Of a DNA stretch of 64,000 bases, positions 1 through 64,000 are shown one piece after another (the stretch's first letter is position 1; the number at the start of each line of letters is the position of its first letter). Under the pieces are notes generated by a model. That model worked only from the letters and a program-made list of their open reading frames with translations, was not told the origin of the DNA and made no database searches. The DNA lies in the NCBI RefSeq assembly GCF_017876675.1, contig NZ_JAGIOI010000001.1, forward strand, positions 2,108,001-2,172,000, read 5' to 3'. Source of the DNA: Arthrobacter stackebrandtii. Lineage in GTDB: Bacteria; Actinomycetota; Actinomycetes; Actinomycetales; Micrococcaceae. A program made the position numbers and the translations under genes.

Positions 1-1
1 G

Positions 2-571
2 ACAGCCGGCGGCGCGTCTGTGGGATCCGGCATCGGCCCCACCCGCATCACCCGCTCCGTGGGCATCATCAAGGCGTACACCACGCGTGTCGGCGCCGGC
101 CCGTTCCCCACGGAACTGTTCGACGAGATGGGCATCTACCTGCAGAAGACCGGCGGCGAATTCGGTGTCAACACCGGCCGCCCGCGCCGCTGCGGCTGGT
201 ACGACGCCCTCCTGGCCCGCCACGCCTCCCGCGTGAACGGCTTCACGGACTACTTCGTCACGAAGCTGGACGTGCTCACGGGCATCGAGTCCATCCCGGT
301 CTGCGTCGCCTACGACGTTGACGGCGTGCGCCATGACGAAATGCCCATGACGCAGACCGAATTCCACCACGCCAAGCCCATTTTCGAGTACTTCCCGGGC
401 TGGACCGAGGACATCACCACGGCCCGCACCATGGAGGACCTGCCCGAGAACGCGCGCAACTACATCCTTGCGCTCGAGGCCATGTCAGGCACCCGGATCT
501 CCGCCATCGGCGTTGGCCCGGACCGCGACCAGACGATCGTGCGCCACGATTTGATCAGCGACACGAAGTAG
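2..571 (+). CDS. purA: Adenylosuccinate synthetase, C-terminal part (5' end outside window)
   Basis: PurA makes adenylosuccinate from IMP, aspartate and GTP, the first committed step to AMP. The visible 189 codons read in from the left edge without a start. They contain the PurA signature [16 protein letters not shown] at the very beginning, and the conserved region with [18 protein letters not shown] follows. The typical C-terminal end [10 protein letters not shown] is present before the stop. The full enzyme is usually about 430 residues, so roughly the first 240 are missing. A strong terminator follows 19 bases after the stop codon, so this is the end of a transcript. Identification is secure; only the truncation by the window limits it. 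Confidence 0.96.
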
Positions 572-589
572 CCAACCCGGCCACAGATC

Positions 590-641
590 AAGGGAAGGAC
601 GACGGCGGAACGCAAGTTCCGCCGTCGTCCTTCCCTTTTTT
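590..641 (+). terminator. Rho-independent terminator after purA
   Basis: A perfect 22-bp stem (590-611 with 616-637) closes on a GCAA tetraloop and runs into a six-T tract. It lies directly downstream of the purA stop codon. Confidence 0.95.
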
Positions 642-678
642 GCGCTGCTTGGGTGATTCCCGCGGCGGCGGGACGGGC

Positions 679-684
679 TAGGCT
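679..684 (+). promoter_or_regulatory. Probable -10 box (TAGGCT) for the nitrilase-family gene
   Basis: TAGGCT sits 36 bases before the chosen ATG. The same hexamer recurs just ahead of several other genes in this window. No convincing -35 box is visible, as is common for actinobacterial promoters. Confidence 0.45.
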
Positions 685-720
685 GGTTTGTACTGGAACC
701 GAGCGGAAGGACCCACAGCC

Positions 721-1527
721 ATGAAGGTCAGTGTTGGACAATTCAACCCAGGTGCGGATGTCGTGGAGAACCTGGCCACGATGCGCAGGCTGGCCGTGGC
801 CGCGGCACAGGACGGCGGGAAGCTGGTCCTGTTCCCGGAGGAGGCCATGTTCTCAGTGGGCCGGGTCAAGGGCAGTTTCGCCGCCGCCGTGGATGCGCAC
901 TGGACCACCTTTGTGCAGGGGCTGTCCATGATCGCCTCCGACGTGGGCATCGCCGTGATTGCCGGCGGCTACGAGTCCAGCGGCGAGGAACGCCCGTACA
1001 ACACGGTGGTGGCCGTGGATGAAGGCGGTGCCATCCTGGGCACCTACCGCAAGCTGCACCTCTACGACGCCTTCTCCTACCAGGAGTCCACCCGCATCAA
1101 GCCCGGCGACCGCGGCATCACGCTCGTGGAGGTTGGCGGCTTCAAGGTGGGCATCATGACCTGCTACGACATCCGCTTCCCCGAGCTGGCCCGTGCACTG
1201 GCCGTCTCCGGTGCGGACCTGATCTGTGTCTCCGCCGCCTGGTTTAAGGGCGAGCACAAGGTTGAGCACTGGGAGACGCTGCTGAAGGCACGCGCCATTG
1301 AAAACACCTGCTGGGTGGCAGCTGCCGGCACCTCCAGCGACCATTGCATCGGCCACTCTGCCATCCTGGACCCCATGGGCATCGCCATCGACTTCCTCAA
1401 CGACGACGCCGAGGGCGTTGCCACGGCCGACGTCACCCACCGGCGCATCGAGGAGGTGCGCGAGTTCCTCCCGGTGCTGCGCAACCGCCGCTTCGAGGGC
1501 AGCACCGAGGTGGTCCCGGCGGGCTGA
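721..1527 (+). CDS. Carbon-nitrogen hydrolase (nitrilase/omega-amidase family)
   Basis: This 268-residue cytoplasmic enzyme belongs to the nitrilase superfamily, which hydrolyses amides or nitriles through a Glu-Lys-Cys triad. All three are visible: Glu40 in LFPEEA, Lys111 in TYRKLHLYD and Cys148 in MTCYDIRFPE. The DIRFPE context is typical of the amidohydrolase branch (omega-amidase, deaminated-glutathione amidase) rather than true nitrilases. The ATG at 721 is chosen because AAGGA lies 10 bases upstream. An in-frame start at 688 has no ribosome site. The substrate cannot be told from sequence; a metabolite-repair role is plausible. The gene stands alone between the purA terminator and the next gene. 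Confidence 0.88.
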   Translation: MKVSVGQFNPGADVVENLATMRRLAVAAAQDGGKLVLFPEEAMFSVGRVKGSFAAAVDAHWTTFVQGLSMIASDVGIAVIAGGYESSGEERPYNTVVAVDEGGAILGTYRKLHLYDAFSYQESTRIKPGDRGITLVEVGGFKVGIMTCYDIRFPELARALAVSGADLICVSAAWFKGEHKVEHWETLLKARAIENTCWVAAAGTSSDHCIGHSAILDPMGIAIDFLNDDAEGVATADVTHRRIEEVREFLPVLRNRRFEGSTEVVPAG

Positions 1528-1590
1528 GTTGTGGCCGTTGACGCGGCCACCGCCGGTGGTTAGGGTCAAGGTTAAGGGCAGGAGGAAACC

Positions 1591-2103
1591 ATGAACGACT
1601 CCCAGATCTGGGCGGTGCTGGAACCGATGTTTCCGGTCGCGCTGGATGATGTGCCGCTGGACGGGCAATGGCTCAAGCCGCCGTTTGCCGATGACGAGCG
1701 CGGGCGGGCCATCGTGTGCAACGACGGTGATTTCCAGTTTGTGGTGGTGGACCGGAACAGCGGAGCCGTGTTGTACGTCTGCGAAGACGACGAGTCCCTG
1801 ATCGCCTCCACGCTTGAAACGCTGGCGCCCATTGTTGCCGCATGGGGGTCCATTGACAGGGACACGGCCGGCCCCGAGGACGACGAGGACTTCTCCGCGG
1901 TGAAGAAGTCCTTCCAGGAACAGCTGCAGGCGCTGGACCCGGCCGCGGCCGCCGTCAACGAATTCTGGTCCCTGTACACGGACGAGCTCACCAATGAGGA
2001 CTACGTGGACTTTGACGAGGTGCCGGAGGAAGAAGAGGAACCGGAGATGGACTCGGGGGACAACGACCGGCCCAGCGCCGACGAATCCTACGTGGTCGCC
2101 TGA
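1591..2103 (+). CDS. Conserved acidic protein of unknown function
   Basis: I do not recognise this 170-residue protein. It is strongly acidic, especially after residue 140, where EEEEE and several Asp residues form a disordered tail. The N-terminal half has alternating hydrophobic strands (FQFVVVDRNSGAVLYVC). There is no signal peptide or membrane segment. The start is well supported: GGAGG lies 6 bases ahead of the ATG. A remote similarity to SUKH/SMI1-like folds is possible but I cannot support it. Codon use and position look native. Confidence 0.75.
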   Translation: MNDSQIWAVLEPMFPVALDDVPLDGQWLKPPFADDERGRAIVCNDGDFQFVVVDRNSGAVLYVCEDDESLIASTLETLAPIVAAWGSIDRDTAGPEDDEDFSAVKKSFQEQLQALDPAAAAVNEFWSLYTDELTNEDYVDFDEVPEEEEEPEMDSGDNDRPSADESYVVA

Positions 2104-2169
2104 GCCGGAGGTCCGCTGAACAAACCGGCTGCCGCGGCGCGGGAATCCGGCAATGGCGGCCCGCAGGGC

Positions 2170-2175
2170 TAGGCT
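2170..2175 (+). promoter_or_regulatory. -10 box TAGGCT for a probable leaderless transcript
   Basis: TAGGCT ends only 6 bases before the ATG at 2182, so the transcript would begin at or next to the start codon. The same spacing recurs elsewhere in the window. Confidence 0.55.
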
Positions 2176-2181
2176 CGAGGC

Positions 2182-2598
2182 ATGGCCCACATCAATGACC
2201 CGCAGCTCATCCGCCGGCTACTCACCACGCCCGGCCGCTGGGCTGTTGTGGGGCTGTCCAACAACCCGCTGCGGCCCGCCGTCGGGGTTGCCCTCTTCCT
2301 CCAGCAGCACCTCGGCCACGAAATCATTCCCGTCAGCCTGAAGGGCGACGACGTCCACGGCGCCAAGGGCTACAAAACGCTGGCGGAGGTGCCCGGGCCC
2401 ATCGACGTGGTGGACTGCTTCGTGAACTCCACCAAGGTCGGGGCCGTGGTTGACCAGGCCATCGCCGTGGGTGCCAAGGCCGTCTGGCTGCAGCTGGGCG
2501 TGATCGACGAGGCCGCCGCACAGCGCGCCGCCAACGCCGGCCTGGACGTCGTCATGGACACCTGCCCCAAGATCGAAGCCGCCAGGCTGGGGCTCTAG
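2182..2598 (+). CDS. CoA-binding domain protein (YccU-like)
   Basis: This is a 138-residue Rossmann-type CoA-binding protein of the family that includes E. coli YccU. The first strand and turn WAVVGLSNNPLRPA match the family nucleotide-binding loop, followed by the central GYKTLAEVPGPIDVVDCF and the KAVWLQLG segment. The C-terminal VMDTCPKIE is characteristic. The protein is a single cytoplasmic domain of normal length. The biological role is unknown for the family. The start codon sits 6 bases after a TAGGCT box, consistent with leaderless translation. Confidence 0.88.
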   Translation: MAHINDPQLIRRLLTTPGRWAVVGLSNNPLRPAVGVALFLQQHLGHEIIPVSLKGDDVHGAKGYKTLAEVPGPIDVVDCFVNSTKVGAVVDQAIAVGAKAVWLQLGVIDEAAAQRAANAGLDVVMDTCPKIEAARLGL

Positions 2599-2619
2599 GC
2601 CCCACAACCGGAGGGACAC

Positions 2620-3609
2620 ATGCCACGCCATCTCAACCGCCACCGCCGAACCGCCCGAGTGGCCGGGCCCGTGCTGGCCGTTGCCGGAGTGCTGGCCATT
2701 TCGGCCTGGCTTGTCCCGGCATCCGCCCCGAATGTTCCTTCCGCAGTCTCCCCGCGCACGACGGCGCAGCCCGCCACTGCGCAGGCCGGCACCACCGCGG
2801 CGCCCACCACCGGGACGCGGCCCAGCCAGGGAAGCCCCGCGGCAGGAGCGCCGACAGCGGAAACTCGGGTGCCGCCGTCGTCCATGCCGCCGACCACCGC
2901 CCCGCCCCCAGCCAGCGAAGCCTCGACAACCGCCCCGCCCCCGCCGAGCGAGGCACAGGGCAGCCCGGCCGCGGCGGACAGCCTGGGCGGGCTGGTGCCG
3001 GACTATGTGCTTCCGCCCATTGTGGACGGACTGGCCCCGGTGCTGACCAAGGTGCCCACGGAGCAGAAGGTGGTGTTCGTTTCAATCGACGACGGCGCCG
3101 TGAAACGGGACTCCGACCTGGCCCTCCTGGAGGAGAACGGGATCAAGGCGTCGCTGTTCCTGGCACACGCCTTTATTGCCGGTGAGCCCCAGTTCTATGC
3201 GAAGTACACGTCGGCGGGGCACCTCATCGAGAACCACACCATGACCCACAACCTGGCCTTCATCCACCTCAGCTATGAGGAGCAGAAGGCGGAGATCTGC
3301 GGCATGGCCGACTTTGAGGAGCAGCAGTACGGGCGCCGGCCGGTGTTCTTCCGGCCGCCGGGCGGGCCGTACACGCAGGACACGCGGGCGGCGGTGGCGG
3401 CGTGCGGGCTGAAGGCCATTGTGGACTGGGAGGCGAAGGCCAACGCCGGCCGCATGGACTACCAGGTGGGGTCGGGGCTGCGGCCGGGCGACATCGTGCT
3501 GATGCACTTCCGCCCCGAATTCCCAGCCGACCTGGCCGCGTTCGTGGCCGCGCAAAAGGCCGCCGGGCTGAAAGTGGTGCTGCTTGAGGACTACCTCGCC
3601 ACCGGGTAG
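2620..3609 (+). CDS. Secreted polysaccharide deacetylase (NodB-type)
   Basis: The 329-residue protein starts with a basic stretch and a hydrophobic segment (about 13-35), a signal peptide or anchor. A Pro/Thr/Ala-rich linker spans about 40-125, followed by a NodB domain from about 148. The catalytic motifs are visible: SIDDG with Asp157-Asp158, NHTMTHN with His206 and His210 as metal ligands, FRPPGG around Arg245, and IVLMHF near the C-terminus. Family members remove N- or O-acetyl groups from cell-wall or environmental glycans. The first motif has Ile where TFDDG is usual, a mild variation. The linker suggests that the domain reaches through or away from the wall. Confidence 0.88.
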   Translation: MPRHLNRHRRTARVAGPVLAVAGVLAISAWLVPASAPNVPSAVSPRTTAQPATAQAGTTAAPTTGTRPSQGSPAAGAPTAETRVPPSSMPPTTAPPPASEASTTAPPPPSEAQGSPAAADSLGGLVPDYVLPPIVDGLAPVLTKVPTEQKVVFVSIDDGAVKRDSDLALLEENGIKASLFLAHAFIAGEPQFYAKYTSAGHLIENHTMTHNLAFIHLSYEEQKAEICGMADFEEQQYGRRPVFFRPPGGPYTQDTRAAVAACGLKAIVDWEAKANAGRMDYQVGSGLRPGDIVLMHFRPEFPADLAAFVAAQKAAGLKVVLLEDYLATG

Positions 3610-3630
3610 CCCCCTGCGCCGGGATACCGG

Positions 3631-3636
3631 TAGCGT
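3631..3636 (+). promoter_or_regulatory. -10-like box TAGCGT, 7 bases before an ATG
   Basis: TAGCGT ends 7 bases before the ATG at 3644, and no Shine-Dalgarno sequence fits in the gap. The arrangement suggests a leaderless message. Confidence 0.45.
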
Positions 3637-3643
3637 TGGTGCC

Positions 3644-4255
3644 ATGACGCGCACAGTTTTCTACACGGCCTCCACGCTCAACGGCTACCTCGCGGATGAG
3701 GGCCACTCGCTCGACTGGCTGTTTGCGGTCCCGGGCGCCGAGGGCCCTGACATCGCCGCGTTCATGGACACCATGGGCGTCTTTGTGGAGGGTTCCTCCA
3801 CCTATGAATGGGTGCTCCGGCACGAGAACCTCCTCGCAGAGCCGGCCAAGTGGCAGCAGTTCTACGGCAACAAGCCCACCTACGTCTTCACCTCGCGCAC
3901 CCTCCCCGTGCCGGAGGGCGCCGACGTCCGGTTCGTCAACGGGCCCGTGGCGGATGTGCTGGCCGAGATCCGGGCGGCCGCGGGGGAACTGGACGTGTGG
4001 GTCGTGGGCGGCGGCGAGCTCGCCGGACAGTTCCTGGACCTGGGCGCCCTCGACGAGCTGGTTGTCACCTTCGCGCCCGCCACAGTGGCCGGCGGGGCGC
4101 CGCTGCTGCCGCGCACCGTGGGCGCGGACCGGCTCACCCTGCGCAGCGCCGAGCAGCACGGCCAATTCGCCATGCTGACGTACGACGTCGGCCCGGTTGC
4201 CGGGGCTGCCGGCGCAGACTCTGCCGGTGCCCGCCTGGGCAACGCCGGCCAGTGA
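3644..4255 (+). CDS. Dihydrofolate reductase family protein (RibD C-terminal-like)
   Basis: This 203-residue protein has the DHFR/RibD-C reductase fold. The start FYTASTLNGYLAD is the family strand and loop; YVFTSRTLPVP and DVWVVGGGELAGQFLDLGALDEL carry the NADPH-binding glycines. It is not a classical FolA, and the substrate of this subfamily is mostly unknown. The start at 3644 is chosen over an in-frame ATG at 3584 because the upstream part overlaps the deacetylase and a -10-like box lies between. The last 20 residues are Ala/Gly rich. Its stop overlaps the GTG start of the next gene. Confidence 0.82.
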   Translation: MTRTVFYTASTLNGYLADEGHSLDWLFAVPGAEGPDIAAFMDTMGVFVEGSSTYEWVLRHENLLAEPAKWQQFYGNKPTYVFTSRTLPVPEGADVRFVNGPVADVLAEIRAAAGELDVWVVGGGELAGQFLDLGALDELVVTFAPATVAGGAPLLPRTVGADRLTLRSAEQHGQFAMLTYDVGPVAGAAGADSAGARLGNAGQ

Positions 4256-4659
4256 GCATCACGGTGGCGGTGCTGCGGGCCGCGGCACTGGCCATGCCCG
4301 GGGCCTACGAGGACTACCCCTTTGGCCCCGAAACCAGTGTCTTCAAGGTCAAGGCGCCCGCCAGCGGCGGCTCCGAACGGCCCGGCAAGGTCTTCGCGCT
4401 GGGCAACCTCGAAATCCTACCGCTGGGCATCAGCCTCAAGTGCGACCCCGAACTGGCCCCGGCCCTGCGGGCGGCCAACCCCGGCATCACGCCGGGCTAC
4501 CACCTGAACAAGCGGCACTGGAACACCGTGGACACCTCCGCAGTGGAGGAGGAGATGGTGCTGGAAATGCTGGAAGATTCGTACGACCTCGTGGTGGCCG
4601 GGCTGCCCAGGAAACAACAGGAAGCATTGGAGTGGAGCGCACATGTTGCCAAAGGCTAG
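4252..4659 (+). CDS. MmcQ/YjbR family DNA-binding-like protein
   Basis: The 135-residue product matches the MmcQ/YjbR fold, a small alpha/beta protein with a CyaY-like DNA-binding shape. The conserved parts are MPGAYEDYPFGPETSVFKV near the start, ISLKCDPELAPALR in the middle and GYHLNKRHWNTVD with the family His/Trp residues. The GTG start overlaps the preceding stop (4252-4255), and the end overlaps the next gene by 17 bases, so the three genes are likely translated together. Function in the cell is not established for this family. Confidence 0.83.
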   Translation: MSITVAVLRAAALAMPGAYEDYPFGPETSVFKVKAPASGGSERPGKVFALGNLEILPLGISLKCDPELAPALRAANPGITPGYHLNKRHWNTVDTSAVEEEMVLEMLEDSYDLVVAGLPRKQQEALEWSAHVAKG

Positions 4660-5218
4660 CCGCGGCAGGCTGGATTACCCGTCCCTGGGCCTGACGGAGC
4701 TGGCCGCCGCCCGGGAACCCGGGGCCACCACTTGGCCCGCCGGGTTCGCCCACCTGGACAGGGACATCACGGTGGGCAGCGGCCGCGCCGCATTCGACGC
4801 CCTGGCCGAGGGCATCATGGGCTGGCAGGTGCAGCGCCTGGCGGGGCTGAGCGTCAAGGCCCCGCCCCGCGCCGTCGTCGGGGCGCGCGTGGTGAGCGGC
4901 TTCGGCGTCGGAAGCCTCCGGCTCCCCGTGCCGTGCGAGGTGGTGTGGGCCATGGAACCGGCCGCCGTGGAGGGGCCAGGCGGCGAGACCATCCGTGCCG
5001 GCTTTGGCTACGGCACCCTGCCCGGGCACCCCGCGCTGGGCGAGGAGGCATTTGTTGCGGAGCTGGCCCCCGGCGGGGCCGTCCACTTCCGCCTGCTTGC
5101 CTTCAGCCGCCCCGCCGGGCTCATCTACACCTTGGGCGCACCGGTGACGCGGCTGGCCCAGTCGGGCGTGACGCGCTCGTACCAGCAGGCCGCGCGGCAG
5201 CTGGCCGGCGGCTTTTAG
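4643..5218 (+). CDS. DUF1990 family protein
   Basis: The protein has 191 residues. DUF1990 proteins are widespread in actinobacteria and of unknown role. The pattern of the family is visible: DYPSLGLTEL at the start, a central WQVQRLAGL, and the paired GFGYGTLPGHP and GEEAFVAEL motifs, ending in QSGVTRSYQQAARQ. There is no signal peptide. The gene overlaps the MmcQ-like gene upstream, and its stop codon overlaps the GTG of the membrane protein downstream, so it sits in the middle of a tight four-gene operon. Confidence 0.8.
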   Translation: MLPKASRGRLDYPSLGLTELAAAREPGATTWPAGFAHLDRDITVGSGRAAFDALAEGIMGWQVQRLAGLSVKAPPRAVVGARVVSGFGVGSLRLPVPCEVVWAMEPAAVEGPGGETIRAGFGYGTLPGHPALGEEAFVAELAPGGAVHFRLLAFSRPAGLIYTLGAPVTRLAQSGVTRSYQQAARQLAGGF

Positions 5219-5715
5219 TGGCGCGTGGCCGGCGTGCGGTGCAATGGCTGCTGGTCGTGATGACCGCAATTCCCCTGGCAGTGGGCAGCTATGAGGTTTT
5301 CGTCGTCACCGCGCAATACACGGGCCTCGGGTTCGTGGAGTCCTACCGGGCGTTTCAGGGCGGATCGCATCTTGGCAACGTCATTTCAGCCGTCACCTGG
5401 TACGGCGCCGGCGTCCTGACATGCCTTTGGCTGTTGCGGGGGACGGCCAGGTCCGGGACCCTGAGCTGGTGGAGGGTCGCCGGCATGCTGTTGCTCGCCT
5501 ATGGAATTCCGTCATTGCTGGTGATCTACCCGGATGCCACCATGGGCTTTGCCGTGTCCCATGTCAGGGCCTTTGCCGCTGATGCCGCACCGCATTCACA
5601 GGTCCTCACGGCCCTGGCCGGCAGCGGACTGCTGGCCACGGCCGCATCCCTGCCCCTGTTTGCGGTGGACCGTCTTGTGGCACAACTGCGGTCCAAGGAG
5701 CATGTGCAGGCCTGA
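5218..5715 (+). CDS. Small membrane protein, four predicted TM segments
   Basis: I do not recognise this 165-residue protein. Four hydrophobic segments are evident at about residues 8-28, 58-78, 86-106 and 132-155. A short basic N-terminus (ARGRR) and a basic end (RLVAQLRSKEH) suggest that both termini are cytoplasmic. The GTG start overlaps the stop of the DUF1990 gene by one base, so translation is probably coupled. A terminator follows immediately. Confidence 0.72.
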   Translation: MARGRRAVQWLLVVMTAIPLAVGSYEVFVVTAQYTGLGFVESYRAFQGGSHLGNVISAVTWYGAGVLTCLWLLRGTARSGTLSWWRVAGMLLLAYGIPSLLVIYPDATMGFAVSHVRAFAADAAPHSQVLTALAGSGLLATAASLPLFAVDRLVAQLRSKEHVQA

Positions 5716-5721
5716 GAACGA

Positions 5722-5763
5722 AAAAGCCCCGGCCAACTCCGTGAAGAGTTGGCCGGGGCTTTT
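5722..5763. terminator. Bidirectional terminator between the membrane-protein operon and purL
   Basis: An 18-bp perfect stem (5722-5739 with 5746-5763) has A-rich and T-rich ends, so it can end transcription in both directions. It sits between two converging genes. Confidence 0.95.
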
Positions 5764-5777
5764 GCGTTGGCGGGCTG

Positions 5778-8096
5778 TTAGCCGAAGTACTTCGGCAGGG
5801 TTCCCTCGTGTGCAACGCGCAGCTCGTCCAGCTCTGCGGTGAACAGGCCCTGGATGTCCAGGGCGCCGCCTGCTGCGTCCACAACGCCGATGCGCGAGAC
5901 CGGGAAGTTCCGGGCGGTGCACATGTCGTTGAAGCGGACTTCCTCGCTGCGCGGGACGGAGACAATGGCGCGTCCCTGCGTCTCGGAGAACAGGGCGGTG
6001 AAGGTGTCCACGCCGTCGCGGGCGGCAACTTCGTCCAGTGCCACGCGGGCGCCGGTGTTGAAGCGCAGCGCCGACTCAACAAGTGCTGCCGCGAGGCCGC
6101 CTTCGGAGAGGTCGTGGGCGGAGTCGATCATGCCGTCGCGTGAGGCGTTGATCAGGATTTCGCCCAATTCACGCTCGCGCTCCAGGTTCACTGCGGGCGG
6201 CAGGCCGCCCAGGTGGCCGCGCAGGTTGGCCCACTCGGAACCGTCCAGGTCGTCCGCCGTGGTGCCCAGGAGGTAGATGGCCTGGCCGTCCTCGGCCCAG
6301 CCCGACGGCGTGCGGCGCGCAACGTCGTCGAACTTGCCCAAAACAGCCACCACGGGGGTGGGGTGAATGGGGGTGGTACCCGTCTGGTTGTACAGCGAGA
6401 CGTTGCCGCCGGTGACCGGGATACCCAAAACCATACAGGCGTCGGAGAGGCCACGGATGGCTTCGGCGAGCTGCCACATGACATCCGGGTCCTCGGGGGA
6501 GCCGAAGTTCAGGCAGTCGGAGACGGCCATCGGGATGGCGCCGGAGGTGGCGACGTTGCGGTAGGCCTCGGCCAGTGCCAGCTGGGCGCCGTGGTACGGG
6601 TCCAGGAAGGTGTAGCGGCCGTTGGCGTCGGTGGCCACGGCGAAGCCCAGGCCGGTTTCCTCGTCAACGCGGATCACGCCGGCGTCGTCGGGGAAGGCCT
6701 GTGCGGTGTTGCCGCCAACGTAGCGGTCGTACTGGTTGGTGATCCAGTCCTTCGAGCACATGTTGGGGGAGGCGACGAGTTCCAGCACGGCGGCCTTGAG
6801 CTCCTCCGGGGTGGAGGGGCGGCCAGCGTCGGCGGCGGAACCGGTGAACTTGTCGGCCTGCAGGGCATCCTGCCACTCCGGGCGGGCGTACGGGCGGTCG
6901 TAGACCGGGCCGTCGTGCGCAACGGTGCGGGGATCGACGTCGACAATTACTTCGCCGTCCCACTTGATGACCAGGCGGCCGGTGTCGGTGACCTCGCCGA
7001 GCCAGGAGTACTCCACGGCCCACTTGTCCATGGTCGCCTCAAACGCGGCAACGTTGTCGGGGGAGACAACTGCCATCATGCGTTCCTGGGACTCGGACAT
7101 GAGGATTTCGCCCGGGGTCAGGGTGGGGTCGCGCAGCAGGACGGAGGTCAGTTCAACTTCCATGCCGCCGTCGCCGTTGGAGGCCAGCTCCGAGGTGGCG
7201 CAGGAGATGCCTGCGGCGCCCAGGTCCTGGATGCCCTCAACCAAGGAACCCTTGAAGAGCTCGAGGCAGCACTCGATGAGCACCTTTTCGGCGAAGGGGT
7301 CGCCCACCTGCACCGCTGGGCGCTTGGACGGCTTGGAGTCGTCGAAGGATTCCGAGGAGAGGATGGACGCGCCGCCGATGCCGTCGCCGCCGGTGCGGGC
7401 GCCGAACAAGACAACCTTGTTGCCCTTGCCGGAGGCGTTGGCCAGGCGGATGTCCTCGTGGCGCATGACGCCAACAGCGAGGGCGTTGACCAGCGGGTTG
7501 CCCTGGTACACCGAATCGAAGACCATTTCGCCGCCGATGTTCGGCAGGCCCAGCGAGTTGCCGTAGCCGCCAATGCCGGCAACCGCGCCGTGCATGATGC
7601 GGGCGGTGTCGGGGTGGTCGATGGCGCCGAAGCGCAGCGGATCCATCACGGCAACCGGGCGTGCGCCCATGGAGATGATGTCGCGGACAATGCCGCCGAT
7701 GCCGGTTGCGGCACCCTGGTACGGCTCCACCATGGTGGGGGAGTTGTGGGACTCGATCTTGAACGTCACGGCCCAGCCGTCGCCCAGGTTGGTCACGCCG
7801 GCGTTCTCGCCGATGCCCACCAGCATGTCCTTCTTCATCTCATCCGTGACCTTGTCGCCAAACTGGCGCAGGTGGTTCTTGGAGGACTTGTAGGAGCAGT
7901 GCTCGCTCCACATGACGGAGTACATGGCGAGCTCAGCGGCAGTGGGGCGGCGCCCCAAAACCTTCACGACGTCGTCGAACTCGTTCTGCTTCAGGCCCAG
8001 CTCGGCCCACGGCAGCTCAACTTCGGGGGTTGCGGCGGCGTTCGCGACGGTGTCGATGTTGAACTTCTTCGCGGACTCTGTTGAAATCTCGCTCAT
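5778..8096 (-). CDS. purL: Phosphoribosylformylglycinamidine synthase, subunit PurL
   Basis: PurL (772 residues) is the ATP-dependent synthetase of the fourth step of purine synthesis. It uses ammonia from PurQ to convert FGAR to FGAM. It is the small-type PurL that works with PurS and PurQ. The catalytic segment [12 protein letters not shown] holds His66, and [21 protein letters not shown] carries ATP/Mg ligands. The second ATP-like half begins around residue 470. The start codon overlaps the purQ stop by one base, so the order purS-purQ-purL is translationally coupled. Confidence 0.97.
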
Positions 8097-8848
8097 TATT
8101 TGTCTCCCAGAAGTGTGTTCAAGACTGAGGTGAAGAATCCCAGGCCGTCGATGCCGGTGTGGCCCGGGCCGTAGCCGTGCTCAACCGCGTGCTCGGGGTG
8201 CGGCATGAGGCCCACCACGTTGCCGGCAGCGTTGGAGATGCCGGCGATGTCGCGGCGCGAGCCGTTCGGGTTGCCGCCCATGTAGCGGAACACCACGCGG
8301 CCCTCTGCCTCAAGGGCGTCAAGGGTCTTCTCGTCCGCGATGTACTGGCCATCTTGGTTCTTCAGGGGCACGGTGATGTCCTGGCCCTGCGTGTACGCGT
8401 TGGTCCAGGCGGTGCTGTTGTTCTCAACGCGCAGCACGGTGTCGCGGCACAGGAACTTCAGGTGGTCGTTCTTGATCATGGAACCGGGCAGCAGGTGCGA
8501 CTCGGTCAGGATCTGGAAGCCGTTGCAAATGCCCAGGACGGGCAGCTTGGCATCGGAGTTCGCGGCGTCGATGATCTGTGACATCAGGGGCGCGAAGCGT
8601 GAAATGGCACCGGCGCGCAGGTAATCGCCGTAGGAGAACCCGCCGGGGATGATGACGGCGTCAACATCGGCCAGGACGGTGTCCGCATGCCAAAGGTCGA
8701 CGGCGGTCGCGCCGGAGAGGCGGACGGCGCGGCTTGCGTCGCGGTCATCCAGGGTGCCGGGGAACGTCACCACGCCGATGCGGGCGCCAGCCAGCCGGGA
8801 ATCAACGGGAGCCGGGGCGGCTCCGCCAATCAGGGGAGTTTCGCTCAT
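8096..8848 (-). CDS. purQ: Phosphoribosylformylglycinamidine synthase, glutaminase subunit PurQ
   Basis: PurQ (250 residues) is a class I glutamine amidotransferase that releases ammonia for PurL. The nucleophile Cys108 lies in VLGICNGFQ, and the His217-Glu219 pair lies in MPHPEHA. The sequence [17 protein letters not shown] is the typical PurQ start. An extra 20 residues precede it, rich in Ala and Pro. The gene is 2 bases downstream of purS and overlaps purL. Confidence 0.97.
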
Positions 8849-8850
8849 GA

Positions 8851-9102
8851 CTAGTCCGCCACTACTTCAACGTTGACAACGTCTTCGATGACCGGGTTGG
8901 AGAGCATGGTTTCCGCCGCTTCACGGGCCTGGGCCAGGATCTCCTCGGTCACCTCGCCGTCCACGGTCAGTTCAAAGCGCTTGCCCTGGCGGACAGCGGA
9001 GAATGCGGTGAATCCCAGACGGGGGAGTGCGCCAACAATGGCCTTCCCCTGCGGGTCCAGAATTTCGGGCTTGAGCATGACGTCGACAACGATCCGAGGC
9101 AT
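8851..9102 (-). CDS. purS: Phosphoribosylformylglycinamidine synthase, subunit PurS
   Basis: PurS (83 residues) is the small structural subunit that bridges PurL and PurQ. The sequence begins [21 protein letters not shown], contains [14 protein letters not shown] and ends ENPVIEDV-like as [12 protein letters not shown], all hallmark. The ATG at 9102 has AGGAG 8 bases upstream; in-frame codons further upstream lack one. It is the first gene of the purSQL operon. Confidence 0.96.
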
Positions 9103-9454
9103 CGAAGGAACTCCTGGTGTTAAGAAGGGGTGCCGCGGAGGTGCCGTCTTACGCCAACTTATGGGGCCGCACAGTGGTGGCCTGAAATGTAATAAGGAAA
9201 GCGCTCCGCGAGCTTGCCATCCCATTCTACGCAAGTGTTTGCAAACTCAGGAATTCCAGTGGCGCACATCGCATGCGGGGCCAGGGCAATGTTCGATCCT
9301 AGCGGCGCGCCGGAATCCGTGCAAAGTCGTTTTGTGACCGGGCGCACGCTAATGTTGTGGGACGTTCCATGTCCTGTAAGTCACACGGGGGCATGGAACT
9401 CTTGTGAATTGGGGACAGCCACGCGGCCAATGACGGCCGCTTCGAAAGGACCAC
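9103..9454. other. Divergent intergenic region, purS (-) / sialidase 1 (+)
   Basis: These 352 bases hold promoters in both directions. A TAGAAT hexamer on the minus strand (9224-9229) is a candidate -10 for purSQL, leaving a leader of about 115 bases. A perfect 10-bp palindrome GTTTGCAAAC (9237-9246) lies next to it. The right third matches the region upstream of sialidase 2. No gene or known riboswitch was seen. Confidence 0.5.
9332..9366 (+). promoter_or_regulatory. Duplicated promoter/operator block of sialidase 1
   Basis: The block TTGTGA-N12-TAATGT followed by TGTGGG is shared with the region at 12586-12617 in front of sialidase 2, with the same 12-base spacing and almost the same distance (about 105 bases) to the start codon. 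TAATGT is the likely -10 box. TTGTGA is too close to be a normal -35 and may be a regulator site. Confidence 0.55.
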
Positions 9455-12109
9455 ATGAAATCCACCGACCTCCAACGCCGATGGAAGAAGCGCCGGACGG
9501 CCCTCGCCGCCGGAGCCATCGCCGCAGGCATGCTGGCCACCCTGGCCGCCCCCGCGATCGCCGACGTCCAGCCCTCCGCAGCGGCCAGCTATGAAGAGCA
9601 GGTACTCGCCAAAAACGGGGACAACGCCATTGACCCCGTGCTGGGCCGCTACTACCGCATCCCCGCGCTCGCGCACCTGGGCGACGGCGTCGTCCTGGCC
9701 TCCTACGACGGACGCCCCGACGGCGGAGACTCACCCTCCCCGAACTCCATCATCCAGCGCCGCAGCACCGACAACGGCAAGACGTGGGGCGCACCCACCT
9801 ACGTGGCCAAGGGCCAGCCCGCCGCCGAAGGCAAGCTGCGCTACGGCTTCAGCGACCCCAGCTATGTCGTTGACGACGTCACCGGCGACGTGTTCAACTT
9901 CTTCGTCTACTCCAAGGACGTCAGCTTCCAAGGAAGCGGCTACGGCAACAACGACGCCGACCGCAACATCACCAGCGCCGCCGTCGCCGTCTCGCGCGAC
10001 AAGGGCCTGACCTGGTCCATGGACCCGGCAAACATGCCGGTCCTGCCTCCCGTTGACTACGCCGCCGGCTCCGCATTTGCCGGCTACGACGGCCCGCTGG
10101 TCACCGACGTCGCCAAGCCCGTCGGCGACTCCGCCAACGTGGGCGGCGTGCAGGGCGTCTTTGCCGCCTCCGGCCAGGGCATCCAGCTCAAGTACGGCGA
10201 ATATGCCGGCCGCCTCATCCAGCAGTTCACCGGCAAGGTCAGGCAGGCCAACGGCAACGTGGAATACCAGGCCTACAGCGTGTACTCCGACGACCATGGC
10301 AAGACATGGCAGCGCGGCGAGTTCACCGGCACCGGCATGGACGAGAACAAGACCGTTGAGCTCTCCAACGGCGACGTCATGCTCAACTCCCGCGCCAGCT
10401 CCGGCGGCAACGGCGGGCGCAAGGTTGCGATCTCCAAGGACGGCGGCCACAGCTACGGCCCCGTCACCGTGGACACCCGCCTGACCGACCCCGTCAACAA
10501 CGCCTCCATCGCACGCATGCACCCCGACGCAGCTGAAGGCTCCGACGAGGCCAAGATGCTGCTGTTCTCCAACGCCAACGCCACCAGCCGCAGCAATGGA
10601 ACCATCCGCTACTCCTGCAACGACGGCGCCACCTGGAGCGCCGGCAAGCAGTTCAAGTCCGGCTCCATGAGCTACTCCACCGTCACCGCACTCGGCGACG
10701 GCACCTTCGGCCTCTTCTACGAGGGCGACAGCAACACCATGACGTTCGCCAAGTTCAACGCCGAATGGCTCGACATCGAATGCGGCGTGGAGCTCACCGC
10801 GAAGGCCGTCACCGGCGCCAACGGCGAAACCGTGCAGGCCGAACTGACCCTGGCCAACAACGGCAAGACCACCATCGCCGGCGCCAAGGCCACCTTTGCC
10901 GCACAGAACGCCTGGACCTTCGGCACGGCCGACTTTGCCGACGTCGCCGCCGGCTCCTCGGCCACCGTCACCGTTCCAGTCACGATCCCCGCCAGCGCGA
11001 AGGCCGGCAGCTACAAGATCACGGCCAAGGCAAGCTACGGCACCCGTGAATTCAGTGCAGTGGTCCCCGTGACCGTCACCGGCGGCGCAGGTGCCATGCT
11101 GGGCCTGGACGTCGCGGGCTCGCGCACCGATGTCTCCCGTGACCTCGCAGCCACCCCCTACACCGTTGGCGAGCAGGTCCCGTACCAGTTCAAGGTCACC
11201 AGCCTGAGCAACATCTCCTCCAACGTTGCCCCCACAGCCGGCAACTTCAACCCGTTCCTGCCCCCGGCCGGCGGCAACTGCCGCTGGAACAACCTCTCCA
11301 TGTGGGCCGACTACACCTGCGGCACGCCCCGCCACGCAGTGACCGCGGACGAGCTCGCCAACGGCTTCTTCGTCCCGCAGACCACCTGGCAGGCTGCCGC
11401 GAGCGGCATGGAAACCCTCGTCCTGGACGTCACTGGCGACGAAGTTGACCTGCTGGTCCGCAACCCCGAGCTCACCGCAACGGCCGCCGCTGTGTGGAAC
11501 GATGTTGACGGCAACGGTCTGGCCGGTGCCGGCGACACTGTCACCACCACGGCCACCGTCACGAACTCGGGCAATGTGGCCCTGACCGGCGTTGCCGGAC
11601 TGGGCGCCGAGCCTGCCACCCTCGCCGTTGGGGAGTCCGCCAGCTTCACCGAAACCCGTGAGCTGACGACGGCGGAAATTGCCGCCGGTGCCGTTGCGGA
11701 GCGTTCCGTTTCCATCGCCGCCGCCAACGGCGCGAAGGATGCCTCCGCCGTCGCACAGACTGCTGCCGTTGAGCTGCCGGTCCAGCCCGCCACCCCCGAG
11801 GAGCCGGCGTTTGAGCCGTCCGTGGAGCGCGCGAACCTGAAGGGCCAGGCGCCGGTTGACCTGGGCTTGAAGGTTGGCAAGTACAGCGTGGGTGAGATGG
11901 TCACGGTGAAGAACCTGCCCGTGAATGAGTGGGCGTACGTTCACCTGAACCAGCACGGGGCCCGGATCGGCTGGTTCCTGGCGAACGACGAAGGCACCAT
12001 CACCTTCGAGGTTCCGGAAGGCACCAAGAACGGCAAGGACACCCTGGTGGTTTCCGGCCAGGACGGCAAGTTCCTCTCCTTCGCCACCTTCCACACCACC
12101 CCGAAGTAG
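9455..12109 (+). CDS. Secreted exo-alpha-sialidase 1
   Basis: The 884-residue protein cleaves terminal sialic acids from glycoconjugates outside the cell. A signal peptide (about 1-37, ending AIA) precedes a sialidase propeller from about 44 to 440. The YRIP motif with Arg68 is present, as are Asp boxes at about 104 (STDNGKTW), 180 (SRDKGLTW), 278 (SDDHGKTW), 327 and 389. The likely nucleophile is Tyr407 in SMSYSTV. It is followed by a NEW3-like beta domain (about 440-545), a Cys-containing module (about 547-673), a DUF11/DUF7507-like domain (about 679-775) and a C-terminal module (about 786-884). No LPXTG anchor is seen. GAAAGGA lies ahead of the ATG. From codon 680 on, the DNA is identical to sialidase 2. 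Confidence 0.92.
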   Translation: MKSTDLQRRWKKRRTALAAGAIAAGMLATLAAPAIADVQPSAAASYEEQVLAKNGDNAIDPVLGRYYRIPALAHLGDGVVLASYDGRPDGGDSPSPNSIIQRRSTDNGKTWGAPTYVAKGQPAAEGKLRYGFSDPSYVVDDVTGDVFNFFVYSKDVSFQGSGYGNNDADRNITSAAVAVSRDKGLTWSMDPANMPVLPPVDYAAGSAFAGYDGPLVTDVAKPVGDSANVGGVQGVFAASGQGIQLKYGEYAGRLIQQFTGKVRQANGNVEYQAYSVYSDDHGKTWQRGEFTGTGMDENKTVELSNGDVMLNSRASSGGNGGRKVAISKDGGHSYGPVTVDTRLTDPVNNASIARMHPDAAEGSDEAKMLLFSNANATSRSNGTIRYSCNDGATWSAGKQFKSGSMSYSTVTALGDGTFGLFYEGDSNTMTFAKFNAEWLDIECGVELTAKAVTGANGETVQAELTLANNGKTTIAGAKATFAAQNAWTFGTADFADVAAGSSATVTVPVTIPASAKAGSYKITAKASYGTREFSAVVPVTVTGGAGAMLGLDVAGSRTDVSRDLAATPYTVGEQVPYQFKVTSLSNISSNVAPTAGNFNPFLPPAGGNCRWNNLSMWADYTCGTPRHAVTADELANGFFVPQTTWQAAASGMETLVLDVTGDEVDLLVRNPELTATAAAVWNDVDGNGLAGAGDTVTTTATVTNSGNVALTGVAGLGAEPATLAVGESASFTETRELTTAEIAAGAVAERSVSIAAANGAKDASAVAQTAAVELPVQPATPEEPAFEPSVERANLKGQAPVDLGLKVGKYSVGEMVTVKNLPVNEWAYVHLNQHGARIGWFLANDEGTITFEVPEGTKNGKDTLVVSGQDGKFLSFATFHTTPK
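11492..12102 (+). repeat. 611-bp direct repeat, copy 1 (3' end of sialidase 1)
   Basis: I compared this stretch line by line with 16229-16839 and found no difference. It encodes the DUF11-like domain and the C-terminal module. Flanking DNA on both sides diverges abruptly. Confidence 0.95.
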
Positions 12110-12147
12110 CCACACTGCCCGCTGAGCGGGCCTAAAGCCGCGGGCAC

Positions 12148-12236
12148 CGTGCTGTTCTGCGCAACGTTGGACGCCGGCCTGACGCACAACACTGTTCTGC
12201 GTCAGGCACGGTGCCGGCATTGCGCAGAACAGCACG
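12148..12236. repeat. Nested palindrome after sialidase 1
   Basis: The outer arms are 17 bp and perfect (12148-12164 with 12220-12236). An inner 10-bp perfect hairpin pairs 12177-12186 with 12198-12207. There is no T tract, so it is not a standard terminator, although it follows the sialidase stop by 38 bases. Confidence 0.8.
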
Positions 12237-12321
12237 CTTGGCCGGGGTTTCCATGTCCGGCGGCGCCCGCCCCGCCCCGGGAGGGCGCCGACGTCCACCA
12301 CTTCTGGACACGGTTTTGAAG

Positions 12322-12355
12322 GAATGGCGCGCAACCTCTGGGTTGCGCGCCATTC
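12322..12355. terminator. Strong hairpin, possible terminator
   Basis: A perfect 15-bp stem (12322-12336 with 12341-12355) closes on a TCTG loop. It is not followed by a T tract, so the terminator call is tentative. Confidence 0.5.
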
Positions 12356-12444
12356 AGCATTAACAGTGTGCATCGGGGGGGGTCTGAACACATGCGCACC
12401 ACTCAGTCTGGGTTCTGCGTATAGGTGTCTGGACGCGTCAGTCA

Positions 12445-12501
12445 CAACGAGTCGTACGCATGTGTGCGGTGGCCTGCCGGCCAGGCAACGAGTCGTGCGC
12501 A
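12445..12501 (+). repeat. Paired direct repeat CAACGAGTCGTRCGCA
   Basis: Two copies, differing at one base, start 41 bases apart, about four helical turns. They lie about 90-140 bases upstream of the sialidase 2 promoter block, so they could be regulator half sites. Confidence 0.4.
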
Positions 12502-12585
12502 CGGCCAAAGTGAAAGCGCACGGCGGACTGCGTTGCGTGCCGGACTGGACGCTGCGATGGAAATACTTCACGCAATGGATGGACT

Positions 12586-12617
12586 TTGTGATGCATAACA
12601 CGCTAATGTGTTGTGGG
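12586..12617 (+). promoter_or_regulatory. Duplicated promoter/operator block of sialidase 2
   Basis: This has TTGTGA-N12-TAATGT then TTGTGGG, the same arrangement as before sialidase 1. The last 30 bases before the start codon are also shared: GCCAATG, then GGCCGCTTCGAAAGG. Confidence 0.55.
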
Positions 12618-12709
12618 TCATCCTACGTCCGAGGTCTGGGGGTCGGCAGGGTGCCATGGAGCGTTTGCAACTCTTTGACGGCCAATGGTGGCCGCTTCGA
12701 AAGGAACCA

Positions 12710-15700
12710 ATGAAATCCACACAAAAGGCGCGGCGCCTCGGGCGCGGCCAGACAGCTTTTGCGGCGGGGGTGCTCGCAACGGGCATGCTCGCCTCCATGG
12801 TGGGGCCGGCCTTCGCCGAAACTGCAGAGCCTCTTGCAACCGGCGGCAGCTACAGCGAACAGGTCCTGGCCAAGCCGGGCGACAAGGCCACCGACCCGGT
12901 GCAGAACTGGTACCGCATTCCTGCCCTGGTTGACCTGGGCGGCGGCGTGATCCTGGCATCCTACGACGGCCGTCCCGACGGCGGCGACTCCCCGTCACCG
13001 AACTCGATCATCCAGCGCCGCAGCACCGACGGCGGCAAGACCTGGGGTGCGCCCACGTTCATTGCCCGCGGCCAGGTTTCCTCCAAGACCGGCCTGCAGT
13101 ACGGCTTCAGCGATCCCAGCTACGTGTACGACGCCGAGACTGACACCGTCTTCAACTTCCACGTCTACTCGAAGAACCAGGGCTTCTGGGGCAGCGTTAT
13201 CGGCACAGACGACGCCAACCGCGACGTCACCGGCACCCAGGTCTCGGTCTCGACCGACCGCGGCCTGACCTGGTCCACCGATCCGGGCAACCAGCCCGTG
13301 CTCCCCACACCCACCAACTACCCGGCCGGCTCCCAGTACGCATCTTTTGACGGCCCCCTCGTCACCGACGTGGTCAAGCCCGCGGGCGAGACCGTCGGCG
13401 GCGTGGCCAACGTGGGCGGCGTCGTGGGCATGTTTGCCTCCTCCGGCGAGGGCATCCAGCTCAAGTACGGCGAGCACAAGGGCCGCCTGGTCCAGCAGTT
13501 CGCCGGCCGTGTGCGCAACACCGCAGGTGCAGAAGTCATCCAGGCCTACAGCGTCTACTCCGACGACCACGGCAAGACCTGGACCAAGGGCGGCAACGTG
13601 GGCGAGCGCATGGATGAAAACAAGGTCGTGGAACTCTCCAACGGCGACCTCATGCTCAACTCGCGCGACAACGCCAACGGCAAGGGCCGCAAGGTCACCA
13701 TCTCCAAGGACGGCGGCCAGACCTGGGGCCCGGTCAGCTACAACGCGGAGCTGAAGGACCCCACCAACAACGCCTCGATCGCCCGCGTCCACCCCAACGC
13801 GCCGCAGGGATCCGCCGAGGCCAAGGTCCTGATGTTCTCCAACGCCAACAGCACCACGGCCCGCGAGAACGGCACCATCCGCTACTCCTGCGACGACGGC
13901 ACCACCTGGAGCGCCGGCAAGCAGTTCAAGAGCGGCTACATGGCCTACTCCACCGCCACCGCACTCAGCGACGGCACCTTCGGCCTGCTGTACGAGGCCG
14001 ACAACAACGCCATCACCTTTGGAAAGTTCGACGCCGAATGGCTGGGTGTGGATTGCCTCGGCACCATGAACGCCTCCCTCACCGCCGCCAACGTCGCGGG
14101 GGCCAACGGCGCAACAGTTGACGCCGAATTGACGGTGACCAACAACGGCGCCCAGGCGCTCTCCGGGGCCGTGGCCTCCTTCACCGGGAAGCCGGGCTGG
14201 GAGCTGGGCTCCGCCGTCGTGCCCGACATTGCGGCAGGTGCCTCGGCAACCGTCAAGGTTCCCGTGACCATCCCGGCCTATGCGAAGGCCGGCAGCGCGA
14301 CACTGACGGCGTCGCTGGGCCACGGCGGGCAGGGCGTTTCAGCCAACGTGCCCGTCACCATCACCGGTGGTGCCACGGAGAATGTGGCCGGCCTGGAGAT
14401 CAAGGGCTCGGCCACCGACCTGGCACGCGACCTGGCAGCAAGCCCCTACGCAGTGGGCGAGGCCGTGCCGTACCAGTTCCGGGTGGACAGCCTGAGCAAC
14501 GTGACGGCCTCAGCGGTCCCGGTGTCGGGCAACTTCAAGCCGTTCATCCCGGCCGACGGCGGCGGAAACTGCCGCTACCAGGTGCTGAATGCCGGCTCCG
14601 GCTACACCTGCGCCACCCCCAAGCACTTTGTCACCGCGGACGAACTGGCCGACGGCTTCTTTGTGCCGGCGACCGAGTGGGAGGCCACCGCAACGGGCGC
14701 AACCACGCAGAAGTACTCCATCACGGGGGCCGAAGTGGACCTGCTGGCCCGCAAGCCCTCACTGTCGGCGACCCACACGGGCGGGGAGCTGGTGGATGTT
14801 GACGGCAGCGGCTTCGCCACGCCCGGCGACACCATCTCCTACACCTCGGTCATCACCAACAACGGCAACGTCCGCCTGACCGGCGTCACGGTGGCCGGCC
14901 AGAAACCGTTCACGCTGGCCGCCGGCGAGAGCAAGACTCTCGCCTCCGTCCACACCGTGACAGTGTCCGACGTCGCCGCCAACCGCGTCGTGGACGGCCT
15001 GGTCGTCACCGCGAAGAACGGCGCCAAGCGCGCGGCCGCCTCCGTCTCGGCGAAGGCCGTTGCCGCCTGCTCCGATGCGCTCTGCGGCCAGGCACCTCCC
15101 ATGGACAACCTGATCCCGCAGGACCAGCTGTCCATCGCCGCAGTTTCCTCGGAAGAGCTGACGGGCGAATCCGCTCCGAGCGGCCCCGCCACAGCACTGC
15201 TGGACGGGGACATCAACTCCTACTGGCACACCCAGTGGAGCGGCACCGTGGCGAACTTCCCGCACTCGGTCGTCTTCGACCTTGGCCAGAGCTACAGCGT
15301 GACCGGCCTGGAATACACGCAGCGCCAGGGCGGTTCCGGCGTCAACGGCCAGTTCAAGGACTACGAGATCTACGTCTCGAACGATCCGTTGGCCTTTGGG
15401 GAAAAGGTGGCCAGCGGTTCCTTCACGACCAGCAAGGACGCCCAGCGGATCGCCATCGCCGGCGGCAAGGCCGGGCAGTACGTGAAGCTGGTGGGCCTGA
15501 ACGCCACCAACGGCCTGGCCTTCGGCGGCGGTGCCGAGGTCAACATCGGCGGCCTGCCGGCTGACTCCACCGCGCCGACCGTTTCCGCAACACCCGGCAC
15601 GGTTGAAGCCGGCAAGGACGTCACCGTCTCCGTCGCGAAGTTCCCGGCCAACGCGGCTGTGGAACTTGCCCTGGGCGGCACCGTGCTGGGCACGGCCACC

Positions 15701-16852
15701 ACCGATGCACAAGGCAATGCCAGCAAGGCCGTCACGGTCCCCGCCGGCACCGCCGCAGGCAGCCACACCCTCACGGCCACCTCCGGGGCAACCACCGCCA
15801 CGGCCCTGCTGAAGGTGAACGCGCCGGCAGCCGTGCTCAGCGCCACGATCGAAGGCGCGCGCGCCGATTCCGGCCGCGATCTTGCCGCGAACCCGTACGC
15901 CGCGGGCGAGTCCCTGCCGTACAACTTCGCGGTCAAGAACACCTCCGGCGCAACGGCCACGGTCTACCCCACATCGGGGGAGCTCACGGGCTTCAACATC
16001 AACGGCACGCCCAACTGCCGGTACCGCAACCTTGGCGCCGGCGCGGGCTACACCTGCACCACTGCCAAGCGCGTCGTCACGGCCGAGGATGTCGCCAACG
16101 GCTTCTTCAGCCCCGTCACCCAGTGGGCCGTGGAAGCTGCCGGCTCAGCCACCGTGAACTACACCGTCGACGGCGGCGAGGTGGATGTGCTGGTGCGCAA
16201 CCCCGAGCTGACCGTCACAGCAGGCAGCGTGTGGAACGATGTTGACGGCAACGGTCTGGCCGGTGCCGGCGACACTGTCACCACCACGGCCACCGTCACG
16301 AACTCGGGCAATGTGGCCCTGACCGGCGTTGCCGGACTGGGCGCCGAGCCTGCCACCCTCGCCGTTGGGGAGTCCGCCAGCTTCACCGAAACCCGTGAGC
16401 TGACGACGGCGGAAATTGCCGCCGGTGCCGTTGCGGAGCGTTCCGTTTCCATCGCCGCCGCCAACGGCGCGAAGGATGCCTCCGCCGTCGCACAGACTGC
16501 TGCCGTTGAGCTGCCGGTCCAGCCCGCCACCCCCGAGGAGCCGGCGTTTGAGCCGTCCGTGGAGCGCGCGAACCTGAAGGGCCAGGCGCCGGTTGACCTG
16601 GGCTTGAAGGTTGGCAAGTACAGCGTGGGTGAGATGGTCACGGTGAAGAACCTGCCCGTGAATGAGTGGGCGTACGTTCACCTGAACCAGCACGGGGCCC
16701 GGATCGGCTGGTTCCTGGCGAACGACGAAGGCACCATCACCTTCGAGGTTCCGGAAGGCACCAAGAACGGCAAGGACACCCTGGTGGTTTCCGGCCAGGA
16801 CGGCAAGTTCCTCTCCTTCGCCACCTTCCACACCACCCCCGCCTCCAAGTAA
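12710..16852 (+). CDS. Secreted exo-alpha-sialidase 2, with CBM32/discoidin domain
   Basis: The 1380-residue protein is a larger paralogue of sialidase 1. In order it has a signal peptide (about 1-36, ending AFA), a sialidase propeller (about 45-445, YRIP and Asp boxes including STDGGKTW and SDDHGKTW) and a NEW3-like domain. A first Cys-containing module (about 557-683) and a DUF11-like domain (about 684-785) follow. Next are an F5/8 type C (CBM32-like) sugar-binding domain (about 800-947), an Ig-like domain (about 950-1039), a second Cys-containing module (about 1040-1166), and the DUF11-like and C-terminal modules that are identical to sialidase 1. The ATG at 12710 has AAGGAA just upstream; earlier in-frame starts do not. 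Confidence 0.92.
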   Translation: MKSTQKARRLGRGQTAFAAGVLATGMLASMVGPAFAETAEPLATGGSYSEQVLAKPGDKATDPVQNWYRIPALVDLGGGVILASYDGRPDGGDSPSPNSIIQRRSTDGGKTWGAPTFIARGQVSSKTGLQYGFSDPSYVYDAETDTVFNFHVYSKNQGFWGSVIGTDDANRDVTGTQVSVSTDRGLTWSTDPGNQPVLPTPTNYPAGSQYASFDGPLVTDVVKPAGETVGGVANVGGVVGMFASSGEGIQLKYGEHKGRLVQQFAGRVRNTAGAEVIQAYSVYSDDHGKTWTKGGNVGERMDENKVVELSNGDLMLNSRDNANGKGRKVTISKDGGQTWGPVSYNAELKDPTNNASIARVHPNAPQGSAEAKVLMFSNANSTTARENGTIRYSCDDGTTWSAGKQFKSGYMAYSTATALSDGTFGLLYEADNNAITFGKFDAEWLGVDCLGTMNASLTAANVAGANGATVDAELTVTNNGAQALSGAVASFTGKPGWELGSAVVPDIAAGASATVKVPVTIPAYAKAGSATLTASLGHGGQGVSANVPVTITGGATENVAGLEIKGSATDLARDLAASPYAVGEAVPYQFRVDSLSNVTASAVPVSGNFKPFIPADGGGNCRYQVLNAGSGYTCATPKHFVTADELADGFFVPATEWEATATGATTQKYSITGAEVDLLARKPSLSATHTGGELVDVDGSGFATPGDTISYTSVITNNGNVRLTGVTVAGQKPFTLAAGESKTLASVHTVTVSDVAANRVVDGLVVTAKNGAKRAAASVSAKAVAACSDALCGQAPPMDNLIPQDQLSIAAVSSEELTGESAPSGPATALLDGDINSYWHTQWSGTVANFPHSVVFDLGQSYSVTGLEYTQRQGGSGVNGQFKDYEIYVSNDPLAFGEKVASGSFTTSKDAQRIAIAGGKAGQYVKLVGLNATNGLAFGGGAEVNIGGLPADSTAPTVSATPGTVEAGKDVTVSVAKFPANAAVELALGGTVLGTATTDAQGNASKAVTVPAGTAAGSHTLTATSGATTATALLKVNAPAAVLSATIEGARADSGRDLAANPYAAGESLPYNFAVKNTSGATATVYPTSGELTGFNINGTPNCRYRNLGAGAGYTCTTAKRVVTAEDVANGFFSPVTQWAVEAAGSATVNYTVDGGEVDVLVRNPELTVTAGSVWNDVDGNGLAGAGDTVTTTATVTNSGNVALTGVAGLGAEPATLAVGESASFTETRELTTAEIAAGAVAERSVSIAAANGAKDASAVAQTAAVELPVQPATPEEPAFEPSVERANLKGQAPVDLGLKVGKYSVGEMVTVKNLPVNEWAYVHLNQHGARIGWFLANDEGTITFEVPEGTKNGKDTLVVSGQDGKFLSFATFHTTPASK
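16229..16839 (+). repeat. 611-bp direct repeat, copy 2 (3' end of sialidase 2)
   Basis: Identical by eye to 11492-12102, with a constant offset of 4737 bases. The catalytic regions of the two genes are clearly similar but not identical, so this block was homogenised more recently. Confidence 0.95.
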
Positions 16853-16917
16853 TTGGGCCCCGGCCGCGAGGGCCCGCTGCAAGCAGTGGGATCGGCCGGG
16901 GAATGAGACAACAACGC

Positions 16918-16954
16918 TTCGGGCCCCTGCCAGCACCGCCGGCAGGGGCCCGAA
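16918..16954 (+). terminator. Hairpin after sialidase 2
   Basis: A 14-bp GC-rich perfect stem (16918-16931 with 16941-16954) lies 65 bases after the stop codon. It has no T tract, so it may attenuate rather than fully stop read-through into the esterase. Confidence 0.5.
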
Positions 16955-16973
16955 CCCATCCCGAAGGATCCCC

Positions 16974-17951
16974 ATGGCTTCAGTTGCAGCGCAGTTCTCC
17001 GGAGTGTTCTCCATCCAACAGGAGCAGGGCGGCGCCCGGCGCTTCCACCGGCTGGACCGCGCCGGCTACCTGCCGCCCAGCACCGACGGCCTCGCCAACC
17101 GGGCAGCGATGGCAGCGGGAGTCCGGGCCGCCTGGCACACCAGCGGCGGGATGCTCACCCTGGCCGGGCACGGCGGCCCCGACTGCGCACCCTATGACAT
17201 CCTCGCCAACGGCCGGCGCATCCACCGCCTGCCCGCCGCCGGCAGCCACAGGCATGAGGTGGAACTGGGCGGGCTTGAACCGGACACACTGGTGGAGCTC
17301 TGGCTGCCACACTTTGGCGACTTCACCCTGCAGGAGGCCATGCTCGACGGCGAAAATGTCACCGCGGCCTGGGGGGCGGGACGGCGGTGGATCACCTACG
17401 GCAGCTCCATCACCCACTGCCAGCAGGCCGACGGGCCCACCCAAACCTGGCCGGCGCTCGTGGCCGCCCGCAACGGCTGGCAGCTGTCAAACCTGGGGTT
17501 TGCAGGGGAATGCCAGCTGGATCCGACCGTTGCGGAGACGATCGCCCGGATGCCCGCGGACCTCATTTCCCTGTGTGTGGGGATCAACAGTTACAACGCA
17601 TCGGTGTTTTCCAAGCGCAGCTACGGTCCTGCCCTGCAGGGATTCCTCAAGGCGGTGCGTGCGGCACACCCTGCCGTGCCGGTGGTGGTCATCACGCCGG
17701 TGCTGTCGCTGCCCCGCGAGGACAAGGCCAATGAGGTGGGCTGGACGCTGGCCGACTACCGCCGGGCAACGGCACACGTGGTTTCCGGCATGCAGGACGC
17801 CGGAGACACCCGGCTGCACGTCATTGACGGGACGTCGGTGCTGACCGAGCAGGAGGCCGCGGACCGGCTCCCGGATACGCTCCACCCGGACACGGCAGGC
17901 TATGCCATCATGGCCGACCGCCTCGCCCCGCAGCTCGCCGCCTTCCTCTAG
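16974..17951 (+). CDS. SGNH/GDSL-type esterase, possibly a sialic acid O-acetylesterase
   Basis: The 325-residue protein has an N-terminal beta-sandwich-like part (about 1-125) followed by an SGNH hydrolase domain. The catalytic Ser lies in WITYGSSITHC, the oxyanion residues in LGFAGECQLDP and VGINSYN, and the Asp-His pair in DTLHPDTAGY. No signal peptide is seen, so it acts inside the cell or is exported another way. It lies directly after the two sialidases in the same direction, which suggests removal of O-acetyl groups from sialic acids or related sugars. That role is inferred from context. AAGGA precedes the ATG by 6 bases. Confidence 0.82.
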   Translation: MASVAAQFSGVFSIQQEQGGARRFHRLDRAGYLPPSTDGLANRAAMAAGVRAAWHTSGGMLTLAGHGGPDCAPYDILANGRRIHRLPAAGSHRHEVELGGLEPDTLVELWLPHFGDFTLQEAMLDGENVTAAWGAGRRWITYGSSITHCQQADGPTQTWPALVAARNGWQLSNLGFAGECQLDPTVAETIARMPADLISLCVGINSYNASVFSKRSYGPALQGFLKAVRAAHPAVPVVVITPVLSLPREDKANEVGWTLADYRRATAHVVSGMQDAGDTRLHVIDGTSVLTEQEAADRLPDTLHPDTAGYAIMADRLAPQLAAFL

Positions 17952-17956
17952 CCCTG

Positions 17957-18053
17957 CCGACGCGGCATCACACCGCCCAAAAAGAGGGCGAACGCTGCAT
18001 CCCGATGTGATGCAGCGTTCGCCAGAATGGGGCATTGTCTGATGCCGCGTCGG
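17957..18053. repeat. Nested palindromic repeat, family copy 1
   Basis: The outer arms are 14 bp and perfect (17957-17970 with 18040-18053). The inner arms are 15 bp and perfect (17987-18001 with 18009-18023). The arms share sequence with the element at 44219-44313, including CGAACGCTGCATC and TGATGCCGCGT. It sits between two converging genes. Confidence 0.88.
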
Positions 18054-18067
18054 GACGGGGGAGAAAG

Positions 18068-19387
18068 TCAGAGGCCCAGCTCGGCCTCGAAGTCCCCGGC
18101 CTCAAGCCGGGCGGTCACAGCCTGCAGGAACCGGCCCGCATCCGCGCCGTCCACCAGGCGGTGGTCGTACGTCAGGCACAAATACATCATGTGCCGGATG
18201 GCCAGCTGGTAGTCCCCGTCGGGGCCTGTGACCACCACGGGCCGCTTTACGATCGCACCCGCGCCCAGGATGCCCACCTGCGGCTGGTTGATGATGGGAG
18301 TGTCAAACAGCGCGCCAACTGAGCCGATGTTGGTGATCGAGAACGTGCCGCCGCCCAGCTCATCCGCCTGGATGGTGCCGTTGCGGGTGCGGGCGGCAAC
18401 GTCGGCGATCCCCGAGGCCAGGCCCGCCAGGCTCAGAGAGCCGGCGTCGCGCACCACGGGAACCAGCAGGCCCTTGGGCGTGTCCACGGCAAAGGCGAGG
18501 TGCTCGGCGTCGTGGTAGCTGATGGTGCCGGCGGCCTCGTCAAAGGACGCGTTCAGCATGGGATGCAGCTTGAGCGCCTCGGCCACCGCCAGCGCAATGA
18601 ACGGCAGGTACGTCAGCTTCACGCCGTTCGCGGCCGCAAACTGCGCCTTGGCCCGTTCCCGCAGCCTGACGACGGCGGTCACATCCACCTCATGCACCTG
18701 GGTCAGCTGCGTTGAGGTGTCCAGCGACTCGCGCATGCGCCGGGCAATCACGGCACGGATCCGCGGCGCCTTCACCACGGTGCCGCGCAGGCTTTCGACG
18801 GCGGACGGCCCCGCCTGTGCGGTTGGTCCCGCGACGGCGGCCGCAACCACGGGAGCCGCCGCAGTTGGGGCGGAATTCGCGGCGGCCGGGGACGGCTGTG
18901 CAGCGGCTGCCTTCACATCCTCGGCCCGCACCCGTCCGCCGATGCCGGTGCCCGCCACGGCGGCCAGGTCCACGGTGAGCTGGCGCGCGAGCTTGCGGAC
19001 GAGCGGGGTGTAGTAGCGTCCGGCTGGCGGAACCGCAGGGGCATGGACAACCGCAGGCGCCTCGGCCGCGGGCAGGGAAGGGGCCGCCGGGGGTTCCGCG
19101 GCCGGTTCCGCGGACACGGCCGGGACTGGCTCGTCCACGGCCGTGGCAGTCCCCGGGGAGATGACCGCCAGGGCCGCACCGATGTCTGCCATCTGGTCTT
19201 CAGTGACCAGGATTTTGGACAGGATGCCAGCAAACGGGGAGGGGATCTCGGTGTCCACCTTGTCGGTGGACACCTCAACGAGCGGATCGTCAATGGCCAC
19301 GAGGTCGCCCACGGACTTCAGCCAGCGGGTGACGGTGCCTTCGGTGACGCTCTCGCCAAGGGCCGGCAGCAGGACCGATTCAGACAT
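18068..19387 (-). CDS. Dihydrolipoamide acyltransferase (E2) of a 2-oxoacid dehydrogenase complex
   Basis: This 439-residue E2 transfers acyl groups from a 2-oxoacid dehydrogenase to CoA. It has one lipoyl domain (about 1-77, lipoyl Lys43 in STDKVDTE), an Ala/Pro linker, an E3/E1-binding domain (about 125-160, [13 protein letters not shown]) and a catalytic domain ending in [11 protein letters not shown] with His409 and Asp413. Only one lipoyl domain is present, whereas actinobacterial housekeeping SucB/AceF proteins often have two or three. The ATG at 19387 overlaps the end of allantoinase by 8 bases, and AGGA lies 5 bases upstream. It is therefore the last gene of the hyi operon and may partner the aceE at 33.5 kb. 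Confidence 0.9.
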
Positions 19388-20771
19388 GGGCATCCTGTTC
19401 AACCGTGATCTCGCCGCGGCGCAGCAGCTTGCCGGTGGGCTCAACGCCGTCGATCTCCTGCCCGCGCAGGAAGGTGCGGCGGACCACGCCGGAGAGGGCG
19501 CGGCCGTCGTAGGGGGTGATCGGGTTCTTGTGCTTGAGCTTGGAGACGTCCACAACGTAGGCGTCGTCCGCGGCGAAGACAGCGAAGTCGGCGTCGTAGC
19601 CGGGGGCCAGCTTGCCCTTCTTGTGCAGCCCCACCAATTCGGCGGGAGCCGTGGACATCCACTGGATGACCTGCTCCAGTGCAATGCCGCGCTGGCGGGC
19701 CTCGGACCAGATGAGCGAGAGCCCCAGCTGCAGCGAGGACACCCCGCCCCAGGCCACGGCAAAGTCGCCGTTCTCCAGGTCCTTCAGGTCCAGCGTGCTG
19801 GGGGAGTGGTCGGAGACGATGCAGTCGATCGTGCCGTCCTGCAGACCCTGCCACAGCAGCTCGCGGTTGGATGCCTCCCTGATGGGCGGGCAGCACTTGT
19901 AGGCGGTGCCGCCGTTGGGAATCTCCTCCGCCATGAGCGTGAGGTAGTGCGGGCACGTCTCAACGGTGAGCCGCACGCCGTCGCGCCGGGCACTGGCGAT
20001 CATGGGCAGGGCGTCGGAGGAGCTCAGGTGCAGGATGTGCGCCCGGGAACCGGTCCAGCGGGCCCGCTCAATGACCTCGGCAATGGCCAGGTTCTCGGCG
20101 CCGCGGGGCCGGGAGGCCAGGAACTTGTCGTAGTGGTCGCCCTCGGCGGTGGGTGCCCGGTCAATGGCGCGGGAGTCCTCGGCATGCACGATCATGATCG
20201 AGTCGAAGGACTTCAGCTCGGCCATGTCGGCTTCCATCTCATCCGCGTCCAGCGGCGGGAACTCGTCCACGCCGGAGTGCAGCAGGAAGCACTTGAAGCC
20301 GAACACGCCGGCGTCGTGCAGCGGGCGCAGGTCCGCCTTGTTGCCGGGGATGGCCCCGCCCCAGAAACCCACGTCGACGAAAGCCTGGTCCAGCGCCACG
20401 CTGCGCTTCAACTCAAGGGCGTCCACATTGGTGGTGGCTGGAATGCTGTTCAGCGGCATGTCGATCACGGTGGTGACGCCGCCGGCGGCAGCCGCACGGG
20501 TGGCGGAGGCGAACCCCTCCCAGTCCGTGCGGCCGGGCTCGTTGATGTGCACGTGGCTGTCCACGAGGCCCGGGATGAGGGTTTCGTCGTCGGCCAGTTC
20601 AATGACCTCGCGGCCCTGGAGGTTGTTGCCGAGGGGCTCCAGGGCAATCACGACGCCGTCGCGCACCCCCACTTCCCGCGGCACGATGCCGGCGGTGGTG
20701 AGCACGCGCCGGCCCCGGAACACAAGGTCAAAGAGGCCGCCCTGGGTGGTGTTTTCTTCGGTGTCAGACAT
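19380..20771 (-). CDS. allB: Allantoinase
   Basis: AllB (463 residues) opens the hydantoin ring of allantoin to give allantoate. It is a metal-dependent cyclic amidohydrolase. The metal ligands are visible: His73 and His75 in [10 protein letters not shown], Lys160 (carbamylated in the family) in [11 protein letters not shown], His196 in IVHAED, His245 or His248 in AHILHLSS and Asp321 in SDHSPS. The ATG at 20771 is preceded by AGGAG at a good distance. Its start overlaps the glycerate kinase end by 8 bases, so the operon is tightly packed. Confidence 0.95.
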
Positions 20772-21921
20772 GGGAATTCTCCTGTTCACTGCCGGTGCGG
20801 ACCAGCTCTTCCCCCATCATCTCTCCGATGCGGGTCAGCAGGGCTCCGGCATTCTTCATACAAATGGTGGTGTCGGCTTCAAGGTCGGTCAGGGCGTGGG
20901 TGCGGGCGAAGCCGGCCGCAGCCAGGGTGTCGCGGTCCAGGGTGGTGCGCCCGCAGACTGCGACGGCGGTGACCCCGGCCGTGCGGGCCGCGCCGCTGAC
21001 ACCCATGGGCGCCTTGCCGAACAGGGTTTGTTCGTCCAGGCTGCCCTCGCCTGTGACGACGAGGTCGGCGCCCTGGAGGCGCCCGGCCAGGCCGGTCAGG
21101 CCCAGGACCACCTCGATCCCGGGGCGGCGCTTGGCGCTCAGCACGGCCAGGGCCGCGTAGCCGGTGCCGCCGGCCGCACCGGCGCCGGGGGCGTCGAGGG
21201 CGTCCACGGCAGCGGTGCCGAGGGCGTTGGCCATGATCCGGAAGTACCGCTCCAGGGAGGACTCCAGGTGCGCCACGTGTTCCGGGGTGGCTCCCTTTTG
21301 GGGGCCGAAGATGGCTGCCGCGCCTTCCGGGCCGAGGAGCGGGTTGTCGACGTCGCTGGCCAGGGTGAAGCTGGCGCCGCCGAGGCGGGGGTCCAGGCCG
21401 GTGACGTCGATGTTGGTCACCTGGGCGAGGGCGCCGCCGCCGGGCGGCAGGTGCCGTCCCGCGGCGTCCTTGAACGTGACCCCCAGTGCGGCCAGCATGC
21501 CGGCACCGCCGTCGGTGGAGGCACTGCCGCCCACGCCCAGCACGATCTCCGTGCAGCCGTGGTCCAGGGCGGCACTGACCAGCTGGCCGGTGCCGAAGGT
21601 GGAAGCGGCCAGCGGCGACAGGCGGCCGTCCGGCAGCACCGCCAGCCCGGAGGCTGAGGCCATCTCGATCACGGCGGTGGTGCCGCGGATCGCGAAGTCG
21701 GCCTCGACAGCCTCGCCGGTGGGCCCCTGCACCGTTGCCGGGACCCGGGTGAAGCCGGCGGCGACGACAGCGTCGACGGTGCCCTCGCCGCCGTCGGCCA
21801 CGGGCATCAGCTCTATCTCCAGGCCGGGGTGGCCGGCCCGCAGGCCTGCCGCCAGGTGCCGGGCAACCTCAGGGGCGGAAAGGGACCCCTTGAATTTGTC
21901 GGGGGCGAGGATGACCCGCAT
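20764..21921 (-). CDS. glxK: Glycerate kinase
   Basis: The 385-residue enzyme phosphorylates D-glycerate, the last step that feeds the glyoxylate-to-glycerate route into glycolysis. The family start VILAPDKFKGSLSAPEVA is clear, followed by MPVADGGEGTVDA, GVGGSASTDGGAGMLAALG with the glycine-rich binding region, and VVTGEGSLDEQT near residue 300. It belongs to the GarK/GlxK type. It lies 9 bases after gcl and overlaps allB. Whether the product is the 2- or 3-phosphate cannot be read from sequence. Confidence 0.94.
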   Translation of the reverse strand: MRVILAPDKFKGSLSAPEVARHLAAGLRAGHPGLEIELMPVADGGEGTVDAVVAAGFTRVPATVQGPTGEAVEADFAIRGTTAVIEMASASGLAVLPDGRLSPLAASTFGTGQLVSAALDHGCTEIVLGVGGSASTDGGAGMLAALGVTFKDAAGRHLPPGGGALAQVTNIDVTGLDPRLGGASFTLASDVDNPLLGPEGAAAIFGPQKGATPEHVAHLESSLERYFRIMANALGTAAVDALDAPGAGAAGGTGYAALAVLSAKRRPGIEVVLGLTGLAGRLQGADLVVTGEGSLDEQTLFGKAPMGVSGAARTAGVTAVAVCGRTTLDRDTLAAAGFARTHALTDLEADTTICMKNAGALLTRIGEMMGEELVRTGSEQENSHV

Positions 21922-21930
21922 GGCCGCCCC

Positions 21931-23709
<1,779 letters not shown>

Positions 23710-23778
23710 GGTTTTCTCCTTTGGAAAGTCTGTTGGTGCCCCGGTGGGCCGGGGCGGAATGGTGCTGCTGGTGGCGGG

Positions 23779-24657
23779 CTACTTGCGCCCTGAGAGTGCC
23801 GCGGCCTGCTTGAAGAGGCCGGAATGGTCCAGGCCGCCGTCGCCCTGGGCGACCATGGCGGAGACGAGCTGGGCAACCGCTGCGCCGAGGGGGACGGTGA
23901 CGCCGGCCTCGCGGGCCGCCGCGGTGACAATGCCCAGGTCCTTGTTGTGGAGGGCGAGGCGGAAGCCGGGGTCGAAGTTGCGGTCAAGCATCTTCTGGCC
24001 CTTCTGCTCAAGGACCTTGGAGCCGGCGAGCCCGCCGCCAAGGACCTTGAGGGCGGCGTCGGTGTCGACGCCGTAGGCCTCCAGGAAGACGATGGCTTCG
24101 GAGAGTGCCTGGATGTTGACGGCCACGATCAGCTGGTTTGCAGCCTTCACGGTCTGGCCCGAGCCGGAGGGGCCCACGTGGACGATGGTCTTGCCCACCG
24201 CGCCGAGGACGTCGCCGGCGTCGGCAAAGTCCTTCGCGTCGCCGCCCACCATGATGGACAGCACGCCGTCAATGGCGCCCTGCTCGCCGCCGGACACCGG
24301 GGCGTCCAAGGGGCGGATGCCGGCGGCAGCGGCGTCGTCGGACAGGCGCTTGGCCACGTCGGGGCGGATGGAGCTGGCGTCGATCCACAGGGTGCCCTTG
24401 CGGGCGTTGGCGAAGACGCCGTCGGGGCCGCCAACCACTGCTTCGACGTCGGGGGAGTCCGGGACCATGGTGATGACGGCGTCGGCGTCCTTGACGGCGT
24501 CCGCAATGCTGGTGGCGCCGTTGCCGCCTGCTGCCACGAGCTTGTCGATGGCGCCCTGACTGCGGTTGAAGCCGGTGACCGTGTGGCCTGCCTTGACGAG
24601 GTTGACTGCCATGGGCAGGCCCATGATGCCGAGTCCGATAACTGCAACGTTTGTCAT
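23779..24657 (-). CDS. glxR: 2-Hydroxy-3-oxopropionate (tartronate semialdehyde) reductase
   Basis: The 292-residue enzyme reduces tartronate semialdehyde from Gcl to D-glycerate with NAD(P)H. It belongs to the beta-hydroxyacid dehydrogenase family: the Rossmann motif VIGLGIMGLPMAVNL at the start, the substrate loop DAPVSGGEQGAIDG near residue 118, and the catalytic Lys in GSGQTVKAANQL. Its place between hyi and gcl fixes the role well. Confidence 0.95.
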   Translation of the reverse strand: MTNVAVIGLGIMGLPMAVNLVKAGHTVTGFNRSQGAIDKLVAAGGNGATSIADAVKDADAVITMVPDSPDVEAVVGGPDGVFANARKGTLWIDASSIRPDVAKRLSDDAAAAGIRPLDAPVSGGEQGAIDGVLSIMVGGDAKDFADAGDVLGAVGKTIVHVGPSGSGQTVKAANQLIVAVNIQALSEAIVFLEAYGVDTDAALKVLGGGLAGSKVLEQKGQKMLDRNFDPGFRLALHNKDLGIVTAAAREAGVTVPLGAAVAQLVSAMVAQGDGGLDHSGLFKQAAALSGRK

Positions 24658-24699
24658 GATGTGTCCTTCAAAAAGTGTGTGGGTTGGGGAGGGTGCCGG

Positions 24700-25491
24700 T
24701 CAGGCGTTCTGACGGATGGCCCAGGCGAAGGCCTCGGCTGCCGGGGCCTTGTACTCGAGGCCGATCGGGCCGGAGTAGCCAAGTTCGCGGCTGCGGGCAA
24801 TCCACTCGCCGAGGGGGAGGGTGCCGGTGCCGGGGGCGCCGCGGCCGGGGTTGTCGGCAATCTGGATGTGGCCGAAGTCCTTGGCGCCCTGCTCGATCAC
24901 TGCCGCGACGTCGTCGCCGTTGACGGCCAGGTGGTAGAAATCTGCCAGCAGCTTGACGTTTCCGACGCCGGACGCCTGGGTTTTGGCGATGACGGCCAGT
25001 GCGTCTGCGGCGGTCTTGAGCGGGTAGGCGGGGGTGCCGGAGACGGGTTCCAGCAGGACCGTTCCGCCGATCGCGGCCACACCCTGGGCGGCTGCCACGA
25101 GGTTGGCCACGGCCAGCTCATCCTGGGCTGCGGGGTCCTGGCCGTCCTGGCGGTTGCCGTAGAGGGCGTTGAAGGCCTTGGTGCCCAGGCGCTCGCCGAT
25201 TCCGGCAACCACGTCGATGTTGTCCTTGAATTCGCTTTCGCGGCCAATCCAGGAAACCAGTCCGCGGTCCCCGGCAGGCATGTCGCCGGCGTTGAAGTTC
25301 AGGCCGGTCAGCTGGACGCCCGCATCGGTGATGGAGCGGGCAAAGGCGTCCACGTCGGCATCGGAGGGAACCGAGCCGGCAAACGGCCACCAAAACTCGA
25401 CGGCGTCGAAGCCGGCAGCCTTGGCTGCGGCGGGGCGCTCCAGCAGGGGCAGCTCCGTCAGGAGGATGGAGCAATTCACTGTGTACGTCAT
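24700..25491 (-). CDS. hyi: Hydroxypyruvate isomerase family protein
   Basis: This TIM-barrel sugar isomerase (263 residues) is expected to interconvert hydroxypyruvate and tartronate semialdehyde. Family features seen are the N-terminal VNCSILLTELPLLERPAAA, the WWPF stretch after the second strand, the metal-site strand TVLLEPVSG and IQIADNPGRGAPGTG near the C-terminus. It is the first gene of the operon hyi-glxR-gcl-glxK-allB-E2. A 15-bp candidate operator lies 54 bases upstream of its start codon. Confidence 0.92.
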   Translation of the reverse strand: MTYTVNCSILLTELPLLERPAAAKAAGFDAVEFWWPFAGSVPSDADVDAFARSITDAGVQLTGLNFNAGDMPAGDRGLVSWIGRESEFKDNIDVVAGIGERLGTKAFNALYGNRQDGQDPAAQDELAVANLVAAAQGVAAIGGTVLLEPVSGTPAYPLKTAADALAVIAKTQASGVGNVKLLADFYHLAVNGDDVAAVIEQGAKDFGHIQIADNPGRGAPGTGTLPLGEWIARSRELGYSGPIGLEYKAPAAEAFAWAIRQNA

Positions 25492-25544
25492 CGTAAAGAT
25501 CCTTCCAGGGGAACGTCTGCGTTCCTTTTTGCTTCATTCCATAA

Positions 25545-25559
25545 TTTCACTTGATGGAA
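25545..25559 (-). promoter_or_regulatory. Candidate ureide-regulon operator, hyi operon
   Basis: On the minus strand this reads TTCCATCAAGTGAAA, an inverted-repeat-like site (TTCCA-N5-TGAAA). A second ATTCCAT arm at 25536-25542 makes a longer inverted repeat with ATGGAAT at 25554-25560. Related sites precede four other transcription units of the cluster. Confidence 0.65.
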
Positions 25560-25650
25560 TTTAGTTTCTGCTTTATGAAAAGTCTAGGCAAGGATGTGGA
25601 AGTAGTCAAGGTCACAATCATGGACATCGTGGAACCTGGAAACGGGCACA

Positions 25651-25711
25651 AAAAAGCGCCCGCCGGCGCCTTCGGCACCCGTTCGTCAACGAGGGCGGGC
25701 GAAAGCGCCGG
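25651..25711 (-). terminator. Terminator of the AAA+ ATPase gene
   Basis: On the minus strand, arms of the form GCGCCCGCCGGCGC and GCGCCGGCGGGCGC flank a long loop and end in a six-T run. The last 28 bases, including the T run (25643-25670), are nearly identical to 27186-27213. Confidence 0.75.
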
Positions 25712-25734
25712 CGGGCGCCGGGGCAATGCGGGTC

Positions 25735-27141
25735 CTAGCGGCCGGGGAAGTCCTGGCTGCCGGTGCCCGCGCCGCTGCCGAGAAGGCTGCGGGTGAGGGT
25801 GGAACTGTCATCCATGAGCTGTTGTGCCGCTGCGGCCAGGTGGGCATCTGCGGGAAGTTCCCCCGCCAGTGCGGCCGCCACCACGGCCCGCCGAACCAAT
25901 TCCTTGGCAAGGGACGCCGTGGTGCCGTCCGTCAGGGCTGCCGCAGCCTCAAGGGCCGGGGCGGAGAAGGCCAGGTTGCGGGAGTAGAGCCGCAGCAGTC
26001 CCAGGCGTTCATGCTCGGTGGGCCTGGGGATTTCCACGGCCAGGTCCACCCGGCCGGGCCGCTGGGCCAGTGCCCGCTCGAGCATGTCGACGCGGTTTGT
26101 GGTCAGTACAAAAGCAACGTCGGAATCGTTGTCCAGGCCGTCCATTGCGTCGAGGACCTCGAACAGCAGCGGCTGCGGGCCATGGCCAAAACTTCTGTCT
26201 TCGGCGATGAGGTCGCAATCCTCCAGGACCACGATGGACGGAGCCAGGGCGCGGGCCAGCTTGGCCGCTTCCGTGATCCGGGCCAGGGCGCCGCCGGAAA
26301 GGAGCACGGCCGTGGTGCCGGGACTTTGGCCCAGCAGGTAGCGGACAGTGTGTGTCTTGCCGGTTCCGGGCGGCCCGTAGAGGAGCAGGCCGCGCTTGAG
26401 GTGCTGGCCGTGCGCCTTCAATGCGGGCCCCTGGCGGCCAATCCCCAAGGTGTGGTCTTCGACCCGGTCAAGGACGCCGCCGGGCAGGATGATCTCGCTC
26501 CGGTCCAATTCGGGGCGCCGGATGAACGTGACGCCGCCCATGCCGGGACCGAACTCGCTGATTTGGAGGGAAATGACCTGGCCCTTGAAAACACTTTCGT
26601 GCTCCATCCGGCGGCGCACTTCAGCCAGGAAGGATGCGGTGTCGCCCGGCTCTGCCGCAAGAACCTCCAGGGTGGCGAATTGACGCCCAAAGTTGGGCTT
26701 GGCCTCGCGCTGGAGCACGGCGATTGGCGCACCGCCGTAGCGAAAAAGCCGGAGCCCCAAGGCAACGCTCTGGCGTTGCTCGTCGGGGCCGACGGGCTGG
26801 TTGGTGTAGTCCGGCGGTGCCAGCGGGAAGGCTGCATGCATATGGCCGTACTGCACCATGTCGCTGAGGGACAGGTGGTTGCGTTGCTCGCCGCCCCCGA
26901 TTCCCACGAGGCGGGCGCCGGGATCCCGGTCTGCGATGGACTCGAGCAGGATGTCCAGGTCAACCAGGCGGTGGGCGGGGACCTCTTCCACCACCACCGA
27001 CAGGTTCCTGGACGGTGCGCCCAGATGGTCGGCAAGTGTTTGTAGCAGCTCATCGCCGCCCTCGACAGGATCCACGGCTGCTTGGGCCAGACGGACAAGC
27101 GCGCCAAAATCATTGATGAACGTCCCCATTTTTTCATCCAT
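25735..27141 (-). CDS. AAA+ ATPase of unknown role
   Basis: The 468-residue protein has a long unrecognised N-terminal half (about 1-220) and a classic AAA+ module. Walker A is GPPGTGKT at 256-263, Walker B is IVVLEDCD around 303-310, and an arginine-finger-like stretch LAQRPGRVDLAVEI follows, as in FtsH/proteasome-type AAA domains. No membrane segment or protease domain is present. The start lies 6 bases after a TAGGCT box, so the message is probably leaderless. It interrupts the ureide cluster and lacks the shared operator, so it need not belong to the pathway. A chaperone- or remodelling-like role is only a guess. Confidence 0.82.
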   Translation of the reverse strand: MDEKMGTFINDFGALVRLAQAAVDPVEGGDELLQTLADHLGAPSRNLSVVVEEVPAHRLVDLDILLESIADRDPGARLVGIGGGEQRNHLSLSDMVQYGHMHAAFPLAPPDYTNQPVGPDEQRQSVALGLRLFRYGGAPIAVLQREAKPNFGRQFATLEVLAAEPGDTASFLAEVRRRMEHESVFKGQVISLQISEFGPGMGGVTFIRRPELDRSEIILPGGVLDRVEDHTLGIGRQGPALKAHGQHLKRGLLLYGPPGTGKTHTVRYLLGQSPGTTAVLLSGGALARITEAAKLARALAPSIVVLEDCDLIAEDRSFGHGPQPLLFEVLDAMDGLDNDSDVAFVLTTNRVDMLERALAQRPGRVDLAVEIPRPTEHERLGLLRLYSRNLAFSAPALEAAAALTDGTTASLAKELVRRAVVAAALAGELPADAHLAAAAQQLMDDSSTLTRSLLGSGAGTGSQDFPGR

Positions 27142-27147
27142 GGTGCG

Positions 27148-27153
27148 AGCCTA
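27148..27153 (-). promoter_or_regulatory. -10 box TAGGCT, leaderless AAA+ gene
   Basis: TAGGCT on the minus strand ends 6 bases before the ATG of the AAA+ gene, the same arrangement as at 2170. Confidence 0.55.
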
Positions 27154-27185
27154 GCAGCGCCGTCAATGCCCCCGGCCGCCCGGCC

Positions 27186-27247
27186 CGGGCACAAGAAAGC
27201 GCCCGCCGGCGCCCGCCCCGACGCCGTTGGGCGGGAGGTGAACGCAG
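27186..27247 (-). terminator. Probable terminator after the ureidoglycine aminohydrolase gene
   Basis: The minus strand has GC-rich inverted repeats followed by GCGCTTTCTTG. The 28 bases 27186-27213 match 25643-25670 with one difference, so two terminators share the same 3' half. Confidence 0.6.
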
Positions 27248-27324
27248 GGCGGACGCGAGGCACCCGGCCGGCCCTGCGCCGTCGTAGTGGCGAGAGGCGG
27301 GGCCGGCGGGCGGGGCGGGGTGCT

Positions 27325-28140
27325 CTAGGTGAGGCGGATCTGGCGGTTCATGTCCTTGTAGAGCAGGTAGCGGAACTCGCCGGGGCCGCCGGCATAGCAG
27401 GCCTGGGGGCAGAAGGCGCGCAGCCACATGAAGTCGCCGGCCTCCACCTCCACCCAGTCGTCGTTGAGCAGGTACATGGCCTTGCCCTGAAGGACATACA
27501 GGCCGTGCTCCATGACGTGGGTTTCCGGGAACGGAATGGCGCCGCCGGGCTGGAAGGTGACGATGTTGACCTGCATGTCGTGGGCGAGGTCGCTGGAATC
27601 CGTGAAGCGGGTGGTCTTCCAGGCGCCGTTGGTGTCCGGCATGGCGGTGGGTTCCACCTCGGCATCGCTGGTCACGAAGGACTTCGCCTCGTAGCCTTCG
27701 AGGCGTTCGTAGGCCTTGCGGATCCACTGGAAGGAGACGATGTCATCCGAGACGTTTGCCAGGCCCCACGTTGCGCCGGCGGCAAGGTAGGCGTAGCCGC
27801 CCTCCTCGAGTGCGTGCAGTTCGCCGTCGAGGGTCAGGTTGACCTTGCCCTTGGTGACGAAGACGACGCCCTCGACGCCCTTCTCAAACTCGGCGACGGG
27901 CGCCCCGCCGCCCGGGCCGATCTCAACGATCAGCTGGGAGAACGTGGTGGAGAAGCCTGCGATGGGACGGGCCAGGATCCACGAGCGGGTGTTGGTGAAC
28001 CCGGGAAGCGTGCTCGTGACGATGTCGGTCATGACGCCCTTGGGGATGACCGTGTAGGCCTCCGTGACGATGGCCCGTTCCGTGGTGAGGTGGGTCTGCG
28101 GCGGCAGGCCGCCCTTGGGGTGGTAGTACTTGCCAGTCAT
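27325..28140 (-). CDS. allE: (S)-ureidoglycine aminohydrolase, bicupin
   Basis: AllE (271 residues) converts ureidoglycine to ureidoglycolate and ammonia. Two cupin domains are visible (about 55-120 and 185-255). Family landmarks are GGLPPQTHLTTERA near the start, SQLIVEIGPGGGAP in the first cupin, and FPETHVMEHGLYVLQGKAMYLL plus WLRAFCPQACYAGG in the second, where the metal ligands lie. The length fits the family. It is the last gene of the operon malic enzyme-malate synthase-DUF6986-allE. Its substrate normally comes from allantoate amidohydrolase, which is not in this window. Confidence 0.93.
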   Translation of the reverse strand: MTGKYYHPKGGLPPQTHLTTERAIVTEAYTVIPKGVMTDIVTSTLPGFTNTRSWILARPIAGFSTTFSQLIVEIGPGGGAPVAEFEKGVEGVVFVTKGKVNLTLDGELHALEEGGYAYLAAGATWGLANVSDDIVSFQWIRKAYERLEGYEAKSFVTSDAEVEPTAMPDTNGAWKTTRFTDSSDLAHDMQVNIVTFQPGGAIPFPETHVMEHGLYVLQGKAMYLLNDDWVEVEAGDFMWLRAFCPQACYAGGPGEFRYLLYKDMNRQIRLT

Positions 28141-28152
28141 CCTTGACTCCTT

Positions 28153-29424
28153 CTAGTTCGTTACGGTTTGGGCCAGCCGCGGGTGTGCCAGTGCGGTCAG
28201 GCGGGAAATGGTGAGGCCGGTCAGGGCGGCAACTTCGTCTTCGCCGACGGCGCCGCAGACCACGCCGCGCAGCACGAAGTTGGCCAGTGCGCGGGCCGTT
28301 GCGGGCTCGTCCATGACGGCCCCGGGGGTCTGCTCCACGTAGTTGCGCAGGCGTTCGGCCGACGCCGGCAGCCCCTCGCGGTAGAACGCATAGGCTGCGC
28401 TGAAGCGGCTGGGCAGCTGGGCTGCGTGCATGTCCCAGCCCTGGTAGTAGCCGCGCTCCAGGGAGCGGCGCACCAGGCGGCCGTGCAGCGCCCAGGCCGA
28501 CTCCACGCCGTCGCCCATGGGGATGACGTTGGTGGAGCCGTCGGAGAGGCGGATGCCCGTGCCGGCCACGGCGAGCTGCATGACCTCCTTGGCGAAGTCC
28601 GCCACCGGGTGCTCCATGGACTGGTAGCCGGCGGAGATTTCCAGGGAGGCGCTGTAGTCGTAGGTGCCGTAGTGCAGGCCGCTGATCCGCCCCGGGATTT
28701 CGTGGGCCAGGCGGGCGACGGGGGAGGTGCCGTCGTGGGCCAGGATGAGCTGCGGGGTTTCCACCTGCACCTCAAAGCGGAGCCGGCCGGCGGGCAGCCC
28801 GTGGATCTGCTCGAGGCGGTTGACGGCGAAGTCCATGGCGCGGACCTGGTCCACCGTGGTGACCTTGGGCAGGGTCAGGACGAGGCCGTCCGGCAGCCCG
28901 CCGGTCTCCACCAGGGTGGAAACGAACAGGTCAAGGGTGCGGATGCCGCGGTTGCGGGTGGCGGCCTCGAAGCACTTGAAGCGGATGCCGATGAAGGGCG
29001 GGGCGGTGCCCTGCCCGACGGCGGTGTTCACGGCCCGGGCGGCCGTGACCGCCGCGGCGTCCTCGGCCTCGTCGCCGCGGTCGCCGAAGCCGTCCTCAAA
29101 GTCCAGGCGCAGGTCCTCGATGGGCTCGGCGGCCAGCTTGGCTGCCACGCGCGGCGCCACGGCGGCGGCGAGTTCCGCGTCCTGGCCCAGCAGGGAGCCG
29201 AGGCGTTCGAGTCCGCCGCGCCCCTCTGCCAGGGCCAATGCTTCCCGGCCCCAGTCAGCGGCCAGGGTGGGCGTGAACTTGTCGGCGGGGACGTAGACGG
29301 TGTGGACGGGCTGGCGGCTGCCGTCGTCGCCGGGGTAGTTGCGGGCCAGGAGTTCATCTGTGGGTGCCAGGGCGGCGTCGATGTGCGCCAGGTCGGCGGC
29401 GGAGAGGGAGAGTTTCGCGGCCAT
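28153..29424 (-). CDS. DUF6986 family protein, aldolase/citrate lyase-like
   Basis: The 423-residue protein resembles the HpcH/HpaI aldolase and citrate-lyase-beta superfamily. Acidic metal-site residues are seen in IEDLRLDFEDGFGDRGDE, and further barrel motifs are FEVQVETPQLIL and ISGLHYGTYDYSA. Conserved DMHAAQLPSRF and a basic C-terminal helix follow. Enzymes of this superfamily make or break C-C bonds next to a carboxylate, often with pyruvate, glyoxylate or CoA thioesters. It is located 1 base after malate synthase and 12 bases before allE, so a role in glyoxylate or ureidoglycolate chemistry is likely but unproven. Confidence 0.8.
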   Translation of the reverse strand: MAAKLSLSAADLAHIDAALAPTDELLARNYPGDDGSRQPVHTVYVPADKFTPTLAADWGREALALAEGRGGLERLGSLLGQDAELAAAVAPRVAAKLAAEPIEDLRLDFEDGFGDRGDEAEDAAAVTAARAVNTAVGQGTAPPFIGIRFKCFEAATRNRGIRTLDLFVSTLVETGGLPDGLVLTLPKVTTVDQVRAMDFAVNRLEQIHGLPAGRLRFEVQVETPQLILAHDGTSPVARLAHEIPGRISGLHYGTYDYSASLEISAGYQSMEHPVADFAKEVMQLAVAGTGIRLSDGSTNVIPMGDGVESAWALHGRLVRRSLERGYYQGWDMHAAQLPSRFSAAYAFYREGLPASAERLRNYVEQTPGAVMDEPATARALANFVLRGVVCGAVGEDEVAALTGLTISRLTALAHPRLAQTVTN

Positions 29425-29425
29425 G

Positions 29426-31033
29426 TCAGCCCACCAGTTCGTAGGCGGGGATGGTCAGGAAGTCCGTGTAGTCCTCGGACAGGCAGATCTCGGAGATGAG
29501 GCCGCTGGCGGGTGCGTAGTGCTTGGTGAAGGCTTCCTCGCCCACCTCGCCGCGCAGCCGCTCCGTCTCTTCGGCGAGAATCTGCGTCACGAGCTCGCGG
29601 GTGACGGTGTTTCCGGTGTCGGCGAGCGTGACCTGGTTGTGGATCTGCTGCCAAACCTGGGACCGGGAAATCTCCGCGGTGGCCGCGTCTTCCATGAGGT
29701 TGTGGATGGCCACGGCGCCGTTGCCTGAAATCCAGACGGCGGTGTAGGCCACGGCCACGTAGAGGTTCAGGCGCAGGCCCGCCTCGGTGGCGCTGCCCGC
29801 GGCCGAGGCGATGTCCAGCAGCTGTTCGGCGGTGACGGTGACGTCCGGGCGCTGCTTGTCCAGCTGGTTGGGCTTGTCTCCCAGGACGGCGTCAAAGACC
29901 TCCTGGCAGATCGGCACCAGGTCGGGGTGCGCCACCCAGGAACCGTCGAAGCCGTCGTTGGCCTCGCGGGTCTTGTCGGCGCGGACCTTGTCAAAGGCGG
30001 CGGCCGTGACTTCGGGTTCGCGGCGGTTCGGGATGACCGCGGCCATGCCGCCCATGGCGAAGGCGCCGCGGTGGTGGCAGGTCTTGACCAGCAGCTCGGT
30101 GTAGGCGCGCATGAACGGTGCCGTCATGGCCACCTGGGCGCGGTCCGGCAGGGTGAAGGCCGCACCGGCGTCGCGGAAGTACTTGATGATGCTGAACAGG
30201 TAGTCCCAGCGGCCGGCGTTCAGCCCGGAGGCGTGGTCGCGCAGTTCGTAAAGGATCTCATCCATTTCAAACGCGGCCGGGATGGTCTCGATCAGCACGG
30301 TGGCGCGGATGGTGCCCTGCGGGATGCCGAGGTAGTCCTGGGCGAAGACGAAGATGTCGTTCCAGAGGCGGGCCTCGAGGTGGCTTTCCATCTTGGGGAG
30401 GTAGTAGTACGGCCCCTGGCCGTTGGCGATGAGCGCCTTGGCGGTGTGGAAGAAGTGCAGTCCGAAGTCGGCCAGCGCACCCGAGGTGGGTTCGCCGTCG
30501 AGCAGGATGTGCCGTTCCTCAAGGTGCCAGCCGCGGGGGCGGGCCACCACCACGGCGAGCGGGGCGTCCGTGCGGAGACGGTACTCCTTGCCCTCCGGGG
30601 AGGTGTATTCCAGCGTGCCGAGGGCGGCGTCGCGGAGGTTCAGGACGGCGTCGACCACGTTTTCCCAGAGCGGGGTGCTGGCGTCCTCAAGGTCGGCCAG
30701 CCAGACCTTGGCGCCGGAGTTGAGGGCGTTGATCGCCATTTTGGCGGGGGAGGCGGGGCCTGTCATCTCGACGCGGCGGTCCGTCAGCGCGGCCGGTGCG
30801 GGGGCGACCTTCCAGTCGCCGCTGCGCACGCTTTCGGTCTCGGGGAGGAAGTCAAGCTTCCCGGTTTCGGCCACCTTGGTGCGGCGGGCGGTGCGGGCGG
30901 CCAGGAGGTTCTTGCGGGCCGGGTTGAAGCGCGCGTTCAGCTCCGCCACAAAGTCCAGGGCCTCGGGGGTGAGGATTTCGCCCGCGCGGGGAATGGGGTT
31001 CAGGTCCGTAACGGTGACGGTCTGGTTGCTCAA
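29426..31033 (-). CDS. aceB: Malate synthase A
   Basis: This 535-residue enzyme condenses glyoxylate with acetyl-CoA to malate. The MSA-type signatures are present: [20 protein letters not shown] near residue 110, [27 protein letters not shown] and [13 protein letters not shown] with the catalytic Asp. The length is normal for the A isoform. The start is TTG at 31033, preceded by GAGGAAG, and the TTGA overlaps the stop of the malic enzyme gene, so the two are translationally coupled. There is no isocitrate lyase nearby; glyoxylate must come from ureides. Confidence 0.96.
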
Positions 31034-32436
31034 GACTGCTTCCTCTCTGTGATGGTGCCGGCCGCGGCGGCAGCCACGGCGGCGGCGACGTTGCCGGCCA
31101 CGTGCGGGTCGAAAACGCTGGGGATGATGTAGCTGGCATTCAGTTCTTCGTCGGAGACCCCGTTGGCGATGGCCTCGGCGGCTGCCACCAGCATATTCGG
31201 TGTGATGTCCGACACGCCCGCGTCCAGCAGGCCGCGGAAGAAGCCTGGGAACGCCAGCACATTGTTGATCTGGTTCGGGAAGTCGCTGCGTCCGGTGGCC
31301 ACCACGGCGGCGTGGCGGGCGGCGATGACCGGGTCCACCTCCGGTGTGGGGTTGGCCATGGCGAACACAATTGCCTTCTCCGCCATGGCGGCAACCTGTT
31401 CCTCGCCCAGGACGTTGGGGCCGCTGACGCCGATGAATACATCTGCCCCGGCCATGGCCTCGTGGAGCGTGCCCTCGAAGTTGTCCGGGTTGGTGTTCTC
31501 GGCCAGCCAAGCGCGGTGCTCGTCCGTGTGGACCTCATTGCGGTGGATGGAGCCGTTGCGGCCGCAGGCCACGACATTGGTGGCGCCCTGGGCGATGAGC
31601 AGCTGGATGATGGCGTTGCCGGCCGCGCCGACACCGGCAACCACGATCTTCACATCCGCGATCTTCTTTTCCACGACCTTCAGTGCGTTCGTCAGTGCGG
31701 AGAGGGTCACGATCGCGGTGCCGTGCTGGTCGTCGTGGAAGACCGGGATGTCCAGCTCGTCGCGCAGGCGCTTCTCGATTTCAAAGCACCGCGGTGCGGC
31801 GATGTCCTCAAGGTTGATGCCGCCGTAGACGGGTGCCATGGCCTTGGCAATCATGATGATTTCCTCAGTGTCCTGCGTGTCCAGGCACACCGGCCAGGCG
31901 TCCACGTTGGCAAACTGCTTGAACAGCGCCGCCTTGCCCTCCATGACCGGCAGCGCGGCGGCAGGGCCGATGTTGCCCAGGCCCAGCACGGCAGAGCCGT
32001 CGGTCAGCACGGCAATGGTGTTGCGCTTGACCGTGAGGTTGCGGGCGGCTTCGGGATCTTCGGCAATCGCCATGCAAACGCGTGCGACGCCGGGGGTGTA
32101 GGCCCGCGAAAGGTCGTCACGGTTGCGCAGCGCAACTTTGGGGACGACCTCCAGTTTGCCGCCGAGGTGCATGAGGAAGGTTCGGTCGGACACGTGCAGC
32201 ACCTCGACGCCGTCGAGCGCGTCCAGCGACTCCTTGATGCGTTGTGCGTGGGCGTCGTCGGTGGTGTTGGCCGTGATGTCCACGACGATGCTCTCATGCC
32301 GGGATTCGGTCACGTCCAGGGCGGTGACGGCAGCGCCGGCGGCGCCGACTGCGGCCGCGAGCTCGCTGGTGACCGTGAAGTTGGACGGGGCACTGACGCG
32401 CAGGGTAATCGAGTTGCCGGGACTTGGATTCGCCAT
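31030..32436 (-). CDS. Malic enzyme with N-terminal ACT-like domain
   Basis: The 468-residue enzyme decarboxylates malate to pyruvate with NAD(P)+. Residues 1-90 form an ACT-like regulatory domain. The catalytic part starts with [11 protein letters not shown] (catalytic Tyr) and has GKAALFKQF (catalytic Lys), FHDDQHGTA (metal site) and the nucleotide loop [20 protein letters not shown] is also conserved. It heads the operon with malate synthase, DUF6986 and allE. In that setting it would regenerate pyruvate from the malate formed from glyoxylate. Cofactor preference is not certain from sequence. Confidence 0.95.
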
Positions 32437-32487
32437 TGAAGTTCCTTCTTTTGGGCCCGTGGGAGGGCTGTCGACAGTTACGATTGT

Positions 32488-32502
32488 TTTCGTATTATGG
32501 AT
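32488..32502 (-). promoter_or_regulatory. Candidate ureide-regulon operator, malic-enzyme operon
   Basis: On the minus strand this reads ATCCATAATACGAAA. It overlaps a possible -10 (CATAAT), so a bound regulator would block RNA polymerase. It lies 52 bases ahead of the malic enzyme start and also in the upstream region of the IclR gene. Confidence 0.65.
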
Positions 32503-32646
32503 ATTATTATCTACCTAGTGAAAATTCAAGCCCGGAGCGCAACTTTGTTGCAGCGGCCCTACCGTAGGGTAAGTTGGTAAATTGAAACTAACGTGTCACC
32601 ATGCGGATAACTTGCCGCGGCAACCAGGACCTAGGAGTGGATACCC

Positions 32647-33402
32647 ATGGCGGTAAAAGCAAGCGGCGGCGTGCAGTCCGTGGAACGTGTCTTTGACCTG
32701 CTGGAGCTCATCACGGATGCCGGCGGCAACGTCACCCTCAGTGAGCTCTCCGCCTCCACCGACCTGCCGCTGCCCACCATCCACCGGCTGCTGCGCACGC
32801 TCGTCACGCTGGGGTACATCCGCCAGCTGCCCAGCCGCCGCTACGCCCTGGGGCCGCGCCTGATCCGCCTCGGCGAAGGCGCCACGAAGCAGCTCGGCGC
32901 ACTGGCCCAGCCACAGCTGAAGACGCTCGTGGACGAACTTGGCGAGACGGCCAACATGGCGGTCCTCGACGACGACATGGTCATTTACATTGCACAGGTC
33001 CCGTCCCCGCACTCCATGCGCATGTTCACGGAGGTTGGCCGCCGCGCCCACACGCACGACACCGGCGTGGGCAAGGCCCTCCTGGCCCAGCTGGACGATG
33101 ACACCGTCCGCAGCATCATCGCCCGACAGGGCATGCCCCGCCCCACCAGCTACAGCCTCGGCACGATCGACGAGCTGCTGGCCGACCTTGCCCGCATCCG
33201 GGAGCGCGGCTACTCCATTGACGAACAGGAACAGGAGCTGGGCGTTCGCTGCTTCGCCATGGCCGTGCCCGATTCGCCGACGCCCACCGCCATTTCCGTC
33301 TCCGGGCCCGTCTCCCGCGTGGACTCCGCCTTTGCCGACCGCGCCATTCCAGAACTGCGTCGTGCGGCGAGGGTGATTTCGGGGGAGTTGAACCGGAACT
33401 AG
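32647..33402 (+). CDS. IclR-family transcriptional regulator, candidate regulator of ureide catabolism
   Basis: The 251-residue protein has the N-terminal winged HTH of IclR regulators (about 8-70, SVERVFDLLELI and LPTIHRLLRTLVTLGYI) and the C-terminal effector domain (about 80-245, with HDTGVGKALLAQ and RGYSIDEQEQELGVRCFA). AllR and similar IclR proteins repress allantoin genes with glyoxylate or allantoin as signals. Position in the middle of the cluster, divergent from the malic-enzyme operon, suggests the same role. TAGGAG precedes the ATG by 9 bases. The regulator-operator link is inferred. Confidence 0.9.
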   Translation: MAVKASGGVQSVERVFDLLELITDAGGNVTLSELSASTDLPLPTIHRLLRTLVTLGYIRQLPSRRYALGPRLIRLGEGATKQLGALAQPQLKTLVDELGETANMAVLDDDMVIYIAQVPSPHSMRMFTEVGRRAHTHDTGVGKALLAQLDDDTVRSIIARQGMPRPTSYSLGTIDELLADLARIRERGYSIDEQEQELGVRCFAMAVPDSPTPTAISVSGPVSRVDSAFADRAIPELRRAARVISGELNRN

Positions 33403-33434
33403 CGCTGGGGTGGTGTTGGTTGTTTGAGTGCGTG

Positions 33435-33471
33435 GGAAAGGCCCCCGAACGGTGTGTTTGGGGGCCTTTCC
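33435..33471. terminator. Bidirectional hairpin between the IclR gene and aceE
   Basis: A 16-bp stem (33435-33450 with 33456-33471) lies between the two converging genes. Short A and T runs flank the GC core. Confidence 0.8.
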
Positions 33472-33518
33472 TGTGGTTGTTGCCGGGCCCGTGGGTGGGG
33501 CCTTTGGTGTGTGTTGGG

Positions 33519-36260
<2,742 letters not shown>

Positions 36261-36449
36261 CTGTCCTCTTTCCGTGATGCGTTCGAAGCCGCCCGGGGGC
36301 GTCGTCGTGGGAAGCGGCCACTCCCTGTGGAGTCGGCCCGTGGTGGCGCAGTTTTGCCCAGAAAGCCCCAAGGGGGCCGTTCGGTGCCGCCGGCCATGCG
36401 TTCGCCGTCGAACGCGGAGTGGACGGGCCAGACAAAGTGCTGCATCGAG

Positions 36450-36464
36450 TTTCGCTAGATGGAA
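36450..36464 (-). promoter_or_regulatory. Candidate ureide-regulon operator, aceE
   Basis: On the minus strand this reads TTCCATCTAGCGAAA, matching the consensus TTCCAYNWWRYGAAA. A TACAAT hexamer lies 14 bases upstream (minus strand) and could be a -10 box. Confidence 0.62.
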
Positions 36465-36601
36465 ACAAAATATTGTATGCCGAGAGTACTTCGTTGGGTG
36501 GCCGGATGACAAATTTTGGGCTATTGACACATTTTCACGGCCAAACCTTTGACTTGATGTGATCCGGCTCATAGACTTGTTTTCATTCTTCAAGAGTTTT
36601 C

Positions 36602-36616
36602 TTCCACCATACGAAA
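36602..36616 (+). promoter_or_regulatory. Candidate ureide-regulon operator, NCS1 permease
   Basis: This reads TTCCACCATACGAAA. It ends 24 bases before the permease start codon, just upstream of the ribosome site, where bound protein could block transcription. Confidence 0.65.
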
Positions 36617-36640
36617 AAACCAACTTGTTGCGGAGCTATC

Positions 36641-38245
36641 ATGGACGCTACTTCCACAAAAAATATCCACACGGATGAGGCAGGTGCCACCCGCCAAGGA
36701 CGACGGGCCGCCTTGTCTGATCCAAGAAGAGGAACCGCTTTGTCTGAACCAATTGCAGGGGCAACGGTGTCGAAACCGCCTTTTGAAACCCCTGAGGGCT
36801 ACACGCTCAGTGCGAGCCTCTTCAACCAGGACCTCGCCCCGACCAAGATGAAGGGCCGGCGCTGGTCCAGCTACAGCATCTTCACCCTCTGGGCCAACGA
36901 CGTGCACAGCCTGGGCAACTACGCCTTCGCCATCGGATTGTTTGCCCTTGGCCTCGGCGGCTGGCAGATCCTGCTGGCCCTGGGCATCGGCGCGGTCCTG
37001 CTCTTTGGCCTGCTCAACTTCTCCGGGTTCATGGGGTTCCGCACGGGCGTTCCATTCCCCGTCATGAGCCGCATCAGCTTCGGCATCAAGGGCGCGCACA
37101 TCGCCTCGCTGCTGAGGGGAGGGGTGGCCATCGTCTGGTTTGGCGTGCAGACCTTCCTTGCCTCGGTGGTGCTGCGGGTCATGCTGACCGCCCTGGTCCC
37201 GTCCCTGGGGGCGTTGGACCACAACAACATCCTGGGCCTGTCCACGCTGGGCTGGCTGACATTCATCGCGCTTTGGATTGTGCAGGTGGTGATCGTCAGC
37301 TTCGGCATGGACATGATCCGCAAGTACGAGGCCTTTGCCGGTCCCATCATCCTTGTCACCATGGCGGCGATCGCCATCTGGATGTTCACCGAAGCCGGCG
37401 GATCCATCGCCTGGCAGACGGACAACGGCCTGCACGGCGGTGAAATGTGGCGCACCATCTTCGCCGGCGGCGCGCTGTGGGTGGCCATCTACGGCACCTT
37501 TGTCCTGAACTTCTGCGACTTTACCCGCTCCGCCAAGAGCGCCAAGTCGATTGTGCGCGGCAACTTCTGGGGCATCCCCATCAACATGCTGGTGTTCGGC
37601 GCCATTGTGGTTGTCATCTCCGGCGCCCAGTTCAAGATCGACGGCACCATCATCGAAAGCCCGTCGGACATTGTGCAGACCATCCCCAACACCTTCTTCC
37701 TGGTGGCCGCCTGCCTGGCGCTGCTGATCCTCACGATCGCCGTGAACCTCATGGCCAACTTTGTGGCCCCTGTCTACGCGCTCACCAACCTGTTCCCGCG
37801 CCACCTGAACTTCCGCAAGGCAGCCCTCGTCAGTGCCCTGATCGGCCTGGTGATCCTGCCCTGGAACCTCTACAACAACCCCGTGGTCATTGTGTACTTC
37901 CTCGGCGGGCTCGGCGCGCTCCTCGGCCCGCTGTTCGGCGTCATCATGGCCGACTACTGGCTCATCCGCCGCGGCAAGGTCAACGTCCCCCACCTGTACA
38001 CCAACGCCGAAGGCGCGGATTACTACTACAAGAGGGGCGTGAACCCGCGGGCGGCACTGTCCCTGGTACCGGCCTCCGTGGTGGCGATCCTGATCGCCTT
38101 CATCCCGGCGCTGCACGAGGTCTCCTCCTTCTCCTGGTTCTTCGGCGCAGGCATTGCCGCGGTGACGTACTACTTTGTTGCGGACCGCCACGGACGCTTC
38201 CGCGAGGTGTCGGGCGAGCCCATCGCCGTCGACAGCGTCCACTGA
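36641..38245 (+). CDS. NCS1-family nucleobase/allantoin permease
   Basis: The 534-residue protein is an NCS1 cation symporter (Mhp1/PucI/allantoin permease family) with about 12 membrane segments. A hydrophilic N-terminal part of about 60 residues precedes the first segment. The family motif FNQDLAPTKMKGRRWSSYS opens the domain, and later WANDVHSLGNYAFAIGL and LNFCDFTRSAKSAKSI match substrate- and ion-site helices. It probably imports allantoin or a hydantoin. GGAG sits 7 bases before the ATG. A racemase-like gene follows 24 bases downstream in the same direction. Confidence 0.9.
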   Translation: MDATSTKNIHTDEAGATRQGRRAALSDPRRGTALSEPIAGATVSKPPFETPEGYTLSASLFNQDLAPTKMKGRRWSSYSIFTLWANDVHSLGNYAFAIGLFALGLGGWQILLALGIGAVLLFGLLNFSGFMGFRTGVPFPVMSRISFGIKGAHIASLLRGGVAIVWFGVQTFLASVVLRVMLTALVPSLGALDHNNILGLSTLGWLTFIALWIVQVVIVSFGMDMIRKYEAFAGPIILVTMAAIAIWMFTEAGGSIAWQTDNGLHGGEMWRTIFAGGALWVAIYGTFVLNFCDFTRSAKSAKSIVRGNFWGIPINMLVFGAIVVVISGAQFKIDGTIIESPSDIVQTIPNTFFLVAACLALLILTIAVNLMANFVAPVYALTNLFPRHLNFRKAALVSALIGLVILPWNLYNNPVVIVYFLGGLGALLGPLFGVIMADYWLIRRGKVNVPHLYTNAEGADYYYKRGVNPRAALSLVPASVVAILIAFIPALHEVSSFSWFFGAGIAAVTYYFVADRHGRFREVSGEPIAVDSVH

Positions 38246-38269
38246 CCACCACCCCAACGAAAGGCAACC

Positions 38270-39016
38270 ATGCGCATCCTTGTAGTCAATGTGAACACCA
38301 CGGCATCCATGACGGAATCCATTGCCGCCCAGGCCCGTTCCGCGGCATCGGAAGGCACTGAAATCGTGGCGCTGACGCCCCGCTTCGGCGCCGAATCCTG
38401 TGAGGGCAACTTCGAAAGCTACCTGGCCGCCGTCGCGGTCATGGACGCAGTCCAGTCCTACCCCGAACCGTTCGACGCCGTCGTCCAGGCCGGCTACGGC
38501 GAACACGGCCGGGAGGGGCTGCAGGAACTGCTGGACGTGCCCGTCGTGGACATCACCGAGGCGGCAGCCAGCACGGCCATGTTCCTGGGGCACAAGTACT
38601 CGGTGGTCACCACCCTTGACCGGGCCGTGCCGCTGATCGAGGACCGGCTCAAGCTGGCCGGGCTGACCGACCGCTGCGCCTCCGTCCGTGCCAGCGGCAT
38701 GGCCGTGCTGGAGCTCGAGGAGGAGCCGGAGCGTGCCGTTGAGGCCATTGTCCGCGAGGCCGAACTCGCCGTCACCGCCGACAAGGCCGAGGTCATCGTC
38801 CTGGGCTGCGGCGGCATGGCGGGCCTGAATGAGCAGGTCCGCCGGCGCACCGGCGTCCCCGTGGTCGACGGCGTTGCGGCGGCGGTGGCCATTGCCGAAT
38901 CGCTCGTCGGGCTGGGCCTGTCCACGTCCAAGGTGCGCACCTTTGCGCCGCCGCGTCCCAAGGCCTTCAAGGGCTGGCCGGTCCCGGCCGGTGCCGCTGA
39001 GCTGATCGCGCGCTGA
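38270..39016 (+). CDS. Asp/Glu/hydantoin racemase family protein
   Basis: The 248-residue protein has the duplicated alpha/beta fold of the Asp/Glu/hydantoin racemase family. The start ILVVNVNTTASMTESI is typical of allantoin/hydantoin racemases. The second catalytic Cys is present (Cys180 in VIVLGCGGMAG). The first is not: the corresponding stretch reads VVQAGYGEHGREG with Gly75 where a Cys is usual. Two-base racemisation may therefore be altered, and the enzyme may do different chemistry on an allantoin-like substrate. It lies between the NCS1 permease and an SDR gene; GAAAGG precedes the start. Confidence 0.82.
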   Translation: MRILVVNVNTTASMTESIAAQARSAASEGTEIVALTPRFGAESCEGNFESYLAAVAVMDAVQSYPEPFDAVVQAGYGEHGREGLQELLDVPVVDITEAAASTAMFLGHKYSVVTTLDRAVPLIEDRLKLAGLTDRCASVRASGMAVLELEEEPERAVEAIVREAELAVTADKAEVIVLGCGGMAGLNEQVRRRTGVPVVDGVAAAVAIAESLVGLGLSTSKVRTFAPPRPKAFKGWPVPAGAAELIAR

Positions 39017-39122
39017 CGCCGCCCGGGGCGGGGCAGGCAGGGACATCCCCGCCTGCCCCGCCCTTTGGCGTCTCCGCCACACCCAAAGGCGCAACAATGG
39101 AAGAAACCGTGAGGAGCAAGCA

Positions 39123-39884
39123 ATGAGTGAAGTACCAGCAAGCGGCAAGGTCATGGTGGTGACCGGAGCCGGATCCGGAATCGGCCGCGCCGTGGCCCAG
39201 TCCGCCCTGGCCGAAGGCTGGCGCGTGGTCCTGGCCGGCCGCCGTGGCGCGGAGCTGCTGGCCACCGCCGGCGGCCACCCCGGCGCAGTTGCCGTGCCCA
39301 CCGACGTGACGGACGAGGCCGCCGTCGACGCGCTCTTCCGGCGCGCAGTGGAAAGCTCTGGCCGGGTCGACGTGCTCTTCAACAACGCCGGCATGTTCGG
39401 CCCGGCCCAGTCCGTCGATGAAATCTCGCTCGCTGACTGGAACGCCACCGTGGCCGTCAACCTGACCGGCGCCATGCTGTGTGCCGCAGCCGCCGTGCGC
39501 ACCATGAAAAGCCAGCAGCCGCAGGGCGGCCGGATCATCAACAACGGCTCCATCTCCGCCCATTCCCCGCGCCCCAAGTCCACGGCCTACACCGTCACGA
39601 AACACGCCATCACCGGCCTGACCAAGTCCATAGAGCTCGACGGGCGCCCCTTCGGCATCAGCTGCGGGCAGATCGACATCGGCAACACCGCCACCTCCAT
39701 CATGTCCACCCTGGATGTTGCCCGCGGCGCCCTCCAGGCCAACGGCGAACTCCTCGTCGAGCCCACGTTTCCCGTGGAAGAGGCCGCCCGCACCGTCCTG
39801 TTCATGGCGGGGCTGCCCGCCTCGGCCACCATCGGCCAGCTCACCATCACCGCAGCCGGCATGCCGTTTGTGGGGCGCGGCTGA
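39123..39884 (+). CDS. Short-chain dehydrogenase/reductase
   Basis: A classical SDR of 253 residues. The cofactor loop TGAGSGIGRAVA is near residue 15, NNAG near residue 90, and the catalytic Ser and Tyr-X3-Lys are in NGSISAHS and AYTVTKHA. Asn is present in VAVNLTGAM. After the catalytic region the sequence CGQIDIGNTATSI is conserved in a subgroup linked to hydroxy-acid or ureide clusters. The substrate is unknown. GAGGAG lies ahead of the ATG. It is the third gene of the permease operon. Confidence 0.88.
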   Translation: MSEVPASGKVMVVTGAGSGIGRAVAQSALAEGWRVVLAGRRGAELLATAGGHPGAVAVPTDVTDEAAVDALFRRAVESSGRVDVLFNNAGMFGPAQSVDEISLADWNATVAVNLTGAMLCAAAAVRTMKSQQPQGGRIINNGSISAHSPRPKSTAYTVTKHAITGLTKSIELDGRPFGISCGQIDIGNTATSIMSTLDVARGALQANGELLVEPTFPVEEAARTVLFMAGLPASATIGQLTITAAGMPFVGRG

Positions 39885-39905
39885 GGCCTGCGGGCTTCCC
39901 CAAAA

Positions 39906-39964
39906 CCATGCACGACGGCGGTTGGCCCACCTCGGGAAGGCGGGCCAACCGCCGTCGTGCATGG
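39906..39964. terminator. Bidirectional hairpin between the SDR gene and the urate permease gene
   Basis: The 23-bp arms are perfect (39906-39928 with 39942-39964). The A-run on one side and the lack of a T tract on the other suggest a terminator mainly for the minus-strand operon. Confidence 0.75.
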
Positions 39965-39978
39965 AATGAAAGGAGCCG

Positions 39979-41472
39979 CTAATGCGTGGGCGCATTGCCA
40001 AGCGGGATCTCGCCGGTGACGGGGACCTCGGTGCCGTCGGCCGCGATGAGCCTGCCGTTTTCGCAGCGGTCGCCGTCCTGCAGTGACGCGAGGATTTCCG
40101 CGGTGACCTGGCGGTCCGTGCCGGCGACAAACACCGATGCGTTCTCCGGGTTGCCGCGCTTGAAGTGGTTGAACAGCAGGTTCAGCAGGATCGCCATGAT
40201 GGCGGCGGAGGAGATGCCGGAGTGGAAGATGGTGCCAACCCACGTGGGGAACTGGTCATAGAACGTGGGTGCAGCGATGGGCAGCATGCCGAAACCGATG
40301 GACGTGGCCACGATGATCAGGTTCATGTTGTTGCGGTAGTCCACCTGGGCGAGGGTGCGGATGCCGCTGGCGGCGACCGTGCCGAACAGCACGATCCCGG
40401 CACCGCCGAGGACGGAGAGCGGGACCGAGGCGACCACGCGGCCCAGGATGGGCAGCAGGCCCAGGACCACCAGGATGACGCCGCCGGCGGAGACCACGAA
40501 GCGGCTCTTGATGCCCGTGACGGCCACCAGTCCCACGTTTTGCGCGAAGGCGCTCTGGGTGAAGGAGCCGAAGACGGGGGAGACCAGGCTGGAGGCCATG
40601 TCGGCGCGGAGCCCGGCCGCGATGCGCTTGGAGTCGACCTTCGTGCCGACGATCTCACCGACGGCCAGGATGTCCGCCGTTGTTTCCGTCAGGATCACCA
40701 GCACCACGATCAGCATGGAGATGATGGCGGCGGCGTTGAAGGTGGGCGGGCCCAGGTGGAACGGCATGGGCAGTTCAAAGATGGCGCCCGCGCCCACCTG
40801 GGAGAAATCGGCCTTGCCCATGAACACGGCTGCAATGGTGCCGATGACCATGGCCAGCAGGATGGACAGGCGCGAGATGGTGGCGCTGCCCAGCTTGCTC
40901 AGGACCAGCACGACGGCCAGGGTTCCGGCGGCGAGCAGGATGTTCGAGACGCTGCCGTAGTCGGCGGCCTTCTTGTTCCCGCCCATGGACCAGTTCGCGG
41001 CCACGGGCATGAGCGTCAGTCCGATGGTGGTGATGACGCTGCCGGTGACAACGGGCGGGAAGAACTTCACGATCTTGGAAAACAGCGGCGCGATCAGCAG
41101 GCCGAACGCGGCCGAGACAATGACGGCGCCAAACACCGCCTGGATGCCGCCGCCGCCAACGATGGCCACCATGGTGGCGACGCTGGCAAAGGACACGCCC
41201 TGGACCAGCGGCAGCTGCGAGCCGAAGAACGGCAGGCCCAAAGTCTGCAGCAGGGTGGCCAGCCCGCCCATGAACAGGGCGGCTGTAATGAGGATGCCAA
41301 TGTCGGGGCCGGACAGCCCTGCGGCCTGGCCAACAATGAGGGGGACGGCGACGATGCCGCCGTACATGGTCAATACGTGTTGGAATCCATAGGCGAAACT
41401 TGCGCCGATTCCGAGCTTTTCATCTTCCGGCCTGGTGGGAACTGTGGCCGTTGCCAGTGGTCTCTTGGTCAT
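39979..41472 (-). CDS. NCS2-family urate/xanthine permease
   Basis: The 497-residue protein is a nucleobase-ascorbate transporter (NCS2) family permease. It starts with the family segment FAYGFQHVLTMYGGIVAVPLI and contains the signature QNVGLVAVTGIKSR in the second half, followed by LGLLPILGRVVASVP. About 12-14 membrane segments are seen. It is located downstream of uricase, so urate is the likely substrate. The ATG at 41472 has AGGAGG 6 bases upstream. The 151-base gap to uricase holds an imperfect inverted repeat (AGTGGCAA with TTGGCACT, about 41513-41532). Confidence 0.92.
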   Translation of the reverse strand: MTKRPLATATVPTRPEDEKLGIGASFAYGFQHVLTMYGGIVAVPLIVGQAAGLSGPDIGILITAALFMGGLATLLQTLGLPFFGSQLPLVQGVSFASVATMVAIVGGGGIQAVFGAVIVSAAFGLLIAPLFSKIVKFFPPVVTGSVITTIGLTLMPVAANWSMGGNKKAADYGSVSNILLAAGTLAVVLVLSKLGSATISRLSILLAMVIGTIAAVFMGKADFSQVGAGAIFELPMPFHLGPPTFNAAAIISMLIVVLVILTETTADILAVGEIVGTKVDSKRIAAGLRADMASSLVSPVFGSFTQSAFAQNVGLVAVTGIKSRFVVSAGGVILVVLGLLPILGRVVASVPLSVLGGAGIVLFGTVAASGIRTLAQVDYRNNMNLIIVATSIGFGMLPIAAPTFYDQFPTWVGTIFHSGISSAAIMAILLNLLFNHFKRGNPENASVFVAGTDRQVTAEILASLQDGDRCENGRLIAADGTEVPVTGEIPLGNAPTH

Positions 41473-41623
41473 AGCGGACCTCCTTGTCTGCTTACCCTTG
41501 ATAAGTGGCAACCCGCTTTGGGAGTTGGCACTGTCGGCAGGCGGGGGTTGCCGCCCCCGCCTGCCTTGCTGCTGGTGTGCCCGCACCGGCCCGCCGCGGC
41601 GGGTTTCGTTGCGGTGCCGCGGC

Positions 41624-42532
41624 TCAGCAGAAGCCGGCGATGCCCTCCCAGGCGCGACCGGCGTCGGACGCGTTTTCACGCAGCACCGCAGCCTCGATCA
41701 GGCCGTAGGGGCGGTCCGCGGCGAAGAACACCTCGTTGGGGTTGTCCAGGCCGAACGGCGCCAGGTCAACGACGAAGTGGTGCTTGTTGGGCATGGAGAA
41801 CTTGATCTCGTCAATCTCCGGGTGGGCCTCCAGCACCTTCCTGCCCATGTTGAACATGGTCTGCTGCAGGGCTGTGGAGTAGTTCTCGGTGAAACCTTCC
41901 AGCAGGAGCGCCTTGACGTCGTCGTACGCCTTGTTGAAGTCCAGGCCCTCGACGGCTGCGGGGTTGTAGCGCCAGCGGGCGGCGACGTCGGTGGACATGA
42001 TCCGGTCGTCGGTGGGCGCCAGCGTGGTGTACTTGTCCACCGGGAAGCCCTCAAAACCGGATCCCGTGGACTTCAGGACGGTCAGGCTGTGCAGCCCGGC
42101 GATGAGCTGGGTGGCGGGCCCGTCCTTGACCACGACGGCGGTGCGCACCTCCTGGCCGTTGCGGACAAACGCGTGGTCGTGCGGCTGGCCGTGCGCCTGG
42201 ATGCGGTCCCAGCCGTACTGCTCCGCGGCCCAGCGCCCGCCGTCGACCCAGCTGAACTCGGTGGTGAAGTGCTCGCCGAGGCGGAGCAGGAACTCCTCAG
42301 GGGAACCCACCCCCTCCCGGGCCAGCGCGTAGACGGTGTTCTTCTGGGTGTCCGTGGGGACAACATGTGCGTTGTCGCCGAGGAGGTGGGCGTCGAGAAA
42401 GTCCCCGCGCAGCTGCGAAGTGACGTTGAGGTCCTCGATGGCGTGGCGCGCCGTGTCCCTGGTGATCTTGACGAGGCGCACTTCCGCCTTGCCGAACTGG
42501 TTGGCGCCCAGGATGATGTTGTTCTGGTTCAT
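41624..42532 (-). CDS. Uricase (urate oxidase)
   Basis: This 302-residue cofactor-free oxidase turns urate into 5-hydroxyisourate. The T-fold repeats are seen, with the catalytic stretch VVPTDTQKNTVYALA near residue 58. The second half has STDVAARWRYN and DFNKAYDDVKALLLEGF, and FSMPNKHHFVVDL lies near the C-terminus. The length fits bacterial uricases. The ATG at 42532 overlaps nothing but is 2 bases after the HIU hydrolase stop, and GGAG lies in the overlap, so translation is coupled. Confidence 0.96.
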   Translation of the reverse strand: MNQNNIILGANQFGKAEVRLVKITRDTARHAIEDLNVTSQLRGDFLDAHLLGDNAHVVPTDTQKNTVYALAREGVGSPEEFLLRLGEHFTTEFSWVDGGRWAAEQYGWDRIQAHGQPHDHAFVRNGQEVRTAVVVKDGPATQLIAGLHSLTVLKSTGSGFEGFPVDKYTTLAPTDDRIMSTDVAARWRYNPAAVEGLDFNKAYDDVKALLLEGFTENYSTALQQTMFNMGRKVLEAHPEIDEIKFSMPNKHHFVVDLAPFGLDNPNEVFFAADRPYGLIEAAVLRENASDAGRAWEGIAGFC

Positions 42533-42534
42533 GG

Positions 42535-42876
42535 CTAGCTCCCGCGATACGTTGAAAAGGCGAACGGGCTCAGCAGTACGGGCACGTGGTAGTGGCCCTG
42601 GCCGTCCGCAACAGTGAAGGTGAGTGTGATTTCCGGGAAGAAGGCTTCCGTGGAGGTCGCGGCAAAGTAGGCCGCAGTGTCGAAGCGTAGGCGGTAGTTC
42701 CCGCCGGCCACTTCCTTGGGGCCCAGGTCGTTGACCCGGCCGTCGGCGTCCGTGGTGCCGCTTGCCAGCAGCGACCAGTCCTGCCCGTTGCGGGCGTGCA
42801 GCTCCACGGGGACTCCCGCGGCGGGCCGGCCCAGGGCGGTGTCCAGGACGTGGGTGGTGATGTGGGAGATTCTCAT
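42535..42876 (-). CDS. 5-Hydroxyisourate hydrolase
   Basis: HIU hydrolase (113 residues) opens 5-hydroxyisourate to OHCU. It is transthyretin-like. The start ISHITTHVLDTALGRPAAGVPV and the C-terminal tetrapeptide YRGS are diagnostic of the enzyme as opposed to transthyretin. The start codon overlaps the stop of the OHCU decarboxylase gene (ATGA). Confidence 0.97.
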   Translation of the reverse strand: MRISHITTHVLDTALGRPAAGVPVELHARNGQDWSLLASGTTDADGRVNDLGPKEVAGGNYRLRFDTAAYFAATSTEAFFPEITLTFTVADGQGHYHVPVLLSPFAFSTYRGS

Positions 42877-43370
42877 GGGTCAAGCACTCCTTGGAGTCTC
42901 AGGAGGGCGATCTCACGCAGCTGTTCGGCGACGACGAGGTCCTCCTCTGCGGGGGAATGGTGCAGCCGGGCGTCCAGGGCGGCGAGAATCTCGGCCGGCG
43001 GACGCCCTGCGGCGCGGATCAGGAACACCCGCCCGAACTTGGCCTCGTAGGCCGCATTGCCGCGGGCCAGGGCGGCTGCCGTGGTTTCGTCGGCCGGGTC
43101 GATGGCGCGCTGTTCCTTCCGGGACAGCGCGGCCTCCTCTCCCGATCCGGCAGCGCGCTCGCCGATCCTCGGATGGTGGGCCATGGCGGCGGCGACTTCT
43201 TCAGCGGTGAAGGGATCTGCCGCCGTCCGGGCCCGCTCGAGGATGTGTTCGGCGGAGGCGTACGGCCTGGCTTGGATGATTTCATGAACCCAGCGGTCGA
43301 TGTCGATGCAGGGGCGCAGTTCTGCCGCAAGTGCGGCTTCCGGTGATTCGTTGAATACTTTCAACAGCAT
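42873..43370 (-). CDS. OHCU decarboxylase
   Basis: The 165-residue enzyme decarboxylates OHCU to (S)-allantoin. The motif AHHPRIGERA holds the catalytic His, and FLIRAAGRPPAEILAALDARL is the typical C-terminal helix region. The ATG at 43370 is favoured because AAGGA lies 9 bases upstream and the alternative start at 43445 falls within the operator region. It is the first gene of the operon decarboxylase-HIU hydrolase-uricase-permease, in the order of the reactions reversed. Confidence 0.95.
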   Translation of the reverse strand: MLLKVFNESPEAALAAELRPCIDIDRWVHEIIQARPYASAEHILERARTAADPFTAEEVAAAMAHHPRIGERAAGSGEEAALSRKEQRAIDPADETTAAALARGNAAYEAKFGRVFLIRAAGRPPAEILAALDARLHHSPAEEDLVVAEQLREIALLRLQGVLDP

Positions 43371-43672
43371 GGCAAGTAGGTCCTTGCGATTTGTCTGCTG
43401 GCATCCACGGCGTAGGCTATGCGAAGTGAAAAATGGATTTCGCATCGTGGAACTGTTATTTCAGCGTATGAATAGTGAACCGCATCACATTTCGATTGTC
43501 AACAGGGGTCCGGGATTCCGGTGCCGGCGTCAGGTGCGGGCGCGGTGGGCAATGGCCAATCCCGCCACTCCGGCTGCCGCCCCGGGCGCGCAGCGGCGCC
43601 TCGGCGCGGCCTTCGGTGGATGCCGCGCCGAAGCGCCGTTGAGTTTGGGGTTCGAGTGAGGCTCGTGGAGGG
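43371..43672. other. Intergenic region upstream of the OHCU decarboxylase operon
   Basis: These 302 bases contain the candidate operator and an inverted repeat ATGCGAA/TTCGCAT (43419-43425 with 43439-43445) that overlaps it. The rest, next to bcp, is GC-rich with short GCC/GGC repeats. No gene was seen. Confidence 0.55.
43438..43452 (-). promoter_or_regulatory. Candidate ureide-regulon operator, OHCU decarboxylase operon
   Basis: On the minus strand this reads TTCCACGATGCGAAA, 68 bases ahead of the start codon. It is the closest match to the site in front of the NCS1 permease (13 of 15 bases). Confidence 0.65.
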
Positions 43673-44140
43673 TTAGAAGCCCAGTTCTGCGCGCAGGCGC
43701 GCCACGTGGCCATCGGCGCTGACATTGTATTCCGCGCGGCCAATGGTGCCGTCGGCATTGACCAGCATGGTGGAGCGAAGCGTGCCGGTGACGGTGTTGC
43801 CGTTCACTACCTTCTCGCCCCAGGCTCCCCACGCTTCCGCTGCCTGGTGGTCGGCGTCGGAGAGCAGTGGGAAGTTCAGCTCGAAGTCCTTGGCAAATTC
43901 CCGCAGGGCCTCAGGTCCGTCGGTGGAAATGCCCACGACGTCCACGCCGGCGGCCTGCAGGGCTTCGAGGCTGTCACGGAAATCGCAGGCCTCCGTGGTG
44001 CAGCCGGGGGTTGCAGCCTTTGGGTAGAAGTAGACAATGACCTGGCGCCCGGCAAAGTCGCCGAGAGACACCGTGTTTCCGCCGGCGTCGGGAAGACTGA
44101 ATCCGGGCGCGGGCTGGCCAATGGTGAGCGGGGTCGACAT
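43673..44140 (-). CDS. bcp: Thioredoxin-dependent thiol peroxidase (Bcp/PrxQ)
   Basis: A peroxiredoxin of 155 residues that removes hydrogen peroxide and organic peroxides. The peroxidatic Cys47 is in KAATPGCTTEACDF and the resolving Cys52 is five residues later, the Bcp/PrxQ arrangement. Thr44 and the later Arg in GTLRSTML complete the active site. It lies next to uricase, which produces peroxide, but is separated by 300 bases and has no candidate operator, so linkage is uncertain. Confidence 0.95.
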   Translation of the reverse strand: MSTPLTIGQPAPGFSLPDAGGNTVSLGDFAGRQVIVYFYPKAATPGCTTEACDFRDSLEALQAAGVDVVGISTDGPEALREFAKDFELNFPLLSDADHQAAEAWGAWGEKVVNGNTVTGTLRSTMLVNADGTIGRAEYNVSADGHVARLRAELGF

Positions 44141-44218
44141 GGGTGGCCTCAATTCTCGTTATGTGAAACTAAATTATTGATGGGTGGAACTAGACTAGGT
44201 CCATCCGGCAGCCCCGGT

Positions 44219-44313
44219 CAACGCCGCATCACATAAGCGCCCCATAATGCGAACGCTGCATCACTGGGTGATGCAGCGTTCGTGAAAACAGTGACTTATC
44301 TGATGCCGCGTTG
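44219..44313. repeat. Nested palindromic repeat, family copy 2
   Basis: The outer arms are imperfect (44219-44236 with 44295-44313). The inner arms are 15 bp and perfect (44250-44264 with 44268-44282). The element is homologous to 17957-18053: both have CGAACGCTGCATC in the inner arm and TCTGATGCCGCGT at the right edge. Confidence 0.88.
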
Positions 44314-44351
44314 GAGGGGGAGGGGTGTTGTGGGTGCTGGTGGCGTAAAAG

Positions 44352-45269
44352 TCAGGGGGCGGTGATGGCCGCCACCGCCGAGGCCAGGCGCCCGCGCAGC
44401 ACCGCCGCCTCGGCGGCAAACCCGCGCTGCGCCGCAACGTAGTCGGCCTTCCCGGCTGCTGTCTCAATCGCAATCGGCGGATACCCCCACGCCGCGAGGT
44501 CGTACGGCGAGGCCTGCATGTCCATGGCCCGGACCCGCCACGACAGCTCAAAGCAGTCCATTACCAGTTCACTGGGCAGCGCCGGCGAGAGCTTGTAGGC
44601 CCACTTGTACAGGTCCATGTTCGCGTGCAGGCAGCCCGGCTGCTCCATGTCGCGCTGGTTCTCCCGCGTCGGCGCCAGTTCATTCAGGCCAGAGGCCTGC
44701 GGGGTGTAGAAGCGGTACGCGTCAAAGTGCGTGCAGCGGATCCGGTTCTCCTCCACCACCCGGTCCGTGTCCGTCGATCCCAGCCGCAGTTCCAGGTACT
44801 CGTGCCGCACCTCGTTGGCTTCCTGCTTGTAGACCATGGCCCATTCGTGCAGCCCAAAGCAGCCAAAGTTCGCCGGCCGCGCCGCCGTGCGGCCCAGGAT
44901 GATCGCGGCGAAGTCCAGCGCCTCCTTGCGTCCGGAGCTGAACTTTTCCATATCAAGCACGACGGCGGGACCCTGGCTGGGTGCCCCGCTCGCCTCGCGT
45001 TCGCCGTCGGAAGCTTCCCTGTAGAACTTCCAGCCCAGGCGCTCGGTGGCGGCGGGGCCGGTCAAAACCACACCGGCACCCGGGTGCCAGCGGGAGAGCT
45101 GGCCGGGCTTTTGGGTGTAATAGGTGAAGAGGAAGTCCTCGACGGGGTGCTTCTGGTTGGCGGAGCGGCGGGCCAGGTAGGGGGCTGCGTAGCGGTCGAC
45201 CCTGGCATGGTGCGCTGCAGCCTGTGCCTGCCACGCATCCTGTGCCAGGGCTTGGAGGGCGGGGATCAT
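44352..45269 (-). CDS. Conserved actinobacterial protein, often named 3-methyladenine DNA glycosylase
   Basis: The 305-residue protein belongs to a family common in actinobacteria. To my knowledge members are often labelled 3-methyladenine DNA glycosylase, but I see no helix-hairpin-helix Gly-Asp motif or other glycosylase hallmark. Conserved features are HPVEDFLFTYYTQKPGQL, LGWKFYREA, GCFGLHEWAMVYK, the RCTHFDAYRFYTP stretch and GCLHANMDLYKWAYKLSP, which hold several His and Asp residues suited to metal or acid-base chemistry. The function should be treated as unknown. Its start overlaps the MarR gene by 4 bases. Confidence 0.78.
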   Translation of the reverse strand: MIPALQALAQDAWQAQAAAHHARVDRYAAPYLARRSANQKHPVEDFLFTYYTQKPGQLSRWHPGAGVVLTGPAATERLGWKFYREASDGEREASGAPSQGPAVVLDMEKFSSGRKEALDFAAIILGRTAARPANFGCFGLHEWAMVYKQEANEVRHEYLELRLGSTDTDRVVEENRIRCTHFDAYRFYTPQASGLNELAPTRENQRDMEQPGCLHANMDLYKWAYKLSPALPSELVMDCFELSWRVRAMDMQASPYDLAAWGYPPIAIETAAGKADYVAAQRGFAAEAAVLRGRLASAVAAITAP

Positions 45270-45733
45270 GCCTTCAATTGTCGGTCATCGGCGTGGGTTG
45301 CGGCATCGATGAGGTCCATCATGCTCCGGTGCAGGGCCATGGCGCCGTCGCGGTCCAGTCCGAGCCGGGCCATCATGGTGCCGGGGACGGCGAGTGCCTT
45401 TTCGCGCAGGGCCGCGCCGTCGGGGGTCAGGTCCACGGCGAGGGCGCGCTCGTCGGCGGTGTCCCGGGTGCGCGTGATGTAGCCGAGGGCTTCCAGGCGT
45501 TTGAGCAGGGGCGAGAGCGTGGCGGATTCAAGCAGCAGGGCGCCGCCGATGTCCTTCACGCGTCGCGGCGCCTCCTCCCACAGGGCCAGCATGACAAGGT
45601 ACTGCGGGTGCGTCAGCGCCAGTTCCTTCAATACCGGCTTGTAGGCGGCAATGACGCTGCGCGAGGCGACGCTCAGGCCAAAGCAAAGCTGGCGTTCGAG
45701 CAGGAGGTCGTTCTCTGCGGTGTCCACCATCAC
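45266..45733 (-). CDS. MarR-family regulator, OhrR-like
   Basis: The 155-residue protein has the MarR winged helix (about 45-110, LTHPQYLVMLALWEE and LESATLSPLLKRLEALGYI). Cys17 in QLCFGLSVASR occupies the position of the peroxide-sensing Cys of OhrR, and the surrounding sequence matches OhrR proteins. It probably senses organic peroxide or hypochlorite. No ohr gene is adjacent; the coupled downstream gene is the 44352-45269 protein. A perfect palindrome lies in its promoter, so autoregulation is likely. Confidence 0.88.
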   Translation of the reverse strand: MMVDTAENDLLLERQLCFGLSVASRSVIAAYKPVLKELALTHPQYLVMLALWEEAPRRVKDIGGALLLESATLSPLLKRLEALGYITRTRDTADERALAVDLTPDGAALREKALAVPGTMMARLGLDRDGAMALHRSMMDLIDAATHADDRQLKA

Positions 45734-45748
45734 CCTTTCCTTGAATTG

Positions 45749-45762
45749 GTTAGTGCACTAAC
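45749..45762. promoter_or_regulatory. Palindromic operator GTTAGTGCACTAAC for the MarR regulator
   Basis: A perfect 14-bp palindrome is extended by a further TAAC on the right. It is located 16 bases upstream of the MarR start codon and between the divergent genes, the expected place for a MarR dimer. Confidence 0.7.
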
Positions 45763-45836
45763 TAACAGGGTACTATGGATGTCATTGCCATGATCACCCG
45801 GGTGGTTTCCACCCCCGCCCCACGAGGACTGCCACC

Positions 45837-46061
45837 ATGCCGAAGATGAACCCAGCCCAGCGGCTCATGCGTCTGACCGGACGGCTGCGCTACATCCTGG
45901 GGCCCGCGAGCAGCAGCCCGCTGGACCATGAAATGACGCCTGAAAACAAGGCGCTCCTCGCCTCCCAGCAGGCCGCCTCGGTGCAGTTTGTCACTGTGAC
46001 GCGTGCCGACGGAAGCACGTACCTGGTGCCCAGGGACCCCAACGACCAGTCCCTGCGATAG
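45837..46061 (+). CDS. Small conserved protein of unknown function
   Basis: I do not recognise this 74-residue protein. The N-terminus is basic (MNPAQRLMRLTGRLRYI), the middle is acidic, and the end SVQFVTVTRADGSTYLVPRDP looks like a beta hairpin. No membrane segment is visible. GAGGA lies 10 bases ahead of the ATG. It is divergent from the MarR gene. Confidence 0.65.
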   Translation: MPKMNPAQRLMRLTGRLRYILGPASSSPLDHEMTPENKALLASQQAASVQFVTVTRADGSTYLVPRDPNDQSLR

Positions 46062-46169
46062 ACTCCTGCACCCTCCTCCTAGGCCGCGGATTCCCGTGCC
46101 TTTGCCAACTTTCAGGCGTAAACTGGATGTGTCTCGCACACATGGTTCTCCTGTGGAGAGGGGGTGTTG

Positions 46170-46394
46170 ATGATGACGAGCGGTGAAAAGTTCGTGACCA
46201 AGATGATGCATGCCACTGATAAGTTTCAGAAGGTCTTCGGCCCCGCCGACCAAGGTGACATGGATTCCCCCGTGGTGCATCGCCATGATGAATTTGAAAA
46301 CAGCAGCGACGAGCAGCTGTCGCACTTTGAAGAGCACACAGATTCAGCAGGCCACCATTACGCTGTCCGCAAGGATGGACAGCCGGCCGGCTAG
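46170..46394 (+). CDS. Small hydrophilic protein of unknown function
   Basis: The product is 74 residues, rich in His, Asp and Glu (HRHDEFENSSDEQLSHFEEH). It has no membrane segment or known motif. The start is uncertain: ATG at 46170 or 46173, or GTG at 46164. GGAGAGG just upstream suits the ATG codons best. A strong terminator follows 10 bases after the stop, which supports a real gene. Confidence 0.6.
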   Translation: MMTSGEKFVTKMMHATDKFQKVFGPADQGDMDSPVVHRHDEFENSSDEQLSHFEEHTDSAGHHYAVRKDGQPAG

Positions 46395-46404
46395 AGAACA
46401 AAAA

Positions 46405-46440
46405 AACTGACCCGCAGAATCCTGCGGGTCAGTTCTTTTT
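46405..46440. terminator. Bidirectional terminator, small gene / lysC
   Basis: A 13-bp stem (46405-46417 with 46422-46434) with an A tract before and T tract after it separates two converging genes. Confidence 0.93.
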
Positions 46441-46453
46441 CGTGTGGTGGGGA

Positions 46454-47740
46454 TCAGCGGCCGGTGCCGCCATACACGGTTGCTTCGGCTTCGCCGTCAA
46501 GCCCGAACACCTGGTGGACCGCACGCACGGCCGTGTCCAGCAGGTCAGCGCGCGTGACCACGGAGATGCGGATCTCGGAGGTGGAGATCAAGTCGATGTT
46601 CACGCCGGCGTCGGACAGGGCCTTGAAGAAGCGGTAGGAAACGCCCGGGTTGGAGCGCATCCCGGCGCCGATCAGGGACAGCTTGCCGATCTTGTCGTCA
46701 TACACCAGGTCTTCAAAGCCGACCTCGTCCTGCCGGGCGCGCAGGGCCGCCAGCGCGTCCTCGCCCTCGACCATGGGCAGGGTGAAGGAGATGTCGGTTT
46801 TGCCGCTTCCCTTCGTGGAGATGTTCTGCACGATCATGTCGATGTTGCTGTGCGCCCCGGCGATGATGCCGAAGATCATGGCGGCCTTGCCGGGGATGTC
46901 CGGCACGCCAACAACGGTGACTTTGCCTTCGGACCGGTCGTGGGCCACGCCGGAGATGATTGGCTGCTCCAAGGCAACTCCCTCTGAGATTTTGATTTTG
47001 TCGTCGGGGCTGGGCAGCACCCAGGTTCCCTCATTGTCGCTGAAAGATGACCGCACATGGATGGGCAGCCCAAAACGCCGGGCGTATTCCACGCAGCGCA
47101 GGTGCAGGATCTTGGCTCCGGATGCGGCCATTTCCAGCATTTCCTCGCTGGAGATCTTGTCGATCTTCTGCGCCGAGGGGACCACGCGCGGGTCGGCGGT
47201 GTAGACGCCGTCGACGTCGGTGTAGATTTCGCAGACGTCCGCGTCCAGGGCGGCGGCCAACGCAACAGCGGTGGTGTCGGAGCCGCCGCGGCCCATGGTG
47301 GTGATCTCGTGCGTCTGGCGGCTCATGCCCTGGAAGCCGGCCACGATGGCCACCTTGCCCTTGTCCAGGGCGGTCCGGACGCGGTGCGGGTCAACATCGA
47401 TGATGCGGGCCTTGCCGTGGATGCCGTCGGTGATCATGCCGGCCTGGCTGCCGGTGAAGGACTGCGCCACCCCGCCCTGCGCGCTGATGGCCATGGCCAG
47501 CAGCGCCATGGAAATGCGTTCGCCGGCAGTCATGAGCATGTCCAGCTCGCGTGCCGGGGGATGCTCGGACACCTGGGCCGCCAGGTCCAGCAGTTCGTCG
47601 GTGGTGTCGCCCATGGCTGAAACAACCACGACCACTTCATGCCCGGCCGCCTGGGTGCTGACAATCCGGCGGGCAACACGCAGAATGCCTGCGGCGTCGG
47701 ACACGGAGGATCCGCCGTACTTTTGGACAATCAGGCTCAT
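46454..47740 (-). CDS. lysC: Aspartate kinase
   Basis: LysC (428 residues) phosphorylates aspartate, the first step to lysine, threonine, methionine and diaminopimelate. The motif VQKYGGSSV opens the kinase domain, and [16 protein letters not shown] and [15 protein letters not shown] follow. Two ACT domains at about 265-420 carry feedback control. Actinobacterial lysC genes often have an internal start for a beta subunit made of the ACT domains. I cannot place one here with confidence. asd is not downstream: a small converging gene lies there instead. Confidence 0.97.
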
Positions 47741-48056
47741 GGGTGCACACTCATTGACTTACCTAACGCAACGCTCGGGGATAAGAAAATTTCTGCCGTT
47801 CACGCCGCGCCGCACGCGGGGCCGTAGCGGCATCATCAGCGCGGAAGGCAGTCTTCTTCAGTTTAGCCCCGCGCCTCCGGAACATGGAATTGAAGTGTCC
47901 ACATGCTGGTCCATGACGCCGCCGATTCATTCAGGTAACACTTCCAATGCTTTCGGATAACACTTTCAATGTCCGACGGCGGGATGATGCCTTGGGTGCC
48001 TCCTCCGCCATAGGCTGGGCTCACGAGAGGCGACTGCGCCCCACAGGGAGGTAACG
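47741..48056. other. Divergent intergenic region, lysC (-) / ABC transporter (+)
   Basis: These 316 bases carry three related short motifs: ACACTTCAATT on the minus strand at 47888-47898, ACACTTCCAAT at about 47938-47948 and ACACTTTCAAT at about 47960-47970 on the plus strand. They could be regulator sites for the ABC operon. No gene was seen. Confidence 0.45.
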
Positions 48057-49076
48057 ATGACCGAGAACCAGCCACTGCCGCCTGATCCGGATGCCCAGCA
48101 GCCGTCCGGTTCCCGGCCGCCTGAACCTCAGCTGCTGAAATCCCCGCCTGCGCAGGCCTTCCGCGGGCTGAGCGCCACCGGGCTGGCCCGCAGCTTTGGC
48201 CCGGTGCACGCCGTCGTAAATATGGACCTGCAGGCGCCGTCCGGGCAGGTCACGGCGCTGATCGGGCCCAACGGCGCGGGGAAGACCACGCTGCTGCTCA
48301 TGCTGGCCTCACTGCTGGCCCCGGACAAGGGCAGCATCAGCGTCATGGGAATCGACCCGGTCAAGGATCCCGCAGCGGCGCGGGCCAGAATTGGCTGGAT
48401 GCCCGACACCCTGGGTGTCTGGGAGGCGCTGACGGCCCGGGAAATCCTCACCACCATGGCCAAGTTCTACCACCTGCCGAAGGCCAAGGTTGCGGGCCGG
48501 GTGGAGGCGCTGCTGGAGCTGGTCAACCTCGCCCCGCTGGCCGACCAGAAGGCGCGTGTCCTGTCTAGGGGGCAGCAGCAGCGTCTGAGCCTGGCCCGTG
48601 CACTGATCCACGATCCGGACGTGCTGCTCCTGGACGAGCCGGCGTCGGGGCTGGACCCGGGATCGAGGGTGGCTCTGCGCAGCATCCTGAGGCGGCTGGC
48701 CGCAGAGGGCAGGGTGGTGGTGGTTTCCTCGCACGTGCTGGCGGAACTCGATGAAATTGCCGACGGCGCGGTGTTCGTCAACCAGGGCCGCACGGTCCTG
48801 GCCCAATCCGTGGAGCAGGCAACCGGGCAGGGCCGCAGCTACGCCATTGCGGCGCTCGACCCGGCCTCCCTGGCCGCCGCCCTGACCGGGCTGGGAGTGC
48901 CTTTTGAGGCCGGCAAGGGCCGCCGGACCTCCGTCACGGTGGCTGTGGAGCGTGAGGAACAGGCGGCGGCGCTGCTGCGCGACCTCGTGGGGGCGGGCGT
49001 GGACATTTCGTCCTTTGCCCCGGCCGTCGGCGCTTTGGAAGAGACCTACATGAACATGAAGGTGGAACAGCCATGA
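48057..49076 (+). CDS. ABC transporter ATP-binding protein
   Basis: The 339-residue ATPase drives an ABC-2-type exporter with the next gene. Residues 1-37 are a Pro-rich, probably disordered, extension. Walker A is GPNGAGKTT at about 70-78, the signature LSRGQQQRLSLARAL, Walker B VLLLDEPASGLDP, and the switch His in VSSHVL. A C-terminal extension of about 80 residues follows the core. GGGAGG precedes the ATG. The stop overlaps the permease start (ATGA), so the pair is coupled. The substrate is unknown. Confidence 0.92.
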   Translation: MTENQPLPPDPDAQQPSGSRPPEPQLLKSPPAQAFRGLSATGLARSFGPVHAVVNMDLQAPSGQVTALIGPNGAGKTTLLLMLASLLAPDKGSISVMGIDPVKDPAAARARIGWMPDTLGVWEALTAREILTTMAKFYHLPKAKVAGRVEALLELVNLAPLADQKARVLSRGQQQRLSLARALIHDPDVLLLDEPASGLDPGSRVALRSILRRLAAEGRVVVVSSHVLAELDEIADGAVFVNQGRTVLAQSVEQATGQGRSYAIAALDPASLAAALTGLGVPFEAGKGRRTSVTVAVEREEQAAALLRDLVGAGVDISSFAPAVGALEETYMNMKVEQP

Positions 49077-50281
49077 CAACATTCCAGAATCCTCCGGCGC
49101 CACAGGCTTCCGCCCCCGCGCCGGGCCCGGGCAGGCTGGGCCGCTACACATCCGGCGTGGCGGCGGTGGTTGGCATGGAACTGCGCCAGCGGCTGCGCTC
49201 CCGCGGCTGGTACATCATGCTGGCCATTTGGTTTGGGCTGATCTGGCTGGTGACTGCCCTGACCTGGATCAGCTGGAAGGCGCAGTACAGTTACAACTTT
49301 GACCCCGGGTTTGGCAGGGTTGGCCCGGGCCCGTTGATCTTTGAAGCCGTTTTGGCGTTTGTGCTGCTCTTTGGGTTGCTTGTTGCCCCGGCATTCTCGG
49401 CCAACGCCATCAGCGGCGACCGCTCCGCCGGAACCCTGGCCATCATGCAGGTGACCCTGCTGCGGCCCGGGCAGCTCCTGTGGGGGAAGTTTCTGGCGTC
49501 ATGGATTGCCGCGCTCGCCTTCCTTGTGGTGAGCGTGCCGTTCCTGGTTTTCGGCATCGCCCAAGGCGGGCTGGGTGTCGGCTACATTCTGGTTGCCCTG
49601 CTCATGCTCGCCATTGAACTCGGCGTGGTGTGTGCCCTGGGAGTCGGCATTTCCGCCTTGGCCTACCGGCCGCTGTTCTCCATTGTGGTGACATATTTGA
49701 CGGTGGCGGCGCTGGCCTTTGGCACGCTGATTGCCTTTGGCTTGGGCATGATGCTGAGCAACGGCACGGTGCAGGCCAACCAGACCTACTACAAGGGCAT
49801 GGAGATGTACCAGGGGGAGCTGGACCCCGAGGTGGAAGGCAGTGGCGAGGAGATGTATCCGGCACCACCCGCGCCCAAGAACATCACAGATGAAAATGCC
49901 GAGTACGCCTGTTTTGGCCCGCTGGTGGAACAGCCATCGCCGCGGTCGGAGCGGGTTGCGTGGATGCTGGCCATGAACCCGTTCGTGGTGGTGGCCGACG
50001 CCATCCCCTACCCTGACCGGCCCGACGACGGCCGTGACTATTACCCGACGGGTGTGTTCGAAACCATGAGCCAGGGTGCACGTTATGCGCAGGCCGGGCC
50101 AGAGGCAACGTATCCCTGCGCCAATGGCAAGGTGGCGACGGTGCACCTCGAGCAGAACATGCCGCTGTGGCCACTGGGACTGGGCCTGCAATTGCTGGTC
50201 GCGGCAGGAATCCTGGCCCTTGGCTGGCGGGCGCTGCGGACCCCGGCCGGCAGGCTGCCCAAGGGGACGCGGGTGGCGTAG
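49073..50281 (+). CDS. ABC-2-type transporter permease
   Basis: The 402-residue membrane protein partners the ATPase. About six hydrophobic segments are visible: one near residue 45, a group from about 80 to 235, and one near 370. A large loop at about 235-355 contains acidic residues and lies outside the membrane. The GDRSAGTLAIMQVTLLRPGQLLWGKFLA segment is typical of ABC-2 permeases. What it exports cannot be told; a hairpin follows the stop codon. Confidence 0.87.
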   Translation: MTTFQNPPAPQASAPAPGPGRLGRYTSGVAAVVGMELRQRLRSRGWYIMLAIWFGLIWLVTALTWISWKAQYSYNFDPGFGRVGPGPLIFEAVLAFVLLFGLLVAPAFSANAISGDRSAGTLAIMQVTLLRPGQLLWGKFLASWIAALAFLVVSVPFLVFGIAQGGLGVGYILVALLMLAIELGVVCALGVGISALAYRPLFSIVVTYLTVAALAFGTLIAFGLGMMLSNGTVQANQTYYKGMEMYQGELDPEVEGSGEEMYPAPPAPKNITDENAEYACFGPLVEQPSPRSERVAWMLAMNPFVVVADAIPYPDRPDDGRDYYPTGVFETMSQGARYAQAGPEATYPCANGKVATVHLEQNMPLWPLGLGLQLLVAAGILALGWRALRTPAGRLPKGTRVA

Positions 50282-50299
50282 GTAGCCAATCCGGCTCCT

Positions 50300-50352
50300 A
50301 AAGTCCGACGGCGTTCGGCCCACCTCAGGTGGGCCGAACGCCGTCGGACTTT
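50300..50352. terminator. Bidirectional hairpin between the ABC permease gene and ilvD
   Basis: A stem of about 25 bp with very small loop reads AAAGTCCGACGGCG at the left and its complement ending in TTT at the right. It sits between converging genes. Confidence 0.88.
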
Positions 50353-50411
50353 TCAGCACTGCGTCCGCTCCCTGCCGCCGTCGCGGAGGGGAACGGAGGG
50401 GCAGCGGGTGG

Positions 50412-52307
50412 CTAGACTGCGGAAACCTCCGGGCGCGGGGCCTTCATCAGCACGACGTCCTCGGGGATGTGGCGGACGGCGCCCTTGTCGGCGCTTGTGG
50501 CCATGGAGCCGTACGCGCGCAGGGCGGCGGACACCTCGCGCTCGCGGCCCACGGGCTGGTAGCCGGTGGTCGCCTCGAGGCGGTCGCGGCGCTCGTCCAG
50601 CTCAACCGGGTCCACCAGCAGCTCGAGCGAGCGGTTGGGGATGTCGATGCGGATGAGGTCGCCGTCCTGGACGAGGGCGATGGTGCCGCCGGCCGCAGCC
50701 TCGGGGGAGACATGGCCGATCGACAGGCCGGAGGTGCCGCCGGAGAAGCGCCCGTCCGTGATCAACGCGCAGACCTTGCCCAGCTTCAGGCCCTTGAGGA
50801 AGGACGTGGGGTAGAGCATTTCCTGCATGCCGGGGCCGCCGCGGGGGCCTTCGTAGCGGATGACGACGACGTCGCCGGCCTTGACCACCTTGGAGAGGAT
50901 CTTTTCCACGGCCTCGTCCTGGGATTCGCAGACCACTGCCGGGCCTTCGAACGTCCAGATGGACTCGTCCACGCCGGCGGTCTTGACCACGGCGCCGTCG
51001 AGCGCGATGTTGCCGCGCAGCACGGCCAGGCCGCCGTCCTTGGAGAAGGCGTGCTCAACGTCGCGCAGGCAGCCGCCCGCGGCGTCGGTGTCGAGGGAGG
51101 TCCACTCGGCCGACTGCGAGAATGCGGTGGAGGAACGCTGGCCGCCCGGGGCTGCGGTCCACAGTGCCTCTGCCTCCGGAGTGGCCTTGCCGCCGCGGAT
51201 GTCCCAGTCGTCCAGCCAGTCCGTCAGGTTGTCGGAGTGGATGGAGTTGACGTTGGTGTGCAGCAGCCCGCCGCGGTTCAGTTCGCCCAGCAGGGCCGGG
51301 ATGCCGCCGGCGCGGTGCACATCCTCCATGTAATACGTCTTGTCGCCTGCCACGTTTGGGGCAACCTTGGCCAGGCACGGCACCAGGCGCGACTTCGCGT
51401 CAATGTCGTCTAGGTCGTACTTCAGCCCGGCCTCCTGCGCTGCGGCGAGCAGGTGCAGGATCGTGTTGGTGGAGCCGCCCATGGCGATGTCCAGGGCCAT
51501 GGCGTTGTCGAACGCCTCGAAGCTGGCGATGTTGCGCGGCAGCACGGAGGCGTCGTCGTCCTCGTAGTAGCGCTTGGCGATCTCGACGGCGGTGGCGCCG
51601 GCGCGCTCGTACAGCGCCTTGCGTGCGGTGTGGGTTGCCAGCAGCGAACCGTTGCCGGGCAGCGAGAGGCCAATCGCCTCAGTCAGGCAGTTCATGGAGT
51701 TGGCGGTGAACATGCCGGAGCAGGAGCCGCAGGTGGGGCAGGCGTTTTCCTCGATGAGCTGGATGTCCTCGTCGGAAACGGAGGAGTCAACGGCGTCGGA
51801 AATGGCGTTGACCAGGTCCAGCGAGCGGATGGAACCGTCGGTCAGGGTGACCCGGCCGGCTTCCATGGGGCCGCCGGAGACAAACACGGTGGGGATGTTC
51901 AGGCGCAGTGCGGCCATGAGCATGCCCGGTGTGATCTTGTCGCAGTTGGAGATGCAGACCAGCACGTCGGCACAGTGCGCGTTGACCATGTACTCCACGG
52001 AGTCGGCGATTAGGTCGCGGGAGGGCAGCGAGTAGAGCATGCCGCCGTGGCCCATGGCAATGCCGTCATCCACGGCGATCGTGTTGAATTCGCGGGCGAT
52101 CGCGCCGGCCTCGTGGATGGCGTCGGAGACGATCCGGCCCACGGGGGCAAGGTGCGTGTGGCCCGGGACGAACTCGGTGAAGGAGTTGGCGACGGCAACG
52201 ATCGGCTTGCCGATGTCGGACTTGGCAACGCCGGAGGCCATCATGAGGGCGCGGGCGCCGGCCATGTTGCGGCCGTGGGTGACTGTGCGTGAACGTAATG
52301 GAGGCAT
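50412..52307 (-). CDS. ilvD: Dihydroxy-acid dehydratase
   Basis: IlvD (631 residues) dehydrates dihydroxy-acids to the 2-oxoacid precursors of valine, isoleucine and leucine. It carries an iron-sulphur cluster; the Cys-bearing motifs [12 protein letters not shown] and [20 protein letters not shown] are present. The start [20 protein letters not shown] is typical. The ATG has no ribosome site. A TTAACT box on the minus strand at 52315-52320 ends 7 bases before it, so the message may be leaderless. It is divergent from an HTH regulator. Confidence 0.96.
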
Positions 52308-52372
52308 GGCAACCAGTTAACCAGCAATCGGGTTGCTTAATTGGCAAACCGGGCGTTCTGCGGAGACGGCGT

Positions 52373-52386
52373 CACTACTAGTAGTG
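52373..52386. promoter_or_regulatory. Palindrome CACTACTAGTAGTG, likely operator of the HTH regulator
   Basis: A perfect 14-bp palindrome overlaps where the -35 region of the HTH gene should be. A related half, CAGTGCTAGT, follows at 52388-52397 and contains the probable -10 box. Binding of the regulator to its own promoter is a fair inference. Confidence 0.55.
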
Positions 52387-52406
52387 GCAGTGCTAGTTTT
52401 GCTTGT

Positions 52407-53249
52407 ATGAATGAAGAACGACGGCGTGAGCTGGCCCAGTTTCTCCGCGACCGCCGCGCCGGGCTGCTTCGGGCGGAGCACGGGCTGCCGCCCATCGGCA
52501 GTCGGACCATGGGCCTGCGCCGCGAGGAGGTTGCCGCCTTCGCCGCCGTCAGCGTCACCTGGTACACCTGGCTGGAACAGGGACGGGACATCAACGCCTC
52601 GCGCCAGGTCCTGGAATCCATTGGCCGGGTGCTGCGGCTGACCGCGGCCGAGCAGGCCTATGTGCTGGCACTGGGCGGACACGGCGCCGTCCCGGCCGGC
52701 GGCCCCGCCACCATCGAGGACATGCCGCCGCACCTGCAGGCGCTGCTGGATGCCTGGGATTTTCCTGCCTTTGCCGTCGCCCCGGACTGGAACATTGCCG
52801 GCTGGAACAGCGCCTATGAAGGGCTGTACTCGCACATTTCCGAGGTGGACCCGGACGGCCGGAACCTGCTCTGGCTGGTGTTCACCGACCCCCAGCTGCG
52901 GCAGATGCTCCCCGACTGGGACACCACTTCAAGGAACTTCGTGGCCGAATTCCGTGCCGAGGCCGGGCTCAGGCTGGGGTCCGAGGCACACACCGCGCTG
53001 GTGGACAGGCTGGCTGGTGCCAGCGCGGAGTTTGCCAGCATCTGGGCCGAGCGCGTGGTCCTGAACTTCTCCTCCCGGCGCCGCGTGTTCATCCATCCGC
53101 AGGTGGGGGAGCTGGTCTTTGAGCAGCACCGGCTGGTGCCCTCCGACGTGCCTGACCTGCACTTTGTGCTGTACGTGCCCACGGCGGGAACCCCCACCAG
53201 GGAGCGTCTGGCGGAGTTGTCCGCCCAGTCGGCCGCCAGCGCGGGGTAG
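52407..53249 (+). CDS. XRE-type HTH regulator with MmyB-like ligand-binding domain
   Basis: The 280-residue regulator has an N-terminal XRE helix-turn-helix (about 5-75, MGLRREEVAAFAAVSVTWYTWLEQG in the family position) and a C-terminal PAS-like MmyB ligand domain (about 95-265, with AVAPDWNIAGWNSAYEGL, LLWLVFTDP and a conserved RRRVFIHPQVGEL). Such proteins often control a neighbouring oxidoreductase, which is absent here. The start at 52407 lies 7 bases after a TAGTTT box and has no ribosome site, consistent with a leaderless message. Confidence 0.9.
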   Translation: MNEERRRELAQFLRDRRAGLLRAEHGLPPIGSRTMGLRREEVAAFAAVSVTWYTWLEQGRDINASRQVLESIGRVLRLTAAEQAYVLALGGHGAVPAGGPATIEDMPPHLQALLDAWDFPAFAVAPDWNIAGWNSAYEGLYSHISEVDPDGRNLLWLVFTDPQLRQMLPDWDTTSRNFVAEFRAEAGLRLGSEAHTALVDRLAGASAEFASIWAERVVLNFSSRRRVFIHPQVGELVFEQHRLVPSDVPDLHFVLYVPTAGTPTRERLAELSAQSAASAG

Positions 53250-53288
53250 GGGGAGAACGGCAGCCGGGCACCCGCCCCGCCCGTGAAC

Positions 53289-53335
53289 GTACAGTTGATG
53301 CCGATGCTGACGCGCGTGATCGGCATCAACTGTAC
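53289..53335. terminator. Hairpin between the HTH regulator gene and recR
   Basis: A 17-bp perfect stem (53289-53305 with 53319-53335) separates converging genes. Only a short T run follows. Confidence 0.7.
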
Positions 53336-53343
53336 TTTCGAAT

Positions 53344-53943
53344 TTATGTGAGGGCGTTGCGGCGGCCCTCAAACGCGCGACCCAGGGTGACCTCATCGGC
53401 GTACTCCAAGTCGCCGCCTACGGGCAGCCCCGACGCCAGGCGCGTGACGGCGATGCCGAGCGTTTTCAGCATGCGCGAGAGGTAGGTTGCGGTCGCTTCG
53501 CCCTCGAGGTTGGGGTCCGTGGCGATGATGATTTCCTGGATCTGGGCGTCGTTGAGCCGCGTCAGCAGCTCGCGGATGCGCAGCTGGTCCGGCCCGATCC
53601 CGGCGATTGGATTGATGGAGCCACCCAGCACGTGGTAGCGGCCGCGGAAGGCACGCGTGCGCTCCACGGCGAGCACGTCCTTCGACTCCTCAACGACACA
53701 GATCACGGTGGGATCGCGGCGCTCGTCGCGGCAAATGTTGCACAGCTCCGATTCCGTGACGTTGAAGCACACGGTGCAGAACTTCACCCGCTCCTTGACC
53801 GTCGTGATGGCGCGGACCAGGCGCTTCATGTCGTCGCCGTCCGCCTCAAGGATGTGGAACGCGAGCCGTTGCGCCGACTTCGGCCCGATCCCCGGCAGGC
53901 GCCCCAGCTCATCAATGAGCTCTTGAACTGCTCCTTCGTACAC
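53344..53943 (-). CDS. recR: Recombination mediator protein RecR
   Basis: RecR (199 residues) works with RecF and RecO to load RecA at gaps. It has the N-terminal helix-hairpin-helix [18 protein letters not shown], a four-Cys zinc finger (CTVC and CNIC, about residues 56-72), a Toprim domain starting ICVVEESKD and the C-terminal Walker-B-like part ending in [24 protein letters not shown]. It lies 36 bases downstream of dnaX, the common bacterial order. Confidence 0.97.
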
Positions 53944-53979
53944 GATGCCTCTTGTCTATTGGTTCAAAAATGGTGTGGG

Positions 53980-56900
53980 CTAGTTGCCGGGATTCAGCGG
54001 GCGCTCTTCCACCAGCACTCCGCCCAGAATACGCTCCACGGCGGCCTGGCCCACCACGCCGGATTCCTCGATCGTGACGTCGTCCGGGCTGGGCACGTCC
54101 TCCACGTAGGGAACCTCCGCCGCGACGGACGGTGCCTTCGCGCGGCCGGCCTGGGCCTCGGAGCTGTTGGACAGGCGCTGGTACATGCTCAGCTTTCCGC
54201 CTGTTTCCATGCCCGACGCCGGAGCTTCCTGCTGCTGGTCCGGCACCTCTCCGCCCGGCTGGCCGGGAGACGGCTGCCCGGGCGGGCTGAAGGACGACGG
54301 AGTGGGGTAGGCGGACGAGGCGCCGAGCGGCTGTCCGTCCACGGGCATGGCCGCGTTGAACGGCACATCTGACGCCGGCAGTGCGCCGGACGCTGCATCC
54401 TGGGTGGCAGGTTCCGTGGTGAAGCCGCCGGCCGGGGAGGGGGCCGGTGCCGTGTCTGCGGCAGCTCCGCCCTGGGCCCAGTCGGGTGCGTCGGACATGG
54501 TGCCCCAGCCGGGGTCGGCCACGTCATTGCGGCGGCCCTGGCCCAGTGAAACGCCCCAGTCCTGGGGTGCCGGAGAAGCATCCCGCTGGCCGGACTGTGC
54601 GGCGATCTGCTGTGCCAGCAGCTCGCTGCGCCTCGGGGCCTCGGGGGCAGCCGGGGTCTCAGGCTCAGTGGTTGGAGTGTCCGAGGGCATGTCCCAGCCG
54701 GTGGTCCATGCGGCGATCGGTGAAACCTTGGGCGCGGTGTGCACAAACGGTGCCGCCGTGGTGTCGTGTTCCAGTGCCGGGACGGCCGGGGCTGCGGGTA
54801 CCCCGGCGGAGGTGCCTGCCGCGAAACCCTGCGACTGGGGGGTTGCGCCGGGGGAGGGCTCGCCGTGGAAGGGCACGGAAGCGTAGGGGTCTTCGCCGAT
54901 GAAGGGTTCCGCTGCGGCGTATCCGGGGTCATCGGAGTAGGGGTCCGGGTACGGTTCGTCCCAGGCCGGGGCGGGTTCGGCCGGGCCGTCCCACGCCTGT
55001 TGGGGCGCAGGGGCCTGCGCCGGGGAAGGCGCCGGTGACTGGGCCTGCTGCCTGGAAAGTGGTTCCGGTGCGGCCTGCGCCGGTGCAGCCTGAACAGGAA
55101 CGGCTTGGCTCGGTGCCGCCTGGGCCGTGGCACCGGAAGCGGGCGCGGGAACATGGCCGGGGGCGGAATACACGGGCGAATCCGCTGGGGGAGCCGACGG
55201 AACGGCGCTGCCTACGGGGCCCGCAGCAGCGGTCCCGGGCCGGGCGGCCGGTTCGGGGTGAACGGGTGTGCCCCCGGCATGGCCGGTGCCCCCTTCGCGC
55301 CGGGGCGAAGGGCTACCAGTTTGTACTTTTGGGTTTGGCTCAGCGCTCGCCTTCGGGGCCTCGCCGTCCACGGGCAGGATGGAGATGCTCAACCCGAGGA
55401 CCTGGTTGATGGCCTGCTGCAGGTTTTGCAGGTGGCCGCCGTTGCTGAACGTGCTGATCAGCCCGGTGGACGGCAGGCCGACACGCAGCTCCTTGCCGTC
55501 GAAGGTCTGCGGCACCACATTCTGGTTCACGATGACCCACGAGGCCATGCGGATGTTCCGCAGGGATCCCAGGATCTCCGGCCAGGCGCGGCGGATGACC
55601 TCGATGCCCGAAGGGTTTCCCGTGGGTGCCGGTGCCGAGGCCTCGGCCGGCGGCGCAGCCGATGCGGCTTGCGGTGCCGGGCTGGACGATGCGGCGGGTG
55701 CGGTCGGCGCCGCCTGGTGCTGCGGTGCAACCGGGGGTGCCTGCTGCTGGACCGGCTGCTGGGGTGCGGCCGCTTGGGTGGGCTCTGCCACAGGGGTGCC
55801 GGCAGGGGTGGGAAGGTCGTCCCAGGTGCGGCCCGTGGGGGTGAATGGTGCGTTTGGCGACGGTGCGGACTGCGAGGGTTCCGGTGCGGGGACCGGAGGC
55901 TGGGCCTGGATGCCCGACGGCGGTGCCGCCACGGGGGCTTGCACCGCAGCGGCGGAAGCGTTTGCCGCTGCGGGTGTCTGCTCCGGTGCCGCGGAGGATG
56001 GGGGGTTTGAACCCCCGGGGGTGTGCCGGGCCGCCACCTCGGCGCCTGCCGCCTCCTTGGCACGGGCCAGCTGTGCCCGTACGGCAGCCAGGCCGCCGCC
56101 GGAAGAGCCGCCGGACGAATCGGCGGGTGCCGCCGTCGTGCCTGGCGCGGTGAATGACGGGGCAGGGATGGACTGTTCCGGTGCGCTGCTTGACGGTGCG
56201 GGGGCGCTGCCGGCGGGTGCGCTGGGGGTGCCGGCGTAGTTGAGGCGGCGTTCGAGCTGGTCCAGGCGCGTTGCCATGCCGCGGGTGGAGGAATCGGCAC
56301 CGGGCAGGAGCAGGCGGGCGCCGAGCAGTTCCAGGTGCAGGCGCGGTGAGGTGGCGCCGGTCATTTCGTTGAAGGCGGCGTTGGTGACATCGGCGGCGCG
56401 GGAGAGTTCGGCGGCGCCGAGCTGGGCGGCCTGGGTCTGCATGCGGGCGATGAGCTCGTCCGGGGTGCCGCGCAGGATGGCGTGGGCGCTTTCGGGCATG
56501 GCCTGGACGATGATGAGGTCGCGGAAGCGCTCCAGCAGGTCCTCGACAAATCGGCGGGGGTCGTGGCCGGTCTGGATGACCCGGTCGACTGATTTGAAGA
56601 CGGTGGCGGAATCGGCCGCGGCGAGGGCCTCCACGACGTCGTCCAGCAGGGAGGAGTGCGTGTAGCCGAGGAGGTCGACGGCGAGGTCGTAGTCCAGGCC
56701 GGATTCGCCGGCGCCGGCCATCAGCTGGTCAAGGACGGAGAGGGAGTCGCGGACCGAGCCGCCTCCGGCGCGCACCACGAGCGACAGGACGCCGGGGGCA
56801 ACGGCCACGTTTTCCTGTTCGCACAGTTGTGCCAAATAGGCCATGAGCGGCTCCGGCGGCACCAGCCTGAAGGGGTAGTGATGGGTGCGGGAGCGGATGG

Positions 56901-57402
56901 TGCCAATCACCTTGTCGGGCTCGGTGGTGGCGAAGATGAACTTGATGTGCTCCGGCGGCTCTTCCACGATCTTCAGCAGGGCGTTGAAGCCTGCCGAGGT
57001 GACCATGTGGGCCTCGTCGATGATGAAAATCTTGTAGCGGTCCCGGATCGGGGCGAAGGTGGCGCGTTCGCGGAGGTCGCGGGCGTCGTCGACACCGCCG
57101 TGGCTCGCAGCGTCAATTTCGATGACATCAAGGGAGCCGGCGCCGCCGCGGGCAAGCTCGATGCAGCTGTCGCACTCGCCGCAGGGGTGGGAGGTGGGGC
57201 CCTTGGCGCAGTTCAGGCAGCGGGCCAGGATGCGGGCCGAGGTGGTCTTGCCGCAGCCGCGGGGGCCGGAGAAAAGGTAGGCGTGGTTGACGCGGTTCTT
57301 TTCCAGGGCAGCCATGAGGGGCGCCGTGACGTGCTCTTGGCCAATCACAGAGGCGAAGGAATCCGGGCGATACCGGCGATACAGGGCTGTTGGTGCGCTC
57401 AC
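53980..57402 (-). CDS. dnaX: DNA polymerase III subunits gamma and tau
   Basis: DnaX (1140 residues) is the clamp-loader ATPase. Walker A is GPRGCGKTT at 46-54; zinc ligands Cys65, Cys74, Cys77 and Cys80 follow, then Walker B IFIIDEAHM. Sensor motifs are in FIFATTEPDKV. After about residue 390 the protein is dominated by Ala, Pro, Gln and Gly with one small folded island at about 645-730 (IEVIRRAWPEILGSL, tau-like). The rest of the 400-residue tail is low complexity with acidic patches. The GTG at 57402 is chosen because the conserved start SAPTALYRRYRPDSF follows it directly and AGGG lies upstream. Confidence 0.96.
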   Translation of the reverse strand: MSAPTALYRRYRPDSFASVIGQEHVTAPLMAALEKNRVNHAYLFSGPRGCGKTTSARILARCLNCAKGPTSHPCGECDSCIELARGGAGSLDVIEIDAASHGGVDDARDLRERATFAPIRDRYKIFIIDEAHMVTSAGFNALLKIVEEPPEHIKFIFATTEPDKVIGTIRSRTHHYPFRLVPPEPLMAYLAQLCEQENVAVAPGVLSLVVRAGGGSVRDSLSVLDQLMAGAGESGLDYDLAVDLLGYTHSSLLDDVVEALAAADSATVFKSVDRVIQTGHDPRRFVEDLLERFRDLIIVQAMPESAHAILRGTPDELIARMQTQAAQLGAAELSRAADVTNAAFNEMTGATSPRLHLELLGARLLLPGADSSTRGMATRLDQLERRLNYAGTPSAPAGSAPAPSSSAPEQSIPAPSFTAPGTTAAPADSSGGSSGGGLAAVRAQLARAKEAAGAEVAARHTPGGSNPPSSAAPEQTPAAANASAAAVQAPVAAPPSGIQAQPPVPAPEPSQSAPSPNAPFTPTGRTWDDLPTPAGTPVAEPTQAAAPQQPVQQQAPPVAPQHQAAPTAPAASSSPAPQAASAAPPAEASAPAPTGNPSGIEVIRRAWPEILGSLRNIRMASWVIVNQNVVPQTFDGKELRVGLPSTGLISTFSNGGHLQNLQQAINQVLGLSISILPVDGEAPKASAEPNPKVQTGSPSPRREGGTGHAGGTPVHPEPAARPGTAAAGPVGSAVPSAPPADSPVYSAPGHVPAPASGATAQAAPSQAVPVQAAPAQAAPEPLSRQQAQSPAPSPAQAPAPQQAWDGPAEPAPAWDEPYPDPYSDDPGYAAAEPFIGEDPYASVPFHGEPSPGATPQSQGFAAGTSAGVPAAPAVPALEHDTTAAPFVHTAPKVSPIAAWTTGWDMPSDTPTTEPETPAAPEAPRRSELLAQQIAAQSGQRDASPAPQDWGVSLGQGRRNDVADPGWGTMSDAPDWAQGGAAADTAPAPSPAGGFTTEPATQDAASGALPASDVPFNAAMPVDGQPLGASSAYPTPSSFSPPGQPSPGQPGGEVPDQQQEAPASGMETGGKLSMYQRLSNSSEAQAGRAKAPSVAAEVPYVEDVPSPDDVTIEESGVVGQAAVERILGGVLVEERPLNPGN

Positions 57403-57479
57403 GGTATTAACCCTATCTAATCCGCCTGACAAAATTCCGCGTGGAGGCCCGATTTCGGGGGCATCTGGGGATAAATAAA

Positions 57480-57570
57480 GACCCCCCATGCACCCGCCAG
57501 AGCCCGCTTACCCTTGCTACCTTCCGGTCCTGGGGGAGTTCACAGGATGACGCCACATGAGGGGCCGGGA
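57480..57570 (-). ncRNA. ffs: Signal recognition particle RNA, small bacterial type
   Basis: The minus strand contains the SRP RNA apical hairpin around CAGGACCGGAAGGUAGCA and its continuation AGGGUAAGC. The 5' part (CCCCUCAUGUGGCGUC) pairs with the 3' part (GGUGCAUGGGG) to form the long stem. A U-rich stretch follows at 57471-57480. The length, about 90 nt, fits the actinobacterial 4.5S-like form. It lies directly upstream of dnaX, a frequent neighbour in this group. The exact ends are approximate. Confidence 0.92.
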
Positions 57571-57826
57571 ATCAGCTTACCTGACATTGCCGCCCAGTTA
57601 CGAATCAGGCCTTCCGGGCTGGGGCGGAGGGGAAGGAGAGGCCAGGTGGCGGGCCTGCCACGGAGCCGGCCGTGCGGTGGCCGTGGTGTTGCCGCGGGGA
57701 AGCTGTTTCAATTTTGCTGCGCCGGTGATACGTTCACCACAGGGGCACCTTAAATCGTTCGACGAACATGCAGCCTTGGGCCGCCGCGCCTCTCAGCGGA
57801 GCGGGGCGAGTAAAGGGGTGAAGATC

Positions 57827-58042
57827 ATGCCGGACTATGACATCTTCAAGTGGCTCTTCTGGGTGGCAGCATTTGCCTTCGGCATTTCTGCGCTGGTGCG
57901 CATGGAAGCATTTTCCACCCATTCCACCCAACGCACGCACAGGCATGCCGGACAGCAGTTCCTTCTCGTGGTGCTTGCCGTCGCGTTTGCACTGGCCGGG
58001 TTCGTGACTGCTGCGATGGAAATGCGAGTCACCGGCCATTAA
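57827..58042 (+). CDS. Small membrane protein, two TM segments
   Basis: I do not recognise this 71-residue protein. Two hydrophobic segments lie at about 8-24 and 45-63, separated by a His/Thr-rich basic loop (THSTQRTHRHAGQQ). The ATG is preceded by AAAGGGG at 9 bases; a GTG at 57818-57820 is an alternative that is not in a better position. The hydrophobic profile and clear ribosome site support a real gene. Confidence 0.6.
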   Translation: MPDYDIFKWLFWVAAFAFGISALVRMEAFSTHSTQRTHRHAGQQFLLVVLAVAFALAGFVTAAMEMRVTGH

Positions 58043-58639
58043 GGGGACTGCCGTCACGGCGCCTGGGAGGCTGGGGCACCACTGCCGCAGCCGTCCACGC
58101 GTCCGGGCCGGCAATGTCTCTGGAATGGCGCGCACTGCGACCTGCCCGGCTTTCCGTCTGCACACTGCGCCATGGCCCAAGTCCCCGCCCAGAACCTCCG
58201 CCGCGAGTACCCCCGACCGCCAGGCTTCAGGGGTATGGCCGTTTCTGATAGCCGGTCGGCTCTAGGGCCTGTCCTTTTGGCTCAATTATTGCCAAATTGG
58301 AGGTTTCGGCACACGTGAGCCACACGCTTGTTGTAAAGTCGCTGGTGTGTTGTAGTCACGGCGGGAGCACCGTTTCTACATCATGTAGCCGCCGCAAGGT
58401 GGCGCTTTCCCAATATTGTGGTCCGCTTCGCGCGAAGACCTCGGGGGGAAATCAGGGCAGTAGGGCTTGAACGGGGCCGTACTGCCCTTATTTCCGCCCA
58501 AAAGCAGCACCCTTCCACCCCGGCAAGAGCCGCCCCGGAGCCCCCAAAACATGGCGTGCATCACGTACCAGCACTTCGATTCGTGACTTCGGCACATTGT
58601 CAGGTACTCTTGAACCTGCCGTGTTTTGCACAGCAAGCT
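58043..58639. other. 597-base gene-poor stretch before tRNA-Ser
   Basis: No convincing gene was found. The region holds one clear hairpin (58447-58495) and an AT-richer patch at about 58270-58345 that could be a promoter. An unannotated small RNA would fit but cannot be shown. Confidence 0.5.
58447..58495. repeat. Long imperfect hairpin
   Basis: AGGGCAGTA (58454-58462) pairs with TACTGCCCT (58480-58488). The outer GGAAAT (58447-58452) pairs with ATTTCC (58490-58495), giving a stem of about 16 bp with one mismatch. It resembles a terminator or a small-RNA 3' end. Confidence 0.6.
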
Positions 58640-58727
58640 GGAGGATTCGCCTAGCGGCCTATGGCGCACGCCTGGAACGCGTGTTGGGTTAACGCCCTCG
58701 GGGGTTCAAATCCCCCATCCTCCGCCA
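58640..58727 (+). tRNA. tRNA-Ser (GGA anticodon)
   Basis: The acceptor arms GGAGGAT and ATCCTCC pair perfectly, and CCA is encoded. The anticodon loop is CTGGAAC, giving anticodon GGA (codons UCC and UCU). A long variable arm and the T arm GGGGGTTCAAATCCCCC are present, as expected of serine tRNAs. The length is 88 nt. A terminator follows. Confidence 0.97.
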
Positions 58728-58730
58728 ATG

Positions 58731-58763
58731 AAAGGCCCGGAATCGCTAAGATTCCGGGCCTTT
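58731..58763 (+). terminator. Terminator after tRNA-Ser
   Basis: A 14-bp perfect stem (58731-58744 with 58750-58763) begins with AAA and ends with TTT. Confidence 0.9.
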
Positions 58764-58808
58764 CGTCGATTAATGCGCAAGCACCGGCTCAGCCATCCCG
58801 GAAAGTCC

Positions 58809-58814
58809 TAGACT
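58809..58814 (+). promoter_or_regulatory. -10 box TAGACT, leaderless glutathione peroxidase gene
   Basis: TAGACT ends 6 bases before the GTG start at 58821, which has no ribosome site. Confidence 0.5.
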
Positions 58815-58820
58815 CGGGGT

Positions 58821-59303
58821 GTGACTACTCAAACTCTGAACACCATCCCCCTGACCCTGAACGACGGCACCGAAACCACCCTCGAAGACCTCGCCGGCAA
58901 GGCAGTCCTGTTGGTCAACGTGGCTTCCATGTGCGGCTTCACCCCGCAATACGACGCACTCGAGGCCTTCCACGAGAAGTACCAGGCCCAGGGCCTGGCC
59001 GTGGTGGGCGTGCCCTGCAACCAGTTTGGCGCCCAGGAGCCGGGCACGGCGGAGGAGATCGTGGAGTTCTGCCGCAAGAACTTCGGCGTGACGTTCCCGC
59101 TCGCCGAAAAGGCAGAAGTCAACGGCGACGGCGCCCACCCCATCTACGCGGCCCTGACCGGCAATGGCGCGGAGCCGGTCAAGTGGAACTTTGAGAAGTT
59201 CCTGATTACGCGCGACGGCGTTGTGCAGCACCGGTTCGCCTCCCAGGTAACGCCGGACTCACCTGAACTGATTGCAGCGGTGGAGTCGGCCCTGGCCGAG
59301 TAG
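58821..59303 (+). CDS. Glutathione peroxidase family thiol peroxidase
   Basis: The 160-residue enzyme reduces peroxides. In actinobacteria, which lack glutathione, thioredoxin is the probable reductant. The active-site Cys38 is in VASMCGFTPQY, Gln68 is in PCNQFGAQEPG and Trp122 is in KWNFEKFL. Cys84 in EFCRKNFGV is the likely resolving Cys. The GTG at 58821 is the only start that keeps the full N-terminal strand, and a TAGACT box lies 6 bases ahead. Confidence 0.93.
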   Translation: MTTQTLNTIPLTLNDGTETTLEDLAGKAVLLVNVASMCGFTPQYDALEAFHEKYQAQGLAVVGVPCNQFGAQEPGTAEEIVEFCRKNFGVTFPLAEKAEVNGDGAHPIYAALTGNGAEPVKWNFEKFLITRDGVVQHRFASQVTPDSPELIAAVESALAE

Positions 59304-59375
59304 CCGCCCAGCCGCCAATACGGCGGCACCGCCCGTTGCCGCTCCCCAACACGTCGGCACCCCCAAGGGACCCCA

Positions 59376-59454
59376 TCGCAGCAATGGCCGGTTTTTCTCC
59401 AACGCTGTCGCATCAAGTGCGATGGCGTTGCCGAATTTCCAGCCATTGCTGCGA
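59376..59454. repeat. Nested palindrome between the peroxidase gene and the HAD gene
   Basis: The outer arms are 13 bp and perfect (59376-59388 with 59442-59454). The inner arms (59401-59413 with 59417-59429) pair throughout with two G-U pairs. The layout is the same as in the other nested palindromes but the sequence is different. Confidence 0.78.
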
Positions 59455-59501
59455 CAGCGTCGAGACGGAGCGAGACGGGGAGGAATCCGGTCCGAGAGCG
59501 G

Positions 59502-60386
59502 TCAGGCCAGGGCGTCCAGCCAGGACTTGAGGAATGCGCCGCCGGCGAAGTCGTTGATGACGTCCCCGCCCAAGCCCAGATCCGCTGCGGTCCGCACCGG
59601 GTACGGCTTGGCGGGGACGCCTTCGGCGGGGCGCACGTCCACATGCTCCACGGCGTGGTCCTGGTGGTGCAGCCAGTCGGCCATGGCGTAGTCGGTGCGG
59701 GAATCGCCCACCGTGCGCCACGCCTGAGGCACGATGCCCTGGGCAGCCAGCAGTTCCACGGCCCGGCTGGCACCGAGATCCTTGCCCAGGCGCACCGACT
59801 CGATGTCGGTGGAAATGATGGACGGATCCACCCGGTAGTCGACCGTGCCGGCAGACGCCGGGGCGCGGTGCTCAAGGCGGGTCGCACCCAGGTCGTGCGC
59901 GGCCAGCAAAGCCAGCGCATCGGCGTCGAACTTGGCCTGCTCAAGAAGGTAGCTGGCGCTCTCAACCTCAACATGCTGCTCCACGGAGACCATGGCGCGC
60001 TTGGTTTCGTCGAAGAACATGTGGCCGTCGTAGCTGCGGGCCACGAGGGCGCGGATGTCGTCGCCGAAGGCTGCGGGCATGGCGAGCTCCCTGTCCACGT
60101 GGATGGGGCCGGGGCCGTCGGCGGTGAAGCTGAACCAGACCGCGCCCTTCTCACAGATGGCGTGGACCACGGAACCCGCGGGCAGGCCGGCGTCGAGCAT
60201 GGGGCCCATGAGCTGGTCGGTGATGAAGGCATCTGAGCGGCCCGTGTTGAAAATGACGGGGATGCCGCGGTTCACGAGACCGATCAGTGTGCTGATGATG
60301 TCCTCAGGCACGCGGCGGGTCACGGGGCTGGCGAGCGGGCCGTCGACGTCGAGGAGCAGGGCGAGAGGCGGTTGGGTCAAAGTCAT
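59502..60386 (-). CDS. HAD-superfamily hydrolase
   Basis: The 294-residue protein has HAD phosphatase motifs: LLLDVDGPLASP with Asp13 and Asp15, IFNTGRSDAF (motif II) and TVGDSRTDYAMAD (motif IV). The large cap region between them places it among the Cof-type sugar- or nucleotide-phosphate phosphatases. The ATG at 60386 has GGGGG just upstream; the in-frame upstream start at 60458 does not. The substrate is unknown. Its stop lies close to a nested palindrome. Confidence 0.88.
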   Translation of the reverse strand: MTLTQPPLALLLDVDGPLASPVTRRVPEDIISTLIGLVNRGIPVIFNTGRSDAFITDQLMGPMLDAGLPAGSVVHAICEKGAVWFSFTADGPGPIHVDRELAMPAAFGDDIRALVARSYDGHMFFDETKRAMVSVEQHVEVESASYLLEQAKFDADALALLAAHDLGATRLEHRAPASAGTVDYRVDPSIISTDIESVRLGKDLGASRAVELLAAQGIVPQAWRTVGDSRTDYAMADWLHHQDHAVEHVDVRPAEGVPAKPYPVRTAADLGLGGDVINDFAGGAFLKSWLDALA

Positions 60387-60492
60387 GCCCCCATGGTTGC
60401 AGCCCGAGCGCAGCAGGGCCACTTTGCATAACCTTTTCGCAACACACCCGCGGCACATATGGACAGCAGTTCCAATAGCTGCTTGCAGTCCC

Positions 60493-60498
60493 TAGGCT
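60493..60498 (+). promoter_or_regulatory. -10 box TAGGCT for a probable leaderless gene
   Basis: TAGGCT ends 7 bases before the GTG start at 60506. Confidence 0.55.
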
Positions 60499-60505
60499 GA
60501 AGAGT

Positions 60506-60805
60506 GTGATCTTTAAAGCAGTTGGCGACCATCGCCCGTACCCTGACCATGGATACGTCACGCCCAAGGACTGGGCCGGCGTCGCTCCCCGACAGGTCCG
60601 GCTCGCCGACCTCGTGACCACGAAGGCGCAGCTGGACCTTGAAGCGCTCCTGGCCGAGGACTCCACCTTTTTTGGAGACTTGTTCCCGCACGTGGTCCAG
60701 TGGCACGACACCCTTTACCTGGAAGACGGGCTGCACCGTGCCGTGCGCACGGCCCTGCACCAGCGGACCATCCTGCACGCCCGGGTTCTGGTGATCGATG
60801 ACTAG
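60506..60805 (+). CDS. Conserved actinobacterial protein upstream of the LytR_C protein
   Basis: The 99-residue protein begins IFKAVGDHRPYPDHGY and has a central VRLADLVTTKAQLDLEALL and a C-terminal RTALHQRTILHARVLVIDD. Homologues next to LytR-C-terminal-domain genes are common in this group; to my recollection they are often labelled VapB-type antitoxins, but no toxin gene is adjacent and I see no AbrB or ribbon-helix-helix motif. A role tied to the envelope protein or to DNA binding is possible. The last 8 bases overlap the next gene. Confidence 0.75.
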   Translation: MIFKAVGDHRPYPDHGYVTPKDWAGVAPRQVRLADLVTTKAQLDLEALLAEDSTFFGDLFPHVVQWHDTLYLEDGLHRAVRTALHQRTILHARVLVIDD

Positions 60806-61748
60806 GCCGCCCGCCGAGGAAGCTGCCACAGGACCGGGAAAGCAGGACGACTCAGGTGTGAAGGCGGCCGCGGCGCAGAAGCCGGCCGAAGGCAAGGAAA
60901 CCCCGGCAGTGAAGGCGGCCGTTGGTGCGGCGGATGCTGCCGGGCACCTGCCCCATGTGACGGACGACGACGTCCTGCTCACCGCCCGGCAGCGGCGCAA
61001 GGAGGAGCGTGAGGCGCGCAGGCAGGCCAAGGACACCGCCTACGAGCTGCGCCGGCAGCGAAAGAAGAACAACGACGGGACGTCCTCGCGGGGGCACAAC
61101 ATTGTGGACGGCAGCGGCTTGGCCGAGGCGTTTCCCGATCACGAATCGACGGAGCTGGAATCCGGCGCGGTGCGCCGGCGCATCACGCACGGGGTGGTGC
61201 TGGTGCTGCTGCTGGCCCTGTTGGTGACTGGCCTGGTCCTGGCGGGGATGATCCAGCGCGGCGAGCTCGAGCTGACACTCGGGCCGGGCAAGCCTACGCC
61301 GACGCCGGAAAGCTGCCCCTCAGAGAAGCTCGACTACCCCGCAAACAAGAGCGTGAGCGTCAACGTCTACAACGCCAGCACGAAAGAGGGCAGGGCCGGG
61401 ACAGTGGCCGAAGAGCTGAAGAAGCGCGGCTTCACCGTCAAGACCGTGGCAAACGGCCGCACCCAATATTCGGCACCGGCTGTCATCATTTCCGGCCCGT
61501 CCGGCCATGCGGCTGCGTTTGCGCTGCAGCGGAACCTGCCCAACACGGACTATGTCCAGGACGAGCGCAAGGACAGCACCGTGGATGTGGTGCTGACCGG
61601 TTCATTTGCGGGTTTTGTGGCGGTGCCCAAGGTGGACGAAACGCCCGGTGTGCTCTCCTGCCCGCGCCTGGCCCCGAAAAAAACCGCCCCGGCGACTGCC
61701 CCGGCAACAGCCCAGGCGACCCTGCCGGCCGCAGCTCCTGCGAAATAA
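60798..61748 (+). CDS. LytR C-terminal-domain membrane protein
   Basis: The 316-residue protein has a charged, Ala/Lys/Arg-rich cytoplasmic part (1-125), one membrane segment (about 135-155, GVVLVLLLALLVTGLVLAG) and an extracellular LytR_C domain (about 183-275, VSVNVYNASTKEGRAGTVAEELKKRGF then VIISGPSG and VDVVLTGSF). The LytR-CpsA-Psr core, which attaches glycans to peptidoglycan, is absent, so this is a stand-alone accessory domain. It overlaps the preceding gene, so the two are coupled. A Pro/Ala-rich tail ends the protein. Confidence 0.88.
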   Translation: MTRPPAEEAATGPGKQDDSGVKAAAAQKPAEGKETPAVKAAVGAADAAGHLPHVTDDDVLLTARQRRKEEREARRQAKDTAYELRRQRKKNNDGTSSRGHNIVDGSGLAEAFPDHESTELESGAVRRRITHGVVLVLLLALLVTGLVLAGMIQRGELELTLGPGKPTPTPESCPSEKLDYPANKSVSVNVYNASTKEGRAGTVAEELKKRGFTVKTVANGRTQYSAPAVIISGPSGHAAAFALQRNLPNTDYVQDERKDSTVDVVLTGSFAGFVAVPKVDETPGVLSCPRLAPKKTAPATAPATAQATLPAAAPAK

Positions 61749-61870
61749 CCGGTGCAACGGCTCCGGCGGCATGGGTGGAACGCCCTAAGACCCGAAGCAA
61801 GGACAAACGCGGATCCAACGACTTGGAGGGGGCCCGGCCCGCCGGGAACCGGACCCTTCCATGGCCGCGG

Positions 61871-63751
61871 CTACACGCCCGCCCCGGCCGGCACCACGCT
61901 GCAGTCGGCCGCTGTGCCTGCCAGCTGGGGAGCCCAGCCGTCGGATCCCTGCAGGTAGTTCTGTACCGTGAAATTGCCTTCCGCGGACTTGGGCAGTTGC
62001 GGACGGTCTGCGGTCACCCTGGCTCCGGGGCCGCGGTTGTTGTACTCGTGGAAGCGGGCCTCCCGCCAGGAGAAGCCGCCCATGTCCGTCCACGGCGAGT
62101 CGGCAATGTGGGCGCCCAGCCAACAGTCGCGGTACAGCACCTGGGCCACTGCCCGCGGGTCCCCGCCTGAATGCCACGGCCGCCCCAGGTGTGCGGACTT
62201 TTTGGCGGCGTCGGAAACTAGCTGGCAGCCGTCAAACAAGTAGCCATAGGGGATTGCCAGGTCCAGGCTGCCGGCGCTCACATAGCCGTTGTTGCTGGCC
62301 GAGCCGCGGTCCAGCGAACGGATTTCACAGCCGCTGAACACTGCGGTGCCACGGCCGAAAATGAAGTCGACGTCGCCTTCCACATGGCAGCCGTCAAAGA
62401 GGAACCTTGCCTGGACACCCACGCCCGGTGAATTGACGAGCAAGGTGTCCTGATTGCCCAGGCACCTGACATTGGCCAGTACCGACCGGTCCGCCGTGAT
62501 GTGCAGCGCGACTGCCTGGCGGTCCTTCATGTCCATGTTCGCGGCCTCGTCGAAATCGTTGCTGAACGTGAGGTTCCGGGCCGTGAAGTCCGGCCCGTCA
62601 ATCCGGACGGAGGCGCTTCCGGAGGTGCCGAAGTTGCCGCTCCCGTCCGGTTTGGGTGTGCCGGAGGCGTTGTTGTAGACAATCACCACGTCCTCGGGTC
62701 GGGCGCCCTGGCCTGCGAAGGAGACGCGCGGCTTGTTGCTGGGGACCCGCACCGCCTCACGGTAGTTGCCGGGCTGGATCCGGATCACTGTCCGCTGGCT
62801 GCTGTTGGCGGCAACGGCGTCGACGGCGGACTGCACCGTGGCGAACGGCTTGCCGGGCCCGACGTCGAGCAGCACCGGCAGGTCCACCGGCCGTTCAGCG
62901 GGCCAGTACATTTCCAGCAGCGGATCCAAGCCGCCGTCGAGGTTCCGGAACCATCCCGGCGGGACAATGCGCCGCTCCTGCATCTCACGGGCCACCAACC
63001 GGGACACCGCCAGCGCCCCGGCCGCCTGGAAGTGGGTGTTGTCTTCGGACCCTTGCGGGTATTGCGGATGCGCCCCGGGTTCCAGGAACAGGAAGTGCGA
63101 CTTGGTCCCTTCCGGCCCCAGCGACTGCCACAGGGCAAGCGACGATTCCGTCAGGTCCACCAGCGCGGTGCCCGTCGCCGCGGCAAGTTCCCTCATGGCC
63201 TGCGGGTAGGCGCCATGGGAATCCCGGGCATTGCCAAGACCATCAAATCGGCGACGCTCCACGGGTGTGGCCAGGACGGGTGTGGCGCCGCGGGATGTCG
63301 CACCGTCAACGTAGCGGGCCAGGTACTCCTTGTACGTGGTGTCCGGAAAGGTGCCGCGTGCAGGGTCACCGACCTTTTCATCATTGTGGCCAAAGGAGAT
63401 GAGCAAGAGGTCCCCGGGCTGCAGCAGCTCCAGCACGCGGTCCAGCATGCCGGTGTCGGCGAAGCTCTTGGAGGAGGCGCCGGACCAGGCCATGTCAAGG
63501 ACCGTGGCCTGAGGACCCAGCAGCAGTGGCAGTGCCTGGCCCCAGCCGGCCCAGGGGCGCTCGGATTGCTGATAGGCCGACGACGTCGAGTCGCCCACCA
63601 AAAAAATCACCGGCTTGGTGCGGGGCTTGCCCTGGGAGGTCTCCGTGGGGGTGGTGGCCATGGCGGCCCCGGTTCCCGAGCAGGCCAGGACGCCGGCTGT
63701 CAGTGCGGCAGTGGCCAGGACGGTGCGGCGGCTGGGCATGATTGCGGCCAT
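61871..63751 (-). CDS. Secreted fusion of rhamnogalacturonan acetylesterase-like (SGNH) and pectinesterase domains
   Basis: The 626-residue protein has a Tat-like signal (SRRTVLATAALTAGVLA), an SGNH domain (about 45-270, VGDSTSSAY, SFGHNDEK and SEDNTHFQ with Ser, Asn and Asp-His), and a pectin methylesterase domain (about 290-620). The second domain has RQAVALHITADRS, NQDTLLV, DVDFIFGRGTAVFSGC and LGRPWH, which include the Gln, two Asp and Arg of the active site. It would remove acetyl and methyl esters from pectin. The start ATG shares one base with the upstream stop (TGATG), so it follows the pectate lyase; an internal ATG at 63739 is an alternative. Confidence 0.93.
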   Translation of the reverse strand: MAAIMPSRRTVLATAALTAGVLACSGTGAAMATTPTETSQGKPRTKPVIFLVGDSTSSAYQQSERPWAGWGQALPLLLGPQATVLDMAWSGASSKSFADTGMLDRVLELLQPGDLLLISFGHNDEKVGDPARGTFPDTTYKEYLARYVDGATSRGATPVLATPVERRRFDGLGNARDSHGAYPQAMRELAAATGTALVDLTESSLALWQSLGPEGTKSHFLFLEPGAHPQYPQGSEDNTHFQAAGALAVSRLVAREMQERRIVPPGWFRNLDGGLDPLLEMYWPAERPVDLPVLLDVGPGKPFATVQSAVDAVAANSSQRTVIRIQPGNYREAVRVPSNKPRVSFAGQGARPEDVVIVYNNASGTPKPDGSGNFGTSGSASVRIDGPDFTARNLTFSNDFDEAANMDMKDRQAVALHITADRSVLANVRCLGNQDTLLVNSPGVGVQARFLFDGCHVEGDVDFIFGRGTAVFSGCEIRSLDRGSASNNGYVSAGSLDLAIPYGYLFDGCQLVSDAAKKSAHLGRPWHSGGDPRAVAQVLYRDCWLGAHIADSPWTDMGGFSWREARFHEYNNRGPGARVTADRPQLPKSAEGNFTVQNYLQGSDGWAPQLAGTAADCSVVPAGAGV

Positions 63752-64000
63752 CAGGGGGTGCCCCCTGCTGTGTAGATGGGGCCGGTGGTGCCGTTCAAGA
63801 TGCCCGGGACGGCCTGTGCCGGGTGCACCTTGGTGCGCAGCGTAGGTTTCCAGGAGGTGTCATTGGCCAGTTGGTTCTCCGGCGTCGCTGCTGCGTTGTA
63901 GGCTGCGCGGAGGTCCACGACCTTGCCATTGACGGCATTTTTGACCGTGGCGATGGTGCTTCCCTTGTAGCGGGAGATGATGCCGGCGGTGTTGACGCCC
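63751..64000 (-). CDS. Pectate lyase, C-terminal fragment (5' end outside window)
   Basis: The minus strand is open from the right edge to a TGA at 63751-63753. The 82 visible residues include ISRYKGSTIATVKNAV, DLRAAYNAAATPENQL and SWKPTLRTKVHPAQAVP, which match the C-terminal end of family 1 pectate lyases. It is directly followed by the esterase fusion, with overlapping stop and start, so both act on pectin. The catalytic part lies outside the window, so the call rests on the C-terminal pattern and the neighbour. Confidence 0.72.
   Translation of the reverse strand, partial: GVNTAGIISRYKGSTIATVKNAVNGKVVDLRAAYNAAATPENQLANDTSWKPTLRTKVHPAQAVPGILNGTTGPIYTAGGTP

What the first reader, a model, noticed from the sequence alone, without database searches (positions are those of the whole stretch)
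25545..43452. One 15-bp operator-like motif in front of all five ureide-cluster transcription units
Reading each intergenic region gave TTCCATCAAGTGAAA (hyi operon), ATCCATAATACGAAA (malic-enzyme operon), TTCCATCTAGCGAAA (aceE), TTCCACCATACGAAA (NCS1 permease) and TTCCACGATGCGAAA (OHCU decarboxylase operon). All fit TTCCAYNWWRYGAAA with one mismatch at most. The AAA+ gene, which interrupts the cluster, has no such site. An IclR-family gene sits in the middle. The motif suggests a single regulon; regulator and ligand are inferred.
Basis: partly seen in the sequence, partly recalled or inferred. Interest (0 to 1): 0.85.

Follow-up and report, generated by a model that had tools for sequence, protein, structure and literature searches.

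The report
IclR-type operators unite ureide-glyoxylate regulon
A soil actinobacterium carries matching repressor-type binding sites in front of its genes for breaking down urate and allantoin and for burning the resulting glyoxylate, including a spare copy of a pyruvate dehydrogenase gene, so that the whole route can probably be switched on together.

Summary
The five sites are real, correctly placed and far above chance. The exact pattern occurs four times in the 4.43-Mb genome, all in this cluster. A matrix from the window alone finds the site upstream of the same genes in related loci: hyi 35/36, mae 58/60, iclR 77/80, OHCU decarboxylase 24/25; aceE only 4/18; interior genes rarely.

Each 15-mer is an imperfect palindrome of the published IclR type, often paired with a weaker copy exactly 21 bp away. 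At TTGAC promoters the pair follows the -10, a repressor position. The window also holds an iclR-proximal site and a sixth promoter, before a thiol peroxidase gene.

The adjacent IclR-family protein (32647-33402) is the likely regulator; its pocket suggests glyoxylate. The regulon joins ureide catabolism, the glycerate pathway and malate-cycle enzymes. Its aceE is 95% identical to a second copy without the site; in related genomes 8/8 cluster aceE copies carry it and 0/8 others do by the symmetric matrix.

Binding, repression and ligand are inferred. New variant of a known kind (AllR/IclR regulons).

The parts
25545..25559 (-).
   Evidence: upstream of hyi in 35 of 36 related regions
25566..25580 (-). 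P1 partner palindrome (op1), centre 21 bp from op2, directly after the -10
   Evidence: (15.7 bits, symmetric matrix)
25581..25609 (-). P1 promoter: -35 TTGACT, 17 bp, -10 TAGACT
   Evidence: TTGAC at the same distance in 32 of 35 hyi regions
18068..25491 (-). hyi, tartronate semialdehyde reductase, gcl, glycerate kinase, allantoinase, 2-oxoacid dehydrogenase E2: closely spaced, inferred operon read from P1
   Evidence: operon inferred from spacing
32488..32502 (-).
   Evidence: upstream of mae in 58 of 60 regions
32509..32523 (+). P2 partner palindrome, 21 bp away
   Evidence: 11.2 bits, symmetric matrix
32594..32608 (+). iclR-proximal palindrome, probable autoregulatory operator
   Evidence: 9.2 bits; proximal site in 14 of 19 same-genus/order and 59 of 80 other loci (control band 0 of 19 and 11 of 80)
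27325..32436 (-). malic enzyme, malate synthase A, DUF6986 protein, ureidoglycine aminohydrolase: inferred operon from P2
32647..33402 (+). IclR-family regulator, 251 aa
   Evidence: best NCBIfam matches BhcR 188 bits and IclR 159 bits, both below their cut-offs; pocket residues
36450..36464 (-).
   Evidence: same place in 8 of 8 cluster aceE copies of related genomes
33519..36260 (-). aceE, pyruvate dehydrogenase E1 (cluster copy)
   Evidence: 94.9% identical to the second copy
36602..36616 (+).
36641..39884 (+). NCS1 permease, Asp/Glu/hydantoin racemase-family protein, SDR: inferred unit from P4
43438..43452 (-).
   Evidence: 24 of 25 related regions
43459..43473 (-). P5 partner palindrome directly after a -10-like TTCACT
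   Evidence: (6.9 bits)
39979..43370 (-). OHCU decarboxylase, hydroxyisourate hydrolase, urate oxidase, xanthine permease: inferred operon from P5
44154..44168 (-).
   Evidence: (12.8 bits); paired sites before same-genus bcp genes in L131 and L138; but 0 of 19 bcp regions in the 80 loci
43673..44140 (-). Bcp/PrxQ-type thioredoxin-dependent thiol peroxidase

Best explanation
The motif is the operator of the IclR-family protein encoded at 32647-33402. Two dimers (a tetramer) bind two 15-bp palindromes whose centres are 21 bp, two helical turns, apart. At the hyi, OHCU decarboxylase, NCS1 and thiol peroxidase promoters the pair lies just downstream of the -10; at the malic-enzyme promoter it overlaps the -35 and -10. 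Binding would block RNA polymerase (repression). Glyoxylate, the end product of ureide breakdown, most likely binds the C-terminal domain and releases the protein. This would induce together the urate and allantoin genes, the glycerate pathway, the enzymes of the malate cycle (malate synthase, malic enzyme, a second pyruvate dehydrogenase E1, perhaps an E2), a thiol peroxidase, and iclR itself. Shown by computation: sites, pairing, conservation, promoter geometry, pocket residues. Inferred: binding, repression, ligand, operon extents.
For: Window-only matrix on related loci, at least 9 bits: hyi 35/36, mae 58/60, iclR 77/80, OHCU decarboxylase 24/25, NCS1 3/3, against 0.15-9.3 expected from permuted matrices; gcl 1/28, reductase 1/30, AAA+ 0/5. 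Partner at exactly -21 (37% of 175) or +21 bp (27% of 178), at most 2% at other offsets. 157 hits of at least 15 bits in 1.50 Mb against permuted mean 2.9, maximum 13. TTGAC 28-31 bp before op1 in 32 of 35 hyi regions. Operator columns 1.06-1.37 bits, flanks 0.10-0.20. IclR-family consensus and tandem spacing in print. Co-occurrence with the IclR protein. Pocket residues. aceE copy contrast.
Against: No binding or expression data. aceE upstream regions in the 80 loci: only 4 of 18 reach 9 bits; 5 Microbacterium loci lack a convincing aceE site. bcp: 0 of 19 in the 80 loci. P3 has no clear partner and P4 and P6 partners are degenerate. The genome has 27 HTH_IclR-type domain matches, so another protein could bind. 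Seven of 28 fetched same-genus exact matches are not beside cluster genes. The paralogous IclR copy in G021 (L192) has no site upstream. By the window matrix 2 of 8 non-cluster aceE copies reach 9 bits.
Confidence: 0.8

Rival explanations
1. Same operators and same protein, but it acts as an activator, like BhcR of Paracoccus, with glyoxylate modulating it.
For: The best NCBIfam match of the protein is BhcR, and its pocket has lost most of the hydrophobic patch, as in BhcR.
Against: The palindromes lie downstream of the -10 or overlap the core promoter, where an activator rarely works; the BhcR candidate site is upstream of the -35.
Confidence: 0.12
2. A different regulator, such as another IclR paralogue of the genome, binds these sites; the adjacent gene is only a target.
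For: 27 HTH_IclR-type domain matches in the genome; the motif form is shared by many IclR-family proteins.
Against: The site stays upstream of this iclR in 77 of 80 loci, including most of those listed without malic enzyme next door; co-occurrence in the genus.
Confidence: 0.07
3. Same repressor, but the physiological inducer is allantoin or allantoate rather than glyoxylate.
For: Ureide genes are the bulk of the targets; E. coli AllR regulates allantoin and glyoxylate genes.
Against: Residues that bind the oxygens of glyoxylate in IclR are kept: G160 equivalent in 77/80, D212, S239 and S241 equivalents in 80/80 relatives.
Confidence: 0.2
4. The motif is a chance or promoter-like resemblance fitted by eye.
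For: The pattern was written from the five sites; six off-cluster places match with one mismatch.
Against: Conservation, fixed pairing, permuted-matrix control. None of 13 off-cluster places examined has a partner at 21 bp.
Confidence: 0.01

Closest known systems
AllR allantoin/glyoxylate regulons (E. coli AllR; Streptomyces coelicolor AllR)
   Same: IclR-family repressor of allantoin and glyoxylate genes; DNA binding of E. coli AllR falls with glyoxylate (PMC11323563 passages). S. coelicolor AllR controls allantoin pathway genes (title seen in a reference list; paper not held).
   Different: E. coli AllR site KTTGGAAWAWTWTTCCAAC differs; here malic enzyme, a second aceE and a thiol peroxidase are included. 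Whether the S. coelicolor regulon has these could not be checked.
IclR of E. coli (aceBAK repressor)
   Same: Protein family; glyoxylate-binding residues mostly kept; malate synthase among the targets.
   Different: Motif TGGAAATNATTTCCA differs; hydrophobic pyruvate patch largely lost; targets are ureide genes and a malate cycle rather than the glyoxylate shunt operon.
BhcR of Paracoccus denitrificans
   Same: Best NCBIfam match (188 bits, cut-off 350); glyoxylate-related regulator with a pocket lacking the hydrophobic patch.
   Different: BhcR serves the beta-hydroxyaspartate cycle; here the site position points to repression.
Malate cycle of Cupriavidus necator
   Different: There a secondary route for glycolate, with genes highly expressed in both CO2 conditions tested; here the genes are clustered and share operators with ureide genes. 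Flux not tested.

Membership tests
IclR-family operator (group 1, WTT-11-AAW) | Palindrome TTYCRYW3RYGRAA | tested here: met
   Five window sites fit with few departures; matrix of 73 distinct relative 15-mers is palindromic; consensus from PMC8222616
IclR-family operator (group 1, WTT-11-AAW) | Tandem palindromes with centres 18-22 nt apart (in 94 orthologous groups) | tested here: met
   21 bp; P3 lacks a clear partner
IclR-family operator (group 1, WTT-11-AAW) | Bound by an IclR-family protein | not testable with these tools
   Adjacency and co-occurrence only
IclR-family transcription factor | HTH_IclR domain and effector-binding domain | tested here: met
   HTH_IclR 63.8 bits, best of the genome; alignment to IclR effector domain 1td5
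AllR-type ureide/glyoxylate repressor | Targets are allantoin and glyoxylate utilisation genes | tested here: met
   Gene content and site conservation; regulation itself not measured
AllR-type ureide/glyoxylate repressor | Equivalog by curated NCBIfam model (PRK10163 AllR) | tested here: not met
   107 bits against cut-off 406; not filed as AllR
AllR-type ureide/glyoxylate repressor | Represses; released by glyoxylate | not testable with these tools
   Inferred from site position and pocket
[quoted passage not shown]
   E2 annotated by the SucB_Actino model
Malate cycle | Carries glyoxylate flux | not testable with these tools
   needs labelling or mutants

The most novel reading that the evidence does not exclude
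Arthrobacter and its relatives have wired a complete malate (dicarboxylic acid) cycle into ureide catabolism. One glyoxylate-sensing repressor controls uptake, ring opening, the glycerate branch and a dedicated malate synthase, malic enzyme and second pyruvate dehydrogenase E1. That E1 is almost identical to the other copy, so the copies differ chiefly in control; the cell can respire glyoxylate from urate and allantoin while keeping the nitrogen. The conserved DUF6986 protein (malate synthase/CitE-like fold) would supply a missing glyoxylate-releasing lyase.
Probability: 0.4. Interest if true: 0.65.

Novelty: new variant of a known kind. Interest (0 to 1): 0.5.

Why it matters
It turns an eye-read motif into a testable regulon with exact operator geometry, a named regulator and a predicted ligand. 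The matrix can help assign genes in other Micrococcales genomes. It offers a natural pair of nearly identical aceE copies that differ in one operator. Arthrobacter sp. Rue61a grows on allantoin although genes for allantoate conversion were not obvious (PMC3534580 passages); the regulon points to DUF6986 as a candidate for part of the gap.

Tried and rejected
Chance resemblance: rejected by conservation, pairing and permuted matrices. Other regulon members in this genome: the six off-cluster places with one mismatch and seven further exact palindrome hits were scanned; none of the 13 has a partner at 21 bp. Of the six, three lie upstream of genes (solute-binding protein, phosphomethylpyrimidine kinase/TENA protein, DUF349 protein), L035 lies inside a long frame, L040 at the junction of two frames, L038 is unclear. 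They were not added to the regulon. One search found 600 places with up to 1 mismatch to the loose palindrome (300 on each strand, the same places) against 398 for its control and listed only the first ones, so it says little.

The promoter scan found nothing at P5 and a different pair at P2; the P5, P6, P3 and malic-enzyme elements given here were read by eye or from the relatives' consensus. Genome searches for allantoicase (PF03561; no control genome rang, so absence is not shown), ureidoglycolate lyase PF04115 and AllC TIGR03176 found no match.

Literature: ten searches listed no paper on this regulon among the rows shown; 'malate cycle' with 'allantoin' gave 0 papers and 'DUF6986' gave 0. 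The S. coelicolor AllR paper is not held, so this is no proof of absence from print. Papers were seen as passages (PMC8222616, also its section 13; PMC11323563; PMC7486775; PMC3534580; PMC12694930; PMC12772271), none in whole.

A profile of 19 DUF6986 proteins found no PDB sequence at E up to 0.01. The predicted model (mean pLDDT 86.4) matches malate synthases and CitE/CLYBL proteins (best E 3.6e-05; TM-score by query at most 0.48 in the 50 rows listed; many rows with rmsd near 20): a fold resemblance only.

Counts to read with care: mae and iclR upstream regions overlap, so their counts are not independent, and related loci are not independent of each other. Other genes at 9 bits or more: urate oxidase 12/41, malate synthase 11/51, glycerate kinase 8/33, aceE 4/18, allantoinase 3/16, SDR 3/12, xanthine permease 3/31, ureidoglycine aminohydrolase 5/59, DUF6986 3/61; these mix cases where the gene is first in its unit with weak chance hits. 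In one search, 36 of 157 hits were not assigned by the 320-bp rule; 20 of the 36 were inspected, 7 of these lying upstream of urate oxidase, and 8 of the neighbouring frames of other hits gave Pfam names. In one search, 28 of 40 exact same-genus matches had loci: 20 upstream of a regulon gene, 1 at a contig end near bcp, 7 elsewhere. The E2 gene had no tblastn hit in any of the 80 loci, many of which end before its expected place.
Full report
WHAT IS THERE. The window is part of a 4.43-Mb single-contig genome; the closest named IclR relatives are from Arthrobacter and kin. The exact pattern TTCCAYNWWRYGAAA occurs four times in the genome, all four in this cluster; allowing one mismatch gives 11, five in the cluster, against 5 for the reversed pattern.

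GENES. By NCBIfam and Pfam, leftwards from P1: hydroxypyruvate isomerase, tartronate semialdehyde reductase, glyoxylate carboligase, glycerate kinase, allantoinase and a 2-oxoacid dehydrogenase E2 (best model SucB_Actino, 550.8 bits against a cut-off of 423). From P2: malic enzyme, malate synthase A, a DUF6986 protein and ureidoglycine aminohydrolase; divergently, the IclR-family gene (32647-33402). From P3: aceE. From P4: an NCS1 permease (best matches allantoin permease models, below their cut-offs), a racemase-family protein and an SDR. From P5: OHCU decarboxylase, hydroxyisourate hydrolase (read), urate oxidase and xanthine permease. Operon extents are inferred from spacing and strand.

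CONSERVATION TEST. A matrix built only from the five window sites was run on upstream regions in 80 loci around IclR homologues (65-91% identity). At 9 bits or more it hits hyi 35/36, mae 58/60, iclR 77/80, OHCU decarboxylase 24/25 and NCS1 3/3, against 2.8, 7.7, 9.3, 1.8 and 0.15 expected from permuted matrices. Interior or unrelated genes: gcl 1/28, reductase 1/30, DUF6986 3/61, ureidoglycine aminohydrolase 5/59, bcp 0/19, AAA+ 0/5; aceE 4/18. Where gene order changes the site is found at the new first gene, for instance malate synthase next to iclR, and glycerate kinase divergent from OHCU decarboxylase in Brevibacterium. The seven misses among the five main targets are listed. At 15 bits there are 157 hits in 1.50 Mb, against a mean of 2.9 and a maximum of 13 for 50 column-permuted matrices.

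THE UNIT IS A PAIR. Around 178 sites of at least 12 bits, a second site of at least 5 bits lies at exactly -21 bp in 37% of 175 and at +21 bp in 27% of 178, and at no other offset within 40 bp in more than 2%. In the window clear pairs are at P1, P2 and P5, degenerate partners at P4 and P6, and none clear at P3. A comparative study of the IclR family gives the consensus WTTYCRYW3RYGRAAW for one subgroup and tandem sites with centres 18-22 nt apart in 94 orthologous groups (PMC8222616, passages and section 13). The motif fits both.

GEOMETRY. At hyi, TTGAC starts 28-31 bp before the first palindrome in 32 of 35 regions, so the pair begins right after the -10. The window shows the same: TTGACT-17-TAGACT and then the palindrome. 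P4 has TTGACT-17-TAGACT with the strong palindrome further downstream. P5 and P6 show the same layout by eye, although the promoter scan found none at P5. At malic-enzyme promoters the relatives' consensus TTGTAT-17-TAATAT is overlapped by both palindromes (read by eye). In non-redundant sets (25 hyi, 44 mae regions) operator columns hold 1.06-1.37 bits and flanks 0.10-0.20. These positions suit a repressor.

REGULATOR. The site stays with iclR in most listed loci where malic enzyme is not its neighbour, and a second, iclR-proximal site is conserved (14 of 19 and 59 of 80; control band 0 of 19 and 11 of 80). In 22 other genomes of the genus there are 40 exact matches against 5 for the reversed pattern; in 15 genomes outside the genus 0 against 1, as the strict pattern is too narrow there. 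Of the 40, 36 lie in the 16 genomes with the IclR protein (E at most 1e-60), of which 13 have at least one; the 4 in the 6 genomes without it are unpaired and away from cluster genes. This is confounded by presence of the cluster itself, which was not searched for. The genome has 27 HTH_IclR-type domain matches, so adjacency rather than exclusivity supports the assignment.

LIGAND. PMC11323563 (passages with its Table 1) lists IclR residues that bind glyoxylate and pyruvate. Mapped by the alignment, the oxygen-binding set here is G, V, D, S, S (4 of 5 as in IclR), each kept in 77-80 of 80 relatives; the hydrophobic patch that holds the methyl group of pyruvate is S, M, A, V. This favours glyoxylate over pyruvate. 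Allantoin or allantoate as effectors are not excluded.

THE aceE PAIR. The genome has two aceE genes, 94.9% identical in protein over 909 residues and 92.3% in DNA. The copy outside the cluster has no site within 250 bp (best 2.9 bits by the window matrix, 4.0 by the symmetric one). In related genomes of the genus, 8 of 8 aceE copies beside cluster genes have a site 135-166 bp upstream (11.4-22.4 bits by the window matrix, 13.7-21.6 by the symmetric one). Of 8 other copies none reaches 8 bits by the symmetric matrix; by the window matrix two reach 9 (10.9 and 11.8 bits, poor palindromes at other distances). In the 80 loci, 4 of 18 aceE regions reach 9 bits: in 8 Brevibacterium loci aceE follows urate oxidase closely and would be read from the OHCU decarboxylase promoter, and in 5 Microbacterium loci no convincing site was found. 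The second malate synthase of the genome (59% identical) lies beside an isocitrate lyase-like frame (my reading of the translation) and has no strong site in the locus fetched. So the cluster carries its own malate synthase and pyruvate dehydrogenase E1 next to malic enzyme, the set that forms the malate cycle shown genetically in Cupriavidus necator (PMC7486775 passages). Flux here is not shown.

VERDICT. The regulon is of a known kind (AllR/IclR). What is unusual is its breadth: ureide catabolism, both glyoxylate branches, a second E1 and a peroxidase under one operator type. Binding, repression and ligand remain to be shown at the bench.

Noticed in passing
window 28153-29424 (-): DUF6986 protein conserved in the operon (found in 61 upstream regions). 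AlphaFold model resembles malate synthases and CitE/CLYBL. The genome has no PF04115 ureidoglycolate lyase or AllC match, so it is a candidate for a missing glyoxylate-releasing lyase.
   Followed up: partly
window 33519-36260 and C1:3386267-3388915 of the genome: The two aceE copies are 100% identical in some 150-bp blocks near both ends and 82-87% in some blocks in the middle, which suggests gene conversion or uneven divergence.
   Followed up: no
window 43474-43489 (-): CRP/GlxR-like palindrome TGTGATGCGGTTCACT between the -35 and -10 of P5; similar ones in 3 of 25 related OHCU decarboxylase regions against 0.04 expected from shuffles, and in L147.
   Followed up: partly
window 25735-27141 (-): AAA+ ATPase gene between hyi and the ureidoglycine aminohydrolase gene; next to hyi in the close relatives L041, L129 and L140 (fragmentary in L042), but not found there in L043-L046.
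   Followed up: partly
L042:12417, L047:16855, L116:10832, L087:7891, L096:1312, L074:19935, L083:19731: Strong sites in relatives beside other genes: cytidine/guanine-type deaminase and amidohydrolase (L042, L047), xanthine dehydrogenase-like (L116), lactate permease family (L087; L096 has a frame of the same length, not searched), HpcH/HpaI aldolase (L074, L083). The regulon may reach further up purine catabolism.
   Followed up: partly
L148 (same-genus genome G003): An exact site with a good partner at 21 bp but no cluster gene nearby; an unidentified possible regulon member.
   Followed up: no
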